Notes under the pieces: model-generated
What the model saw: only the letters and a program-made list of their open reading frames with translations
Database searches by the model: none
Told to the model about the DNA's origin: nothing
Part shown: positions 1-42,796 of the stretch, piece by piece
Numbering within the stretch: the first letter of the stretch is position 1
How the letters are laid out: each line of letters begins with the position of its first letter
Source of the DNA: Clostridia bacterium
GTDB lineage: Bacteria; Bacillota; Clostridia; Oscillospirales; Acutalibacteraceae
Length of the DNA stretch: 42,796 bases
Direction of reading: 5' to 3'
NCBI GenBank assembly: GCA_017554405.1
Contig: JAFZIK010000056.1
Span: 1 to 42,796, forward strand
Made by a program: the position numbers and the translations under genes

Positions 1-1
1 C

Positions 2-2104
2 GGCGTAGGTAAAACCGCCGAGGAATTTGCCGATGGCACCGTTACAGCCCTTCTTAATACCAACCACGAAGAACCCGTATTCGAGCAGGGCGAGAATTAT
101 CCGGTATTCTATGTAAACAAATGTGTGCACGAGAATATATCCGAAGAGTGGTCCAAAGACGCCACAAATCATTGGCATGTATGCCTTGATTGCAACGAAA
201 AATTTGAAGTGACCGCGCACACCGCGAGCGATTGGATAATCGATACAGCGGCTACTGAGGAATCAACCGGATTAAAGCACAAAGAGTGCACTGTTTGCGG
301 TTATGTCTTAGAAGAGCAGGTTATCCCGGTTTATAACCCCTATGCATGGGACGGTACTTCCGTTTCAGAAAGTCTCGCGGGAACCGGAACAAAGGAAGAC
401 CCGTTTATAATCGCCACGGCTGCTGATTTTGCATATTTTGCAAATCAATCACGCGGCGGCAACAATTATTCGGGAATGTATGTGCAATTAAATGATGATA
501 TTTCCTTGGACAATGTGGCTATCAGCCCCTTAGGCGGGTTTAACGGCACATTTGACGGTAAGGGTCATGAAATATCCGGAATCAAAATTACATCCTCAAG
601 CGGTAATCAGGGCTTTTTTGTAAGCATTAGCGGGGGAACCGTGAAAAATTTAACTCTTACGGGTTCCATAACTTCAACCGGTAGTGCCATAGGCGGATTT
701 GCAGGATACGTTGCTTCTGCGACCTTTATTAACTGTGTGAATGATATGGATGTTACGGGCAGAGTGAAGGTCGGCGGCTTTTGCGGTATTGCCAGTGGCG
801 ATGATTGTACAAATATTACTTTTTGCACAAACAACGGCAATATAACAGCGACTAATACATCCAATTATTCATTTTTAGGCGGATTTATAGGGGCAATAGA
901 AGCAAGTGCTACAGTCAATATTACCAGATCTCAAAATACCGGCTACATATATTCACCGCAGAGAAACGTTGTAGGTGGATTTGTCGGTCAGAACCTCGGC
1001 GCCTTAACCGTTGAAAATTGCATAAACTCGGGTAAGGTCGAAGGTCTGTCGATGATAGGCGGCATTGTTGCGGACGTTAACGGCAATGCGGTGTCGCTTA
1101 CCGTTAGAAACACTATAAACGTAGGAACGATCAAGACAATAAGGGGAGCCGGTCAGCAAGCGTCTCTCGGCGGTATATTAGGCTATTATACCTTCAGTGC
1201 AGTTACCGAAACCTTTGAAAACGCCTTCTACCGTAATAGCGATTATGATTTCAACGGCGCCGATGACCAACAGCCTACTGCAACACCTCGCGGTACCGCT
1301 ATGGATACGGAAAGCGATTGGACTGACGGTACAATAGTGGCGCTCTTAAACGGCGATTCCGAGGAACCGATATTTGAGCAAGGTGAAGCCCACCCCGTAT
1401 TTGCAAGTAAGCCCTGCGCCCACGAAAGCACCCACGTTGTGGAAGCTGTAGCGTCTACCTGCTCAAGCCAAGGCAATATCGAATATACATTATGCGATGC
1501 CTGCGGCGCGATGTTTGACGGCGAGGGCAACGAGCTTACTGCCGAAGAAGTAGCGCTCCCGCTCGACCCGACCAACCACGTGGGCGGAACCGAAGTTCGC
1601 GATGCGGTTGCCGCCACCTGCACGGCGAAGGGTTACACCGGCGATACCTATTGCCTCGGTTGCGGCGAGAAGATAGAAGACGGTGAGGAAATCGATTTTG
1701 CCGCTCATACCGTAGGTGATTGGCTCACCGACGAGACGAATCATTGGCACGTATGCAGTGAATGTCAGAACAAGGTTGACGAAGCGGCGCATACTTACGA
1801 GTGGGTAGTAACCAAAGAGGCTACAGAGGAAGAAAACGGACTTAAAGAGGAAATCTGTTCAGTATGTGGTCATAAGTCGGGCAACAGCGAGCCGATAGAA
1901 TTCGTATCCCATATGGCGGGCGATATCAACGGCGATAAGGCTGTAAACAATAAAGACCTTACCCGTCTGTTCCAGTATCTTTCCGACTGGGAGGTTGAGG
2001 TTGACGAGTCCGCTCTTGACGTAAACGGCGATGGCTCTGTCAACAACAAAGACCTCACCCGCCTCTTCCAGTATCTCTCAGATTGGGATGTTGAAATATT
2101 CTGA
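2..2104 (+). CDS. Secreted GLUG-repeat protein with CxxC modules and C-terminal type I dockerin (5' end missing)
   Basis: The reading frame is open from the first bases of the window, so the start lies upstream; about 700 residues are visible. The first GTG at 125 is internal, because the residues before it match a unit found again further on (DGTVTALLN...EEPVFEQGE compared with DGTIVALLN...EEPIFEQGE). The middle holds GLUG-type units (GGFAGYV, GGFCGIA, GGFIGAI, GGFVGQN, GGIVADV, GGILGYY), expected to form a beta-helix-like stalk. Six CxxC pairs (CLDC, CTVC, CDAC, CLGC, CSEC, CSVC) with nearby NHWHVC-type histidines look like small metal-binding or disulfide modules. The last ~62 residues are a dockerin: two calcium loops (DINGDKAVNNKD, DVNGDGSVNNKD), each followed by LTRLFQYLSDW. 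Dockerins bind cohesins, so the protein probably docks on a scaffold or the cell surface. No enzyme domain is visible. Confidence 0.85.
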   Translation, partial: GVGKTAEEFADGTVTALLNTNHEEPVFEQGENYPVFYVNKCVHENISEEWSKDATNHWHVCLDCNEKFEVTAHTASDWIIDTAATEESTGLKHKECTVCGYVLEEQVIPVYNPYAWDGTSVSESLAGTGTKEDPFIIATAADFAYFANQSRGGNNYSGMYVQLNDDISLDNVAISPLGGFNGTFDGKGHEISGIKITSSSGNQGFFVSISGGTVKNLTLTGSITSTGSAIGGFAGYVASATFINCVNDMDVTGRVKVGGFCGIASGDDCTNITFCTNNGNITATNTSNYSFLGGFIGAIEASATVNITRSQNTGYIYSPQRNVVGGFVGQNLGALTVENCINSGKVEGLSMIGGIVADVNGNAVSLTVRNTINVGTIKTIRGAGQQASLGGILGYYTFSAVTETFENAFYRNSDYDFNGADDQQPTATPRGTAMDTESDWTDGTIVALLNGDSEEPIFEQGEAHPVFASKPCAHESTHVVEAVASTCSSQGNIEYTLCDACGAMFDGEGNELTAEEVALPLDPTNHVGGTEVRDAVAATCTAKGYTGDTYCLGCGEKIEDGEEIDFAAHTVGDWLTDETNHWHVCSECQNKVDEAAHTYEWVVTKEATEEENGLKEEICSVCGHKSGNSEPIEFVSHMAGDINGDKAVNNKDLTRLFQYLSDWEVEVDESALDVNGDGSVNNKDLTRLFQYLSDWDVEIF

Positions 2105-2191
2105 TTTAATACTGTAGGGGATGGCGCTTACCGACATCCCGATTCCGATGTCAGACATCATATAATATGTGCGCCTTTGACGCACCTATGG

Positions 2192-2226
2192 TCTGAAATC
2201 CGACGTCTGCAATCTGTAATCTGATT
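2192..2226. repeat. Heptad array A (five 7-bp units, TCTGNNN)
   Basis: Five consecutive 7-mers: TCTGAAA, TCCGACG, TCTGCAA, TCTGTAA, TCTGATT. It lies between convergent genes. The same five-unit layout recurs at 27719 and 42712, so it is a dispersed element. Just before it are a GATGT-CAG-ACATC dyad (about 2147-2159) and a GTGCG/CGCAC hairpin (2169-2185). Confidence 0.6.
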
Positions 2227-2250
2227 TGATGTTTTCATTTCAACCTCATA

Positions 2251-2286
2251 GAGCGCCCGGATGTAATTAAACACGTCCGGGCGCTC
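2251..2286. terminator. Hairpin between convergent genes, probable bidirectional terminator
   Basis: A perfect 11-bp GC-rich stem (GAGCGCCCGGA with TCCGGGCGCTC) separates the end of the dockerin gene from the end of the glycosylase gene. The T-tract after it is poor (an interrupted TATTTATTT), so the call rests mainly on stem strength and position. Confidence 0.5.
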
Positions 2287-2342
2287 GCTATCTGATATTT
2301 ATTTAAAAAAGACGGTAATAATCCACTTGGTCTGTCATTCAT

Positions 2343-3173
2343 TTATGCGTTATTTTGAATTTCCCGTATGTAATAGAAAATATACTGCTGGGCGATACCG
2401 GCGTTATTTTTTGCGCATTCGGGTATCTCGCCGCCGAAGAATTCGGTAAGCGCGCGCTTTATCCAAACGTCCTTAGGGAAAGCTTCGATATGCCCGCAAC
2501 CGTAAAGCAGGGCGCAATCGGCAACCTTAGGACCCACGCCTTTGATTTTTAAAAGCGCGCTCTGCGCGTTATCGTAGCTTAGATCCCTGAGGGCTTCAAG
2601 GTCGATTTCGCCCGACGATACCCGGCGCGCCGCGTCAATAATATACTTTGCGCGAAAGCCGCTTCGTATCGGCGCAAGGTCCTCGGGTGTAAGCCCCGCT
2701 ATAACTTCGGCGGCGGGGAAGGCGAACGCCTTTTCTTTTTTCTCGCCGAAGCTTTCGCAAAGCCGGTCTATTATGCCCTTTATGCGCGGTATGTTGTTGT
2801 TTTGGGATATTATAAAGGAGCAAAGCGCCTCCCAGGGCTCCTGCCTTAAGATCCTTATTCCGCTTGCCGCCTTTGCCGCCGCGGCAAGGGTTTTATTCCC
2901 TTTAAAGCTTTCAATGATTTTACCGTAATCGCGGCTAAGATCAAAATAATCGAACCAAAACTCTTTAAAATCATTTTCATCTGAGTTTTCTATTACTATA
3001 TCGCCGTTATCGCCGTAAAGCTCAATATATCTGCCGCCGGCTATCCCGCGCCATACGCCGTTTTCATCCTCGCGCCAGCGGAACGCCTGGCCGCAGTCGA
3101 GCGTTTGGGCAAGGTCAAAGTTTTGCGCGTTTTTTATCCGGACCTTTTTGTTTTCAATAATAATATCGTTCAT
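2343..3173 (-). CDS. ogg: OGG1-type 8-oxoguanine DNA glycosylase/AP lyase
   Basis: Base-excision repair enzyme that removes 8-oxoguanine from DNA. The 276 residues follow the OGG1 layout: N-terminal domain with LAQTLDCGQAFRW (about 22-34), the SQNNNIPRI helix region (about 122-130) and a helix-hairpin-helix GVGPKVADCALLYG. In human OGG1 the corresponding Lys is the Schiff-base nucleophile and a downstream Asp activates it; here they are K216 and D235 (in FPKDVW). Length fits a bacterial Ogg. The ATG at 3173 has GGGGTGAAATA in front and a good promoter upstream. It stands alone on this strand and looks like housekeeping DNA repair, unrelated to the surface locus. Confidence 0.9.
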   Translation of the reverse strand: MNDIIIENKKVRIKNAQNFDLAQTLDCGQAFRWREDENGVWRGIAGGRYIELYGDNGDIVIENSDENDFKEFWFDYFDLSRDYGKIIESFKGNKTLAAAAKAASGIRILRQEPWEALCSFIISQNNNIPRIKGIIDRLCESFGEKKEKAFAFPAAEVIAGLTPEDLAPIRSGFRAKYIIDAARRVSSGEIDLEALRDLSYDNAQSALLKIKGVGPKVADCALLYGCGHIEAFPKDVWIKRALTEFFGGEIPECAKNNAGIAQQYIFYYIREIQNNA

Positions 3174-3196
3174 TATTTCACCCCGTATACGGGTAT

Positions 3197-3225
3197 ATTA
3201 TACAGTTTTTTTGAAGATTTTACAA
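3197..3225 (-). promoter_or_regulatory. Sigma-A promoter of the glycosylase gene
   Basis: On the minus strand TTGTAA, a 17-nt spacer and a perfect TATAAT, about 25 nt before the start codon. A 10-bp palindrome CCGTATACGG (3183-3192) lies between the -10 box and the ribosome binding site. Confidence 0.65.
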
Positions 3226-3463
3226 GTCGCAAATCTTTTCCGTTTTGCGATTTTTTGACAAAAAGTGTATATTTTACGCCCTTTTTCGAGTTCACATAAA
3301 ACAGTAAAATGTAACGTGTGTTAAGTGCAAAATGGCGGTAAAAAGGCACTTTTTAAACTTTTCCACCGGGTTATCCACTTTTTTATGTTAACTTGTCCGC
3401 GCGAATAAAGCCAATAAAAATTGACAAAAATACTTTTATTAAATATGAAAGGCGGTAGTCATT

Positions 3464-3754
3464 TTGGTTAAGGGAGTTAACAAAACGGTGATCGAGGTAA
3501 ACAATACCGGGAGCAAGGTTTTTGATAGGATCGTTTTCTACGTTACCGCGCAATACGGTAATCTTTCGGCAAAGGAACTCTTAAAAGCCACCGAAAGCTT
3601 TACCTTTCAGTTCGATAAGCGCTCGGGGAAGGGGTATAAACGTTTGCGCCGCAGGATGCTGCGTAAGCGGTTAATGATAGCGGCGGCTCTCTCGCTTTGC
3701 GCGGCGGCGGTCCTCGCCCTCGGCGTTATGCTTATAAAGCGTTATATCAATTAA
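3464..3754 (+). CDS. Small membrane protein of unknown function
   Basis: 96 residues that I do not recognise. The N-terminal ~50 residues are soluble (VIEVNNTGSKVFDRIVFYV resembles a short beta-rich stretch), then comes a very basic segment (about 52-70: KRSGKGYKRLRRRMLRKR) and one membrane helix (about 71-90) ending in KRYIN. This suggests a tail-anchored protein with its bulk in the cytoplasm. The start is TTG at 3464, chosen because AAAGGCGG (3448-3454) sits 9 nt upstream. In the ~290 bases before it I see only the divergent glycosylase promoter and a lone TTATCCAC. Convincing codon phase and RBS, but no family assigned. Confidence 0.65.
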   Translation: MVKGVNKTVIEVNNTGSKVFDRIVFYVTAQYGNLSAKELLKATESFTFQFDKRSGKGYKRLRRRMLRKRLMIAAALSLCAAAVLALGVMLIKRYIN

Positions 3755-3779
3755 CAAAAGGCCTTAGAGTATTTATTCC

Positions 3780-3817
3780 TTGCATTTGACCGGAGTTTAA
3801 TGTATAATTAACTCCGG
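3780..3817 (+). promoter_or_regulatory. Sigma-A promoter with a dyad operator over the -10 box
   Basis: TTGCAT (3780-3785), 17 nt, TATAAT (3803-3808). A dyad CCGGAGTTTAAT (3790-3801) / ATTAACTCCGG (3807-3817) brackets and overlaps the -10 box. This is the geometry of a repressor site, so the membrane-protein pair downstream is probably under negative control. The binding protein is not identifiable here. Confidence 0.65.
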
Positions 3818-3824
3818 TGATTTT

Positions 3825-4400
3825 ATGAAGGATTATTATAAACTTTCTTTAAGGTTATTTATATATCTCCTTTTTGCATTTTTTGCCTCGTTTATAGTCA
3901 CGGCGGCATTCATGTTTATGACATATAATATGGAGTCTAAAAGCGTCCACTGGATTTTTTACGTTATTTCGGAGTTGTTTTCTTTTATTATTCTTTTGAT
4001 CATCATTTGGGAACCGCTTTATATTACCGGCTTTAGGGATAGCAATATGGTTCGCACCGGGCACCGCAAAGAGGATATATACAAGGGCTTTAAAACCGGC
4101 ACCATAGCCTCGGCACCGTGGGCTTTACTGCTGATAGTCTCTTTTATATTCAATATGCAATTCAACCATTACAGGATACTGAACAGCACCTATTGGACCT
4201 TTCTTACCATCTTTTGCAATGCGTTTGATACGGATAGAGCCGCCGCGCTCCATATGCGCGATATAGGTCCGCTCGGCATCATTGGTTCGGTCGTTCTTTT
4301 GCTTATCGTGCCGGCGCTGACCGGAACGGTTTATATTTTAGGATATAAGGGAATAGACCTGTTCTCAAAGCTTGTATATAAAAACCGTAAGGAAAAATAA
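3825..4400 (+). CDS. Integral membrane protein, about four helices, unknown function
   Basis: 191 residues. Hydrophobic segments lie near residues 10-30 (FIYLLFAFFASFIVTAAFMF), 45-65 (VISELFSFIILLIIIW), 85-105 and 150-172, with a basic C-terminus (KLVYKNRKEK) that is probably cytoplasmic. No catalytic motif is visible. The ATG at 3825 lies about 10 nt downstream of the likely transcript start, so the leader is very short. The next gene, also a membrane protein, begins 13 bp after the stop, so the two are probably co-transcribed. Real gene by promoter, spacing and composition; function unknown. Confidence 0.7.
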   Translation: MKDYYKLSLRLFIYLLFAFFASFIVTAAFMFMTYNMESKSVHWIFYVISELFSFIILLIIIWEPLYITGFRDSNMVRTGHRKEDIYKGFKTGTIASAPWALLLIVSFIFNMQFNHYRILNSTYWTFLTIFCNAFDTDRAAALHMRDIGPLGIIGSVVLLLIVPALTGTVYILGYKGIDLFSKLVYKNRKEK

Positions 4401-4413
4401 GGGGATATAGATC

Positions 4414-5196
4414 ATGGCTGGTTTTTTCGGTCTTTTCAATTATGAAAAAGAGGGACCCGGTATACCTAAGGACGCTCCTCAGCAGAAGACCTTCATTGTA
4501 TTCTTCAGGATTTTTAAAACTAACTTCTGGAAGTTTATTCCGGTAAGTTTAGTTTACATTTTTCTCAGTTTGCTTTTGTTTACAAACGGTCTTGCAAACG
4601 CCGGTATCACCAACGTTTGCCGGAATACCGCAAGGGATAAGCACTCGTTCGGTATGAGCGATTTTTTTGAAACCGTAAAGAAGAACTGGAAGCAGTCGCT
4701 GATAGCCGGTATAATAAACCTGCTTATATATGCCGTTTCCGGCTATTCCGCCTGGTTTTACCGCACTAATTTTTACGCGAACAACAATACCTTCTCGCTT
4801 GTGGGTTACGGTATAATCCTATCGGTCCTGCTTTTGTTCACCTTTGCTCAGTATTATATTTGGACTATGATAATAACCTTTGATATGAAGCTTAAGGATA
4901 TTTATAAAAACAGCTTCAAAATAGCCATAGCAAACCTTTGGCGCAATATACTCGTAGGTATTTTGCTCTTAATAACGTATGCCATATACGCGGTAATAAT
5001 AATATTTGTGCCCTATGTGGCGGTATGGGTGCTTGTTGGGCTTATGGCTGTTTGCACGCTTCCGGCTTACAGATTCCTTATGATACAGTTCGTGGCGTTC
5101 CCGGCGATCAAAAAATATATGATCGATCCTTACTACAAGGAACATCCCGAGCTTGATATCGAAAAGCGCAGGAGCTTGGGGCTTATCGATGAATAA
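4414..5196 (+). CDS. DUF624 (YesL-like) membrane protein
   Basis: 260 residues, about five or six membrane helices. It carries the DUF624/YesL pattern: an N-terminal GLFNYEKEGPGI segment, a first helix (about 38-60), then GLANAGITNVCRNTARDKH and SDFFETVKKNWKQSL before the next helix pair. Family members often sit beside sugar transport or carbohydrate genes and are thought to be accessory membrane proteins; no activity is established. The ATG is preceded by AAGGGGATATAG. Transcription most likely ends at the strong hairpin 15 nt after the stop. Confidence 0.75.
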   Translation: MAGFFGLFNYEKEGPGIPKDAPQQKTFIVFFRIFKTNFWKFIPVSLVYIFLSLLLFTNGLANAGITNVCRNTARDKHSFGMSDFFETVKKNWKQSLIAGIINLLIYAVSGYSAWFYRTNFYANNNTFSLVGYGIILSVLLLFTFAQYYIWTMIITFDMKLKDIYKNSFKIAIANLWRNILVGILLLITYAIYAVIIIFVPYVAVWVLVGLMAVCTLPAYRFLMIQFVAFPAIKKYMIDPYYKEHPELDIEKRRSLGLIDE

Positions 5197-5206
5197 AGCA
5201 TAATAC

Positions 5207-5244
5207 AAAAAACGGGTTTGGCAATCCGCCAAACCCGTTTTTAT
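5207..5244 (+). terminator. Rho-independent terminator after the DUF624 gene
   Basis: A perfect 12-bp stem (AACGGGTTTGGC, 5211-5222, with GCCAAACCCGTT, 5228-5239) followed by a T-run. Confidence 0.9.
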
Positions 5245-5311
5245 TTTGCCTATTTTAACTGTATGTATAAACTCAAGGTTAACGTCAATAATAACCCTTG
5301 AGGTGAAAATA

Positions 5312-5764
5312 ATGACGTTAACGCAAAAAGAGCAAACATTATTAAAGGATATGAAGGATGCCGAAAAGCTTTGTATGGAAAAGTATAAAAAGGCTTCCGA
5401 AAAAGCAAACGATCCGCAGCTGAAGAACCTGTTCTGTGATCTCTCTTCCGCCGAACGGCAGCATTTGCAGATCTTTGAAAAAATGGAGCAGGGAACAGTA
5501 GAGCAGCCGCAATCGGGAAACGGCGGTCAGCCGCAGTTTACAGCCGCCTACGGTCAGGAGAACACGCCCGAAAAGCAAAACGATTCTTATTTGTGCTCCG
5601 ATCTGCTCGCTTCCGAAAAACACGCATCCCATCTTTACGATGCCTGCGTTTTTGAGTTTTCGGACGAAAACGCCCGAACGGCGATAAACGCAATACAGCG
5701 AGAGGAGCAAAACCACGGAAAAGCCCTTTACGATTATATGAAGGTAAACGGTATGTATAACTGA
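5312..5764 (+). CDS. CotF-like spore coat / ferritin-fold protein
   Basis: 150 residues from the ATG at 5312. I prefer this start to the in-frame ATG at 5246 because GAGGTGA lies 6 nt before it and the upstream residues have no family match. Two helical-pair halves are joined by a Gln/Gly-rich linker (about 62-90). Helices show the ferritin-like spacing of E and H residues (SSAERQHLQIFEKM; then SEKHASHLYD and REEQNHGKALYDYM), as in Clostridia coat proteins of the CotF family. The role is probably structural in the spore coat, or a small di-iron-like helix bundle. The leader holds a dyad (CTCAAGGTTA ... TAACCCTTGAG, 5271-5302) that would bury the ribosome binding site. A spore-phase promoter is plausible but I cannot identify one. 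Confidence 0.75.
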   Translation: MTLTQKEQTLLKDMKDAEKLCMEKYKKASEKANDPQLKNLFCDLSSAERQHLQIFEKMEQGTVEQPQSGNGGQPQFTAAYGQENTPEKQNDSYLCSDLLASEKHASHLYDACVFEFSDENARTAINAIQREEQNHGKALYDYMKVNGMYN

Positions 5765-5769
5765 ATTAA

Positions 5770-5806
5770 AAGCGAAGATCGGAGTATCCGATCTTCGCTT
5801 TTTTAA
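5770..5806. terminator. Terminator between convergent genes
   Basis: Stem AGCGAAGATCGG / CCGATCTTCGCT with a TTTTTT tail on the plus strand and A-rich sequence on the other side. It serves the coat-protein gene and perhaps also the 9.9-kb minus-strand gene. Confidence 0.85.
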
Positions 5807-5828
5807 AAGGATCAATAAATTTAGGGAA

Positions 5829-8800
5829 CTATGAAACATACCTCGGTATTATCTTTGCGTTGGTGTAAATAACATAGTTGCTTGCCTGAGAGATCGCTAT
5901 GCGGTTTCCGCCGCTTCTGAGCACAACGGTCACGTTTATACGGTAGTTTCCGTAGGTGAAGCCGGCGCTTTCAAGCGCGCTGCCGGTAAGCACGTGGCAG
6001 TGTATGATCGGCAGTTCGATTATCGCGGCGTTCTCGGTCACGTTGGCGCGGCTTACTACCTGCTGATAGGTCACTGAGTCGTGGGTAATACCCGAAACGC
6101 CCTCAAAGTCTACCGTCATATACGATGAAATATCAAGCGGATCGCTGTAGGTTCCGTCAGCTTGCTTTTTAGAAAGCTGTAACGTCACCGAAACGTCGTC
6201 ATAGCCCGTTATCCTGTCCGCTATCGGACCGATATTCAGGTCGGCAAGCAGGTCGAAATCGGCAACGGTGGAATTGTCGTTGTTGAGCGCGTTTATTCCA
6301 AGCGGAGTAAAGTCGCCCACGCGGTCGCCTATCGGGTTAAGGTCAAGCGTCGCTACCTCGGGCACGGATTCCGAATAATAGGTCTTTGCCGGGATTTCAT
6401 CGGCGCCAATGGTATTCTTGGTATAGGTCGTGGCTTCCTGCTGGAAGGCAATGTTTGAAGCCGCCGAAACCGTAACGCCGTTACCGTCCGCCGGAGGAAC
6501 GTCGCTTCTGCCGGGGAACTGGGTCGGTATGGCGTCCGCAGAATAGGTAAGCGAAACGCTCGAGTTGATCTCGAAGGTGTTGCCGGTCGCAAAATAACTG
6601 CTCAGGTCGCCGGTCACAAATTCGGCATAGTTTTGCGTTAAACGTATCTGCGCGTTGGAATAGGATGAAGTGCCGCTATCCGCCGTGCCGTTTATTACGT
6701 AGTCTACTCCGTATGATCCCGCGGCGGCAGGCGTGCCGAGTATTTCCTTACGGATAACGTTGTTTTCTTTACGGTTAAGGTAAAGCATAAAGCTCTGGTA
6801 AACGTTCGTAGCCGCTATCAGGCTTTGAATATCCGGCCTTATATCGTTATCAAGGTCATCCGAAAGTCCGAACTGCGCGGTAAAATCAACGATAAGCGCG
6901 TTGTTTGCCGGAGTCATTACAGGCGACCCGGATGAAGAGTTACTGGTAACCGTTAGGGAAGTATGGTTGAATATTTTACCCATTACAAGGTGGACCATGG
7001 TATGCGAACCCGTATCGCTTATCTTTGAGGGATGCAGCGCATCGTTAAAGGACGTAGGCGAGGTGATAAGGAAGTAGTGGAACAGCTCGTCGTTAACAGC
7101 GTTCGATTCGGTGTATACCGATAGATAATAGTCTTCGGTCTTAACGGTGCCGCTTACGGTCACTTTATACTTGGTAATGGTCGTATCCTCTAATTCCGCT
7201 TCGGTGGCTAACCGGTAGCCCTGGCTCGTTCCGCCGGCACCGGGAACTATTACGGTTGCAACGTCATTGCTGCATGTAACAAGTGTTCCCGAAGCGTTGC
7301 TCGCCGCGGAAAGCGTCATCATACTGCCGAGCGTTTGCGGCGTAAAGCTGTCGCCTGAGAAGGTATATCCGCCAACGCCGTCCGCCGTCATTGTGTCCTT
7401 AAAGGCGCCGAGGTTAAGGGTGTTGCCTGAAAACGCTTCCGAAATATTGGCATAGTATGGCTTGTTGTTATCGTTCGGGTCAACCAGCGTTAGTATGGTA
7501 TCGCCGGGGAAGTGCTGCAGTATGTTGTTGGTATTCGCCTTATAGAAGAGCAGGGTCTTCTGATAATTGCGGTTAACGTTTTCGCCTTCGTTGATCGCCT
7601 GCTGCCATTCGGAAGTGGTCCGCGAATAGGTGTAATTGAAGTAAAGGGTGATAGGCGTTCCGATGTTTTCGATAAGCGCCTGGCCGTATCTTGAAGTATA
7701 AAGACTGTCAAGATAGGTGGTGCCGCTGAGCTGAGCAATATTGAAATTGAAGGAAAGAACTTTTTTAACGAATACCGGCACATACAGATGATAAGCGACC
7801 TTTGTATTGTCCGAAGGATCGAGGAAGCGAACGTCGATAAGCGAAAATTGGATCTTGCCGCTGTCAAACTGGGAGTTAAGCATATAGAACTTGCCGTCAT
7901 CCTTTTTAAGGCTCGCTCCTGTAGCCGACGGTGAGAAATGTTCGTTGTAGACCATATTATAGATCTTTACGGTGTAAACGTCAGTAGTATCGGTCGCAAA
8001 GTTATACTTTGTGTTGGTGAGCAGTCTTAAATAGCTGGTTATCATCTTTTGCGAGTTATCTCGGGTGGTATCGTCAAGGATAAGCACCGGGAAATTGGTG
8101 CCGAGATATTCCGGAACTTCAGTCCTGAACATCGAAAGCTTGCCGGTGTAAGAACTGAACGCGGCATAGTTTTTATCGCCCGAGCTGCCCGTATAATAAG
8201 CCGAAGCAGCATAGGCGTATCTGCCGGTAGCAGTATCGCTCAAAATGCTCTGTATAGGCAATGTCGGAACCGATGAACCCACACCGTCGCCCGTAAGGGT
8301 AATACCGCCGGTTGTGATAACCGGGTTAGCTGTAACGTAAGGATCGGCAGCGGCAACGTCGGTATAATCATCGGTATTTACCGTAGTATCGTCTATACCG
8401 GCAAAAGCGGTATTAGTCTCGGTTCCGCCGAAATCAGCGAACACAATGTAGCCTTCATCCGATGCGGAGTATTTACCGTATTTTTCTGAAAACGTGCCGC
8501 TGACATTAGACCTGCCGACATTGCGCGATTTTGTGTCTGCCGTTGTGGCACCCGTAAGCTGTGCCGAAACACCCACAAGCCGGACATACGATTTACCGTT
8601 GTCTCCGCCGTCTCTGTTGTTGCCTATTATAGTTGTAGTTCTCTGATACGGATTGGTTGCGGTGATCGAAGTGCCGCTTATGTGAATATTATAACCGAGG
8701 ACATAGGTCTTGAGCATCGCGCCGATTAAACCGCCCGTGCCGTTTGTGTCATTTTTATCAACGGCGTTTGAAGCATTTGAAATATCGCAATCCTTAACGG

Positions 8801-11800
8801 TAAAGTTATGGAAAGTGATTTTGGTATTCTGACCGCTGTTAGGTTCCGAATAACCCATAAAACCGCCCGCCGTCTGTTTGCCGACGTAGGTGGTTGACGT
8901 TGAACGGATATTATAATTCTTGATAACGCTGTTATTAACCTCGAATACAGCGCCGCCGTTACCGGCTTCCTGCAGATTACCGACGAAACCGCCCGCGGCA
9001 ATATATCCTTCGATGGTGCACTTGCTGGCGGCGTTTTTCTTACCGTCAACCGTAACGTTAGTGAATACGCATTTCATAACGTCTGAATTGGTCGAGCCCT
9101 TATCGGTAAACGCACTGCCGACAATAGCGCCGGAATAGGATGAAACAATGTTCATATCCTCAATATTGGCGTTCGTGAAGGTAACGTTACGGTTTTTGAT
9201 AATACCGAACATTCCGCCCGCATGCGTAAGCTGCGCGCTGTCGGTCGAAGTGCTGAAAACATGTTTTGCGCTTCCGGTCACACCGGTAAGAGTATAATTG
9301 GTAACAGAGGTCTTATTTGTGGTTCTCGGCTGGATAAGACCTACAATGCCGCCGGCAGCGAAAACCCAAGTGCGCACTAACCATTTAAGACTTTCCTTAT
9401 TATTGTTTGCCGTGGTTTGTTCAGTTACGCCGTCGGTTGTATTTAAGCACTTTACTTCTATCTTATCAACTAAAACGGTCATAGGAGAACCGGCGGCGGT
9501 AGTATTAACGGCAACTACGCCGAGCACGTAACCTATAAATCCGCCTGCCGCCACGCCGGACTTTACGGATAAACCGTCACCCGATGAGCCGTTACCGCAA
9601 CTGTCCAAGGTGCAGGCGCTTGTGTTGGTATCACCGGTAAATCCGATAAGACCGCCTGTGTATCGCGCGCCTTCTACTTCAAGTCCGTCAATCTGAACTT
9701 TTTTCAGGTAGTAAGGTGTTGCTTTTGCATATCCGATAACGCTGCCTACGCTTAAAACGTTTTCGAAGTATACGCCGTCATCAGACTGCTTAAACTTATA
9801 CTCGCTCTTTAAGCCGCTTGCAACCTGCAAAACATCGTAATACACACTACCGGACATTATTAAATTGTTTATGTTGTTCGAGGAATTCGCACCGTTCATT
9901 TGCAGAATATTGAACAGTCCGAAACCTGCGGTGCCCGCCGTTGCCATACAGTTGGTGACCGAATTGTGATTATACTCAACAAAACGCATATGAAGCGTCA
10001 CTCTGCGCGCAGTTGACGTATTACCGCTATAACCGCCGCACTTTGATACGCTGAGGCGATTATAAGTGCTGTCAAGATAAATACAACCGATGCCGCGGAA
10101 TCCCGCCGCAACGTTACAGTCGCTGGTGATTTTTACGGTATTGCCGGTAGCGGTCGAAATGCATCTCGCAAGATATACGCTACCCGTCTTATTGGTATAA
10201 GCGGAAACTATATAAGGAACCTTTGTAAGGCCGTTTGAATAGGTATCGTCGGTTGCCGTGGTGTAATCGGCGCCCGAAGAGGTGCCAACGGTTGAATAGC
10301 CGGAGCCTGCGCGCGTAGTCGTATGCGCGCGGTATGCCTGCCAGTAAGCGCTTAAGCCCTGATACGGCTGTTCTGTTGAATCGTTATATGCCGCGGAAGC
10401 CGCGCCGCTGTTTACTATAGCGCCGAGAATATACATAGCCTGACCGTCCGGCACGGTTATGGTGAAGGGGCTTGTGCCGGTAACGTTAAGCTTGCCGGCT
10501 GAAAGCGAAAGGTCGGGTATCGTATAGTTCTTGTTTCCGTTCGGAATAGACGCGGAAGTTACAGCATAAGCGGTGGTTTCGTGGAAAGCATAGCCGTTTA
10601 TCACGCGCCCGATTATCGGGTTAACGTAAAGATAACCCGCATTGGATACTTTATCGAACGTTGCAGAGGTCAGACCGGTATTCGAGGAAGTCATATTGCG
10701 GAATATAAGTCCGCCGCCGAAGAGCGTGCCTACGTAGCCGCCTACCGGAGTAAGGCGGTCATAATTCGTCGTAGTGATATTGAACACCGCATTTGTAAAG
10801 GTAACGTCAATGTTATCGATTATATTGTCGCCGCCAAGTATCTGACCCATAACCGCGCCGTAGGACTGAAGACCGCCTATAAAACTGTAAGCCATGTCGC
10901 CTGTGGGTGAGGCGAGTTCAATAACGTTTGAGCCGTCACGGTCAACGTCAACGTCGATCGTAATATCTTTAACAACGCTGCCCAAAGAGGTATGAATGAG
11001 CGGGTCGCTCGATTGATTTGTTATAGTGATATTTCTTCCGATAATAACGCCGCGGAACGCGTATTCCTTATTGCTGTCACTATCGGTCGTGCCAAGTCCC
11101 ACATAATCGCCGGGCAGGGTAATATCCTTTGTTATTACGTAATATGCGCCCGCAAGATAGCGGCGAACGTTATTGTTCGATCTGCTCGTTCCGCCGTCTG
11201 ATGAAGTGAAGTTATCCGTGCCGAAATTATAGGTGTATTTTGTATAACCGGTGTTTGTATAGTTGAAATCCGTAAGATCGCTCGGCAGGTGAATAACAAC
11301 GGTATTACCTACGTTTTGTTTGTTGATCATTCTTGAAATGATCGGCAGTTTTTCGTCATCGTCAATAATAAACGGGTCGTCGTATTTGCCGCAGCCGCTT
11401 ATTTCGCTGTTGAAGGTTACGTTTACCGCAAGTTCGTGTTTGTATTCCGAAAGGTTATATGCCGTATAAACGTAGGGTAAGAATCCGGTGCTGAAATCAT
11501 ACTCGCTCGCCGCCTGATAGGTAGTGGGATGAGTATAATAGGTTGAACCGTAATACTTTTTCTGCTTATCGTTGAATTCAACCGAGGTCGTAACCTCTTT
11601 ACCGTAGGTCACGTTGTGGATCGCAGTGGTTGAATTTGACCAGTCATCGTCTATTTCATAAGTATATGAGCCGGAACTCTCACCTGCATAGAGGAAACTG
11701 TTGAGTATAGTGGCGCGGCTGAATATTGACTTGGCCGTTCCGTAAGCCGTATTCATATTGCCTATTGACGTAGCGGAAGAACGGCTGTCAAACTTAAGGT

Positions 11801-14800
11801 CGTTGAACGTAAGGTAGATCGCACGCGCCGTGCTGCTTCCTACGTCACCTATAAGACTGGAGCCGGCATATTTACCGCCTGCGTTATACGAACTATACGC
11901 CGTAGCGGACTGGCCTGCCGAATTAATTGTGATCGAGAAGTTTTTGCCCACCTTGTTAATGAGCAAAGGAGCATAGGCGTTGCTTGTAAGGTCAGCGCCT
12001 GTATCAGTAACGATATGTGCACCGTCAAAGAAAATCTTTGAGGCGGTCATTTTTGCGTTTTTGGTATCGGAATTACCAAGCGTTCCTGCAACAAGGAAAC
12101 CGCAGAAACTATCCGAAAGCTTAGGAACGTTGCCCTGCAGTTTGAGCCCGTCGCTCGTGCCGGTTATCGTAATATTGGAGCCGGGGTCGTTGCGGAAGAT
12201 AGCCGTGTGCATGAGGTAATGCTGATTGGTATTGCTTCTGGTAGACCTTGTGCCTGCTTCACCCGAATAGGCGTATTTGACATTGGCTTCCATAAGCACG
12301 TTATCGAGTTTAACGGTAGCATTGTTAAACGTAACGCCGGAGGTTAAATCTACAGGATAATAGGAAATACCGGTCATATCAAGGTCGCCGCTGAACGTAT
12401 TAGAAGAGGTAAACCAATCGGAAAGCGAGGAATGCGCATAGGTCTTTGCCGACCAAACAAAGAAATTATACTTTGCTGTGGCTGTATTGGCGCGCGCATA
12501 GTTCATATTGTAATAATAACGCGTGTTGGGATTTATCTTCGCGGCGGCAAGTTGACCGTAAGCAGTCTTGTTCAAATAGGTGTTGTATGAATTATTTGTG
12601 TTAATTACGTTGCCCGAAGTTGTGATCGAAATAACAGAATTTCCGTTATTTGCTATATCGTTATTGGGATAACGGCTGTCCGCCACGATTTCGTCAAACA
12701 CCGTGAACGTCGGACTGTTACCGGTAAATGAAAGCGCGGCGATATCATAATTGGTGCCGGTGTTGTCAACGTCGAGATAAAGCGCCCCATTTGCACCGTT
12801 GCTATCTTTTACGGTCGTCTTGTTGGCAATAAAGCCAAAGGTCGAACCCGCGGCGGTGGGCAGCGTGAAAGCAGCCGTGTTAAGGGTGATCTTTTTAACG
12901 TCCCAACGGCCGGTAGCCGTGCGAACAAGACCGCCGAAATCGCCTGCGCTTCCGGTAGCCGTAATACTGCTGTCTATTCTTACGTCGTCTATAGTAACGT
13001 CCGCCGAATACCAGTCTGTGCCGAGTATTGCGCCGAGCCTTTTATCGCGTGATTTAGCACCTGTAACGGTAATATCAACGTCAACGTCGTCAAAAGTGAT
13101 TTGCCTGTTATCTTTAACGTAAGTGCAGTTGGTAACACCGGCAATAGCCGCGCCGAAAACAGAAGCACGGTTGGCACTGCCGGTCTTATTCAGAGTAAGG
13201 GAGAGATCCGAGGATTCAAAATTAACCGATTGTGTAGAAGTATAATTTGTAGTTGAGGGGTAATTCGCACTGCTGTCCGCATTCAAAAAGCCGATAGCGC
13301 CGCCGATATAAATTGACTGAGTGCCGTCAGTGGTGGAAATATCCGTCAGAGTAAGACCAATATTCGAGTTTTCAATAGAAACGTTAACCCCGCTGCCCGC
13401 GGCAATACCGACAGCGCCGCCGAAAAACGCGTTTTTATCATTAGTCGGGTTAATGCGAACGGAAAACGCAGTTGTAACGTTATCGATCGTAAGGGCGCCC
13501 TTAGCAAACGCCGAAACACCGCCAAGTTTCATATTATCATCGGTTTGCTGGGTCTTGAATTCGCCCAAAAGGTTAAGATTCTGCACCGTGGCGCCCGAAG
13601 TCTCGGCAAAAAGACCGTTATAAGCGTGCTGGAATACGTTGCCCTGTCTGCTGTTTGCGTCAAGCGCGGTGCCGTTTGCTTTAAGACCGTAGTTTTCTCC
13701 GGTGGCAAAGGTGATGCGGTGATTGTTGCCTTCAAACGTGCCGGAAAAATCGGCGTTTCCTCCGTTATCACGGGCAAGCCCCGTAATGCCCGTTCCGGTA
13801 AGGGCTATATCGCCGGTGAGCGAAAGCGAACCGGAAAGCAGGGTTGAACTTAGGTTGGCACTGCCGGAAGTAAACTGAAGCGCGCCAACGCCCGCACCGG
13901 TGTTGAGTTTGATATTAATGGCGGTTTTTGCAAAATCCGTAAGATCGCTCATTGCGGTGACCGCGCCGGCTGCCGTTACGGTATGCGCTGTCATATTAAC
14001 GGTCAAAAGATCGCTTTCGGCGAGCTTTGTTCCGTCCATGCGGATAACCTGACCCCAGGAGTGTATATCGTCAATGGCGCAGCTGTCGTTGCGCTTAAAG
14101 GTCCAGTTTCCGACCGTTCCGGCGCCGTCGCCCAAAGCGTAAACAAGGGCGCGGTTGCGATCCTTTACAAGGTAACCGCTTGAAGTGCCGGCTTGAGTAA
14201 ATCCTGAAAGATCAAAAACGCCGCTCATGCGAATAACACCGTGTGGGGCATCGCTTATGATGCCCGCATCCAGATTGCCGGAAACGGTGATATTGCCCGT
14301 AAGGTCAATAAATGAACCGCCGCTGCCCGCGGTGCCTATGAGACCGGCATTGGATGTGCCGGAAGCATTGCAGGTAACGTTGTGTATATTAGCATAGGCG
14401 GGATTTGCGGTAAATGTGCCTACAAGTCCGCCGGATAAACTGCCCGTTGCAGTGGGTGCCGTGAAGTTTACGGTAGTATCGTATATTTCAAATGTGTTAC
14501 TTAGCGCGCTGGTTTGATATCCGCCGCATATTCCGCCGCGGAAACTGCCGCCAGAGAGCGTTACCGTGATATTTTCAGAACCGGAGTTGCCGTCAAATGC
14601 GAGGGAAGCGCCGTTGTTTTCAAGCAGACCGAAAACACCGCCGGTGTAAGTGGTGCTTGAAAGGGTCATACCGCTTGCTATCGCAAAGGTATTAAGCATA
14701 TCAAAGGTTGCGGGGGAAGCGGTGTTAACGTATTTTCCGAATATACCGCCCGCACCGTTGTTACCGGTCACAGTGCCCGATACGGTATAATCGGTGATAC

Positions 14801-15719
14801 CGTCGGCATATTGCAGAGTTATGTTTTCGGCGCATCCCACAACGCCGCCGGCAAAGCCCGCGGATGAAGTAACGGTCTCTACTCTCGAATTGTTTTGCGA
14901 ATTGAACTTAAGTGTGGAGCCGCTCTTCATTTCGCCAACAAGGGAGCCCGCGTGACCGCCGCTCGATGTAACGGAGAGTGCGGCGCCGCTGCCGGCTGTT
15001 GTTACGGCGAGTGTAGCGCCGGAATTAAGCGTTCCGCATATAAGACCGGCGTTATCGGCGGATGAAACCGGTATAGTTGAAGTGTTGGTGAAGCTTATTG
15101 TAACGTCGGCGTTTGCCGCTATATCGCCGATAAGACCGGTATATGACGAGGACTCGTTGCCTTCACCGTCATACGGCAGTAAGATTATGCTCCAATTCGC
15201 GCTGCCGGTCCCGGCTAATACGTGGTTTGCAAACAGAGCGCCGCTTGTAAGCACACCTTCGTCGGGATCTTCGCTTACGCGCTCGCGCATTATTTTTATA
15301 GCGCCGGCGCCGGTTATTCTTAGATCGGTGGAAACATAGTCGAACAGCGGGCAATCAAAAAGATGAAAAACGTCAACACCGGCGGAGGGCACGTTGATGG
15401 TTCCCGAAAACGGATAATCGCTTTTGCCGATGCTTACGAATCCGTCGTCGGTAACAACGCTGCCTTCGTTTATTGAAACGTTAAGAACGTCGTTTTTATT
15501 TCTGTTTCCGATAGCGTATTCGCGGGAGTAATCTATAAAGTCCTGTGCCGAGTGGATATTATAGGTCTGCGCAGGCGGCTCTTCTGCCTTAACGGTAAAT
15601 CCGCTTTTTGAAAGGAAGATAATTATGGTGGAAAAAGCCGCAAGGAACAAAAGCCCTATTGCAGTTACCTGCATGGCTAACTTTTGCTTCATATTCTGTT
15701 TCCCCGTAAAAATAAACAT
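5829..15719 (-). CDS. Giant exported GLUG-type repeat surface protein
   Basis: 3,296 residues. A signal peptide near MKQKLAMQVTAIGLLFLAAF is followed by VKAEEPP, a plausible cleavage region. Roughly residues 40-2450 are built of repeating beta-strand units with GLUG-like turns (GGVVGCA, GGIFGKY, GGVFGLL, GGLVGTF, GGAVGIA, GGAIGFL, GGYVGTL, GGLIGFT, GGFIGYV, GGIVGLI, GGMFGII, GGFVGNL, GGFMGYS), which should fold as a long parallel beta-helix rod. The remaining ~850 residues lack the turns and look like beta-sandwich domains. I see no LPXTG, SLH, choline-binding, dockerin or C-terminal membrane helix; it ends NAKIIPRYVS. Start: the ATG at 15719 has AGGTGA 4 nt upstream; the ATG at 15692 gives a more usual signal peptide start (MKQK). 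It is the last gene of the operon starting at 18840, separated from the previous gene by a 274-bp repeat. Inferred role: the long structural component of a surface fibre or matrix. Confidence 0.9.
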   Translation of the reverse strand: MFIFTGKQNMKQKLAMQVTAIGLLFLAAFSTIIIFLSKSGFTVKAEEPPAQTYNIHSAQDFIDYSREYAIGNRNKNDVLNVSINEGSVVTDDGFVSIGKSDYPFSGTINVPSAGVDVFHLFDCPLFDYVSTDLRITGAGAIKIMRERVSEDPDEGVLTSGALFANHVLAGTGSANWSIILLPYDGEGNESSSYTGLIGDIAANADVTISFTNTSTIPVSSADNAGLICGTLNSGATLAVTTAGSGAALSVTSSGGHAGSLVGEMKSGSTLKFNSQNNSRVETVTSSAGFAGGVVGCAENITLQYADGITDYTVSGTVTGNNGAGGIFGKYVNTASPATFDMLNTFAIASGMTLSSTTYTGGVFGLLENNGASLAFDGNSGSENITVTLSGGSFRGGICGGYQTSALSNTFEIYDTTVNFTAPTATGSLSGGLVGTFTANPAYANIHNVTCNASGTSNAGLIGTAGSGGSFIDLTGNITVSGNLDAGIISDAPHGVIRMSGVFDLSGFTQAGTSSGYLVKDRNRALVYALGDGAGTVGNWTFKRNDSCAIDDIHSWGQVIRMDGTKLAESDLLTVNMTAHTVTAAGAVTAMSDLTDFAKTAINIKLNTGAGVGALQFTSGSANLSSTLLSGSLSLTGDIALTGTGITGLARDNGGNADFSGTFEGNNHRITFATGENYGLKANGTALDANSRQGNVFQHAYNGLFAETSGATVQNLNLLGEFKTQQTDDNMKLGGVSAFAKGALTIDNVTTAFSVRINPTNDKNAFFGGAVGIAAGSGVNVSIENSNIGLTLTDISTTDGTQSIYIGGAIGFLNADSSANYPSTTNYTSTQSVNFESSDLSLTLNKTGSANRASVFGAAIAGVTNCTYVKDNRQITFDDVDVDITVTGAKSRDKRLGAILGTDWYSADVTIDDVRIDSSITATGSAGDFGGLVRTATGRWDVKKITLNTAAFTLPTAAGSTFGFIANKTTVKDSNGANGALYLDVDNTGTNYDIAALSFTGNSPTFTVFDEIVADSRYPNNDIANNGNSVISITTSGNVINTNNSYNTYLNKTAYGQLAAAKINPNTRYYYNMNYARANTATAKYNFFVWSAKTYAHSSLSDWFTSSNTFSGDLDMTGISYYPVDLTSGVTFNNATVKLDNVLMEANVKYAYSGEAGTRSTRSNTNQHYLMHTAIFRNDPGSNITITGTSDGLKLQGNVPKLSDSFCGFLVAGTLGNSDTKNAKMTASKIFFDGAHIVTDTGADLTSNAYAPLLINKVGKNFSITINSAGQSATAYSSYNAGGKYAGSSLIGDVGSSTARAIYLTFNDLKFDSRSSATSIGNMNTAYGTAKSIFSRATILNSFLYAGESSGSYTYEIDDDWSNSTTAIHNVTYGKEVTTSVEFNDKQKKYYGSTYYTHPTTYQAASEYDFSTGFLPYVYTAYNLSEYKHELAVNVTFNSEISGCGKYDDPFIIDDDEKLPIISRMINKQNVGNTVVIHLPSDLTDFNYTNTGYTKYTYNFGTDNFTSSDGGTSRSNNNVRRYLAGAYYVITKDITLPGDYVGLGTTDSDSNKEYAFRGVIIGRNITITNQSSDPLIHTSLGSVVKDITIDVDVDRDGSNVIELASPTGDMAYSFIGGLQSYGAVMGQILGGDNIIDNIDVTFTNAVFNITTTNYDRLTPVGGYVGTLFGGGLIFRNMTSSNTGLTSATFDKVSNAGYLYVNPIIGRVINGYAFHETTAYAVTSASIPNGNKNYTIPDLSLSAGKLNVTGTSPFTITVPDGQAMYILGAIVNSGAASAAYNDSTEQPYQGLSAYWQAYRAHTTTRAGSGYSTVGTSSGADYTTATDDTYSNGLTKVPYIVSAYTNKTGSVYLARCISTATGNTVKITSDCNVAAGFRGIGCIYLDSTYNRLSVSKCGGYSGNTSTARRVTLHMRFVEYNHNSVTNCMATAGTAGFGLFNILQMNGANSSNNINNLIMSGSVYYDVLQVASGLKSEYKFKQSDDGVYFENVLSVGSVIGYAKATPYYLKKVQIDGLEVEGARYTGGLIGFTGDTNTSACTLDSCGNGSSGDGLSVKSGVAAGGFIGYVLGVVAVNTTAAGSPMTVLVDKIEVKCLNTTDGVTEQTTANNNKESLKWLVRTWVFAAGGIVGLIQPRTTNKTSVTNYTLTGVTGSAKHVFSTSTDSAQLTHAGGMFGIIKNRNVTFTNANIEDMNIVSSYSGAIVGSAFTDKGSTNSDVMKCVFTNVTVDGKKNAASKCTIEGYIAAGGFVGNLQEAGNGGAVFEVNNSVIKNYNIRSTSTTYVGKQTAGGFMGYSEPNSGQNTKITFHNFTVKDCDISNASNAVDKNDTNGTGGLIGAMLKTYVLGYNIHISGTSITATNPYQRTTTIIGNNRDGGDNGKSYVRLVGVSAQLTGATTADTKSRNVGRSNVSGTFSEKYGKYSASDEGYIVFADFGGTETNTAFAGIDDTTVNTDDYTDVAAADPYVTANPVITTGGITLTGDGVGSSVPTLPIQSILSDTATGRYAYAASAYYTGSSGDKNYAAFSSYTGKLSMFRTEVPEYLGTNFPVLILDDTTRDNSQKMITSYLRLLTNTKYNFATDTTDVYTVKIYNMVYNEHFSPSATGASLKKDDGKFYMLNSQFDSGKIQFSLIDVRFLDPSDNTKVAYHLYVPVFVKKVLSFNFNIAQLSGTTYLDSLYTSRYGQALIENIGTPITLYFNYTYSRTTSEWQQAINEGENVNRNYQKTLLFYKANTNNILQHFPGDTILTLVDPNDNNKPYYANISEAFSGNTLNLGAFKDTMTADGVGGYTFSGDSFTPQTLGSMMTLSAASNASGTLVTCSNDVATVIVPGAGGTSQGYRLATEAELEDTTITKYKVTVSGTVKTEDYYLSVYTESNAVNDELFHYFLITSPTSFNDALHPSKISDTGSHTMVHLVMGKIFNHTSLTVTSNSSSGSPVMTPANNALIVDFTAQFGLSDDLDNDIRPDIQSLIAATNVYQSFMLYLNRKENNVIRKEILGTPAAAGSYGVDYVINGTADSGTSSYSNAQIRLTQNYAEFVTGDLSSYFATGNTFEINSSVSLTYSADAIPTQFPGRSDVPPADGNGVTVSAASNIAFQQEATTYTKNTIGADEIPAKTYYSESVPEVATLDLNPIGDRVGDFTPLGINALNNDNSTVADFDLLADLNIGPIADRITGYDDVSVTLQLSKKQADGTYSDPLDISSYMTVDFEGVSGITHDSVTYQQVVSRANVTENAAIIELPIIHCHVLTGSALESAGFTYGNYRINVTVVLRSGGNRIAISQASNYVIYTNAKIIPRYVS

Positions 15720-15730
15720 ATGCTCACCTG

Positions 15731-16004
15731 AATCTGGCGAGAGTCGAACCCCCTACGGTTTGGCTCGCCGCCTTTATTCATCTTTCTTGCACTCATTTTT
15801 GAAAGGCGCCGGCCTTCCTGCAAATTCGTGCCGCGCCGACTGAAAAAATGCGGCGGCACAAACTTCTTTGAACTTAAAACGAGCAAAATTTCCATATCGT
15901 CGAAGCCGAAAAACGCAGGTATACTAACGTATTTCAAGTTTTGAGGCAAAGAAGGATGCAAATTTTGCCGTTTAAAGCGTGGCGGGTTCGACTCTCGCCA
16001 GATT
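15731..16004. mobile_element. 274-bp MITE-like element, copy 1, with tRNA T-arm-like inverted termini
   Basis: The left end AATCTGGCGAGAGTCGAAC is repeated as a perfect inverted copy at the right end (GTTCGACTCTCGCCAGATT, 15986-16004); the match extends to 21 bp. A second copy of exactly 274 bp lies at 27324-27597. The right end reads like a tRNA T-arm: a 5-bp stem around the 7-nt loop TTCGACT. No clear target duplication is visible. It sits inside the structural operon, 11 bp from the ATG of the giant gene. Each copy keeps one minus-strand frame open, but with scattered replacement differences between copies, so I do not call a gene. Confidence 0.75.
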
Positions 16005-16026
16005 AAGAAAAACTATGAGATAATGA

Positions 16027-17010
16027 TCAACTGAAACTCAGTGTAACTACCTGACTTGACATCTGCGCCCACGTTTCGGTAGTAACGTTTGCATTGTAGA
16101 ATTGAAGCTCGTAACGGCTTTCTATGTCGGAGTCCACCGGCAGGGTTATACTGTTGCCCGCCTGGCTTGCTCCGGTCACCGAAAGCAGCAGATCGCGGGA
16201 AACGTCGCTGAGCGTCACCTTGGTGCCGTCCCAGCTTACCGTAACCGTTCCCGTGCCGGCGCCGGTTATAAGGTAGTTGTATCCGTCATATAAGTTCGGT
16301 GCCGTAGCGGTATCGTCACGGAAAGCGCCGGACCAGTAATCCGTTGCGCCTTCGGCGCGCAGATCGGGCTTGAATATTGCACGTAAGGTCGGAAGAGCGA
16401 GGGTAGAAGGTTGTGCGATAACCTCAAGATAAAGATTAGGCTTGTTTGCGGCAAAGCCCGCGCTGAACGATATCGTAAAGGGATCCGATTCTGCGGTGTC
16501 GCCCGGAAGCGTGCCGTTAAACGTCCCCGAAAGGGTGGTATTGCCTAAAACCACCGTGGTAACGTCGTCGGTGACCGTTACCGTATACGCCGTAAGCGAC
16601 TGAGCCGAGATATAGGCGGCGTCAACGGCAACGTATCTGTCGGGATCGGATTCATCGTATTTCACAAGTCTTGCGGTCAGGGTGTATGAAATATTGTCCG
16701 GGTAGGGAAGGGTCTGGCGCCCCTGCTGATAGTTGCAAACTGTCGCTATCGCAAAGGTCGGCAACGCGGCGTTGGTCGTGTAAACGGTGCGCACGTTGTC
16801 CTTACTCTCGCCCTTGAGAAGGTAGTTTGAAGAAAAACGTTCGCCCTGCGTATCATAGGCGGCAATGGTGCGCTGCGCATTGAGCGTGCTTGTGAATATG
16901 GCATATGAGCTGGTGCAAAGGATAGCAAGAACGCAACACAAAGCCAGGGCCGCCCAAAGCAGCCTTATGCTGAATCCCTTTATGTGCTTGTTTCCCGGTG
17001 TTTTATCCAT
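16027..17010 (-). CDS. Exported protein with SipW-type N-terminus
   Basis: 327 residues from the ATG at 17010. An upstream in-frame start at 17121 would overlap the previous gene; the 17010 start has GGAG 8 nt before it. The N-terminus is KGFSIRLLWAALALCCVLAI (about 11-30), then TSSYAIFTSTLNAQRTIAAYD, the hydrophobic-core-then-(S/T)xYAxF pattern of SipW-dependent signal peptides, with the expected cut after the Ala. The mature part looks like all-beta Ig-like domains (TVTVSWDGTKVTLSDV) with no catalytic motif. In TasA/CalY-type systems such proteins are subunits or accessory proteins of extracellular fibres. It is third in the operon, 41 bp after the preceding gene and upstream of the 274-bp element and the giant gene. 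Confidence 0.8.
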   Translation of the reverse strand: MDKTPGNKHIKGFSIRLLWAALALCCVLAILCTSSYAIFTSTLNAQRTIAAYDTQGERFSSNYLLKGESKDNVRTVYTTNAALPTFAIATVCNYQQGRQTLPYPDNISYTLTARLVKYDESDPDRYVAVDAAYISAQSLTAYTVTVTDDVTTVVLGNTTLSGTFNGTLPGDTAESDPFTISFSAGFAANKPNLYLEVIAQPSTLALPTLRAIFKPDLRAEGATDYWSGAFRDDTATAPNLYDGYNYLITGAGTGTVTVSWDGTKVTLSDVSRDLLLSVTGASQAGNSITLPVDSDIESRYELQFYNANVTTETWAQMSSQVVTLSFS

Positions 17011-17051
17011 TCTGAACGCTCCGATATGTAATAACTGATTCTGAATACTCG

Positions 17052-17789
17052 TTAAAAAGCCTTGGCGGAAATGCATATAACGTCGGTCTCGCGGTCGTTT
17101 AACGCCTTGTCGTTTATCCATACGCGCAGTATGTAATAATTGATGAAATCGCCGCGCAAATATCCCGTTTCGTTGTTAGTGGTTTGCCAGTAAAGCGGTT
17201 CTACGTATTTATCAACGTTGCTGTATGCGCCGTAGGTATCCGAATGCAGGGTGCTGTCCGCCAACGTTTCACCGAGAACGGTCCGGTCGTTTAAAAAGCT
17301 TCCAGCGATCGCCGCTCCGGTAGGAGAATAATAGTAGGTCTGCGGGGTATCGGTATGCGTGATATAAGCGGTGGCTCCCTCGCTTGCCACCGTGCTTTCG
17401 GTAGCGTGGTATAAACTGTAGGAGAACTGGTTGTTGGTGGTGTAGGCAAGCTGCAGCTTATAGTTTTGGACCATTTTGCCGAATATGCAAAATACGTAAT
17501 CGTAATGGTCCGCATCCGCCGTAACGTCAATACCGTTGAAATAGAGATAGCGGATGTCCTCAAAGTGATCGTCTGTAAACTGATGGTTCACGTCGTCGAA
17601 TTCGCGGTGCCCCGCGCCTATAAAGAGCGATACCGGCGAGGCTACCGGCGCATAGGATATCAATCGTTTGCCTACGGCGAACCACGCATATACCGATGTT
17701 GCAAGAAGCACTATCGCCAAAAGCAGGGCATAACCGGCGGAAATAACGGCAAAAGTATTCTTTTTCGGTTTTTTGTTTTTTTCTTCCAT
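17052..17789 (-). CDS. Exported protein with SipW-type signal (YAWFAVG)
   Basis: 245 residues from the ATG at 17789. I choose this over the ATG at 17816 because the AGGGGGAG ribosome binding site lies 7-8 nt before 17789 and would fall inside the longer frame. After a short basic tail (EEKNKKPKKN) comes a membrane helix (about 12-33) ending ATSVYAWFAVGKR, close to the TSTYAWF of the main TasA-like protein at 31471. The mature part is rich in Tyr and Asp and has no recognised domain; the last residues (VICISAKAF) look like a terminal beta-strand. Probably a SipW substrate and minor subunit of the same surface structure. It follows the 18840 gene by ~95 bp and precedes the 17010 gene. Confidence 0.8.
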   Translation of the reverse strand: MEEKNKKPKKNTFAVISAGYALLLAIVLLATSVYAWFAVGKRLISYAPVASPVSLFIGAGHREFDDVNHQFTDDHFEDIRYLYFNGIDVTADADHYDYVFCIFGKMVQNYKLQLAYTTNNQFSYSLYHATESTVASEGATAYITHTDTPQTYYYSPTGAAIAGSFLNDRTVLGETLADSTLHSDTYGAYSNVDKYVEPLYWQTTNNETGYLRGDFINYYILRVWINDKALNDRETDVICISAKAF

Positions 17790-17883
17790 TTTTCCGCTCC
17801 CCCTTTCTTTCGGCATTTATTGATCCGGCGGGTTTAAACCCGGCTTAAGCGGATGAAATTCAAGTTAAAACGTTCAAAAAACG

Positions 17884-18840
17884 TTATTGTATAGGAGTGA
17901 TCGTAACCGTAATAAAATCGGCGTTTTCGCCTATTGCCTGGTCGCCGTCGTTATATTCGTCGTTAAGCACGTCAAGATCGTTGGTGTTCCTGATTGACGC
18001 GAAAAAGTATTCGCGGTTATCGTCAACGTAATCGGTAAGCTCCGGCGGATATCTGTCATCAAACGCGGCGGCGCCGGTCATATCGTAGATGTTTTGATAT
18101 AATACGGGCCATTCCCAGTAAAGCGTTATTTCATAACAGTCGGTCTTGCCCGGCTTTGTGCTTTTGGCGTGCTGCGAGGTATCATAGGTTAAAAGTCCGT
18201 CGGTTATAAGCCCGTTATACTTGTAATATTCCTGCGAAGCTCCGGTCCTTTCGGTAAAGAACAGTATGTGTCCCTTTAAAAGGTCCAGCGCCGTAGCGCT
18301 TGTCATTTCGTTCAGCACAAGAACGTCGTTTTCATATTCGTTAACGTAGCCCCCGATCGAAATGTCAAGATGTGCAACAACGTCCGAAACGCCGGACTTC
18401 GGTTTGAGATAAATGGTAAGAGTTCCGCAGGCGCCGGGGTTTAAATAGTAGTAGTCTACACCGTCTGACCTTGTCGCAACCTCGTTTACAAGCTCAAACG
18501 AGATTTCACTTGAGGTTTCGGTAGAGGTCGCCGTAAAGCTGTAACCGAGCGCGGCGACAGCGGCTTTAAATGTATCGATGCCGGGGTATTTATCATCGCC
18601 GCCCAAAAGGACCGTATCGTATTCCGTTCCCCGTTCGACAAGCAGGTCGTATGTATCGCTTTCTACGCCCACCTGCATATTTCTTCCGCCCACTCTTCTG
18701 TTTTGCGCGAACCAGCCGAGACTTGAATTCAAGGTAACAACGTAAAGAACGGCAAAAATGAGCGCAAGAAACAGCAGAGCAAGAATAACGGCTCTGCCGG
18801 TCACGCTTTTCTTATCCTGTTTTGCGTTGAAACTGTTCAT
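17884..18840 (-). CDS. Exported/membrane-anchored TasA-like protein, first gene of the structural operon
   Basis: 318 residues from the ATG at 18840; an ATG 7 codons earlier (18861) lacks a ribosome binding site, while GAAGGT precedes 18840. The N-terminus is basic (NAKQDKKSVTGR), then a helix (about 17-37) and LGWFAQNRRVGGRNMQVGVE. Compare YAWFSMSTEVSATGMQV in the 31471 protein: the WF-x6-7-V-x-x-x-MQV spacing is kept but the cleavage-site Ala is Gly, so processing may differ. The mature domain resembles TasA/camelysin-type beta proteins (YYYLNPGACGTLTIYLKP matches a typical core strand pair). It lies directly behind a near-perfect promoter and is probably well expressed. Confidence 0.8.
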   Translation of the reverse strand: MNSFNAKQDKKSVTGRAVILALLFLALIFAVLYVVTLNSSLGWFAQNRRVGGRNMQVGVESDTYDLLVERGTEYDTVLLGGDDKYPGIDTFKAAVAALGYSFTATSTETSSEISFELVNEVATRSDGVDYYYLNPGACGTLTIYLKPKSGVSDVVAHLDISIGGYVNEYENDVLVLNEMTSATALDLLKGHILFFTERTGASQEYYKYNGLITDGLLTYDTSQHAKSTKPGKTDCYEITLYWEWPVLYQNIYDMTGAAAFDDRYPPELTDYVDDNREYFFASIRNTNDLDVLNDEYNDGDQAIGENADFITVTITPIQ

Positions 18841-18881
18841 ACTTTTACCTTCGGTAGACATAGTGATTCATTATCCACTAT

Positions 18882-18910
18882 ATTATAATATATTATATAT
18901 ATAAAGTCAA
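18882..18910 (-). promoter_or_regulatory. Strong sigma-A promoter of the structural operon
   Basis: Minus strand: TTGACT (18910-18905), 17-nt A/T-only spacer, TATAAT (18887-18882). The leader to the ATG at 18840 is about 35 nt. It should drive the three SipW-type genes and, if the inserted repeat does not stop transcription, the giant gene. Confidence 0.85.
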
Positions 18911-18920
18911 TACCCGCGAA

Positions 18921-18933
18921 CGGTAAATTACCG
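18921..18933. promoter_or_regulatory. Candidate operator between two divergent promoters
   Basis: CGGTAA-A-TTACCG, a perfect 13-bp palindrome, lies between the -35 box of the structural operon (18905-18910) and the -35 box of the HD-GYP gene (18945-18950). The position suits one regulator acting on both. No cognate protein is identifiable in the window. Confidence 0.45.
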
Positions 18934-18944
18934 AAAAATTGATG

Positions 18945-18973
18945 ATGACAAATCGCCTTCGATATGATATACT
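18945..18973 (+). promoter_or_regulatory. Promoter of the HD-GYP sensor gene
   Basis: ATGACA, a 17-nt spacer, TATACT. The ~60-nt leader contains a 7-bp hairpin (TTACGTC, 18989 / GACGTAA, 19011) ahead of the ribosome binding site. Confidence 0.6.
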
Positions 18974-19037
18974 GTAGGCGGCAAACAATTACGTCGGATT
19001 CGGATGTTAAGACGTAACTCTCTGGAGGTGTTCCGAT

Positions 19038-22016
19038 ATGTTTATAAAAAGCAGATACTCCGAAAAAATCAGGACGACAGCCGCGTTGCTCGTCGCTTCG
19101 GTTCTCTTTTTTGCTTCCGCTTTTGCGGCGGCGCCCCTGCGGGCGGAGAACGCCAAGATAGATTTTACCGGTCGCGGCATCGGTTACAGCACCGTAATAT
19201 ACGATAATGCCAACGGGCTTCCGACGTCCGATGCCAACTCGATCGTTCAAACGTCGGAAGGTTTTATCTGGATAGGCAGTTACAGCGGACTTATCCGTTA
19301 TGACGGAAATGAGTTTTACCGCTATGATTCCGCCACCGGCGTTTCAAGCGTTGTATCGCTTTTTGTTGATTCAAAGGACCGCTTGTGGATAGGCACTAAC
19401 GACAGCGGCGTTTTTATGCTTAAAAACGGCGTATTTACGTCCTATGACCGCAATCAGGGTCTTCGCTCCTCTTCGATACGTTCAATGGAGGAGGACAGCG
19501 CCGGCAATATACTTATTGCAACGACCCAGGGTATGGCATATATAGATACCGATCTTGTTATGCACTACATAGATGAGCCGCAGATAAACCGCGAGTATGT
19601 ATGCGAGCTGGTAAACGACGGGAAGGGGACCGTATACGGCGTTACCCTTTCGGGCGCGTTTTTTACCGTAAACGATCTTTCGCTTACCGCGTTTTACGGC
19701 GGGGATTCCTTCGGCTTCGGAACGATAAATACCGTTTACCCCGATCCGGTAAACGAGGGTTATATATACTTAGGCACCCAGAACGCAACGGTGGTCCACG
19801 GCAGACTTGAAGATCATATGAGCGGCGCCGAGGTAATGCGGGTAGACCCGCAGCTCAACGTTCGCTGTATCAGGTATATCGACGGGCTCTTGTGGGTCTG
19901 CGCCGATAACGGCATCGGCTTTTTAAGCGGCGATACCTACGTTGCATTAAACAGTTTGCCGATGAACAATTCGGTAGAGCATATGATATGCGATTTTGAG
20001 GGCAACCTCTGGTTTACCTCTTCAAGGCAGGGCATTATGAAGATAGTGCGCAACCGTTTTACCGATATTTCGGCGATGGCGGATCTGCCGGCTATGGTGG
20101 TAAACACGACCTTCTTTAAGGACGGGCTGCTTTATATCGGCACCGACCGCGGACTTGTTCTGCTCGATCGGAACTATTCACAGGTGAGTAACGGCATAAC
20201 GGCGATGCTTTCGAGCGCCCGTATAAGGTCGATACATTCGGATTCAAAGGATCGCCTCTGGTTTGGCACAAACAGCGATTACGGGCTTGTTTGCTATGAT
20301 CCGGTCACCGGGCAGATCGAATGCTACAATCATTCAAACGGTCTTGCCTCAAACCGCGCGCGAACGATGCTCGAGATGTCGGACGGCAGAATAGCCGTTG
20401 CCACCAATTCCGGCGTCAACTTTATCCAAAACGGCGTTGTTTCGGCGCTTTATAACGGCAATCAGGGGATAAGCAATCTTGAGATACTCTGCCTTGAGGA
20501 GGGTCCCTCCGGCGAGCTTTACGCCGGCAGCGACGGCGACGGGATCTACGTTATAAACAAGGGAAAGGTATCCCGTATCGGGCGTGAAAACGGGCTGAGG
20601 TCCGAGGTAATACTCCGTATGCGGCGGGATAGCGTGGATAAGGAACTTTACTGGATAATAACCAGCAATTCCATAGCGTATATGAAGGGCGACAGGGTAA
20701 CAAGCCTCAACGAATTCCCCTATGCCAACAACTTTGACCTTTGTTTTGATGATTTCGGCAGGGTATGGGTTTTAAGCAGTAACGGTATTTACGTTGTAAG
20801 CAGGGAAGCGCTGCTTTCCGGCAATAAGGTCGATTATATACTTTACGATACCAGCAGCGGTCTGCCATGTGCGGCAACCGCCAATTCCTACAGTTATCTT
20901 GAAAAGAGCGGAACGCTTTATATCGCCGCGTCTACCGGCGTCAGCTCGGTGGATATAAACGATACTACATACGAAAGTGAAACCATACGTCTTTCGGTGC
21001 CTTACCTTACGGCGGATAACGAGTATTTATTTGTTGAAAACGGGCAGGTAAAGGTTCCCGCGTCCTGCAAACGTCTTGTTATAAACGCCTATGCTTTCAG
21101 TTATTCTCTTAACAATCCGCATCTGCGGGTTTGTCTTGAGGGCTTCGACGATGCGCCGATAGCGCTTACTCAGCACGAGCTTTCGCCGCTTACCTATACC
21201 AATCTTCCGGGCGGAACGTATACCTTCCGCATTTCGGTCATAGACACGATGACCGGCCTTGAGACCGAAACTCTCACCGTGCGCATAATAAAGGAAAAAA
21301 GCATTACCGAGCATATTTGGTTCTGGGTGTTGCTGGTAGTCTTCGTAATGGTGCTCGCGGGCGCGGTCGTGTTCCTTATCGCAAGGCGCAAGACCATTGC
21401 GCTTGCCAAAAAGCAGAAGGAGCACGAAAAGCTCATCGATGAAATGACCAACGTTTTCGCAAACTGCATAGATATGAAGGATTCCTATACCAACGGCCAT
21501 TCCCACCGCGTGGCGAAGTATACCGCCATGCTTGCCGAAAAGCTCGGAAAAAGCCCCGAGGAAGTGGCGAAGATGCACCGCATAGCTCTGCTTCACGATA
21601 TAGGTAAAATAAGCATACCTGACAGTATCTTAAACAAACCGGGCAAGCTCACCGATGAGGAATACGCGGTGATGAAGAGCCATTCGAGCCGCGGCTATGA
21701 GATACTTAAGTCGATAAGCATAGCGCCCGAGCTTGCGGAGGGCGCCGGCTGCCATCACGAGCGGCAGGACGGTCACGGATACCCGAACGGTATCGAGAAG
21801 GAAAGCATACCCGAGGTGGCGCAGATAATCGCCGTTGCCGATACCTTCGATGCGATGTTCTCAACAAGACCTTACCGCAAACGTATGCCGCTTGAGGATA
21901 TCGTTGCCGAGCTGCGCCGCTGCTCCGGCACCCAGCTTAACGAAAAGGTGGTAAACGCGCTGCTCGAACTTATCGATGAAGGCGCCGTAAGCGAAGAGGA
22001 AAGTGAACAGAAATAA
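19038..22016 (+). CDS. Beta-propeller sensor (Reg_prop/Y_Y_Y) fused to HD-GYP phosphodiesterase
   Basis: 992 residues. Signal peptide/first helix about 10-33, then ~14 propeller blades (Reg_prop, about 45-650) with repeats such as EGFIWIGSYSGLIRYDG and KDRLWIGTNDSGVFML, a Y_Y_Y-type beta domain (about 665-745), a membrane helix (about 756-780), a short coiled coil and a cytoplasmic HD-GYP domain (about 795-985). The catalytic signature is complete: NGHSHRVAKY, LLHDIGKIS (HD near 853), a later HHERQDGHGYP. HD-GYP enzymes hydrolyse c-di-GMP. The propeller-Y_Y_Y sensor is the type found in hybrid two-component carbohydrate sensors of Bacteroidetes, here joined to HD-GYP instead of a histidine kinase. 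The likely logic is that an extracellular glycan or polymer signal alters c-di-GMP breakdown. The start has GGAGGTG 7 nt upstream. Divergent from the structural operon. Confidence 0.9.
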   Translation: MFIKSRYSEKIRTTAALLVASVLFFASAFAAAPLRAENAKIDFTGRGIGYSTVIYDNANGLPTSDANSIVQTSEGFIWIGSYSGLIRYDGNEFYRYDSATGVSSVVSLFVDSKDRLWIGTNDSGVFMLKNGVFTSYDRNQGLRSSSIRSMEEDSAGNILIATTQGMAYIDTDLVMHYIDEPQINREYVCELVNDGKGTVYGVTLSGAFFTVNDLSLTAFYGGDSFGFGTINTVYPDPVNEGYIYLGTQNATVVHGRLEDHMSGAEVMRVDPQLNVRCIRYIDGLLWVCADNGIGFLSGDTYVALNSLPMNNSVEHMICDFEGNLWFTSSRQGIMKIVRNRFTDISAMADLPAMVVNTTFFKDGLLYIGTDRGLVLLDRNYSQVSNGITAMLSSARIRSIHSDSKDRLWFGTNSDYGLVCYDPVTGQIECYNHSNGLASNRARTMLEMSDGRIAVATNSGVNFIQNGVVSALYNGNQGISNLEILCLEEGPSGELYAGSDGDGIYVINKGKVSRIGRENGLRSEVILRMRRDSVDKELYWIITSNSIAYMKGDRVTSLNEFPYANNFDLCFDDFGRVWVLSSNGIYVVSREALLSGNKVDYILYDTSSGLPCAATANSYSYLEKSGTLYIAASTGVSSVDINDTTYESETIRLSVPYLTADNEYLFVENGQVKVPASCKRLVINAYAFSYSLNNPHLRVCLEGFDDAPIALTQHELSPLTYTNLPGGTYTFRISVIDTMTGLETETLTVRIIKEKSITEHIWFWVLLVVFVMVLAGAVVFLIARRKTIALAKKQKEHEKLIDEMTNVFANCIDMKDSYTNGHSHRVAKYTAMLAEKLGKSPEEVAKMHRIALLHDIGKISIPDSILNKPGKLTDEEYAVMKSHSSRGYEILKSISIAPELAEGAGCHHERQDGHGYPNGIEKESIPEVAQIIAVADTFDAMFSTRPYRKRMPLEDIVAELRRCSGTQLNEKVVNALLELIDEGAVSEEESEQK

Positions 22017-22029
22017 CGAACGGTAAAAA

Positions 22030-22064
22030 TCAAGCCGTCGCCCGAAAAGGCGACGGCTTTTTAC
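22030..22064. terminator. Bidirectional terminator between HD-GYP and EAL genes
   Basis: An 11-bp stem AAGCCGTCGCC / GGCGACGGCTT with a T-run to the right and A-rich sequence to the left, between convergent stops at 22016 and 22077. Confidence 0.85.
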
Positions 22065-22076
22065 TTTTTGTAAACG

Positions 22077-24353
22077 TCAGTTCATAAACTTTCTTGTCAG
22101 GAAATCGTCGTAGTCTCCCTGAACAAGCGGTTTTGAATAGTAATAACCCTGAATGACGTTACAACCGAGTTTTTTGAGCATATCCATCTGATCTTTGGTT
22201 TCAACGCCCTCCTGGGTGACCTTCATGTTAAGTCCGCGTCCGAGCTGAATAACGCTTGAAAGCACCTTCAGGTCGCGCTCATCGGAGAAGCCGCGCATTA
22301 TAAAGAACCGGTCAAGCTTTATTTCATCCATCGGCAATTCCTTAAGGATGTTGTATGAGGAGAAGCCCGAGCCGAAGTCGTCTATAGAGCATTTGAATCC
22401 GTTTTTATGCAGGATGTTTACCGTTTCGCGCAGGCGCTCGTAATCTTCAAACGCCGAGCTTTCGGTAAATTCTATCATAATGAAGTTATCCGCGATGTTG
22501 TATTTGTTTTTGATCGCGGTATAGTAACTGAGGAAATCCGGCTCCGCCGCCGTTATACGCGAAACGTTTACCGATATCGGGTATAGCGTTTTGTGCTGAG
22601 CCACCGTTTCCGACATATATATGCAAACCTGCTCGTAAACGTATTTATCGAGCTTAACGATAAATCTGTTTTCCTCAAAGATAGGCAGGAACAGACCCGG
22701 CTGCATATATTCGTCTGTTTCGGGATTATACCAGCGCACCAGCGCTTCGCATCCGTCGGGGCGGTTGCCCTCGATGTTGTATTTCGGCTGATAGAACACC
22801 CTGAACAGCTTGTTTTCAAGGGCGCTCTGCATGTTAACTTCGATGTATTCCGTCATTTCGGTGCTGGAATGCAGTCGCTCGTTATATATCCTGAACGCCT
22901 CAAAATCATAAGGATACTTGGTGGCGTTTTCGGCGATTATCGCCTGATCCAACATCTTCTCCGCCGAGATATCCGAACTGTATACGCTAAGTGACATACC
23001 GCCGTATGCCGAAAGGGTTATACGCTCGCCTGAATTGGTAATCTTAACTATACCCAAAACGGTTGAAAGCATTTTGATTCTTTGCCCGAGCGCCTCTTTG
23101 TCGCGGTAGTGAAGAAGTAAAACGAATCTTCCGTTTTCCGCGTAACCGAAGGTCTCCTCGACCTGCAGGAACCGGGTGTAAAAGTCCCTCATGCGCTTGA
23201 GCTCGTTTATCATCTGTTCCTCGCCCATATGCTCGGTCATATAATCGAAATGGCGTATATCAACGACCGTAACGGCAAAGCTCGAGTTTTTGTTTCTCGC
23301 CATTATTTCGTTGGCTACTTTTTCAAATTTAACCACCGTCGGGCAGTCGAGCAGTTCGTTGCGTTCTCTTAAGTTCTTTATCCGTCTTTCGCTCAAACGG
23401 AAATTAACTATAAAGTAACCGGCAACGAAAATAAGCAAAGCAAAGGATAAAGCGAGTATTCCGAGCAACGTTGTAAAGGTCGAATACGCCGCGTTGTAAA
23501 GATCGCTGGCGCGGTAGATCGAGAACACCGAAAAATGCGAGCTTCCGTATTCTCTGATGCCGCTTACCGCAAGGATGGTCTCGTGTCCGTTTGCCGATAC
23601 CGTGTATGCCTTTGAACGTCCTTCGGTAACCGTTGTCTGAACGTCGTCTATCGTGGATTTATCGTTTATCGTCTTGCGCAGGAACTCGTATATGTTGTTA
23701 TGAAGCGATATATCAAGATCGCTGTTTTCAAGTATGGATACGATCTCGCCCTCGCTCGTGCATATAGCGGTAAGGCGGGATTTGGTATCGCTGTTTTCGG
23801 GCGCCTTAACTTCATCAATGATACCGGTGTGGTAGAAGAGCACGAGGCAGTCGGCATAAGGGCAACCCTTGAGCGGTATGCAGAAGGCGACCATACTGAT
23901 ACTGTTGACCCTGTCTTCAACAATACCCACGCAAACCGAAACCTCCATTTTGGAGCCGACTATTACCTTTTTTGATTCGTATTCGGTATTGAACGGTGTG
24001 CCGCTGGGCAGATATTCTTCGCCGCCCTTGAAATAACGGGCAAACTTAATGCCTTTTCCTTCTTCTCTTATAATGCGGCTGAGGTTTATCGAAAAATCCT
24101 CTTCGTTTTGCATTCCTGTGGCAAGAAGGTCCTTGGCAAGATTCTCGGATCTTTGCTTGTATCCTTCGATAACCGAACTGAAGTTTTCAGCCATTTCATC
24201 CGAATTGTGTATTGCTATGCTTCCGGCGCCGTTATGTAACTTTTGCGTATAGTCTGCAAAAATGAACACGCTTGCACCGATAAGGAGGATGCTTGCAACG
24301 CATACAACAATCATTATTATGTTGTTAATTTTCTTGCTTGATGCCTTTGCCAC
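22077..24353 (-). CDS. Membrane sensor with degenerate GGDEF and intact EAL (c-di-GMP phosphodiesterase)
   Basis: About 758 residues from the GTG at 24353; a GTG three codons earlier (24362) is possible, but AGGTG lies 6 nt before 24353. Two membrane helices (about 10-32 and 290-312) enclose a ~260-residue extracellular Cache-like sensor. The GGDEF domain is degenerate: the signature position reads YAENGRFVLL, so no cyclase activity is expected. The EAL domain keeps the key motifs: EALVRW (E536), NVSR, EFTES, DDFGSG, KLDRFF, QEGVE and QGYYYSKP. It should hydrolyse c-di-GMP to pGpG, with the GGDEF part perhaps a GTP or interaction module. It follows the small coiled-coil gene by 46 bp and is probably the last gene of the DUF2357/SipW operon. 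Confidence 0.9.
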   Translation of the reverse strand: MAKASSKKINNIIMIVVCVASILLIGASVFIFADYTQKLHNGAGSIAIHNSDEMAENFSSVIEGYKQRSENLAKDLLATGMQNEEDFSINLSRIIREEGKGIKFARYFKGGEEYLPSGTPFNTEYESKKVIVGSKMEVSVCVGIVEDRVNSISMVAFCIPLKGCPYADCLVLFYHTGIIDEVKAPENSDTKSRLTAICTSEGEIVSILENSDLDISLHNNIYEFLRKTINDKSTIDDVQTTVTEGRSKAYTVSANGHETILAVSGIREYGSSHFSVFSIYRASDLYNAAYSTFTTLLGILALSFALLIFVAGYFIVNFRLSERRIKNLRERNELLDCPTVVKFEKVANEIMARNKNSSFAVTVVDIRHFDYMTEHMGEEQMINELKRMRDFYTRFLQVEETFGYAENGRFVLLLHYRDKEALGQRIKMLSTVLGIVKITNSGERITLSAYGGMSLSVYSSDISAEKMLDQAIIAENATKYPYDFEAFRIYNERLHSSTEMTEYIEVNMQSALENKLFRVFYQPKYNIEGNRPDGCEALVRWYNPETDEYMQPGLFLPIFEENRFIVKLDKYVYEQVCIYMSETVAQHKTLYPISVNVSRITAAEPDFLSYYTAIKNKYNIADNFIMIEFTESSAFEDYERLRETVNILHKNGFKCSIDDFGSGFSSYNILKELPMDEIKLDRFFIMRGFSDERDLKVLSSVIQLGRGLNMKVTQEGVETKDQMDMLKKLGCNVIQGYYYSKPLVQGDYDDFLTRKFMN

Positions 24354-24399
24354 AGCGAACACCTACCTTTGAAACGGCCAAATGTGATCGTCCTGAAAA

Positions 24400-24624
24400 T
24401 CAGATGTTTTCAAGTTCCTTCATAAGATTATGCATTCTGTTCCGTTCAGATTCAATAAGCTCGGTGAAGCGGTTAAAGTATTCAACGTCGCTGTCATCGG
24501 GGGTCTTCTGCGTAAGAATGGCTTCAACCAGCGCCGCCTGGGAACGGGTGCGCTTTTTTTCCAGTGCTTCAATATTGCTCTGCGCTTTTTTGATTTCCTT
24601 TTTAAGCTTTGATTTCTCAAACAT
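24400..24624 (-). CDS. Small coiled-coil protein
   Basis: 74 residues, nearly all helix-forming and highly charged (SKLKKEIKKAQSNIEALEKK, then ELIESERNRMHNLMKELENI), with heptad-like spacing over both halves. No signal peptide or membrane helix, so cytoplasmic. The ATG is 2 nt after the stop of the SipW-like gene; GGAGG lies ~12 nt upstream, inside the end of that gene, so coupling is likely. No known family recognised. Position suggests an accessory of the SipW/DUF2357/ATPase group, for example a bridge between proteins; that is inference. Confidence 0.65.
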   Translation of the reverse strand: MFEKSKLKKEIKKAQSNIEALEKKRTRSQAALVEAILTQKTPDDSDVEYFNRFTELIESERNRMHNLMKELENI

Positions 24625-24626
24625 TT

Positions 24627-25286
24627 TTACAATTTGCCTCCACTGTCTTCGGTATTTGCTTCATCGGGTTTATCTGTTCCGCCGGCGGCTTTGAGTTTTT
24701 CCACTTCGGATTTTACAAGCTCGTCAAGGCGGGATTGTTTTTTCTTTTGGGCGTTTTGCTTGATTGCTTCGGTTATATCCGGCAAAAAGGTTGCAAGGGT
24801 CAAAACGAATATAAGCCCGACCGTGAGCATTATTCCGTAGGTCGTTGATAAAAACCGCCCGATAAAGGTCATGACCGGAAGATTTTTAATATAAATACCC
24901 TTTATTTTCGATGCCTGTGCGGGCGTTTTGTCCTTAATGCCGCCGTTGACCGCCATTGTATAAAACCTTGACCGGTCACTGCTTATTTCTATGACCTTAT
25001 GGGTGTTGAGCTGTCCCGCAATACCCGCGGCGTCCGATTCAAATACGATAACGTCGCCCACCTTTACGTCGTCGGCGGTCGCCTGTTTAACGAGAATATA
25101 TGATTTCTGTGGTATTTGCGGCTCCATACTGTTGGTCTTTACCCACATTGCGGACCTGCCGAAAATAAAGGCGGGCTCGCCCTTCGAGCTGATCACAAGC
25201 ACGTATATAAGCGTTAGGGCGATGACCGTAACGATCGCATATACAATGCAGTTGATCGTTGTTTTCAGTTTTTTAGACATCTTCAC
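24627..25286 (-). CDS. SipW-like signal peptidase I, divergent box E
   Basis: 219 residues. Helix about 10-33, catalytic Ser in TNSMEP (S53), then NTHKVIEI with His (H96) where bacterial Lep has Lys: the Ser-His type of SipW/ER signal peptidases. A second helix (about 140-168) and a charged cytoplasmic C-terminal helix follow. The box E region, normally GDNN with an Asp, reads MAVNGGIKDK (111-120), so the usual Asp motif is missing, unlike the peptidase at 30381. It may have altered activity or act as a partner of the other enzyme. The start GTG overlaps the stop of the DUF2357 gene (GTGA), so translation is coupled; an ATG two codons later is also possible. Confidence 0.85.
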   Translation of the reverse strand: MKMSKKLKTTINCIVYAIVTVIALTLIYVLVISSKGEPAFIFGRSAMWVKTNSMEPQIPQKSYILVKQATADDVKVGDVIVFESDAAGIAGQLNTHKVIEISSDRSRFYTMAVNGGIKDKTPAQASKIKGIYIKNLPVMTFIGRFLSTTYGIMLTVGLIFVLTLATFLPDITEAIKQNAQKKKQSRLDELVKSEVEKLKAAGGTDKPDEANTEDSGGKL

Positions 25287-26725
25287 TGCTCGTCACCGTT
25301 TTTTATCTGGCGCACCGTTACGCGGACCGGGTCGCGCTTTATTTGTCTTGCGCGTATCTTAACCTTTACCGCCGGCGCGTTTTTCGGTTGTTCTTCTGCC
25401 TTTTCGGGCTCTTTTTCAGTATTTTCGGGTTTGTTTTCCGGTTGCTCCGGCTCTTCCTCCGGCTTTTCGGGCTCTTCGTATTCTTTATACTCGGGCGCCG
25501 GCTCCGGTTCGGGAACGGCGGGATGCTGGAGTTCATCCTCGCGCTGCTCTGCGCTTATAATATCGTTTGCATCGAGCGCTATTTCGAGGGCGCTAAGCAT
25601 CAGCCGGTCGTCAGGTGTAAGTGTGCTGTATCGCTTCGCGGCGGGGGATTCCGGCACGCGCTCCGATACGATATCGAATTCCTCGCCGGTCGCCGCCTTC
25701 AGATCGTCTATTATTCTGGGACTTATGACCTTATCCGAAAGCGAGGAGGCAAGTGTGTTATCCGCGTTAAACTCGTTCTTTATGTTGTATCTGAATATAA
25801 GATACTGAAGCGCAAGGGTGGAATAAAGCTCCTTGATGTATTCGTCGTCAACGTTTTCAAGGTCTTCCTGGATTATCATACTGTAACCGGCGCTCTCGTA
25901 GCTTTCTATAAACTGCCAAAGCACAAGGCACTGGTAAAGATTCTTGTTTTTCATTATGGCGTTGGTGCGCATAACGGGCGGATGTATAAAACTTTGCCCC
26001 ATATTGTGCACAAACTCCGAATCGGCATATGCGGTTATTATGCTGTTGAGCTTTTCCACCCTGTGCCAAAGATCGGTAGTGCGGCTGTAATTGCGCTCCA
26101 CCGTATCCTCCGGGTCATCGGTGGTCGGTTCGGCTATCTCAAGGCGGAAATTCATATTCACCTTGGTCTTTCCGTGATCGAAGCTGTCCTTGAATTCGAT
26201 ACTTGTGGTCTTTTCGTCCTGACCCGATTTTTTGGCTATTTCGTATCTGCGGTTAACAAAAACGAAAAGTCGGTTTATAAGGGTGTTTATAAACCTGTTT
26301 TCATAGGTTTGCAGGGTTTCATCCCTGAAAACGTTAAGTATCTTTGATGGGATTATGGTATCCCCGTCGATCTTGTTTATAAGATTAGTGTGCTGTGAAA
26401 GATGCTTTAATGAGCGCACCGATATATTGTGCGAAAGCTCGATGGGCAGGATCTCTTCGCGTTCCGCAATATCCTTTGAGGGGTTGCGGATTATGGTATC
26501 GAGCGCGGGTAGGGTATCTTCGATTATGTTTACCCACGCCTCGTCGATGGCGCGCAGCAGATACCGCTTTTTAAGCTCAATGGTGGCGTTGCCGTCACGC
26601 ATCATACCGAGGATAGCGGGGAAAACGTCATATTCTTCAACTATACTGTCGATAAAAAACGTGGTATCGTCATATACCTTGCGAAAGGTGCTTTCGCCTT
26701 TTTTCTTTTCGTTATTCTCCGCCAT
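25283..26725 (-). CDS. DUF2357 (McrC N-terminal-like) protein without nuclease domain
   Basis: 480 residues. The core (about 30-390) has the DUF2357/McrC-N signature IPSKILNVFRDETLQTYENR followed by FINTLINRL and a conserved helix with ERNYSRTTDLW further on. In McrBC-type systems this region binds and stimulates the McrB AAA+ ring, and the PD-(D/E)xK nuclease follows it. Here I find no nuclease motif; the protein continues into a Pro/Glu-rich linker (about 405-450) and a basic tail (VKVKIRARQIKR). Its likely partner is the McrB-like ATPase at 29329, on the same strand with only repeats and a DUF559 gene between. First gene of an operon with a SipW-like peptidase, a coiled-coil protein and an EAL protein. 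ATG with GGGGTGAAATAA. The family call rests on remembered motifs, not a search. Confidence 0.7.
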   Translation of the reverse strand: MAENNEKKKGESTFRKVYDDTTFFIDSIVEEYDVFPAILGMMRDGNATIELKKRYLLRAIDEAWVNIIEDTLPALDTIIRNPSKDIAEREEILPIELSHNISVRSLKHLSQHTNLINKIDGDTIIPSKILNVFRDETLQTYENRFINTLINRLFVFVNRRYEIAKKSGQDEKTTSIEFKDSFDHGKTKVNMNFRLEIAEPTTDDPEDTVERNYSRTTDLWHRVEKLNSIITAYADSEFVHNMGQSFIHPPVMRTNAIMKNKNLYQCLVLWQFIESYESAGYSMIIQEDLENVDDEYIKELYSTLALQYLIFRYNIKNEFNADNTLASSLSDKVISPRIIDDLKAATGEEFDIVSERVPESPAAKRYSTLTPDDRLMLSALEIALDANDIISAEQREDELQHPAVPEPEPAPEYKEYEEPEKPEEEPEQPENKPENTEKEPEKAEEQPKNAPAVKVKIRARQIKRDPVRVTVRQIKNGDEQ

Positions 26726-26751
26726 TTATTTCACCCCGTTATACCGTTCTG

Positions 26752-26780
26752 ATCATACAGACCGTTTGTTGTTAAGACAA
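26752..26780 (-). promoter_or_regulatory. Promoter of the DUF2357-SipW-EAL operon
   Basis: Minus strand TTGTCT, 17 nt, TATGAT. The -35 hexamer lies inside a TTGTTAAGACAA box of the adjacent repeat, so the repeat contributes part of the promoter. Confidence 0.65.
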
Positions 26781-27022
26781 TACCTGTGTTGATAACAAAG
26801 CCTCAACACTCGGCTCCCTCTAACAGCCTGTTGTTAAGACAAGTCCTACGCCTTCAACAAAGCCTCAACACTCGGCTCCCTCTGACGAGGGAGCTGTCAG
26901 CATAGCTGACCGAGCCGGTTTGTCTTACAACCTATTATTAAAGCAAGACTTATTCCGTCAACAAAGCTTTACCCCGGCTCCCTCTGACGAGGGAGCTGTC
27001 AGCGTAGCTGACTGAGGGAGAG
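26767..27022. repeat. REP-like repeat cluster (three units)
   Basis: Three diverged units share TTGTTAAGACAA, AACAAAGC and CGGCTCCCTCT (from about 26767, 26828 and 26935). Units 2 and 3 continue into two hairpins: GCTCCCTC-tgac-GAGGGAGC and GTCAGC-at-AGCTGAC. Dispersed sequences of this kind are common in Ruminococcus/Faecalibacterium-type genomes. Unit 3 supplies the last codons and stop of the DUF559 gene. Confidence 0.75.
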
Positions 27023-27313
27023 ATTTTTTACAAACAAGTCTATATACTCACACACACCGCGAAAATTGCGGTCAATATCGGAATTGCAAATACGCAAAAC
27101 CTTCAGATTCATATTCTGTAATTCTTTTGTGCGGGAATTATCTCTTTCTATTTGTTCGCTTGAAAAATGTCCCGAACCGTCAAGTTCGATCACCAATCTT
27201 GCCTTTGCACAATAAAAATCAGCAATATAATTCCCGATCGACTTTTGACGCTGAAAACGCAGCGGATAATCTCTTAAAAACTCATACCACAGTTTTCTTT
27301 CCCACGGCGTCAT
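26999..27313 (-). CDS. DUF559 (Vsr-like endonuclease fold) protein
   Basis: 104 residues with the DUF559 pattern: TPWERKLWYEFLRDYPLRF, RQKSIGNYIADFYC, KARLVIELDGSGHF, RDNSRTKEL, LKVLRICNSDI. The fold belongs to the Vsr/PD-(D/E)xK group, with the candidate metal site in IADFYC and IELDGS. Its function in small stand-alone proteins is not established. The ATG at 27313 is 10 nt after the right end of the 274-bp element; a GGG lies in between. The C-terminal LSLSQLR and stop come from the REP-like repeat. It is squeezed between repeats, which suggests it travels with them and was inserted between the AAA+ and DUF2357 genes. Confidence 0.8.
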   Translation of the reverse strand: MTPWERKLWYEFLRDYPLRFQRQKSIGNYIADFYCAKARLVIELDGSGHFSSEQIERDNSRTKELQNMNLKVLRICNSDIDRNFRGVCEYIDLFVKNLSLSQLR

Positions 27314-27323
27314 GTTTTTCCCT

Positions 27324-27597
27324 AATCTGGCGAGAGTCGAACACGTTACGGTTTTGCTCGCCGCCTTTATTCATCTTTCTTGCACTCATTTTTGAAAGGC
27401 GCCAGCCTTCCTGCAAATTCGTGCCGCGCCATCTGAAAAAATGCGGCGGCACAAACTTCGTAGAACTTAAAACGAGCAAAATTTTCATATCGTCAAAGCC
27501 GAAAAACGCAGACATACCAGTGTATTTCAAGTTTTAAGGCAAAGAGGGATGTAAATTTCGCCGTTTTAAGCGTGGCGAGTTCGACTCTCGCCAGATT
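27324..27597. mobile_element. 274-bp MITE-like element, copy 2
   Basis: Same length and orientation as copy 1 (15731-16004) and highly similar along its length. Termini AATCTGGCGAGAGTCGAAC and its exact inverted copy. The right end forms a perfect T-arm-like hairpin (GCGAG-TTCGACT-CTCGC). It lies 10 bp before the ATG of the DUF559 gene; copy 1 lies 11 bp before the ATG of the giant gene. Confidence 0.75.
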
Positions 27598-27641
27598 AAG
27601 GTTTTTGCAAGAGGGATGTTTGATTTGTTATATTTTAACAT

Positions 27642-27692
27642 TCTCTCCCTCCGTCACGGCTTTGCCGTGCCACCTCCCTCATCAGATGGAGG
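27642..27692. repeat. Diverged REP-like unit
   Basis: TCTCTCCCTC, a hairpin CACGGC-ttt-GCCGTG and CTCCCTCATCAGATGGAGG: a shorter relative of the 26767-27022 units. Confidence 0.5.
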
Positions 27693-27718
27693 CAAATAGG
27701 AAAAATGAATTTAAAATG

Positions 27719-27753
27719 TCTGACATCTGACATCTGTCATCTGATATCTGATC
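27719..27753. repeat. Heptad array B (five 7-bp units)
   Basis: TCTGACA, TCTGACA, TCTGTCA, TCTGATA, TCTGATC. The third unit forms the dyad TGACA-TC-TGTCA with the second. The last unit overlaps the stop codon of the AAA+ gene at 27752. Confidence 0.6.
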
Positions 27754-29329
27754 AATACATCATCTTCTGGAGTCTCTGCAGGTAATCCATGCATTCCTTC
27801 ATTTCGCCCTTGCCGAACAGATTATCCATAAAGAGCATAAGTCCTCTTAACTCATCGCGTATGAGCGAAAGGTTGAGGCTCTCGAATTTTCTGAAAACCT
27901 TGGTTGCAAGGATGTAGTCTATACCTTCAATCTCGGTGCCGCCGCAGGCAACGTAAACCGGAACAAAGGTCTTAAGCTGTTTCATGATACGGTTACCGAA
28001 CGCCACGCGGAATTTTTCGATAACGTAAAGATCAAGTTTGCCGATGCACTCAAGCATTTTATCGCTTACCGGGTGTTCCTCGGCGGCTTTTGCGTAAAGC
28101 TCCTCAACGTAGGAATAGCTTATATACTTCGGCTTGGTATCGGGCGCTTCAAACGGTATGCCCTTGCTGTCAAGGTTGATAACGAGCGCGCGGTCGTAAA
28201 CCTTATCCGATACGGCAAAGGTCGAGTCGTCGTTATTCGCCGTTCCTATATACCAAACGTTCTGCGGGATCTGCAGCTTGCCGTCCGGCAAATGGGCGGG
28301 ATCGCTCGGCCAGGAGGAGGGAACAAGTTCGATCTTCCATTCATCGGCGTTGGGCATTTCAAGGATCGAGAGCATTTCCGCGAAGTAGTATTCAACACGC
28401 GCAATGTTCATTTCGTCAAGGATTATAACGTTGATATCGTCGTTGTAGGACGCCTCGTATATGCGCTTTAAAACCTCGGTCTCGTTAAACTTCTTGGTAA
28501 ATTCGTTAAAGTAGCCGAAAAGCTCGGTCCTGTCTCTCCAGGAGGGCTGGACCGATGCGATGGTGGCGTCGTTCTGGAAATATTTTCCCAGCATATAGGG
28601 CAGGGAGGTCTTACCTGTTCCCGAAATACCCTGAAGCAGTATAAGCTTGGTCGAAGCAAGACCGGCTATCATAAGACGTATCGTTTTAAGCTCGTAGTAA
28701 AGATTTGAACGCGAGCAGGCGAAATTGCGGATATCGTCGCAAATTGCCGAAAGCGACATGGTCCTGTCATACTGCGGCGCAACGTAATAGGTATACTTGT
28801 CGTCCACAGCCGAAAGGCGGAAGAAACGCTTTTCGTCCATTTTGCCGACCGGCGCCTCCGCGGCGGCGTTTTCCAATTCTTTTTTCTCATCCTGCGGCAG
28901 TTCGGCGGGCTTCTGCTCCTCAAACATATTGCGGAGCTGATCGTATGTAACGCCGGAGGGATCGACCTTCATCGAGATTATACGCTCTTTTTCGGCGGTC
29001 AGGCGAACAACGTCGCGGTGCAGATCGGCGATCTCTTCAAGCAGATCCTCGTTGCCTACGATCGTGCGGCGGAAACGGATATACTTTCTTATGGCAAGAA
29101 CTATCATAAACACTATCGCCACAAGTATTCCGTAGGTCAGCAGCACCGTAAGAATGCAAAGCGTCCAACCGAGGAAGTTGAACTCGTTTTTAAATCTGTT
29201 CAGCTGGTCGAACAAAAGGGGGAAATTGAAAAGGAAAGAAACCGCGCCGAAAAGCCCGGTCAATCCTCGCCAAAGCGCCTCCAGAAAACTTGTCATAAAG
29301 GCAAAAAACCAGTTCAAAAACGCATCCAT
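27752..29329 (-). CDS. Membrane-anchored McrB-like AAA+ ATPase
   Basis: 525 residues from the ATG at 29329; an in-frame TTG at 29347 is rejected because AGGAG lies between it and the ATG. N-terminus: a hydrophobic or amphipathic stretch (about 5-45) and a membrane helix (about 50-80), then a coiled coil (about 90-118) and a charged linker, with the AAA+ domain in the cytoplasm. Walker A is GISGTGKTS (K240), Walker B NVIILDEMNIARVEYYF (D305, E306), and the sensor region WYIGTANNDDSTFAVSDKVYDRA. The GxxGTGKT and LDEMNxARVExYF pattern is that of the McrB/MoxR-like clade. McrB proteins use GTP or ATP and are activated by McrC; the expected partner is the DUF2357 protein at 25283. Membrane anchoring is unusual for McrB and argues for an envelope role. 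Likely an independent transcript after the terminator at 29397. Confidence 0.85.
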   Translation of the reverse strand: MDAFLNWFFAFMTSFLEALWRGLTGLFGAVSFLFNFPLLFDQLNRFKNEFNFLGWTLCILTVLLTYGILVAIVFMIVLAIRKYIRFRRTIVGNEDLLEEIADLHRDVVRLTAEKERIISMKVDPSGVTYDQLRNMFEEQKPAELPQDEKKELENAAAEAPVGKMDEKRFFRLSAVDDKYTYYVAPQYDRTMSLSAICDDIRNFACSRSNLYYELKTIRLMIAGLASTKLILLQGISGTGKTSLPYMLGKYFQNDATIASVQPSWRDRTELFGYFNEFTKKFNETEVLKRIYEASYNDDINVIILDEMNIARVEYYFAEMLSILEMPNADEWKIELVPSSWPSDPAHLPDGKLQIPQNVWYIGTANNDDSTFAVSDKVYDRALVINLDSKGIPFEAPDTKPKYISYSYVEELYAKAAEEHPVSDKMLECIGKLDLYVIEKFRVAFGNRIMKQLKTFVPVYVACGGTEIEGIDYILATKVFRKFESLNLSLIRDELRGLMLFMDNLFGKGEMKECMDYLQRLQKMMY

Positions 29330-29372
29330 ATCAAAGTTCTCCTGCAATAAATATTCTGATAAATGCCGTTTT

Positions 29373-29378
29373 ATTATA
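29373..29378 (-). promoter_or_regulatory. Possible -10 box of the AAA+ gene
   Basis: TATAAT on the minus strand, ~45 nt before the start codon, inside GCCGT...ACGGC. No convincing -35 box (TTTTAT at 16 nt). Supported mainly by the terminator just upstream. Confidence 0.3.
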
Positions 29379-29396
29379 CGGCGTTTTCCGTTTTAT

Positions 29397-29438
29397 AAAA
29401 AACCCGAACCGCGCGGCGTTGCCGCGTGTTCGGGTGTG
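29397..29438 (-). terminator. Terminator after the SipW-like peptidase gene
   Basis: On the minus strand a long stem CCCGAAC..GCGGC / GCCGC..GTTCGGG with one mismatch, then TTTTTTAT. Confidence 0.85.
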
Positions 29439-29472
29439 TTGGGTAATATTGTGTTAAACAAATTTATAACGT

Positions 29473-30381
29473 TTATTCGCCTTCGGGCGCTTCATCCGCC
29501 GGGGCTTCCTCCTCGGCAGCGGCTTCTTCGGCGGGAGCCTCTTCGGTCTCCTCTTCGGCAGCGGCTTCTTCGGTCGCTTCTTCAGCAGGTGCTTCTGCCT
29601 CTTCTGCGGTGGCTTCCTCTTCGGTCACTTCTTCGGTAACCGCCTCTTCTGCAGGGGCTTCCTCGGTCTTCTCCGCCGGGGCTTCCGCAGCGGATTCTTC
29701 GGCAACGTTGCCCGCCTGAGAGCGGCGGTATTCCTCGATCGCCTGCTGGCGGATGAGTTCTGCTTCATCCGCGCTTAAGGGGGCTTTTGCGCCGTATTTC
29801 ATCTCAAAGAACTTGCGAAGGAATATAATGAGCTCATAGATGAAGAATGCGATAAGCGGAAGAACTATCACAAAAAGGAAATTCTGCTTTACCTGTAAAA
29901 AGCTGAGCACCGAACCGAGCTTTTTGATACGGGTGCCGGTATACTTTGATATTACCATGCTCGGCAAAACGTCATAAGAATCCTTGAATTCGTTGTTATC
30001 GCCCTGCGTTTTATAAGATACTACGTTATTTGAGTTCCCGGCTCTTGTCACCGCAATGATCTTATGGGTGTTGAATTCCTCAACGTTATCGCCGTCAAGA
30101 TCGACCCTGAAGCCGATGATATCGCCGACCTGAAGATTCCGGGCATCCTCCTCGGTCACCTTCTGACCGATTATAAGATCGCCCTTATAAAAGGTCGGCT
30201 CCATTGAATCCGATTGCACCGACCAGATGATCTTACCGCCGATGGCGGGCGCTTCGGGATCGCTGGATTTTGCGGCAAACGCAAGCACGGTGATGATGAT
30301 CGCGAAGATCAAAAACAGCCAGATGATAACGTTACCGATCACAGTAAATACTTTTTTAACAGACGTATTACCTTTTCCCAT
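29473..30381 (-). CDS. SipW-like signal peptidase I with long acidic C-terminal tail
   Basis: 302 residues from the ATG at 30381, chosen for GGAAGG 8 nt upstream; the longer in-frame start at 30489 has no support and would cover the promoter. Helix about 10-36, Ser in QSDSMEPTF (S59), His in FNTHKIIAV (H106), box E TQGDNNEFKD (D128, D134): a complete Ser-His SipW-type active site. A second helix (about 165-190) returns the chain to the cytoplasm, where a basic stretch leads to an ~80-residue low-complexity tail of Glu, Ala and Pro. It should cleave the SipW-type precursors in this window, such as the TSTYAWF protein encoded just upstream. The tail has no counterpart in Bacillus SipW and may bind a cytoplasmic partner. 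Confidence 0.9.
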   Translation of the reverse strand: MGKGNTSVKKVFTVIGNVIIWLFLIFAIIITVLAFAAKSSDPEAPAIGGKIIWSVQSDSMEPTFYKGDLIIGQKVTEEDARNLQVGDIIGFRVDLDGDNVEEFNTHKIIAVTRAGNSNNVVSYKTQGDNNEFKDSYDVLPSMVISKYTGTRIKKLGSVLSFLQVKQNFLFVIVLPLIAFFIYELIIFLRKFFEMKYGAKAPLSADEAELIRQQAIEEYRRSQAGNVAEESAAEAPAEKTEEAPAEEAVTEEVTEEEATAEEAEAPAEEATEEAAAEEETEEAPAEEAAAEEEAPADEAPEGE

Positions 30382-30436
30382 TTTTAAAACCTTCCAATTC
30401 CGTTTTTTTTGCAAATAAAGGCAACAATACAAGGTA

Positions 30437-30465
30437 ACTATAATACAAAACGGCGATAATGTCAA
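30437..30465 (-). promoter_or_regulatory. Sigma-A promoter of the SipW-like gene
   Basis: TTGACA (30465-30460), 17 nt, TATAGT (30442-30437), ~50 nt before the start at 30381. Confidence 0.8.
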
Positions 30466-30571
30466 GAAAAAATAACCAAAATATCGCATTTTGCAGTTTT
30501 CAGGCGACCCGAACGGTAAGGGAAGGTAAGCTCAAAAATATGTTATAAATTTGTTTTAAAATCAACACACC

Positions 30572-30733
30572 CGTTTTTGCTTATAGCTGCCGTCTCGCTT
30601 TAAAACGGCACTTATAAGCAAAAACGAATGTTTATTTACGCTTGCGACGACCGGTCGCGTCCACCGGTCGTCGTAGTAATAATATTTAGCGCTAAATATT
30701 AGTTTTTGCGTGGCGGGCGGTTAAGCCCGCCAC
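30572..30733. repeat. Four consecutive perfect inverted repeats after the TasA-like gene
   Basis: (1) CGTTTTTGCTTATA 30572-30585 / its complement 30613-30626, with inner TGCCGT/ACGGCA. (2) CGACGACCGGT 30645-30655 / 30663-30673. (3) TAATATTTAGC-GCTAAATATTA, a 22-bp palindrome, 30680-30701. (4) GTGGCGGGC 30710-30718 / 30725-30733. In the transcript of the 31471 gene these form a string of 3' stem-loops. None has a classic T-tail on the minus strand. Confidence 0.75.
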
Positions 30734-30757
30734 AGTAATAGGTTTGCTAAATGCTAA

Positions 30758-31471
30758 TTAGGTATGATCACTTACAAAAGCCTGGAGATTGAAGGTAACC
30801 TGACCGGTAAGAGCAGCAGCGTTATCGGTGTAAACGTTGGGGTCGTCGCCGTTGAAGTAAATGTAAACCTTGATTTCCTGAGCTGTTTGTGTAACAGTGT
30901 TAGAAAGAACGTCGGCAGCGGCATAAGCTATGTCGGAAGCGGAAGCGCTGAACTCTTTGTAGCCGTTAGCACCTGCGATAACAACGGTGATACCCTTGTT
31001 AGCCGGAATTGTGATATCGGAAACGATAAGGTCATAACCGGTATCAGCAGAATTCGCACGCAATTTTACCCAGTAAGAAGTTTCAGCAACATAGCCGGTG
31101 AAAGAACTGATATAATTCTTAGCTGTCATAGCGTTAGTTGCGTTATCGCTGTTACCGTTGTAACGATAATACCAGTTGTCGTTGGTGCTGTCGCTGTTAA
31201 GGTCGAATTCTTCGATGTCAGCTAAAGCGGACCATGCTTCATGATGTGCAGGATAGAGCTCTGCATCAAGACTCTGAGCCGCAGTAATGTCATAAGTGCC
31301 GGCAGAAGCATTGCTGATCTCAAGGAAGATCGCATCTGATACAGCGGTAACTTGCATACCTGTAGCAGATACTTCAGTGCTCATTGAGAACCATGCGTAG
31401 GTCGATGTGCCAAGAAGAATGGCAGAAACCAGAAGCATAGCCAATGCAGGAATAAGTTTCTTCATTTTCAT
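30758..31471 (-). CDS. TasA-like fibre subunit candidate with canonical SipW-type signal
   Basis: 237 residues from the ATG at 31471; AAAGGAGAG lies 9 nt before it, the best ribosome binding site in the locus. The longer frame to 31537 is not supported. Signal: MKMKKLIPALAMLLVSAILL (1-20), then GTSTYAWFSMSTEVSATGMQV, the classic SipW/TasA-type cut region (after TYA). The mature ~205 residues look beta-rich with Ala/Thr/Asp/Asn, one YRYNG segment and a C-terminal AALTGQVTFNLQAFVSD strand. There are no cysteines and no anchor. It is the simplest and probably most abundant candidate for the polymerising subunit. It is 79 bp after the 32282 gene and is followed by four stem-loops and the gene for its presumed peptidase. 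Confidence 0.85.
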   Translation of the reverse strand: MKMKKLIPALAMLLVSAILLGTSTYAWFSMSTEVSATGMQVTAVSDAIFLEISNASAGTYDITAAQSLDAELYPAHHEAWSALADIEEFDLNSDSTNDNWYYRYNGNSDNATNAMTAKNYISSFTGYVAETSYWVKLRANSADTGYDLIVSDITIPANKGITVVIAGANGYKEFSASASDIAYAAADVLSNTVTQTAQEIKVYIYFNGDDPNVYTDNAAALTGQVTFNLQAFVSDHT

Positions 31472-31550
31472 TTTGGTTTTCTCTCCTTTGATTAAGAAAA
31501 ATTGTTTTATCTTGAATCTGCCGACCGCCATCGGCAAATATCAATACGTA

Positions 31551-32282
31551 TTAAGTTTGCTCGCTGTTGCTCTCTTCGGAGTCAACCGAGATCCGCATAT
31601 CTATTTTAAATATGCCGCCGATTATCTTATCAACGCAATCGGGATCGTCGCCCTCAAGCCAGATAACTACCGTGAACTTGGTTTTATCGCCGGGTCTGAA
31701 ATGCCGGATCGTCTTTTTAACGATGGTGTTACCGCTCTGGAACGCCGTTGTTCCGGGCTCGGGACCGTTTACGCCGTCTGTCCTCGCATGGGCGTAATCG
31801 GTGTATTCACCGTCCACATACAGCCGCACACGCACCGCCTTTTCGACCTCGTAGGTCATATTCGTTATATATAGGTCGTATGTGTATGTAACTGTTTTTT
31901 TGCCGCCGTTGGTGCAGTAAAAGGTGTAAGCAATGTAGTTTTCGCCGTTGTGCTCGCCGTCAACGTTATCCACCCAGTCGGGTATCGAACTGCCGGAGAT
32001 GTTGGTTATCGATTCTGCGATCTCGGCGTTAAGCCGGGAAGAGAAGTAGTCGAAGCTCGGGCTTTCGGATAAGGTGAGCGCGTATTTGTTGCTGTCAAAC
32101 TTGTTTACCATAACGGTAAACGCGCCGTATTTGGTATAAAGAAAGGCAACTATGTAACCGATTATCAGAAGTATTACCGAAATGGTTATGCATATCGGTA
32201 GAAGGCGCATCCATCTGCGGTAGGTCTTTACCTCGCTGGCTGTCCGTCTGATACTGACGCCTACTCTGTTTTCCTTCGCCAT
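31551..32282 (-). CDS. TasA-like membrane or exported protein
   Basis: 243 residues. Basic N-terminus (about 1-25, TASEVKTYRRWMR), membrane helix (about 28-50), then LYTKYGAFTVMVNKFDSNKYAL, a variant of the TSTYAxF region with Gly in place of the second-last residue. The mature part has TasA/CalY-like beta segments (IAYTFYCTNGGKKTVTYTYD, EKAVRVRLYVDGEYT, RPGDKTKFTVVIWLEGDDPD). It may be a base or anchor subunit. Its ATG overlaps the stop of the EAL-like gene by one base (TGATG), with GAGGTGG upstream, so translation is coupled and expression depends on the c-di-GMP riboswitch. Confidence 0.8.
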   Translation of the reverse strand: MAKENRVGVSIRRTASEVKTYRRWMRLLPICITISVILLIIGYIVAFLYTKYGAFTVMVNKFDSNKYALTLSESPSFDYFSSRLNAEIAESITNISGSSIPDWVDNVDGEHNGENYIAYTFYCTNGGKKTVTYTYDLYITNMTYEVEKAVRVRLYVDGEYTDYAHARTDGVNGPEPGTTAFQSGNTIVKKTIRHFRPGDKTKFTVVIWLEGDDPDCVDKIIGGIFKIDMRISVDSEESNSEQT

Positions 32283-33157
32283 CAGTATTCCACCTCATCT
32301 TTCTGGGCAACCGCTTCTTCAAGGGGCATACGCAAACGCCCGTGGGTAACGCCGCCGCTGTAATTTGAGGAGGGGATATATCCGAAACAACCTGCTCTTG
32401 AAAGTGCCGTTATCTGATCGTCTGAAACAACGCCGTCGGCAATTATCTCGGCGGGCAGACCTTTCAAGAAGGCTATAAGCGCCGCCGCCGTGACCGATTT
32501 TTCGCGGCTCGCCGAAAGCGAGGTGATAAAGGGGGATAAAAGCAGATAGTCAAACGGAAGGTTTACAAGCGGGGTTATCGGTGAATCCTTTTCACCGCAG
32601 CCGCTCATCATGGTTTTAACCTTAAGCAGCTTCATACTGAGTATCGCCATGCGCGCCTTTTCTTCATCCTCAAAAAGGACCGTTCGCGGAAACTCAAGGC
32701 AAAGCTTATCGGGGAAATTGAAGCCGTATTGATCGAGTATCGCTTTTATCGCGCCGTAAAAATCCGTTTCAAGCACCATACGGGGCGGTATCCGGACCGA
32801 TACGAATTCGAACTTTCTGCCGGCGAGAATGAACTGTTCTATTGCCTTCATCGCCGATTTGATGTTGTAGCTCGCAAGGCGAACGCCGACCTCGGTCTCA
32901 TCCGATGCGTAGGAATATTTTTCGGGGGAAACGACCCCTTCAACAACGCTGTTTACGTATGTATACGAGCGGTAGGCAACGGGGAGCTTTTCGTAGCAGG
33001 AGTTTATCTGCGAGTATCTTGTTTCAAGCGGAGCTATGCCCGAATCAAGCGTCATCTTGATAAATCTTGCGTCGGCTTCGCCATCCGGCAGGGTCTGCTC
33101 GTTCTGGATCTCGGCTTCCGCCGTTTCAGGTGCGGAAACGTTATTCTCGATATCCAT
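32282..33157 (-). CDS. Degenerate EAL-domain protein, possible c-di-GMP receptor
   Basis: 291 residues from the ATG at 33157 (AAAGGAGC 6 nt upstream; the frame to 33202 would cover the riboswitch terminator). An acidic N-terminus (~45 residues) precedes an EAL-like fold. The landmarks align but catalytic residues are gone: the EAL strand is not recognisable, LCLEFPRTVL stands for the usual ELTES strand, SGCGEKDS for DDFGTG, FDYLLLSPFI for the D/K strand, and EIIADGVVSDDQITALSRAG then GCFGYIPSSNYSGG for the ETxEQ...QGYYFSKP end. No phosphodiesterase activity is expected; such domains may bind c-di-GMP or proteins. First gene behind the riboswitch and coupled to the TasA-like gene, so a link between second messenger and fibre assembly is plausible. 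Confidence 0.75.
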   Translation of the reverse strand: MDIENNVSAPETAEAEIQNEQTLPDGEADARFIKMTLDSGIAPLETRYSQINSCYEKLPVAYRSYTYVNSVVEGVVSPEKYSYASDETEVGVRLASYNIKSAMKAIEQFILAGRKFEFVSVRIPPRMVLETDFYGAIKAILDQYGFNFPDKLCLEFPRTVLFEDEEKARMAILSMKLLKVKTMMSGCGEKDSPITPLVNLPFDYLLLSPFITSLSASREKSVTAAALIAFLKGLPAEIIADGVVSDDQITALSRAGCFGYIPSSNYSGGVTHGRLRMPLEEAVAQKDEVEY

Positions 33158-33181
33158 AACATAGCTCCTTTCGCCGGGAAA

Positions 33182-33216
33182 TAAAAAAGCAACGCAAATC
33201 AAAACGATTTCGTTGC
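33182..33216 (-). terminator. Intrinsic terminator of the c-di-GMP riboswitch
   Basis: Minus strand GCAACGAAATC, loop, GATTTGCGTTGC, then TTTTTTAT. The left arm overlaps the 3' end of the aptamer (CCAGTTGCAACG), so aptamer closure and terminator compete. If closure uses those bases, ligand would favour read-through. The polarity is not proven by inspection. Confidence 0.8.
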
Positions 33217-33290
33217 AACTGGCTGCCCAACCGTGGGCCCTATAGTTTTGCGCCGCCGTCTTTCAACGGGTTTGCCAAACATATCAAATT
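33205..33290 (-). promoter_or_regulatory. Cyclic di-GMP-I (GEMM) riboswitch aptamer
   Basis: Read on the minus strand, the leader has the GEMM-I landmarks in order: GGCAAACC, the P2 hairpin CCGT-TGAAAG-ACGG with GAAA loop, GCGCAAAAC, the P3 region with TATAGGGCCCACGG, and GGGCAGCCAG followed by the closing strand. It lies between a promoter and an intrinsic terminator, directly upstream of the degenerate EAL gene and the TasA-like genes. It should sense c-di-GMP and control their transcription. Confidence 0.85.
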
Positions 33291-33301
33291 TTTCCATTAA
33301 C

Positions 33302-33330
33302 GTTTTACCACAAAACACGGTAGTTGTCAA
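33302..33330 (-). promoter_or_regulatory. Promoter of the riboswitch operon
   Basis: TTGACA (33330-33325), 17 nt, TAAAAC (33307-33302), ending ~12 nt before the aptamer. Confidence 0.7.
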
Positions 33331-33412
33331 GACTTTTTTTAAAAAAATTTTTGCGAAAAAATAAAAAAAACCCGGAAAAACGGGTGAAAAACGAAAATTC
33401 TGTCGGTTTTCC

Positions 33413-33441
33413 TTGCTTTTGCCGTGTATATATGGTATCAT
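33413..33441 (+). promoter_or_regulatory. Promoter of the diguanylate cyclase gene
   Basis: TTGCTT, 17 nt, TATCAT, ~32 nt before the start at 33473. Divergent from the riboswitch promoter; a small CCCG/CGGG hairpin (33371-33384) lies between them. Confidence 0.6.
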
Positions 33442-33472
33442 ACCAATATATATTAATTTCTTGGGGTGTATT

Positions 33473-34855
33473 ATGGTTAAAAACAAGGCGAATACCGTTG
33501 AGGCTGATAAGTCCAATGCAGGGTTTAGGCTTGAAATATTCAATTTCTTCATTGTTCTTTTTACGGTTGTTATAACCGTTGCGCTCTGTTCGGTTATTTT
33601 TATGTCGCATAAGACCTATAACGCGTTTTATGATGCTACCGAGCAATATATCGTATGCAGGCAGTCGGCGGAAAACGTTCACGAGGCGTCCGATTATCTT
33701 ACCCGGGAGGTCCGCGCTTTTGCCGAAGAGGGTAAGCTTGAGCATATGAACAATTATTTTAACGAGGCAAATACCGCAAAGCGCAGGGAGAATTCGATCG
33801 CGACTATAAAGAAATATGATTCGGATAATACCAAAAACGGGTATCTTGAAAAAGCGAAAGACTTTTCGTTCGAGCTTATGTCGATCGAGTATTATTCGAT
33901 GCGCCTTGTTCTGGAAGCCGATGGCGTGCCGGAGGAAAAGTATCCCGACGTTATAAAGCATACCGCGCTTAAAGATGCGGATAAACAGCTTTCAAACGAG
34001 GAAAAAAGAAGCCTCGCAAAGGAAATACTTTACGATTCGGAATACGTGCGCTATAAGGATGAGATATATAAGAATATAACGCTCTACACCGAAGATATAC
34101 TTTCCGGAACCCGCGAACGCGAGCATGATAATTCCGTAAAATTCACACATTATCAGAGCGCCCAGATAGTTCTGATAATAGTTCTGCTCGGTATACTGAT
34201 GGTAAACGTTGCGTTTACCTCTATATTCCTTATACGCCCCCTCAGGAAGAATTCAAAACTTATCGTGGAGCAAAACTCGCTGCCGGTAAAGGGACCGGAA
34301 GAAATGCGCACCTTTGCCAAGCTTTATAATAACGCGCTTGAAAAGATAAAATCTCATCAGGAGGAGTTATCCTACGAAGCTTCGCACGATTCGCTTACCG
34401 GCATTCGTAACCGCAGCGTTTTTGATGAGATGTATCGCACGGTCAATTCGACCGAGGACGTATCGCTTGCGCTCATTGATATAGACGATTTCAAGGGCAT
34501 CAACGATAAATACGGGCATGAGGCGGGGGACGCCGCGCTTAAAAAGGTCGCCTCGCTTCTGCGCTCATCCTTCCGCCCGGGCGATATTATGTGCCGCATA
34601 GGCGGGGATGAGTTTGCCGTTATCACAAACGGCGTTACGCCCGATTACCGCGATCAGCTGGAGGAAAAATTCTCCGCGATTGCGGCAAAGCTTAAAAAAG
34701 CAGGTGATTCCGTGCCGGCATTCTCGATCAGCGTAGGGGCATCCTTCGGCGATCCGCTGCTTTCTTTCAAGGAGCTTTATAAAAACACCGACAGGGCGCT
34801 TTACTCAGTAAAAGAGACAACCAAGGACGGATTAAAGTTTTTCAGAGACCTTTGA
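33473..34855 (+). CDS. Membrane sensor diguanylate cyclase with I-site
   Basis: 460 residues from the ATG at 33473 (GGGGTG 4 nt upstream); the frame to 33413 would start inside the promoter. Helix about 20-43, a ~190-residue helical extracellular sensor, a second helix (about 228-250), a short linker and the GGDEF domain. DSLTGIRNRSVFDEM opens the domain; the active site is RIGGDEFAV (near 375-383). An RPGD inhibitory site stands exactly five residues before GGDEF, so product inhibition is expected. It makes c-di-GMP from two GTP. Its position, divergent from the riboswitch operon, makes it a plausible local source of the signal. Confidence 0.9.
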   Translation: MVKNKANTVEADKSNAGFRLEIFNFFIVLFTVVITVALCSVIFMSHKTYNAFYDATEQYIVCRQSAENVHEASDYLTREVRAFAEEGKLEHMNNYFNEANTAKRRENSIATIKKYDSDNTKNGYLEKAKDFSFELMSIEYYSMRLVLEADGVPEEKYPDVIKHTALKDADKQLSNEEKRSLAKEILYDSEYVRYKDEIYKNITLYTEDILSGTREREHDNSVKFTHYQSAQIVLIIVLLGILMVNVAFTSIFLIRPLRKNSKLIVEQNSLPVKGPEEMRTFAKLYNNALEKIKSHQEELSYEASHDSLTGIRNRSVFDEMYRTVNSTEDVSLALIDIDDFKGINDKYGHEAGDAALKKVASLLRSSFRPGDIMCRIGGDEFAVITNGVTPDYRDQLEEKFSAIAAKLKKAGDSVPAFSISVGASFGDPLLSFKELYKNTDRALYSVKETTKDGLKFFRDL

Positions 34856-34892
34856 TACCGACTTGCAAACGGTAAGTATTACACTATGGATA

Positions 34893-34931
34893 AAAAACTC
34901 GCGGCAGCCGCTCGGCTGCCGCGTGATTTTT
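34893..34931. terminator. Bidirectional terminator between the two cyclase genes
   Basis: An 11-bp stem CGCGGCAGCCG / CGGCTGCCGCG with AAAAAA on one side and TTTTTTT on the other, between convergent stops. Confidence 0.9.
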
Positions 34932-34940
34932 TTGTCTTTA

Positions 34941-36116
34941 TTATTTACGGTTGGCTCTGTAATGGCCCTGTTTATCGTCATACATCTTACGGTCCGCTTC
35001 CTTAAGATACGCGGTAACCGAATGCTTCGGGTCGTCACAAACGATATAACCCACCGCAAGTGATAAAACGTAAGGCCGTTTCTCGGAAACGCACTCGGCG
35101 GCAACGCGGTGGCGGATATCGTTGATGACCATTTCGGGATCGAAATCGCCGCCCTTTACCGGGCGCCAGCCCCAAACGAATTCATCGCCGCCGTAACGCG
35201 CCGCAAATCCGTTATAGGCGGTAGCGCTCTTTTTTACCGCCTCGGCAAAAATGATAAGGGCGCGGTCGCCTTCGGCGTGACCGTAGCTGTCGTTAATACC
35301 TTTAAACCCGTTTATATCGCCCATAAACAGGTAAAACGGCATATCGGATGAATTGTTGCTTATCTCGTTGCCGAGATAAACCTCGGCTCTCCGGCGGTTG
35401 TTCATACCGGTAAGGGTATCGGTATAAATGTTTGCCTGCTGGTAGGAAATGAACGTGTGCAGAATAACGCCGAATATTGCCAGCGGCAGAACGGTGGTGT
35501 TACTGAACCGGTCGTCAAAAATCGCCCAGCCGGTCAGGAACAGGCAAACGAGGACCGCGGTCGCGGCTTCGCGCTTTGCCGAAATGTTTGAACGGGTGTT
35601 TTTTGCCGTATGCAGATACATTCTTCCGATCACGAAAAGATACACGAACGCAAGAGCGAGAACTAAAATATAAAGCTTGCCTTTTATCATATGGCCATTC
35701 GCGTCCAAGCTGAAAACAGCACCGTTGAAAAGCGATACCGAAAGCATCACAAGCGCCGTAAGGAAGGGGATAAGCCCTAATATGAGCGCGCGAATATTTG
35801 ATTTGAACCCACGGTCAAGATGGACTATCATCAGCATATAGAACGCAAACGCATTTATGATCGCAAATAAGAGCGAGCAGAAGCAAACGGCGGAAAACGC
35901 CTCATCCGGGATTATCACGAGATCAAACTCCCGAAGCGTTCTGAATGTTTCAAGCAGAAGGTATATCTGGAAAACAACTATTAACAATTTAAAGCAGCGG
36001 TATTCAAGAGCTTTCATCGTATCGGGAGTTATGCGCAGAAAAATATAACCGGAGAAAATGAGCAGGAAAACGTTGGATATGATATACATATCCACGAAAG
36101 ATGCGATCTCGCTCAT
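34941..36116 (-). CDS. Multi-helix membrane diguanylate cyclase without I-site
   Basis: 391 residues. Seven or so hydrophobic segments over about 1-225 form an integral membrane sensor with short loops, followed by TDTLTGMNNRRRAEVYL and the GGDEF domain with RYGGDEFVWGW (309-313). The position where an RxxD inhibitory site would lie (five residues upstream) reads AYNG, so feedback inhibition is unlikely, unlike the neighbouring cyclase. Start ATG with a strong GGGAGGCGG six nt upstream. Monocistronic: own promoter and the shared terminator at 34893. Confidence 0.9.
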   Translation of the reverse strand: MSEIASFVDMYIISNVFLLIFSGYIFLRITPDTMKALEYRCFKLLIVVFQIYLLLETFRTLREFDLVIIPDEAFSAVCFCSLLFAIINAFAFYMLMIVHLDRGFKSNIRALILGLIPFLTALVMLSVSLFNGAVFSLDANGHMIKGKLYILVLALAFVYLFVIGRMYLHTAKNTRSNISAKREAATAVLVCLFLTGWAIFDDRFSNTTVLPLAIFGVILHTFISYQQANIYTDTLTGMNNRRRAEVYLGNEISNNSSDMPFYLFMGDINGFKGINDSYGHAEGDRALIIFAEAVKKSATAYNGFAARYGGDEFVWGWRPVKGGDFDPEMVINDIRHRVAAECVSEKRPYVLSLAVGYIVCDDPKHSVTAYLKEADRKMYDDKQGHYRANRK

Positions 36117-36165
36117 ATTTATCCGCCTCCCTTAAAAAAGTGATTTCTACGCAGTATAATATAAT

Positions 36166-36194
36166 ATTATATCACGCGCCCGCGATTTTGTCTA
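36166..36194 (-). promoter_or_regulatory. Promoter of the multi-helix cyclase gene
   Basis: TAGACA, 17 nt, TATAAT on the minus strand, ~50 nt before the start codon. Confidence 0.75.
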
Positions 36195-36295
36195 TATCTA
36201 AAATAACAAATAATCGCGAAAAAAATGATCAAAAGCATACATTTTGTTGTTGATTAAACCGAAATTTGCGTTATTTGCCGCAAAAACCGGTAGCG

Positions 36296-37174
36296 TTACA
36301 TATTTTTCGCCTGGACCATTGCCCGGAATTTTTTGGGCGTCATACCCTTTTCCTCGCTGAAGCACTTGATAAAGTGGCTCAGATTCGCAAAACCGCATTC
36401 AAGTGCGATATCGTTCAGGCTGTGGTTTGAATTTGAAATAAGCGCGAGTGATTTTTCAACGCGTTTTTTTATCACGTAGTTTGAAAACGAAATGTTGAAA
36501 AGCGATTTGAAGATCCGGCTGAAATAACTGTAACTGAGCGAGCAGTAGTTCGCCGCGTCCTCGAGCGTTACCGTGGCGTAGTTGCGGTCGATATAGTCGA
36601 GCACGGATAAGAACACGTCGGATACCGCCTTGGGCGATTCCTCGGTGGCGCTGCACACCGATTCGCTGAAAACGTATGTCATTATCTGCATTATCGAAGC
36701 GCGAAGCGCCAAACGCTTATAATAATTATCGTGCGAAAAGTTTTTAACGCAGGCAAAAAACAGATTGCGTATATAATCGTAGTTTTCCTTGCTTGAGTGC
36801 AGTATCGTGTAGTTTTCGGTTTGCGAGACAAAATAATCAACAGGCGGTATTTTATGGCTTGAAGGAACGTGAAGGACCGAAGAGACGAATTTAACGCATA
36901 TATGCTCGTTAAAATCGGTATTTGCCGAGGTAGAGTGCGGCGTGTTGGGCGCAATATACATAAAATCCCCGCGCCCAAGTATTATCTGATTTGAAAACAG
37001 ATTGACTGCAAGTTCCCCTTCAACGCAGTAAAGCAGTTCGATCTCCGAATGATAATGGTATATGGGCGGCGGCGATTCCTTCAGGATCTTCCTGTGGATA
37101 CAGTCGATATAAACGGAAGAGATCTTTCCCTCCGTATTGAACGGTTTTTTTTCGTTGACCGGTTTTTTGTCCAT
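36296..37174 (-). CDS. AraC-family regulator with N-terminal cupin
   Basis: 292 residues from the ATG at 37174 (AGAGGTGG 4 nt upstream; the frame to 37204 would start in the -10 region). N-terminal cupin sensor (about 30-110): YHYHSEIELLYCVEGEL and GRGDFMYIAPNTPHS. C-terminal double helix-turn-helix (about 190-288): VTLEDAANYCSLSYSYFSRI and SLNDIALECGFANLSHFIK with KGMTPKKFR, typical AraC/XylS. It is divergent from the trehalase-like gene, whose promoter lacks a -35 box, so it is the likely activator, responding to a sugar. The downstream 179 bp holds only a weak TTTGCG/CGCAAA hairpin and the cyclase promoter. Confidence 0.9.
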   Translation of the reverse strand: MDKKPVNEKKPFNTEGKISSVYIDCIHRKILKESPPPIYHYHSEIELLYCVEGELAVNLFSNQIILGRGDFMYIAPNTPHSTSANTDFNEHICVKFVSSVLHVPSSHKIPPVDYFVSQTENYTILHSSKENYDYIRNLFFACVKNFSHDNYYKRLALRASIMQIMTYVFSESVCSATEESPKAVSDVFLSVLDYIDRNYATVTLEDAANYCSLSYSYFSRIFKSLFNISFSNYVIKKRVEKSLALISNSNHSLNDIALECGFANLSHFIKCFSEEKGMTPKKFRAMVQAKNM

Positions 37175-37194
37175 AATACCACCTCTGTGACAAA

Positions 37195-37223
37195 ATTTTA
37201 ACATATTTTTTCTTCGATTGCAA
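37195..37223 (-). promoter_or_regulatory. Promoter of the AraC gene
   Basis: TTGCAA, 17 nt, TAAAAT on the minus strand, ~20 nt before the start codon. Confidence 0.65.
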
Positions 37224-37342
37224 CACTTTTCTGAAAGAGCGTTTTTTAGTGCACGATTTAAAAAGCCGTAAAAAAGGTAAAAATTATGTTAAAAAAACCC
37301 AAACGGCGCAAAATTTTGATATACTTTTTGTTTTACCTCGTG

Positions 37343-37382
37343 TATAATCATATATGATGTTTATTTACCGTTATATAAACGG
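37343..37382 (+). promoter_or_regulatory. Activator-type promoter of the trehalase operon
   Basis: A perfect -10 box TATAAT (37343-37348) has no -35 match at 15-18 nt, as expected for an AraC-activated promoter. A small dyad CCGTT-ATATA-AACGG (37368-37382) lies in the leader. The AraC sites should be in 37225-37340; I cannot define them. Confidence 0.5.
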
Positions 37383-37411
37383 CAAAACTTGATTGGAGCG
37401 GCGTAATATCA

Positions 37412-38635
37412 ATGAACAGCAAAATAAAGTGTTTTTTGAATGAGAATATCAAAAAAACCGTTAAGCTAACAAAAGAGGATAGCGGCAACCTTATCGGCTT
37501 GCCTTTACCGTATACAACACCCTGTGTGGCGGATAACTACCAGGAGATATATTATTGGGATACCTATTTCACCAACGCCGGTATGCTTTTGTGGGGTATG
37601 GCGGATCAGGTGAAGAACAATATCGAGAATATGTTCTTTCTTGTCGGGAAATACGGGTTTATGCCGAACGGCAACCGCACCTTCTATCTTAACCGTTCGC
37701 AGCCGCCCTTTTTATCGGAAATGGTAAAGGACCTATATGCCGTAACGGGCGATAAGGTCTGGCTGGCGCACGCGTATGAAATGCTCGAAAAAGAGTATGC
37801 GTTCTGGCAGGGCAAAAGGGTTACCACTACCGGGCTCAACGGCTATACGGGTTATGAGATCTTTGAAAACGTCCTCGAAAAGAACTACGGTTATTACTTG
37901 AGGAGAACAGGGCGTGAGGCGAAAGCCGACCCCACCCGCGAGGATCTGCTCAACGCGTATTTCGCCGGCGTTTCGGTTTACGAAAGCGGCTGGGACTGCA
38001 ATTCCCGTTTTAAGGACCGCGGGCATAAGATGGATGCTATCGATCTTAACTCACTTCTTTACATAATGGAAGAGAATATGCGCGCCTTTGCCATTGAGCT
38101 TCAAAACGGCGAGCAAGGCGTTTGGGAGCAGAGGAAAGCCGAGCGCAAGGCAAAAATGGCGCAGCTTTGGAACGGTGAGCGCGGCTTATTCATGGACCGT
38201 GATTTTGAAACGGGCGAGTTTTCGACCTATGCCGGAGTTGCGAGCTTTTATCCGCTTTATGCGGGGCTTGCCACTAAGGAGCAGGCAAAGTCAACAATGG
38301 CGCTCTTTGATGATCTTGATCTTGAATACGGTATCAGCGCCGGCGAATCAAATGCCCAGTGGAACTGCCAGTGGGATTACCCGAACGTTTGGGCTCCCAT
38401 GCAGTTTATAATGTATAAGGCGCTTAAAAATTACGGCTACGAAGATAAAGCAAAGGCGGTTGCCGAAAAGTATGTTCGGCTTGTTGAAAGCGTTTTTGAA
38501 AAGACCGGCAACCTTTGGGAGAAGTATGACGGCAATACCGGTATGCCCGCCTGCTCTGAATATAAGGCGGACCCGATGGTCGGCTGGACCGCCGGTGTTT
38601 ACATCTTCTTCAACAACGAATTAGGTTTGTTATAA
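37412..38635 (+). CDS. GH37 trehalase-like glycoside hydrolase
   Basis: 407 residues, no signal peptide, so cytoplasmic. It carries the trehalase signatures: DNYQEIYYWDTYF (41-53), ESGWDCNSRF (191-200, with the catalytic Asp of the family in the SGWD segment), QWDYPNVWAP (about 320-329) and a late EKYD (about 370) corresponding to the general base region. GH37 enzymes hydrolyse alpha,alpha-trehalose to glucose. The protein is ~150 residues shorter than E. coli TreA, so the substrate may be a modified disaccharide. The start has GGAGCGG ~10 nt upstream. Co-transcribed with the isomerase gene 14 bp downstream; AraC regulator divergent. Confidence 0.8.
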   Translation: MNSKIKCFLNENIKKTVKLTKEDSGNLIGLPLPYTTPCVADNYQEIYYWDTYFTNAGMLLWGMADQVKNNIENMFFLVGKYGFMPNGNRTFYLNRSQPPFLSEMVKDLYAVTGDKVWLAHAYEMLEKEYAFWQGKRVTTTGLNGYTGYEIFENVLEKNYGYYLRRTGREAKADPTREDLLNAYFAGVSVYESGWDCNSRFKDRGHKMDAIDLNSLLYIMEENMRAFAIELQNGEQGVWEQRKAERKAKMAQLWNGERGLFMDRDFETGEFSTYAGVASFYPLYAGLATKEQAKSTMALFDDLDLEYGISAGESNAQWNCQWDYPNVWAPMQFIMYKALKNYGYEDKAKAVAEKYVRLVESVFEKTGNLWEKYDGNTGMPACSEYKADPMVGWTAGVYIFFNNELGLL

Positions 38636-38649
38636 GGCAGGGGACTTTT

Positions 38650-39441
38650 GTGGAAAGAAAATTCGGTATTGAGCTTGAATGTTTGAAGTATAAGGATATT
38701 GAATGCGGCGTTTTGCTTAAAATGATAAAAGAAGCCGGGTTTGATTCGGTGTTCAGCAATAAGTTTGAACCCGCCGAGGTAGCCGAAATAAAGGAAAAGG
38801 CGGAAAAAGCGGGGCTCGGGGTCGACTTTTTGCACGCGCCGTTCCGCGGTGTTAATGATTTCTGGTGCCCGGGGCTTGATTATCTGCCACTTAAGAAGAA
38901 TATCGTAAAAAGTATCAACAGCGCGGCGGATAACGCCATACCGATCGTTGTAATGCACGTTGATTCGGGTTGGAATCCGCCTAAGATATGCGATATAGGT
39001 CTTAACCGTTTTGATGAACTTGTAGAGTATGCCGATGCAAAGGGCGTTAAGATCGCCTTTGAGAATATCCGTAATTTCGGGACCCTTTCGGCTATGATGC
39101 AGCGCTACCGCGGCATTGATACCGTCGGCTACTGCTACGATTGCGGGCATGAGCACTGTTATACCGAAACGGTTCGCTTTACCGACCTGTTCGGCTCGGT
39201 GATCCTTTGCACCCATATCCACGATAATATGGGGAAGGACGGCAGACCCGATCCCGACGATCACCTTATGATGTTTGACGGTAACATAGATTACGCCGAT
39301 ATGATGGCGCGCCTTAACGCCGTCGGCTATAAAGGCACCCTTACCGTTGAGCTTGAAAAGGACGATCGCTACGCTCATATGACCGATGAGGAATACATCA
39401 AAACCGCCTATGAGCGGATAGTTAAAATATCAAAGCTTTGA
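38650..39441 (+). CDS. Sugar phosphate isomerase/epimerase (AP endonuclease 2-like TIM barrel)
   Basis: 263 residues starting at the GTG at 38650 with AGGGG six nt upstream. Xylose-isomerase-like TIM barrel with family metal ligands: MHVDSGW (His near 102), KIAFENI (E138), CYDCGHEH (D164, H167), CTHIHDN, and a C-terminal TVELEKDD. Such enzymes epimerise or isomerise sugars or inositols in the cytoplasm; the exact substrate cannot be read from sequence. The pairing with a GH37 enzyme suggests processing of the released sugar. Confidence 0.85.
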   Translation: MERKFGIELECLKYKDIECGVLLKMIKEAGFDSVFSNKFEPAEVAEIKEKAEKAGLGVDFLHAPFRGVNDFWCPGLDYLPLKKNIVKSINSAADNAIPIVVMHVDSGWNPPKICDIGLNRFDELVEYADAKGVKIAFENIRNFGTLSAMMQRYRGIDTVGYCYDCGHEHCYTETVRFTDLFGSVILCTHIHDNMGKDGRPDPDDHLMMFDGNIDYADMMARLNAVGYKGTLTVELEKDDRYAHMTDEEYIKTAYERIVKISKL

Positions 39442-39450
39442 GCCGAAAAA

Positions 39451-39490
39451 ACATCCGCCCTGTGCGAACTTCGCACAGGGCGGTGTTGTT
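39451..39490. terminator. Terminator between isomerase and ABC permease genes
   Basis: A 13-bp stem CCGCCCTGTGCGA / TCGCACAGGGCGG. A-rich sequence on the left gives a T-run on the minus strand only after ~15 nt; the plus side reads TGTTGTT. Probably bidirectional. Confidence 0.75.
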
Positions 39491-39496
39491 ATGTTA

Positions 39497-40390
39497 TCAT
39501 CTGTATTTTTTCATGACGTTGAACGCTACGAAGGCTCCCGTAAACAGTATTACCGATCCTGAAAGCACGGCGAACATCACCGGCACCGAAACGGCGTTAT
39601 CAAAGAAATAAATGTTAAAATCAACGCTGTCCTCTATACCTTTCAATACCTCGTCAGGGAATCCGGAATTGCCCATTTCGTTGAAAACGCCGCGCATCAT
39701 ATGGTTTTTTATAAGGCAGGTGCCGTAGGTCCCGGGCAGAAACATAAGTATTTTCCTTAGCCCTGCGGAAAACGTGGATATCGGCATATATGCGCCGCAG
39801 ATAAATCCGTAACCCGCACTTACGATCGTTCCCACCGCCGATGCCTGACCGTTGGTGCTTAAAAAGAAGTTGATGCAGGATGAAAGCGCCGTGCCGAAAA
39901 GCGTCAGCAGTATAACGTCCGTCATAACGAGTATAACGTCCGCCGCGGTCATATACCAACCCTTGAAGCCAAGAAGTATAAGGCAGGCAAAAAGGGCTGT
40001 CAGCGTTATTATAAGGGTGCTTGCCGCCGATGAAAAGTAATACCCCGCGGCGATCACCGAGCGTTTTACCGGCGTTACGGTAAAATCGCGTATGCTTCCG
40101 TTCGCTTTATCCTGTATCATTAAAAGGTTTGCGCAGAAGGACACCGTTATGCAGGAAACCGCCAGCAGAGCCGAAACGAGCTGACTGAAAACCGTTCCGT
40201 CAATAAGCTTTTCGTCAATGCTGAAGCCGGGCGGCAGAGCCGAAACAAAGCTGTCCTTATAGACGTTTGCGAGAAAAGTTGCATATAAAACAAGAAGTAT
40301 AAGCGGAGTGATAAGGGCGGAAACAAACATACCCTTATCCTTAAAAAACAGCTTAAGATCGCGCCTGATAACGCTGAACAGTATTCTCAT
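39497..40390 (-). CDS. ABC-2 type exporter permease
   Basis: 297 residues with six membrane helices (about 20-42, 80-105, 115-140, 150-175, 185-205, 265-288) and the ABC-2 layout: an N-terminal RRDLKLFFKDKGMF amphipathic helix, a periplasm-facing loop, and a QDKANGSIRDFTVTPVKR motif before helix 3. It overlaps the ATPase gene by 4 bp (ATGA), so the two are coupled. Substrate unknown; the ATPase resembles drug or peptide exporters. Confidence 0.9.
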   Translation of the reverse strand: MRILFSVIRRDLKLFFKDKGMFVSALITPLILLVLYATFLANVYKDSFVSALPPGFSIDEKLIDGTVFSQLVSALLAVSCITVSFCANLLMIQDKANGSIRDFTVTPVKRSVIAAGYYFSSAASTLIITLTALFACLILLGFKGWYMTAADVILVMTDVILLTLFGTALSSCINFFLSTNGQASAVGTIVSAGYGFICGAYMPISTFSAGLRKILMFLPGTYGTCLIKNHMMRGVFNEMGNSGFPDEVLKGIEDSVDFNIYFFDNAVSVPVMFAVLSGSVILFTGAFVAFNVMKKYR

Positions 40391-41301
40391 TTCGTTGCAC
40401 CTCCGGGCAGATTCTTTCCTGTAACAGTCAGGAAAACGTCGTCCATTTTTCCTTTGGTGACCTCAAAATCCGTGAACAGCTCCGGATGTTCTTCTATAAG
40501 TTTTTTAACGTGCGCCGTGTCAGGCACCGAAATTTTTACCGCGCCGTGTATTTCGCTGTGAGGCAGACCGAGTTTTTCGATCTCCGCACAGCTTTTTCCG
40601 TAAAGGGTAATATAATCGCCAACGTATTTATTTTTAAGCTCAAGCGGTGTGCCCTGCGCCGCTATGCGTCCGCTGTCAAGTATGATAACGTAGTCTGCGT
40701 CTGCCGCCTCTTCCATGTAGTGGGTGGTCAGAAAAACCGTTAAATCATCGCTTTTGCGCAGCTTTTCTATAACGTTCCATAGCAACTGGCGCGTTTGCGG
40801 GTCAAGCCCGGTGGTGGGCTCGTCGAGAATAAGTATTTCCGGCTTGTGGATAAGCGCCCGCGCGATATCTATGCGGCGCTTTTGCCCGCCGGAAAGCCTG
40901 GTCAGGGGTCTGTCGGCAAAATCACCGAAGTCAAGCGTGTTGGCAAGCTCGGCAAAACGGTCTTCAAACGCCCCGCCTAAAATGCCGTAGAGCGCGGCGC
41001 GGCTTTTAAGATTATCCCTTGCGGAAAGCTGCGCGTCCAGTCGCGAGTTTTGAAAAACAACGCCGATCTTCCGGCTGATTTCGGTAAAATCCCTGTTTAT
41101 ATCCTTGCCGCAAACGATTATATCGCCGCTGTCGCGCTTGAGCTGACCGCATATCATCGATATAGTGGTCGATTTTCCGGCTCCGTTGACCCCTAAAAAG
41201 GCAAACAACTCGCCCCGCCGAACAGAAAACGAAACGTCCCGGACAGCTTTTATATCCCCGTATGATTTACAAAGGCGGCTTATTTCAATGATTTTTTCCA
41301 T
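40387..41301 (-). CDS. ABC exporter ATPase (DrrA-like)
   Basis: 304 residues from the ATG at 41301 (AGAGGT 5 nt upstream); the frame to 41364 would cover the promoter. Walker A GVNGAGKST, Q-loop VVFQNSRLD, signature LSGGQKRR, Walker B ILILDEPTTGLD, switch His in FLTTHYMEEA. The ~80-residue C-terminal extension (YGKSCAEIEKLGL ... FEVTKGKMDDVFLTVTG) is as in DrrA/CcmA-type exporters. It powers the permease encoded directly downstream. Confidence 0.93.
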   Translation of the reverse strand: MEKIIEISRLCKSYGDIKAVRDVSFSVRRGELFAFLGVNGAGKSTTISMICGQLKRDSGDIIVCGKDINRDFTEISRKIGVVFQNSRLDAQLSARDNLKSRAALYGILGGAFEDRFAELANTLDFGDFADRPLTRLSGGQKRRIDIARALIHKPEILILDEPTTGLDPQTRQLLWNVIEKLRKSDDLTVFLTTHYMEEAADADYVIILDSGRIAAQGTPLELKNKYVGDYITLYGKSCAEIEKLGLPHSEIHGAVKISVPDTAHVKKLIEEHPELFTDFEVTKGKMDDVFLTVTGKNLPGGATK

Positions 41302-41335
41302 ATGATACCTCTTTGCAGAATTGCTCGCAGAGGCA

Positions 41336-41398
41336 ATTTTATCATAATTCTTCCGGGTTTTCAATAGCCATATTCAGTATGGCTTTCAGAAAACCGGA
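41336..41398 (-). promoter_or_regulatory. ABC operon promoter with a large dyad over the -35 box
   Basis: Minus strand TTGAAA (41364-41359), 17 nt, TAAAAT (41341-41336). A dyad of about 47 bp (TCCGG..TTTTC..AGCCATA, 41352-41373, with TATGGCT..GAAAACCGGA, 41377-41398) includes the -35 box. It may be an operator for a regulator of the exporter. Confidence 0.55.
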
Positions 41399-41409
41399 TG
41401 CGTAATCAA

Positions 41410-41480
41410 AAACCGTCCTGTTCAAATCTCTCCCCAATACTGAAAAAGCAAGCCATACCTAAAGGTATAACTTGCTTTTT
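41410..41480. repeat. T-arm/terminator repeat, copy 1
   Basis: CCGTCCTGTTCAAATCTCTCC resembles a tRNA T-arm/acceptor end and is followed by a hairpin AAAAAGCAAG..ATACCT / AGGTAT..CTTGCTTTTT. Copies occur at 42018-42088 (there the terminator of tRNA-Ser) and 42749 to the window end. On the minus strand the hairpin can end a transcript from 41648. Confidence 0.65.
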
Positions 41481-41641
41481 GTATAAGTCAGCCATAATGA
41501 TACATAAACCATAGAAAGTCAGCCAAAATGATACAGGGGGTTAATTCTGTTTGTCGTTAAGGTTGGTATAAAATAGAGAACCTATCGCAAGTTAATCCCC
41601 AACTGCTTAACTGGATGGTGACTATTAACGATAAATCCTCT
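41443..41641 (-). ncRNA. Possible small RNA unit
   Basis: The ~200 bp between a good minus-strand promoter (41648-41676) and an intrinsic terminator (41443-41480) contains no supported open reading frame. It includes the two 21-bp direct repeats. Only promoter and terminator support it; no RNA family is recognised. Confidence 0.3.
41485..41536. repeat. Two 21-bp direct repeats
   Basis: AAGTCAGCCATAATGATACAT (41485-41505) and AAGTCAGCCAAAATGATACAG (41516-41536), 31 bp apart. They are reminiscent of the multiple terminal repeats of some insertion sequences, but no transposase is present. Confidence 0.5.
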
Positions 41642-41647
41642 AAGCAC

Positions 41648-41676
41648 AATATACTCTCCTGCGCAGAAAATGTCAA
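41648..41676 (-). promoter_or_regulatory. Orphan sigma-A promoter
   Basis: TTGACA (41676-41671), 17 nt, TATATT (41653-41648), followed by no protein gene. It stands near a hairpin string in the same way as the tRNA-Ser promoter at 42210. Confidence 0.6.
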
Positions 41677-41681
41677 GAAAA

Positions 41682-41920
41682 ATCGGGCGAGTGCCCGATG
41701 GATTTAATGATATACGGCTTCGCCGCATGATATACCGCGCTTTCGCGCGGCATGATATATTGCTCCGCAGTCGCAATATGATATAATATCCGTTCTTCAT
41801 GCGCCGCAGGCGTATATCATATGCGAAGCATATATCATACCGTAGGTATATCATCCGTGACCGAAGGGAACGGATATCATTGAAAGAACCGTGATTTGGT
41901 AAACAAATCACGGTTCTTTC
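41682..41920. repeat. Hairpin-string element 1
   Basis: Begins with ATCGGGC-gagt-GCCCGAT. Four ATGATATA boxes (left half) and four TATATCAT/ATATCAT boxes (right half) alternate with short GC hairpins (CGGC-ttc-GCCG, CCGCGC-tttc-GCGCGG, ATGC-gaa-GCAT, ACC-gta-GGT). ATATCCGTTC (41786) pairs with GAACGGATAT (41867). It ends with a perfect 16-bp hairpin GAAAGAACCGTGATTT / AAATCACGGTTCTTTC. No gene. Confidence 0.65.
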
Positions 41921-41921
41921 A

Positions 41922-42043
41922 TGGCGGAGAGTTAGGGATTCGCTACGGCGCGACTGTCGCGCCTACACGCCCACGGGCTTTGCGACCGTCCACCGGAAGG
42001 TCGCAATTTTGCTTCGCAAAACCGTCCTGTTCAAATCTCTCCC
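41922..42043. repeat. tRNA-3'-end-like element, copy 1
   Basis: The left end TGGCGGAGAGTTAGGGATTCG reads as the complement of a tRNA 3' end (T-arm, acceptor, CCA); the right end CTGTTCAAATCTCTCCC is a T-arm in the opposite sense. Between them are hairpins GGCGCG/CGCGCC, GCCC-ac-GGGC, GCGACC/GGTCGC and TTTTGC-ttc-GCAAAA. There is no D-arm or anticodon arm, so it is not a tRNA gene. Confidence 0.6.
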
Positions 42044-42088
42044 AAATACTGAAAAAGCAAGCCATACCTAAAGGTATAACTTGCTTTT
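42044..42088 (-). terminator. Terminator of tRNA-Ser
   Basis: AAAAAGCAAG..ATACCT / AGGTAT..CTTGCTTTTT directly after the encoded CCA of the tRNA. It is the hairpin half of repeat copy 2 (42018-42088). Confidence 0.8.
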
Positions 42089-42178
42089 TGGCGGAGTAGG
42101 AGAGATTTGAACTCTCGCGCCGGTTGCCCGACCTACGCCCTTAGCAGGGGCGCCTCGTCACCACTTGAGTACTACTCC
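42089..42178 (-). tRNA. tRNA-Ser (anticodon GCT)
   Basis: Acceptor GGAGTAG pairs with CTACTCC, discriminator G, encoded CCA. The anticodon loop CTGCTAA in stem CCC/GGG gives anticodon GCT, reading AGC/AGT codons. A long variable arm (GTCGGGCAACCGGC region) and T-arm GAGAGTTCAAATCTCTC are present, as expected for a class II tRNA. Confidence 0.95.
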
Positions 42179-42209
42179 ATGGTAAACGTTTTAAATTTGA
42201 TGTGCAACT

Positions 42210-42238
42210 ATTATATCAACTTTATTACGAAAGGTCAA
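42210..42238 (-). promoter_or_regulatory. Promoter of tRNA-Ser
   Basis: TTGACC (42238-42233), 17 nt, TATAAT (42215-42210), ~32 bp before the tRNA 5' end. Confidence 0.85.
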
Positions 42239-42281
42239 GAGTAAAATTAAAATCGGTAGAATAAAACAGGAGTAAAAGAAA

Positions 42282-42594
42282 ATCGGGCGAGTGCCCGAAG
42301 AATGTACTTTCTTTAATGGGATACTCTGCGCCTCTTGATTTTCAGACCGCCCCGGGCGGTTGCCCGATTGAAAAGTGATGTCGGCGCGAAGCGCCTGATG
42401 ATGTATCGGCTGACGCCGAAATGATGCAGATTGTTTCACAATCAATGATGCGATGTTTGCCCGATCAAAATGTGCCGAAGGCACACATCATCAGCGTAAG
42501 CGGCATCATTGCCTTAGGCTTCATCATTTGCCCGATAGGGCAAACATCATTCCGCCAACAAAAAAACACGCTTTCGCGTGCTTTTTGTTGGCGG
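42282..42594. repeat. Hairpin-string element 2
   Basis: Begins with the same TCGGGC-gagt-GCCCGA hairpin as element 1, then short hairpins alternating with ATGATG boxes (left) and CATCAT boxes (right), about four each. It ends with a long hairpin CCGCCAACAAAAA..CACG / CGTG..TTTTTGTTGGCGG (42552-42594). Same architecture as element 1 with different box sequence. No gene. Confidence 0.6.
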
Positions 42595-42772
42595 AGAGGA
42601 TGGGATTCGCTACGGCGCTATGCGCCTACACGCCCACGGGCTTTGCGACCGTCCACCGGAAGGTCGCAATTGCTATATCGTTTAATGATTTACGTGCGAA
42701 GCACACATTTGTCTGATATCCGATATCTGCCATCTGGCATCTGGTCGCAACCGCCCTGTTCGAATCCCTCCA
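42590..42772. repeat. tRNA-3'-end-like element, copy 2
   Basis: TGGCGGAGAGGATGGGATTCG, then the CTACGGCGC, CTACACGCCCACGGGC and GCGACCGTCCACCGGAAGG segments shared with copy 1, and a right end CTGTTCGAATCCCTCC. An insertion of ~75 bp relative to copy 1 includes heptad array C. Confidence 0.6.
42712..42746. repeat. Heptad array C (five 7-bp units)
   Basis: TCTGATA, TCCGATA, TCTGCCA, TCTGGCA, TCTGGTC. Units 3-4 form TGCCA-TC-TGGCA, parallel to TGACA-TC-TGTCA of array B. Confidence 0.6.
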
Positions 42773-42796
42773 TATACTTAAAAAAGCAAGCCATAC
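42749..42796. repeat. T-arm/terminator repeat, copy 3, cut by the window end
   Basis: CCGCCCTGTTCGAATCCCTCC, then AAAAAAGCAAGCCATAC, matching the first part of the units at 41410 and 42018. Confidence 0.6.

Follow-up and report, generated by a model that had tools for sequence, protein, structure and literature searches.

The TasA/TapA/SipW system of Bacillus subtilis forms fibers and places a SipW-type signal peptidase beside beta-rich secreted proteins, and surface structures of Clostridioides difficile are controlled by c-di-GMP riboswitches. The sipW-bsaABCRSD operon of Clostridium perfringens includes a two-component system, and, in the part of the account drawn on here, SipW-BsaA fibers form without an AAA+ protein (PMC7395162). 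A further class of gene was named in one paragraph by Bell et al. (2024, eLife; PMC11090510), the section in which CoCoPALMs are described as McrB-like GTPases that carry, as a fusion, an FtsB-like transmembrane/coiled-coil domain, are associated with signal peptidases, and are placed among the relatives of Type IV restriction systems.

Here we analyze a window of 42,796 nucleotides from a Clostridia bacterium (contig JAFZIK010000056.1) that contains a riboswitch followed by an operon in the order dEAL-Tas2-Tas1-SipW-AAA+-DUF2357. The gene set occurs in gut and rumen clostridia and appears to build cell-surface protein fibers under the control of c-di-GMP. The main genes were found at or near the positions given in the original prediction, which had also held that an ATPase pair in such a locus was undescribed. 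That claim of novelty was overturned by the CoCoPALM paragraph of Bell et al. (PMC11090510), and thus, the link of AAA+ and DUF2357 proteins to signal peptidases is real but already known. Relative to that paragraph, the new elements are the SipW type of the peptidases, the Tas2 partner, the DUF2357-SipW fusion, the Tas1 fold, the riboswitch, and dEAL. The explanation that we favor, with a probability of roughly 60% for the whole, is that the window contains a CoCoPALM locus with an McrB-like AAA+ and DUF2357 pair and that the pair is an McrBC-derived membrane NTPase dedicated to SipW-dependent fiber export or assembly rather than to restriction.

Table 1. Features of the fiber locus within the window
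Feature	Coordinates	Strand	Evidence
Giant GLUG-like repeat protein, presumably secreted, 3,296 aa	5829..15719	-	N-terminal hydrophobic segment, motif count
Tas5, presumed SipW substrate (SSYAIF)	16027..17121	-	Sequence, hydrophobic segment
Tas4, presumed SipW substrate (SVYAWF)	17052..17816	-	Sequence, hydrophobic segment
Tas3, membrane-anchored presumed SipW substrate	17884..18861	-	Hydrophobic segment, own profile
Propeller-HD-GYP phosphodiesterase	19038..22016	+	Pfam HD_5 2.2e-35, Reg_prop; HHE..DGHGYP in sequence
GGDEF(weak)-EAL protein, likely phosphodiesterase	22077..24362	-	Pfam EAL 2.2e-58, GGDEF 0.0075
SipB, second Ser/His SipW-type peptidase	24627..25286	-	TIGR02228 62.6 bits
DUF2357 (McrC-N-like), no nuclease domain detected, charged proline-rich tail	25283..26725	-	Pfam E 2.3e-9
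DUF559 nuclease-type gene between AAA+ and DUF2357, outside conserved operon	26999..27313	-	Pfam 2.9e-23
Membrane-anchored McrB-like AAA+ NTPase (CoCoPALM McrB homologue)	27752..29347	-	McrB matches, PADLOC PDC-M26A, alignment, hydrophobic segments, NNDDST
SipA, Ser/His SipW-type signal peptidase, likely ATG 30381	29473..30489	-	TIGR02228 83.5 bits
Tas1, presumed SipW-processed fiber subunit (STYAWFS), likely ATG 31471	30758..31537	-	Sequence, AF2 model
Tas2, cytosolic tail, one TM helix, predicted beta-sandwich ectodomain	31551..32282	-	Alignment, model, co-occurrence
dEAL, degenerate EAL protein that opens the operon, likely ATG 33157	32282..33202	-	Pfam EAL 7.7e-18
c-di-GMP-I (GEMM-I) riboswitch aptamer	33211..33286	-	Rfam RF01051, 48.6 bits (gathering 35)
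GGDEF diguanylate cyclase, GGDEF motif present	33413..34855	+	Pfam 2e-33
GGDEF diguanylate cyclase, GGDEF motif present	34941..36116	-	Pfam 6.8e-27

Both of the Ser-His peptidases that had been predicted for the locus scored above the 51.85-bit cutoff of NCBIfam TIGR02228 and carried the motifs SDSMEP...NTHK (SipA) and TNSMEP...NTHK (SipB), with the serine and histidine invariant in 23 of 23 aligned SipW-type proteins. Consistent with the SipW-type (ER-type) class, their best PDB relatives were SEC11A/C; neither reached the cutoff of the Bacillus SipW equivalog. Five substrates had been called TasA-like, a description that was not borne out by sequence and that had the backing only of membrane topology, SipW-type context, and, for one of them, a predicted fold; TasA and camelysin models matched none of the five (Tas1 and Tas2 included) and none of 17 Tas1-type proteins. 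An AF2 model of Tas1 (pLDDT 74) matched mainly pilus subunits, including the TasA fiber 8aur, with all structural Z scores below 8 and many rows being entries of one protein, FimA. At these moderate scores, the modeled fold is similar to those of pilus subunits, including TasA, and Tas1 is a likely pilin. The giant protein, for which Pfam gave no match at an E of ≤0.1, was indeed repetitive: 16 GLUG-like motifs were counted, with a pattern composed after inspection of its sequence, compared to a mean of 1.0 and a maximum of 6 in 500 shuffles. No separate open reading frame corresponded to the coiled-coil protein of the original prediction, as judged without a coiled-coil predictor.

A SipW locus surrounded the membrane AAA+ gene at 80 of 80 loci from named genomes and at 40 of 40 others, and each of these 120 fetched loci (108 distinct) had a SipW gene on the same strand no more than 10 kb from the AAA+ gene. 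No SipW locus was found around the AAA+ genes of 12 loci whose products are more distantly related. Within the order, 36 of 394 genomes carried the AAA+ gene and SipW was present in all 36; the pair scattered without SipW or TasA genes, named beforehand as the outcome that would speak against a common locus, was therefore not seen for this AAA+ class. Tas2 was detected in 32 of the 36 AAA+ genomes versus 2 of the 358 others, both of which contain AAA+-less remnants, and these counts come from SipW and Tas2 profiles that may miss divergent copies elsewhere because they were built from AAA+-linked loci. Moreover, DUF2357 was fused to a SipW peptidase that retained the serine and histidine in 18 other loci, 16 of them titled Ruminococcus. 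We conclude that the fusions and the AAA+-linked Tas2, which is possibly the fiber base, add direct coupling between the pair and the SipW locus and, together with the co-occurrence of SipW, bear out the proposal that the ATPase pair is part of a surface-fiber locus.

Coupling of this kind could also indicate an NTPase that serves regulation or quality control, one in which the membrane AAA+ protein pulls out Tas precursors that have not been processed, or switches the activity of SipB, and is dispensable for building the fiber. Cytosolic contacts of the sort this would require are suggested by the conserved cytosolic tail of Tas2 (RRTASEVK in the alignment) and by a tail pattern in SipA found at 55 of 74 loci, and the DUF2357-SipW fusion is likewise in keeping with such a role. 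The AAA+ gene was also missing from 130 of 166 SipW-bearing genomes, and one genome (G401) had intact-looking SipA, Tas1, and Tas2 genes but neither AAA+ nor DUF2357. As most SipW genomes do without the AAA+ gene and SipW-BsaA fibers are described as forming without one (PMC7395162, in the part drawn on here), the AAA+ protein may be accessory. In the conserved core, however, no protease was recognized beyond the peptidases, and the near-exclusive pairing of AAA+ with Tas2 suggests a structural role. We consider a purely regulatory NTPase unlikely, though it is the strongest competitor of the fiber-dedicated NTPase.

The AAA+ protein itself, which likely starts at the ATG at 29329, as the alignments of most relatives begin at this codon, was predicted to be a membrane ATPase of the McrB type, and the data agree with the McrB type. 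Its PDB matches were exclusively McrB, with 6hz4 found at an E of 9.7e-5 by single sequence (E of ≤1) and at 4.6e-6 by profile (cutoff E of ≤0.01), and an N-terminal hydrophobic segment, a possible counterpart of the FtsB-like transmembrane/coiled-coil fusion of CoCoPALMs, was present in 118 of 118 full-length relatives. All 118 also contained the motif NNDDST, which fits the CoCoPALM pattern of NxD followed by D/E and, by its spacing, NxxD as well. Pfam added no further domain to the AAA+ protein of the window. A common clade of the SipW-linked AAA+ proteins is no more than possible, as 30% of bootstrap trees set them apart at a single branch. PF09823 was matched by the DUF2357 protein of the window and by 18 of 27 aligned DUF2357 proteins; some DUF2357 tails matched coiled-coil families, the window tail being proline-rich instead. 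As predicted, the window DUF2357 protein matched no nuclease family in Pfam at an E of ≤0.1. The DUF559 gene was absent from the original inventory.

The family background, the AAA+ match to the PADLOC candidate PDC-M26A (E of 1.3e-36), and the grouping of relatives with Type IV restriction in the CoCoPALM section of Bell et al. (PMC11090510) raise the alternative that the locus is a defense system, in which the pair senses infection through nucleic acid or the envelope, membrane or surface proteins are effectors, and the fiber genes are anti-phage. The DUF559 nuclease-type gene inside the window copy fits that alternative, but it lies in an AAA+-DUF2357 gap of 1,026 bp, a width that none of the others among 117 loci reaches (median, 43 bp), and therefore looks like an insertion. 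Pfam detected neither the McrC nuclease nor the DNA-binding specificity domain of McrBC restriction in the window pair, no nuclease family was present among 25 of the 27 families matching 27 DUF2357 proteins, and the fusion partner of DUF2357 is a peptidase rather than a nuclease. Among the labeled neighbors of the pair, the recognized ones were secretion and c-di-GMP genes. We regard a defense function as improbable. Plain hitchhiking of two functionally unlinked modules on a mobile cassette accords with the patchy spread (36 of 394 genomes) but is already disfavored, and very strongly so, by the 18 fusions and by gene order and short spacing that are conserved across different families.

Every c-di-GMP protein listed in the original prediction (two GGDEF cyclases, an EAL and an HD-GYP phosphodiesterase, and a degenerate EAL protein) was found by Pfam, and the riboswitch exceeded its gathering threshold (Table 1). 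The GGDEF-EAL protein contains the EAL signature. In dEAL, the alignment indicates that the catalytic signature is lost, with at most 4 of 8 signature positions kept in each of 72 aligned rows. The window riboswitch, the only c-di-GMP-I match in the assembly at an E of ≤0.01, is followed directly 3′ by a terminator-like hairpin that uses the 3′ end of the aptamer, seen by eye at a copy that the mechanical search missed. That search found such hairpins overlapping 18 of 25 c-di-GMP-I riboswitches, and therefore, c-di-GMP probably switches operon expression on by predicted antitermination. Control by c-di-GMP, as originally proposed, is supported by the clustering of riboswitches upstream of AAA+ loci but is confined to 13 of 38 genomes; 18 of the 38 had no c-di-GMP-I riboswitch match.

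We propose that a restriction-type motor, the McrB-like AAA+ protein with its DUF2357 partner, was co-opted for SipW-dependent surface fibers. Local cyclases would supply the c-di-GMP that probably turns the operon on, and the local EAL and HD-GYP enzymes would counteract it. SipA and SipB would release beta-sandwich subunits, with Tas1 the presumed main subunit and Tas2 the presumed membrane base, and the subunits would polymerize on the outer side; donor-strand exchange, the mode of TasA fibers, is the probable mechanism. Beneath the membrane, DUF2357 would engage an AAA+ ring as McrC engages McrB. We infer that the conserved tails of Tas2 and SipA in the cytosol serve as docking sites for the ring, with DUF2357 connecting it to SipB, and that the ring spends NTP on gating or driving subunit processing or insertion at the fiber base. 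The earlier guess that the ATPase powers or gates assembly or export is thus strengthened, with the mechanical step conjectural. A bolder version, offered tentatively, is a restriction motor turned secretion motor: a membrane-anchored McrB-like hexamer, switched on by c-di-GMP, that would work on a DUF2357 stalk physically tied to a SipW peptidase, covalently in many Ruminococcus, and which in each NTP cycle might present, cleave, or ratchet one donor-strand subunit onto a Tas2-based fiber.

These results would give a one-paragraph observation on CoCoPALMs the form of a machine that experiments can probe, its parts being a fusion of DUF2357 to a peptidase, Tas2 as a diagnostic partner, a likely pilin in Tas1, and a c-di-GMP switch. 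If the proposal is correct, McrBC-type NTPases have tasks beyond restriction; in the bolder version, a class of fibers thought to assemble without a cytosolic engine would have one. Uncharacterized surface fibers are indicated in the cultured rumen bacteria Ruminococcus albus 8, R. flavefaciens, Eubacterium ruminantium, and E. uniforme, bacteria that rely on surface attachment.

Among known systems, PDC-M26A resembles the window in its AAA+ domain, and loci with large AAA+ relatives (L081 to L084), which may belong to PDC-M26, had no SipW gene in the stretch fetched. CoCoPALMs share an McrB-like NTPase with an N-terminal transmembrane region, a DUF2357 partner, adjoining signal peptidases, and, in some DUF2357 relatives, coiled-coil-like tails; their section in PMC11090510 does not mention the SipW type, substrates, Tas2, c-di-GMP control, or a peptidase fusion. 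TasA/TapA/SipW and SipW-BsaA share a SipW-type peptidase adjoining membrane-targeted beta-rich secreted proteins and a fiber role, the latter presumed for the window from its gene content, and the portion of the SipW-BsaA account drawn on here does not mention an AAA protein (PMC7395162), unlike the AAA+-bearing window locus. McrBC Type IV restriction of Escherichia coli (PDB 6hz4 and 6ut6) has in common with the window pair the AAA+ domain and the DUF2357 partner, whereas the window pair is membrane anchored, has no DNA-binding or nuclease domain that we could find, and has secretion genes as neighbors. C. difficile provides the parallel of c-di-GMP control over surface structures, proposed here for the window locus, and unlike the cases there, the window riboswitch precedes an operon that runs from dEAL through the Tas and SipW genes to the AAA+ and DUF2357 pair.

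The order was sampled with 394 genomes, of which 50 encoded AAA+ relatives, homologs of the membrane-anchored McrB-like NTPase in the window. By our reading of the survey table, 36 of these genomes encoded the class of roughly 525 amino acids with an N-terminal part and 14 encoded other relatives only. Regions around AAA+ relatives were fetched (n = 51), and their genes were labelled by profiles derived from proteins of the window. The window and 39 further loci of the class, 40 in total, each had a same-strand SipW gene no more than 10 kb from AAA+. When named genomes were scanned, 571 AAA+ relatives were found among the candidates listed, and the best 80, a choice that favours close relatives, were accompanied by SipW in 80 cases, DUF2357 (the McrC-N-like partner) in 78, tas-labelled genes (presumed SipW substrates) in 67, and dEAL (a degenerate EAL protein) in 49. 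The two loci lacking DUF2357, L094 and L146, stop right after the AAA+ gene. Twelve loci were common to both sets, such that 120 rows represent 108 distinct AAA+ proteins. At the genome level, SipW was present in 36/36 genomes with class AAA+ versus 130/358 without (Fisher test, 2.6e-15; SipW profile from AAA+-linked loci). We conclude that class AAA+ implies SipW and that SipW does not imply AAA+.

The window's source assembly comprises 1.67 Mb in 71 contigs. Downstream of a c-di-GMP-I riboswitch, the minus strand carries, in operon-like order, dEAL, the AAA+-linked membrane protein Tas2, Tas1, the SipW-type peptidase SipA, AAA+, DUF2357, a second peptidase SipB, and a GGDEF-EAL protein, with a one-base overlap between dEAL and Tas2 and a four-base overlap between DUF2357 and SipB; Tas and Sip serve as working names. 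Beyond the row lie an HD-GYP protein on the plus strand, Tas3, Tas4, Tas5, and a giant protein of 3,296 amino acids; an ORF of at least 900 amino acids on the same strand, unlabelled or tas-labelled, occurred in 39 of 117 loci. The gene list of the original prediction stands with corrections: its "coiled-coil protein" could be matched to no separate ORF in the window, its "TasA-like" substrates gave no TasA match in sequence comparison, and it omitted a DUF559 gene. The AAA+-DUF2357 gap holding that gene is 1,026 bp, the widest among 117 loci (median, 43), and the gene is probably a mobile insertion. The intergenic stretch around it contains a short repeated sequence, with QLPRQREP appearing twice in translation. 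Two sigma-70-like sites were also noted, promoter-like counts overall being at chance level.

Coordinates of individual features in the window
Feature	Position	Strand	Remark
c-di-GMP-I riboswitch	33211-33286	(-)	heads operon-like row
DUF559 gene	26999-27313	(-)	between AAA+ and DUF2357
sigma-70-like site, 11 of 12	30465-30437	(-)	precedes likely start of sipA
sigma-70-like site, 11 of 12	18910-18882	(-)	precedes likely start of Tas3

An N-terminal hydrophobic segment and NNDDST were present in all 118 full-length class members, two contig-cut members being excluded. SipW was not found in the 6.7 to 20 kb examined of seven loci of the tandem class, whose AAA+ proteins have about 450 amino acids (L074, L076, and L078, also L075, L077, L079, and L080), of four large-class loci, and of L073. 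The tandem class, arranged AAA+-DUF2357-AAA+, had N-terminal hydrophobic segments as well, transglutaminase-core proteins were encoded in the three loci tried (L074, L076, and L078), and MBG domains scored above cut-off in one, L078. The tandem class thus likely represents a second, apparently surface-related use of the AAA+/DUF2357 pair. In L081 to L083, the AAA+ proteins are large and have membrane segments and the motif NRDES. Their DUF2357 partner has a C terminus resembling a zinc ribbon (CPHCGK in L081 and L082, CPRCGK in L083), and SipW was not found in the stretch examined. The AAA+ tree did not settle the order of descent among classes.

A peptidase-profile match was obtained in 19 of 128 DUF2357 proteins scanned. 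In 18 loci (16 Ruminococcus and 2 Oscillospiraceae by record title), DUF2357 carried a C-terminal SipW-type domain with S and H motifs kept, giving proteins of 973 to 1,053 amino acids, as in R. albus 8 (L107), R. albus KH2T6 (L105), and R. flavefaciens Y1 (L145). The fusion was confirmed by Pfam S26 in L107 and by NCBIfam TIGR02228 above cut-off in four of four fusion proteins tried, and all 18 may derive from one fusion event. The nineteenth match, L038 (E = 0.0003), lacked the S and H motifs, and we attribute it to chance similarity of a charged tail. Many Ruminococcus-type loci have, after DUF2357 or SipB, a membrane protein of about 150 amino acids like that at L107:14581-15033, which had no Pfam match above cut-off.

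The c-di-GMP-I riboswitch (RF01051) was present in 20 of 38 AAA+ genomes and was not found in the other 18. Twenty-five of 50 matches, in 13 genomes, lay up to 20 kb upstream of AAA+ on its own strand, and 25 lay elsewhere; 0.28 upstream were expected by area, and the matches are related and often tandem, such that the binomial value overstates the significance of clustering. A mechanical search indicated a hairpin and T-run near the aptamer 3′ end in 22 of the 25 upstream copies. In 18 of these, the 5′ arm starts within the aptamer's final 14 bases (by one base only in L045), and in 4 it does not. The search returned no hairpin in three copies, including the window's, in which GCAACGAAATC-GTTTT-GATTTGCGTTGC-TTTTTT, bulged and starting inside the aptamer, was recognized by eye. 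As the hairpin overlaps the aptamer 3′ end, ligand binding should hinder termination, and the riboswitch upstream of AAA+ is predicted to be an ON switch. Multiple riboswitches were seen in L175, L176, L178, and L179, one being directly upstream of sipA in L175 and L176, which suggests transcription units under separate control. Every one of 72 dEAL rows kept at most four of the eight EAL signature positions, so dEAL would act in scaffolding or sensing, not in catalysis.

The original prediction held that an ATPase pair, undescribed in such a setting, powers or gates assembly or export of a surface structure; its observation largely held up, and its interpretation is supported in part, with a mechanical role for the NTPase being one we infer. 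In Bell et al. 2024 (PMC11090510), the pair with signal peptidases is already named CoCoPALM. In literature searches, the term was listed for that paper and its preprint, otherwise only under unrelated titles, and, judged by title and abstract start, nothing further on the pair with SipW or signal peptidase appeared among the matches listed. As far as these searches show, the substrate set, the fusion, the Tas2 partner, and c-di-GMP control are new detail. In Clostridium perfringens, extracellular BsaA and BsaA polymers need sipW (PMC7395162); the word "AAA" is absent from the portion of that text consulted, whereas the window's SipW locus includes AAA+.
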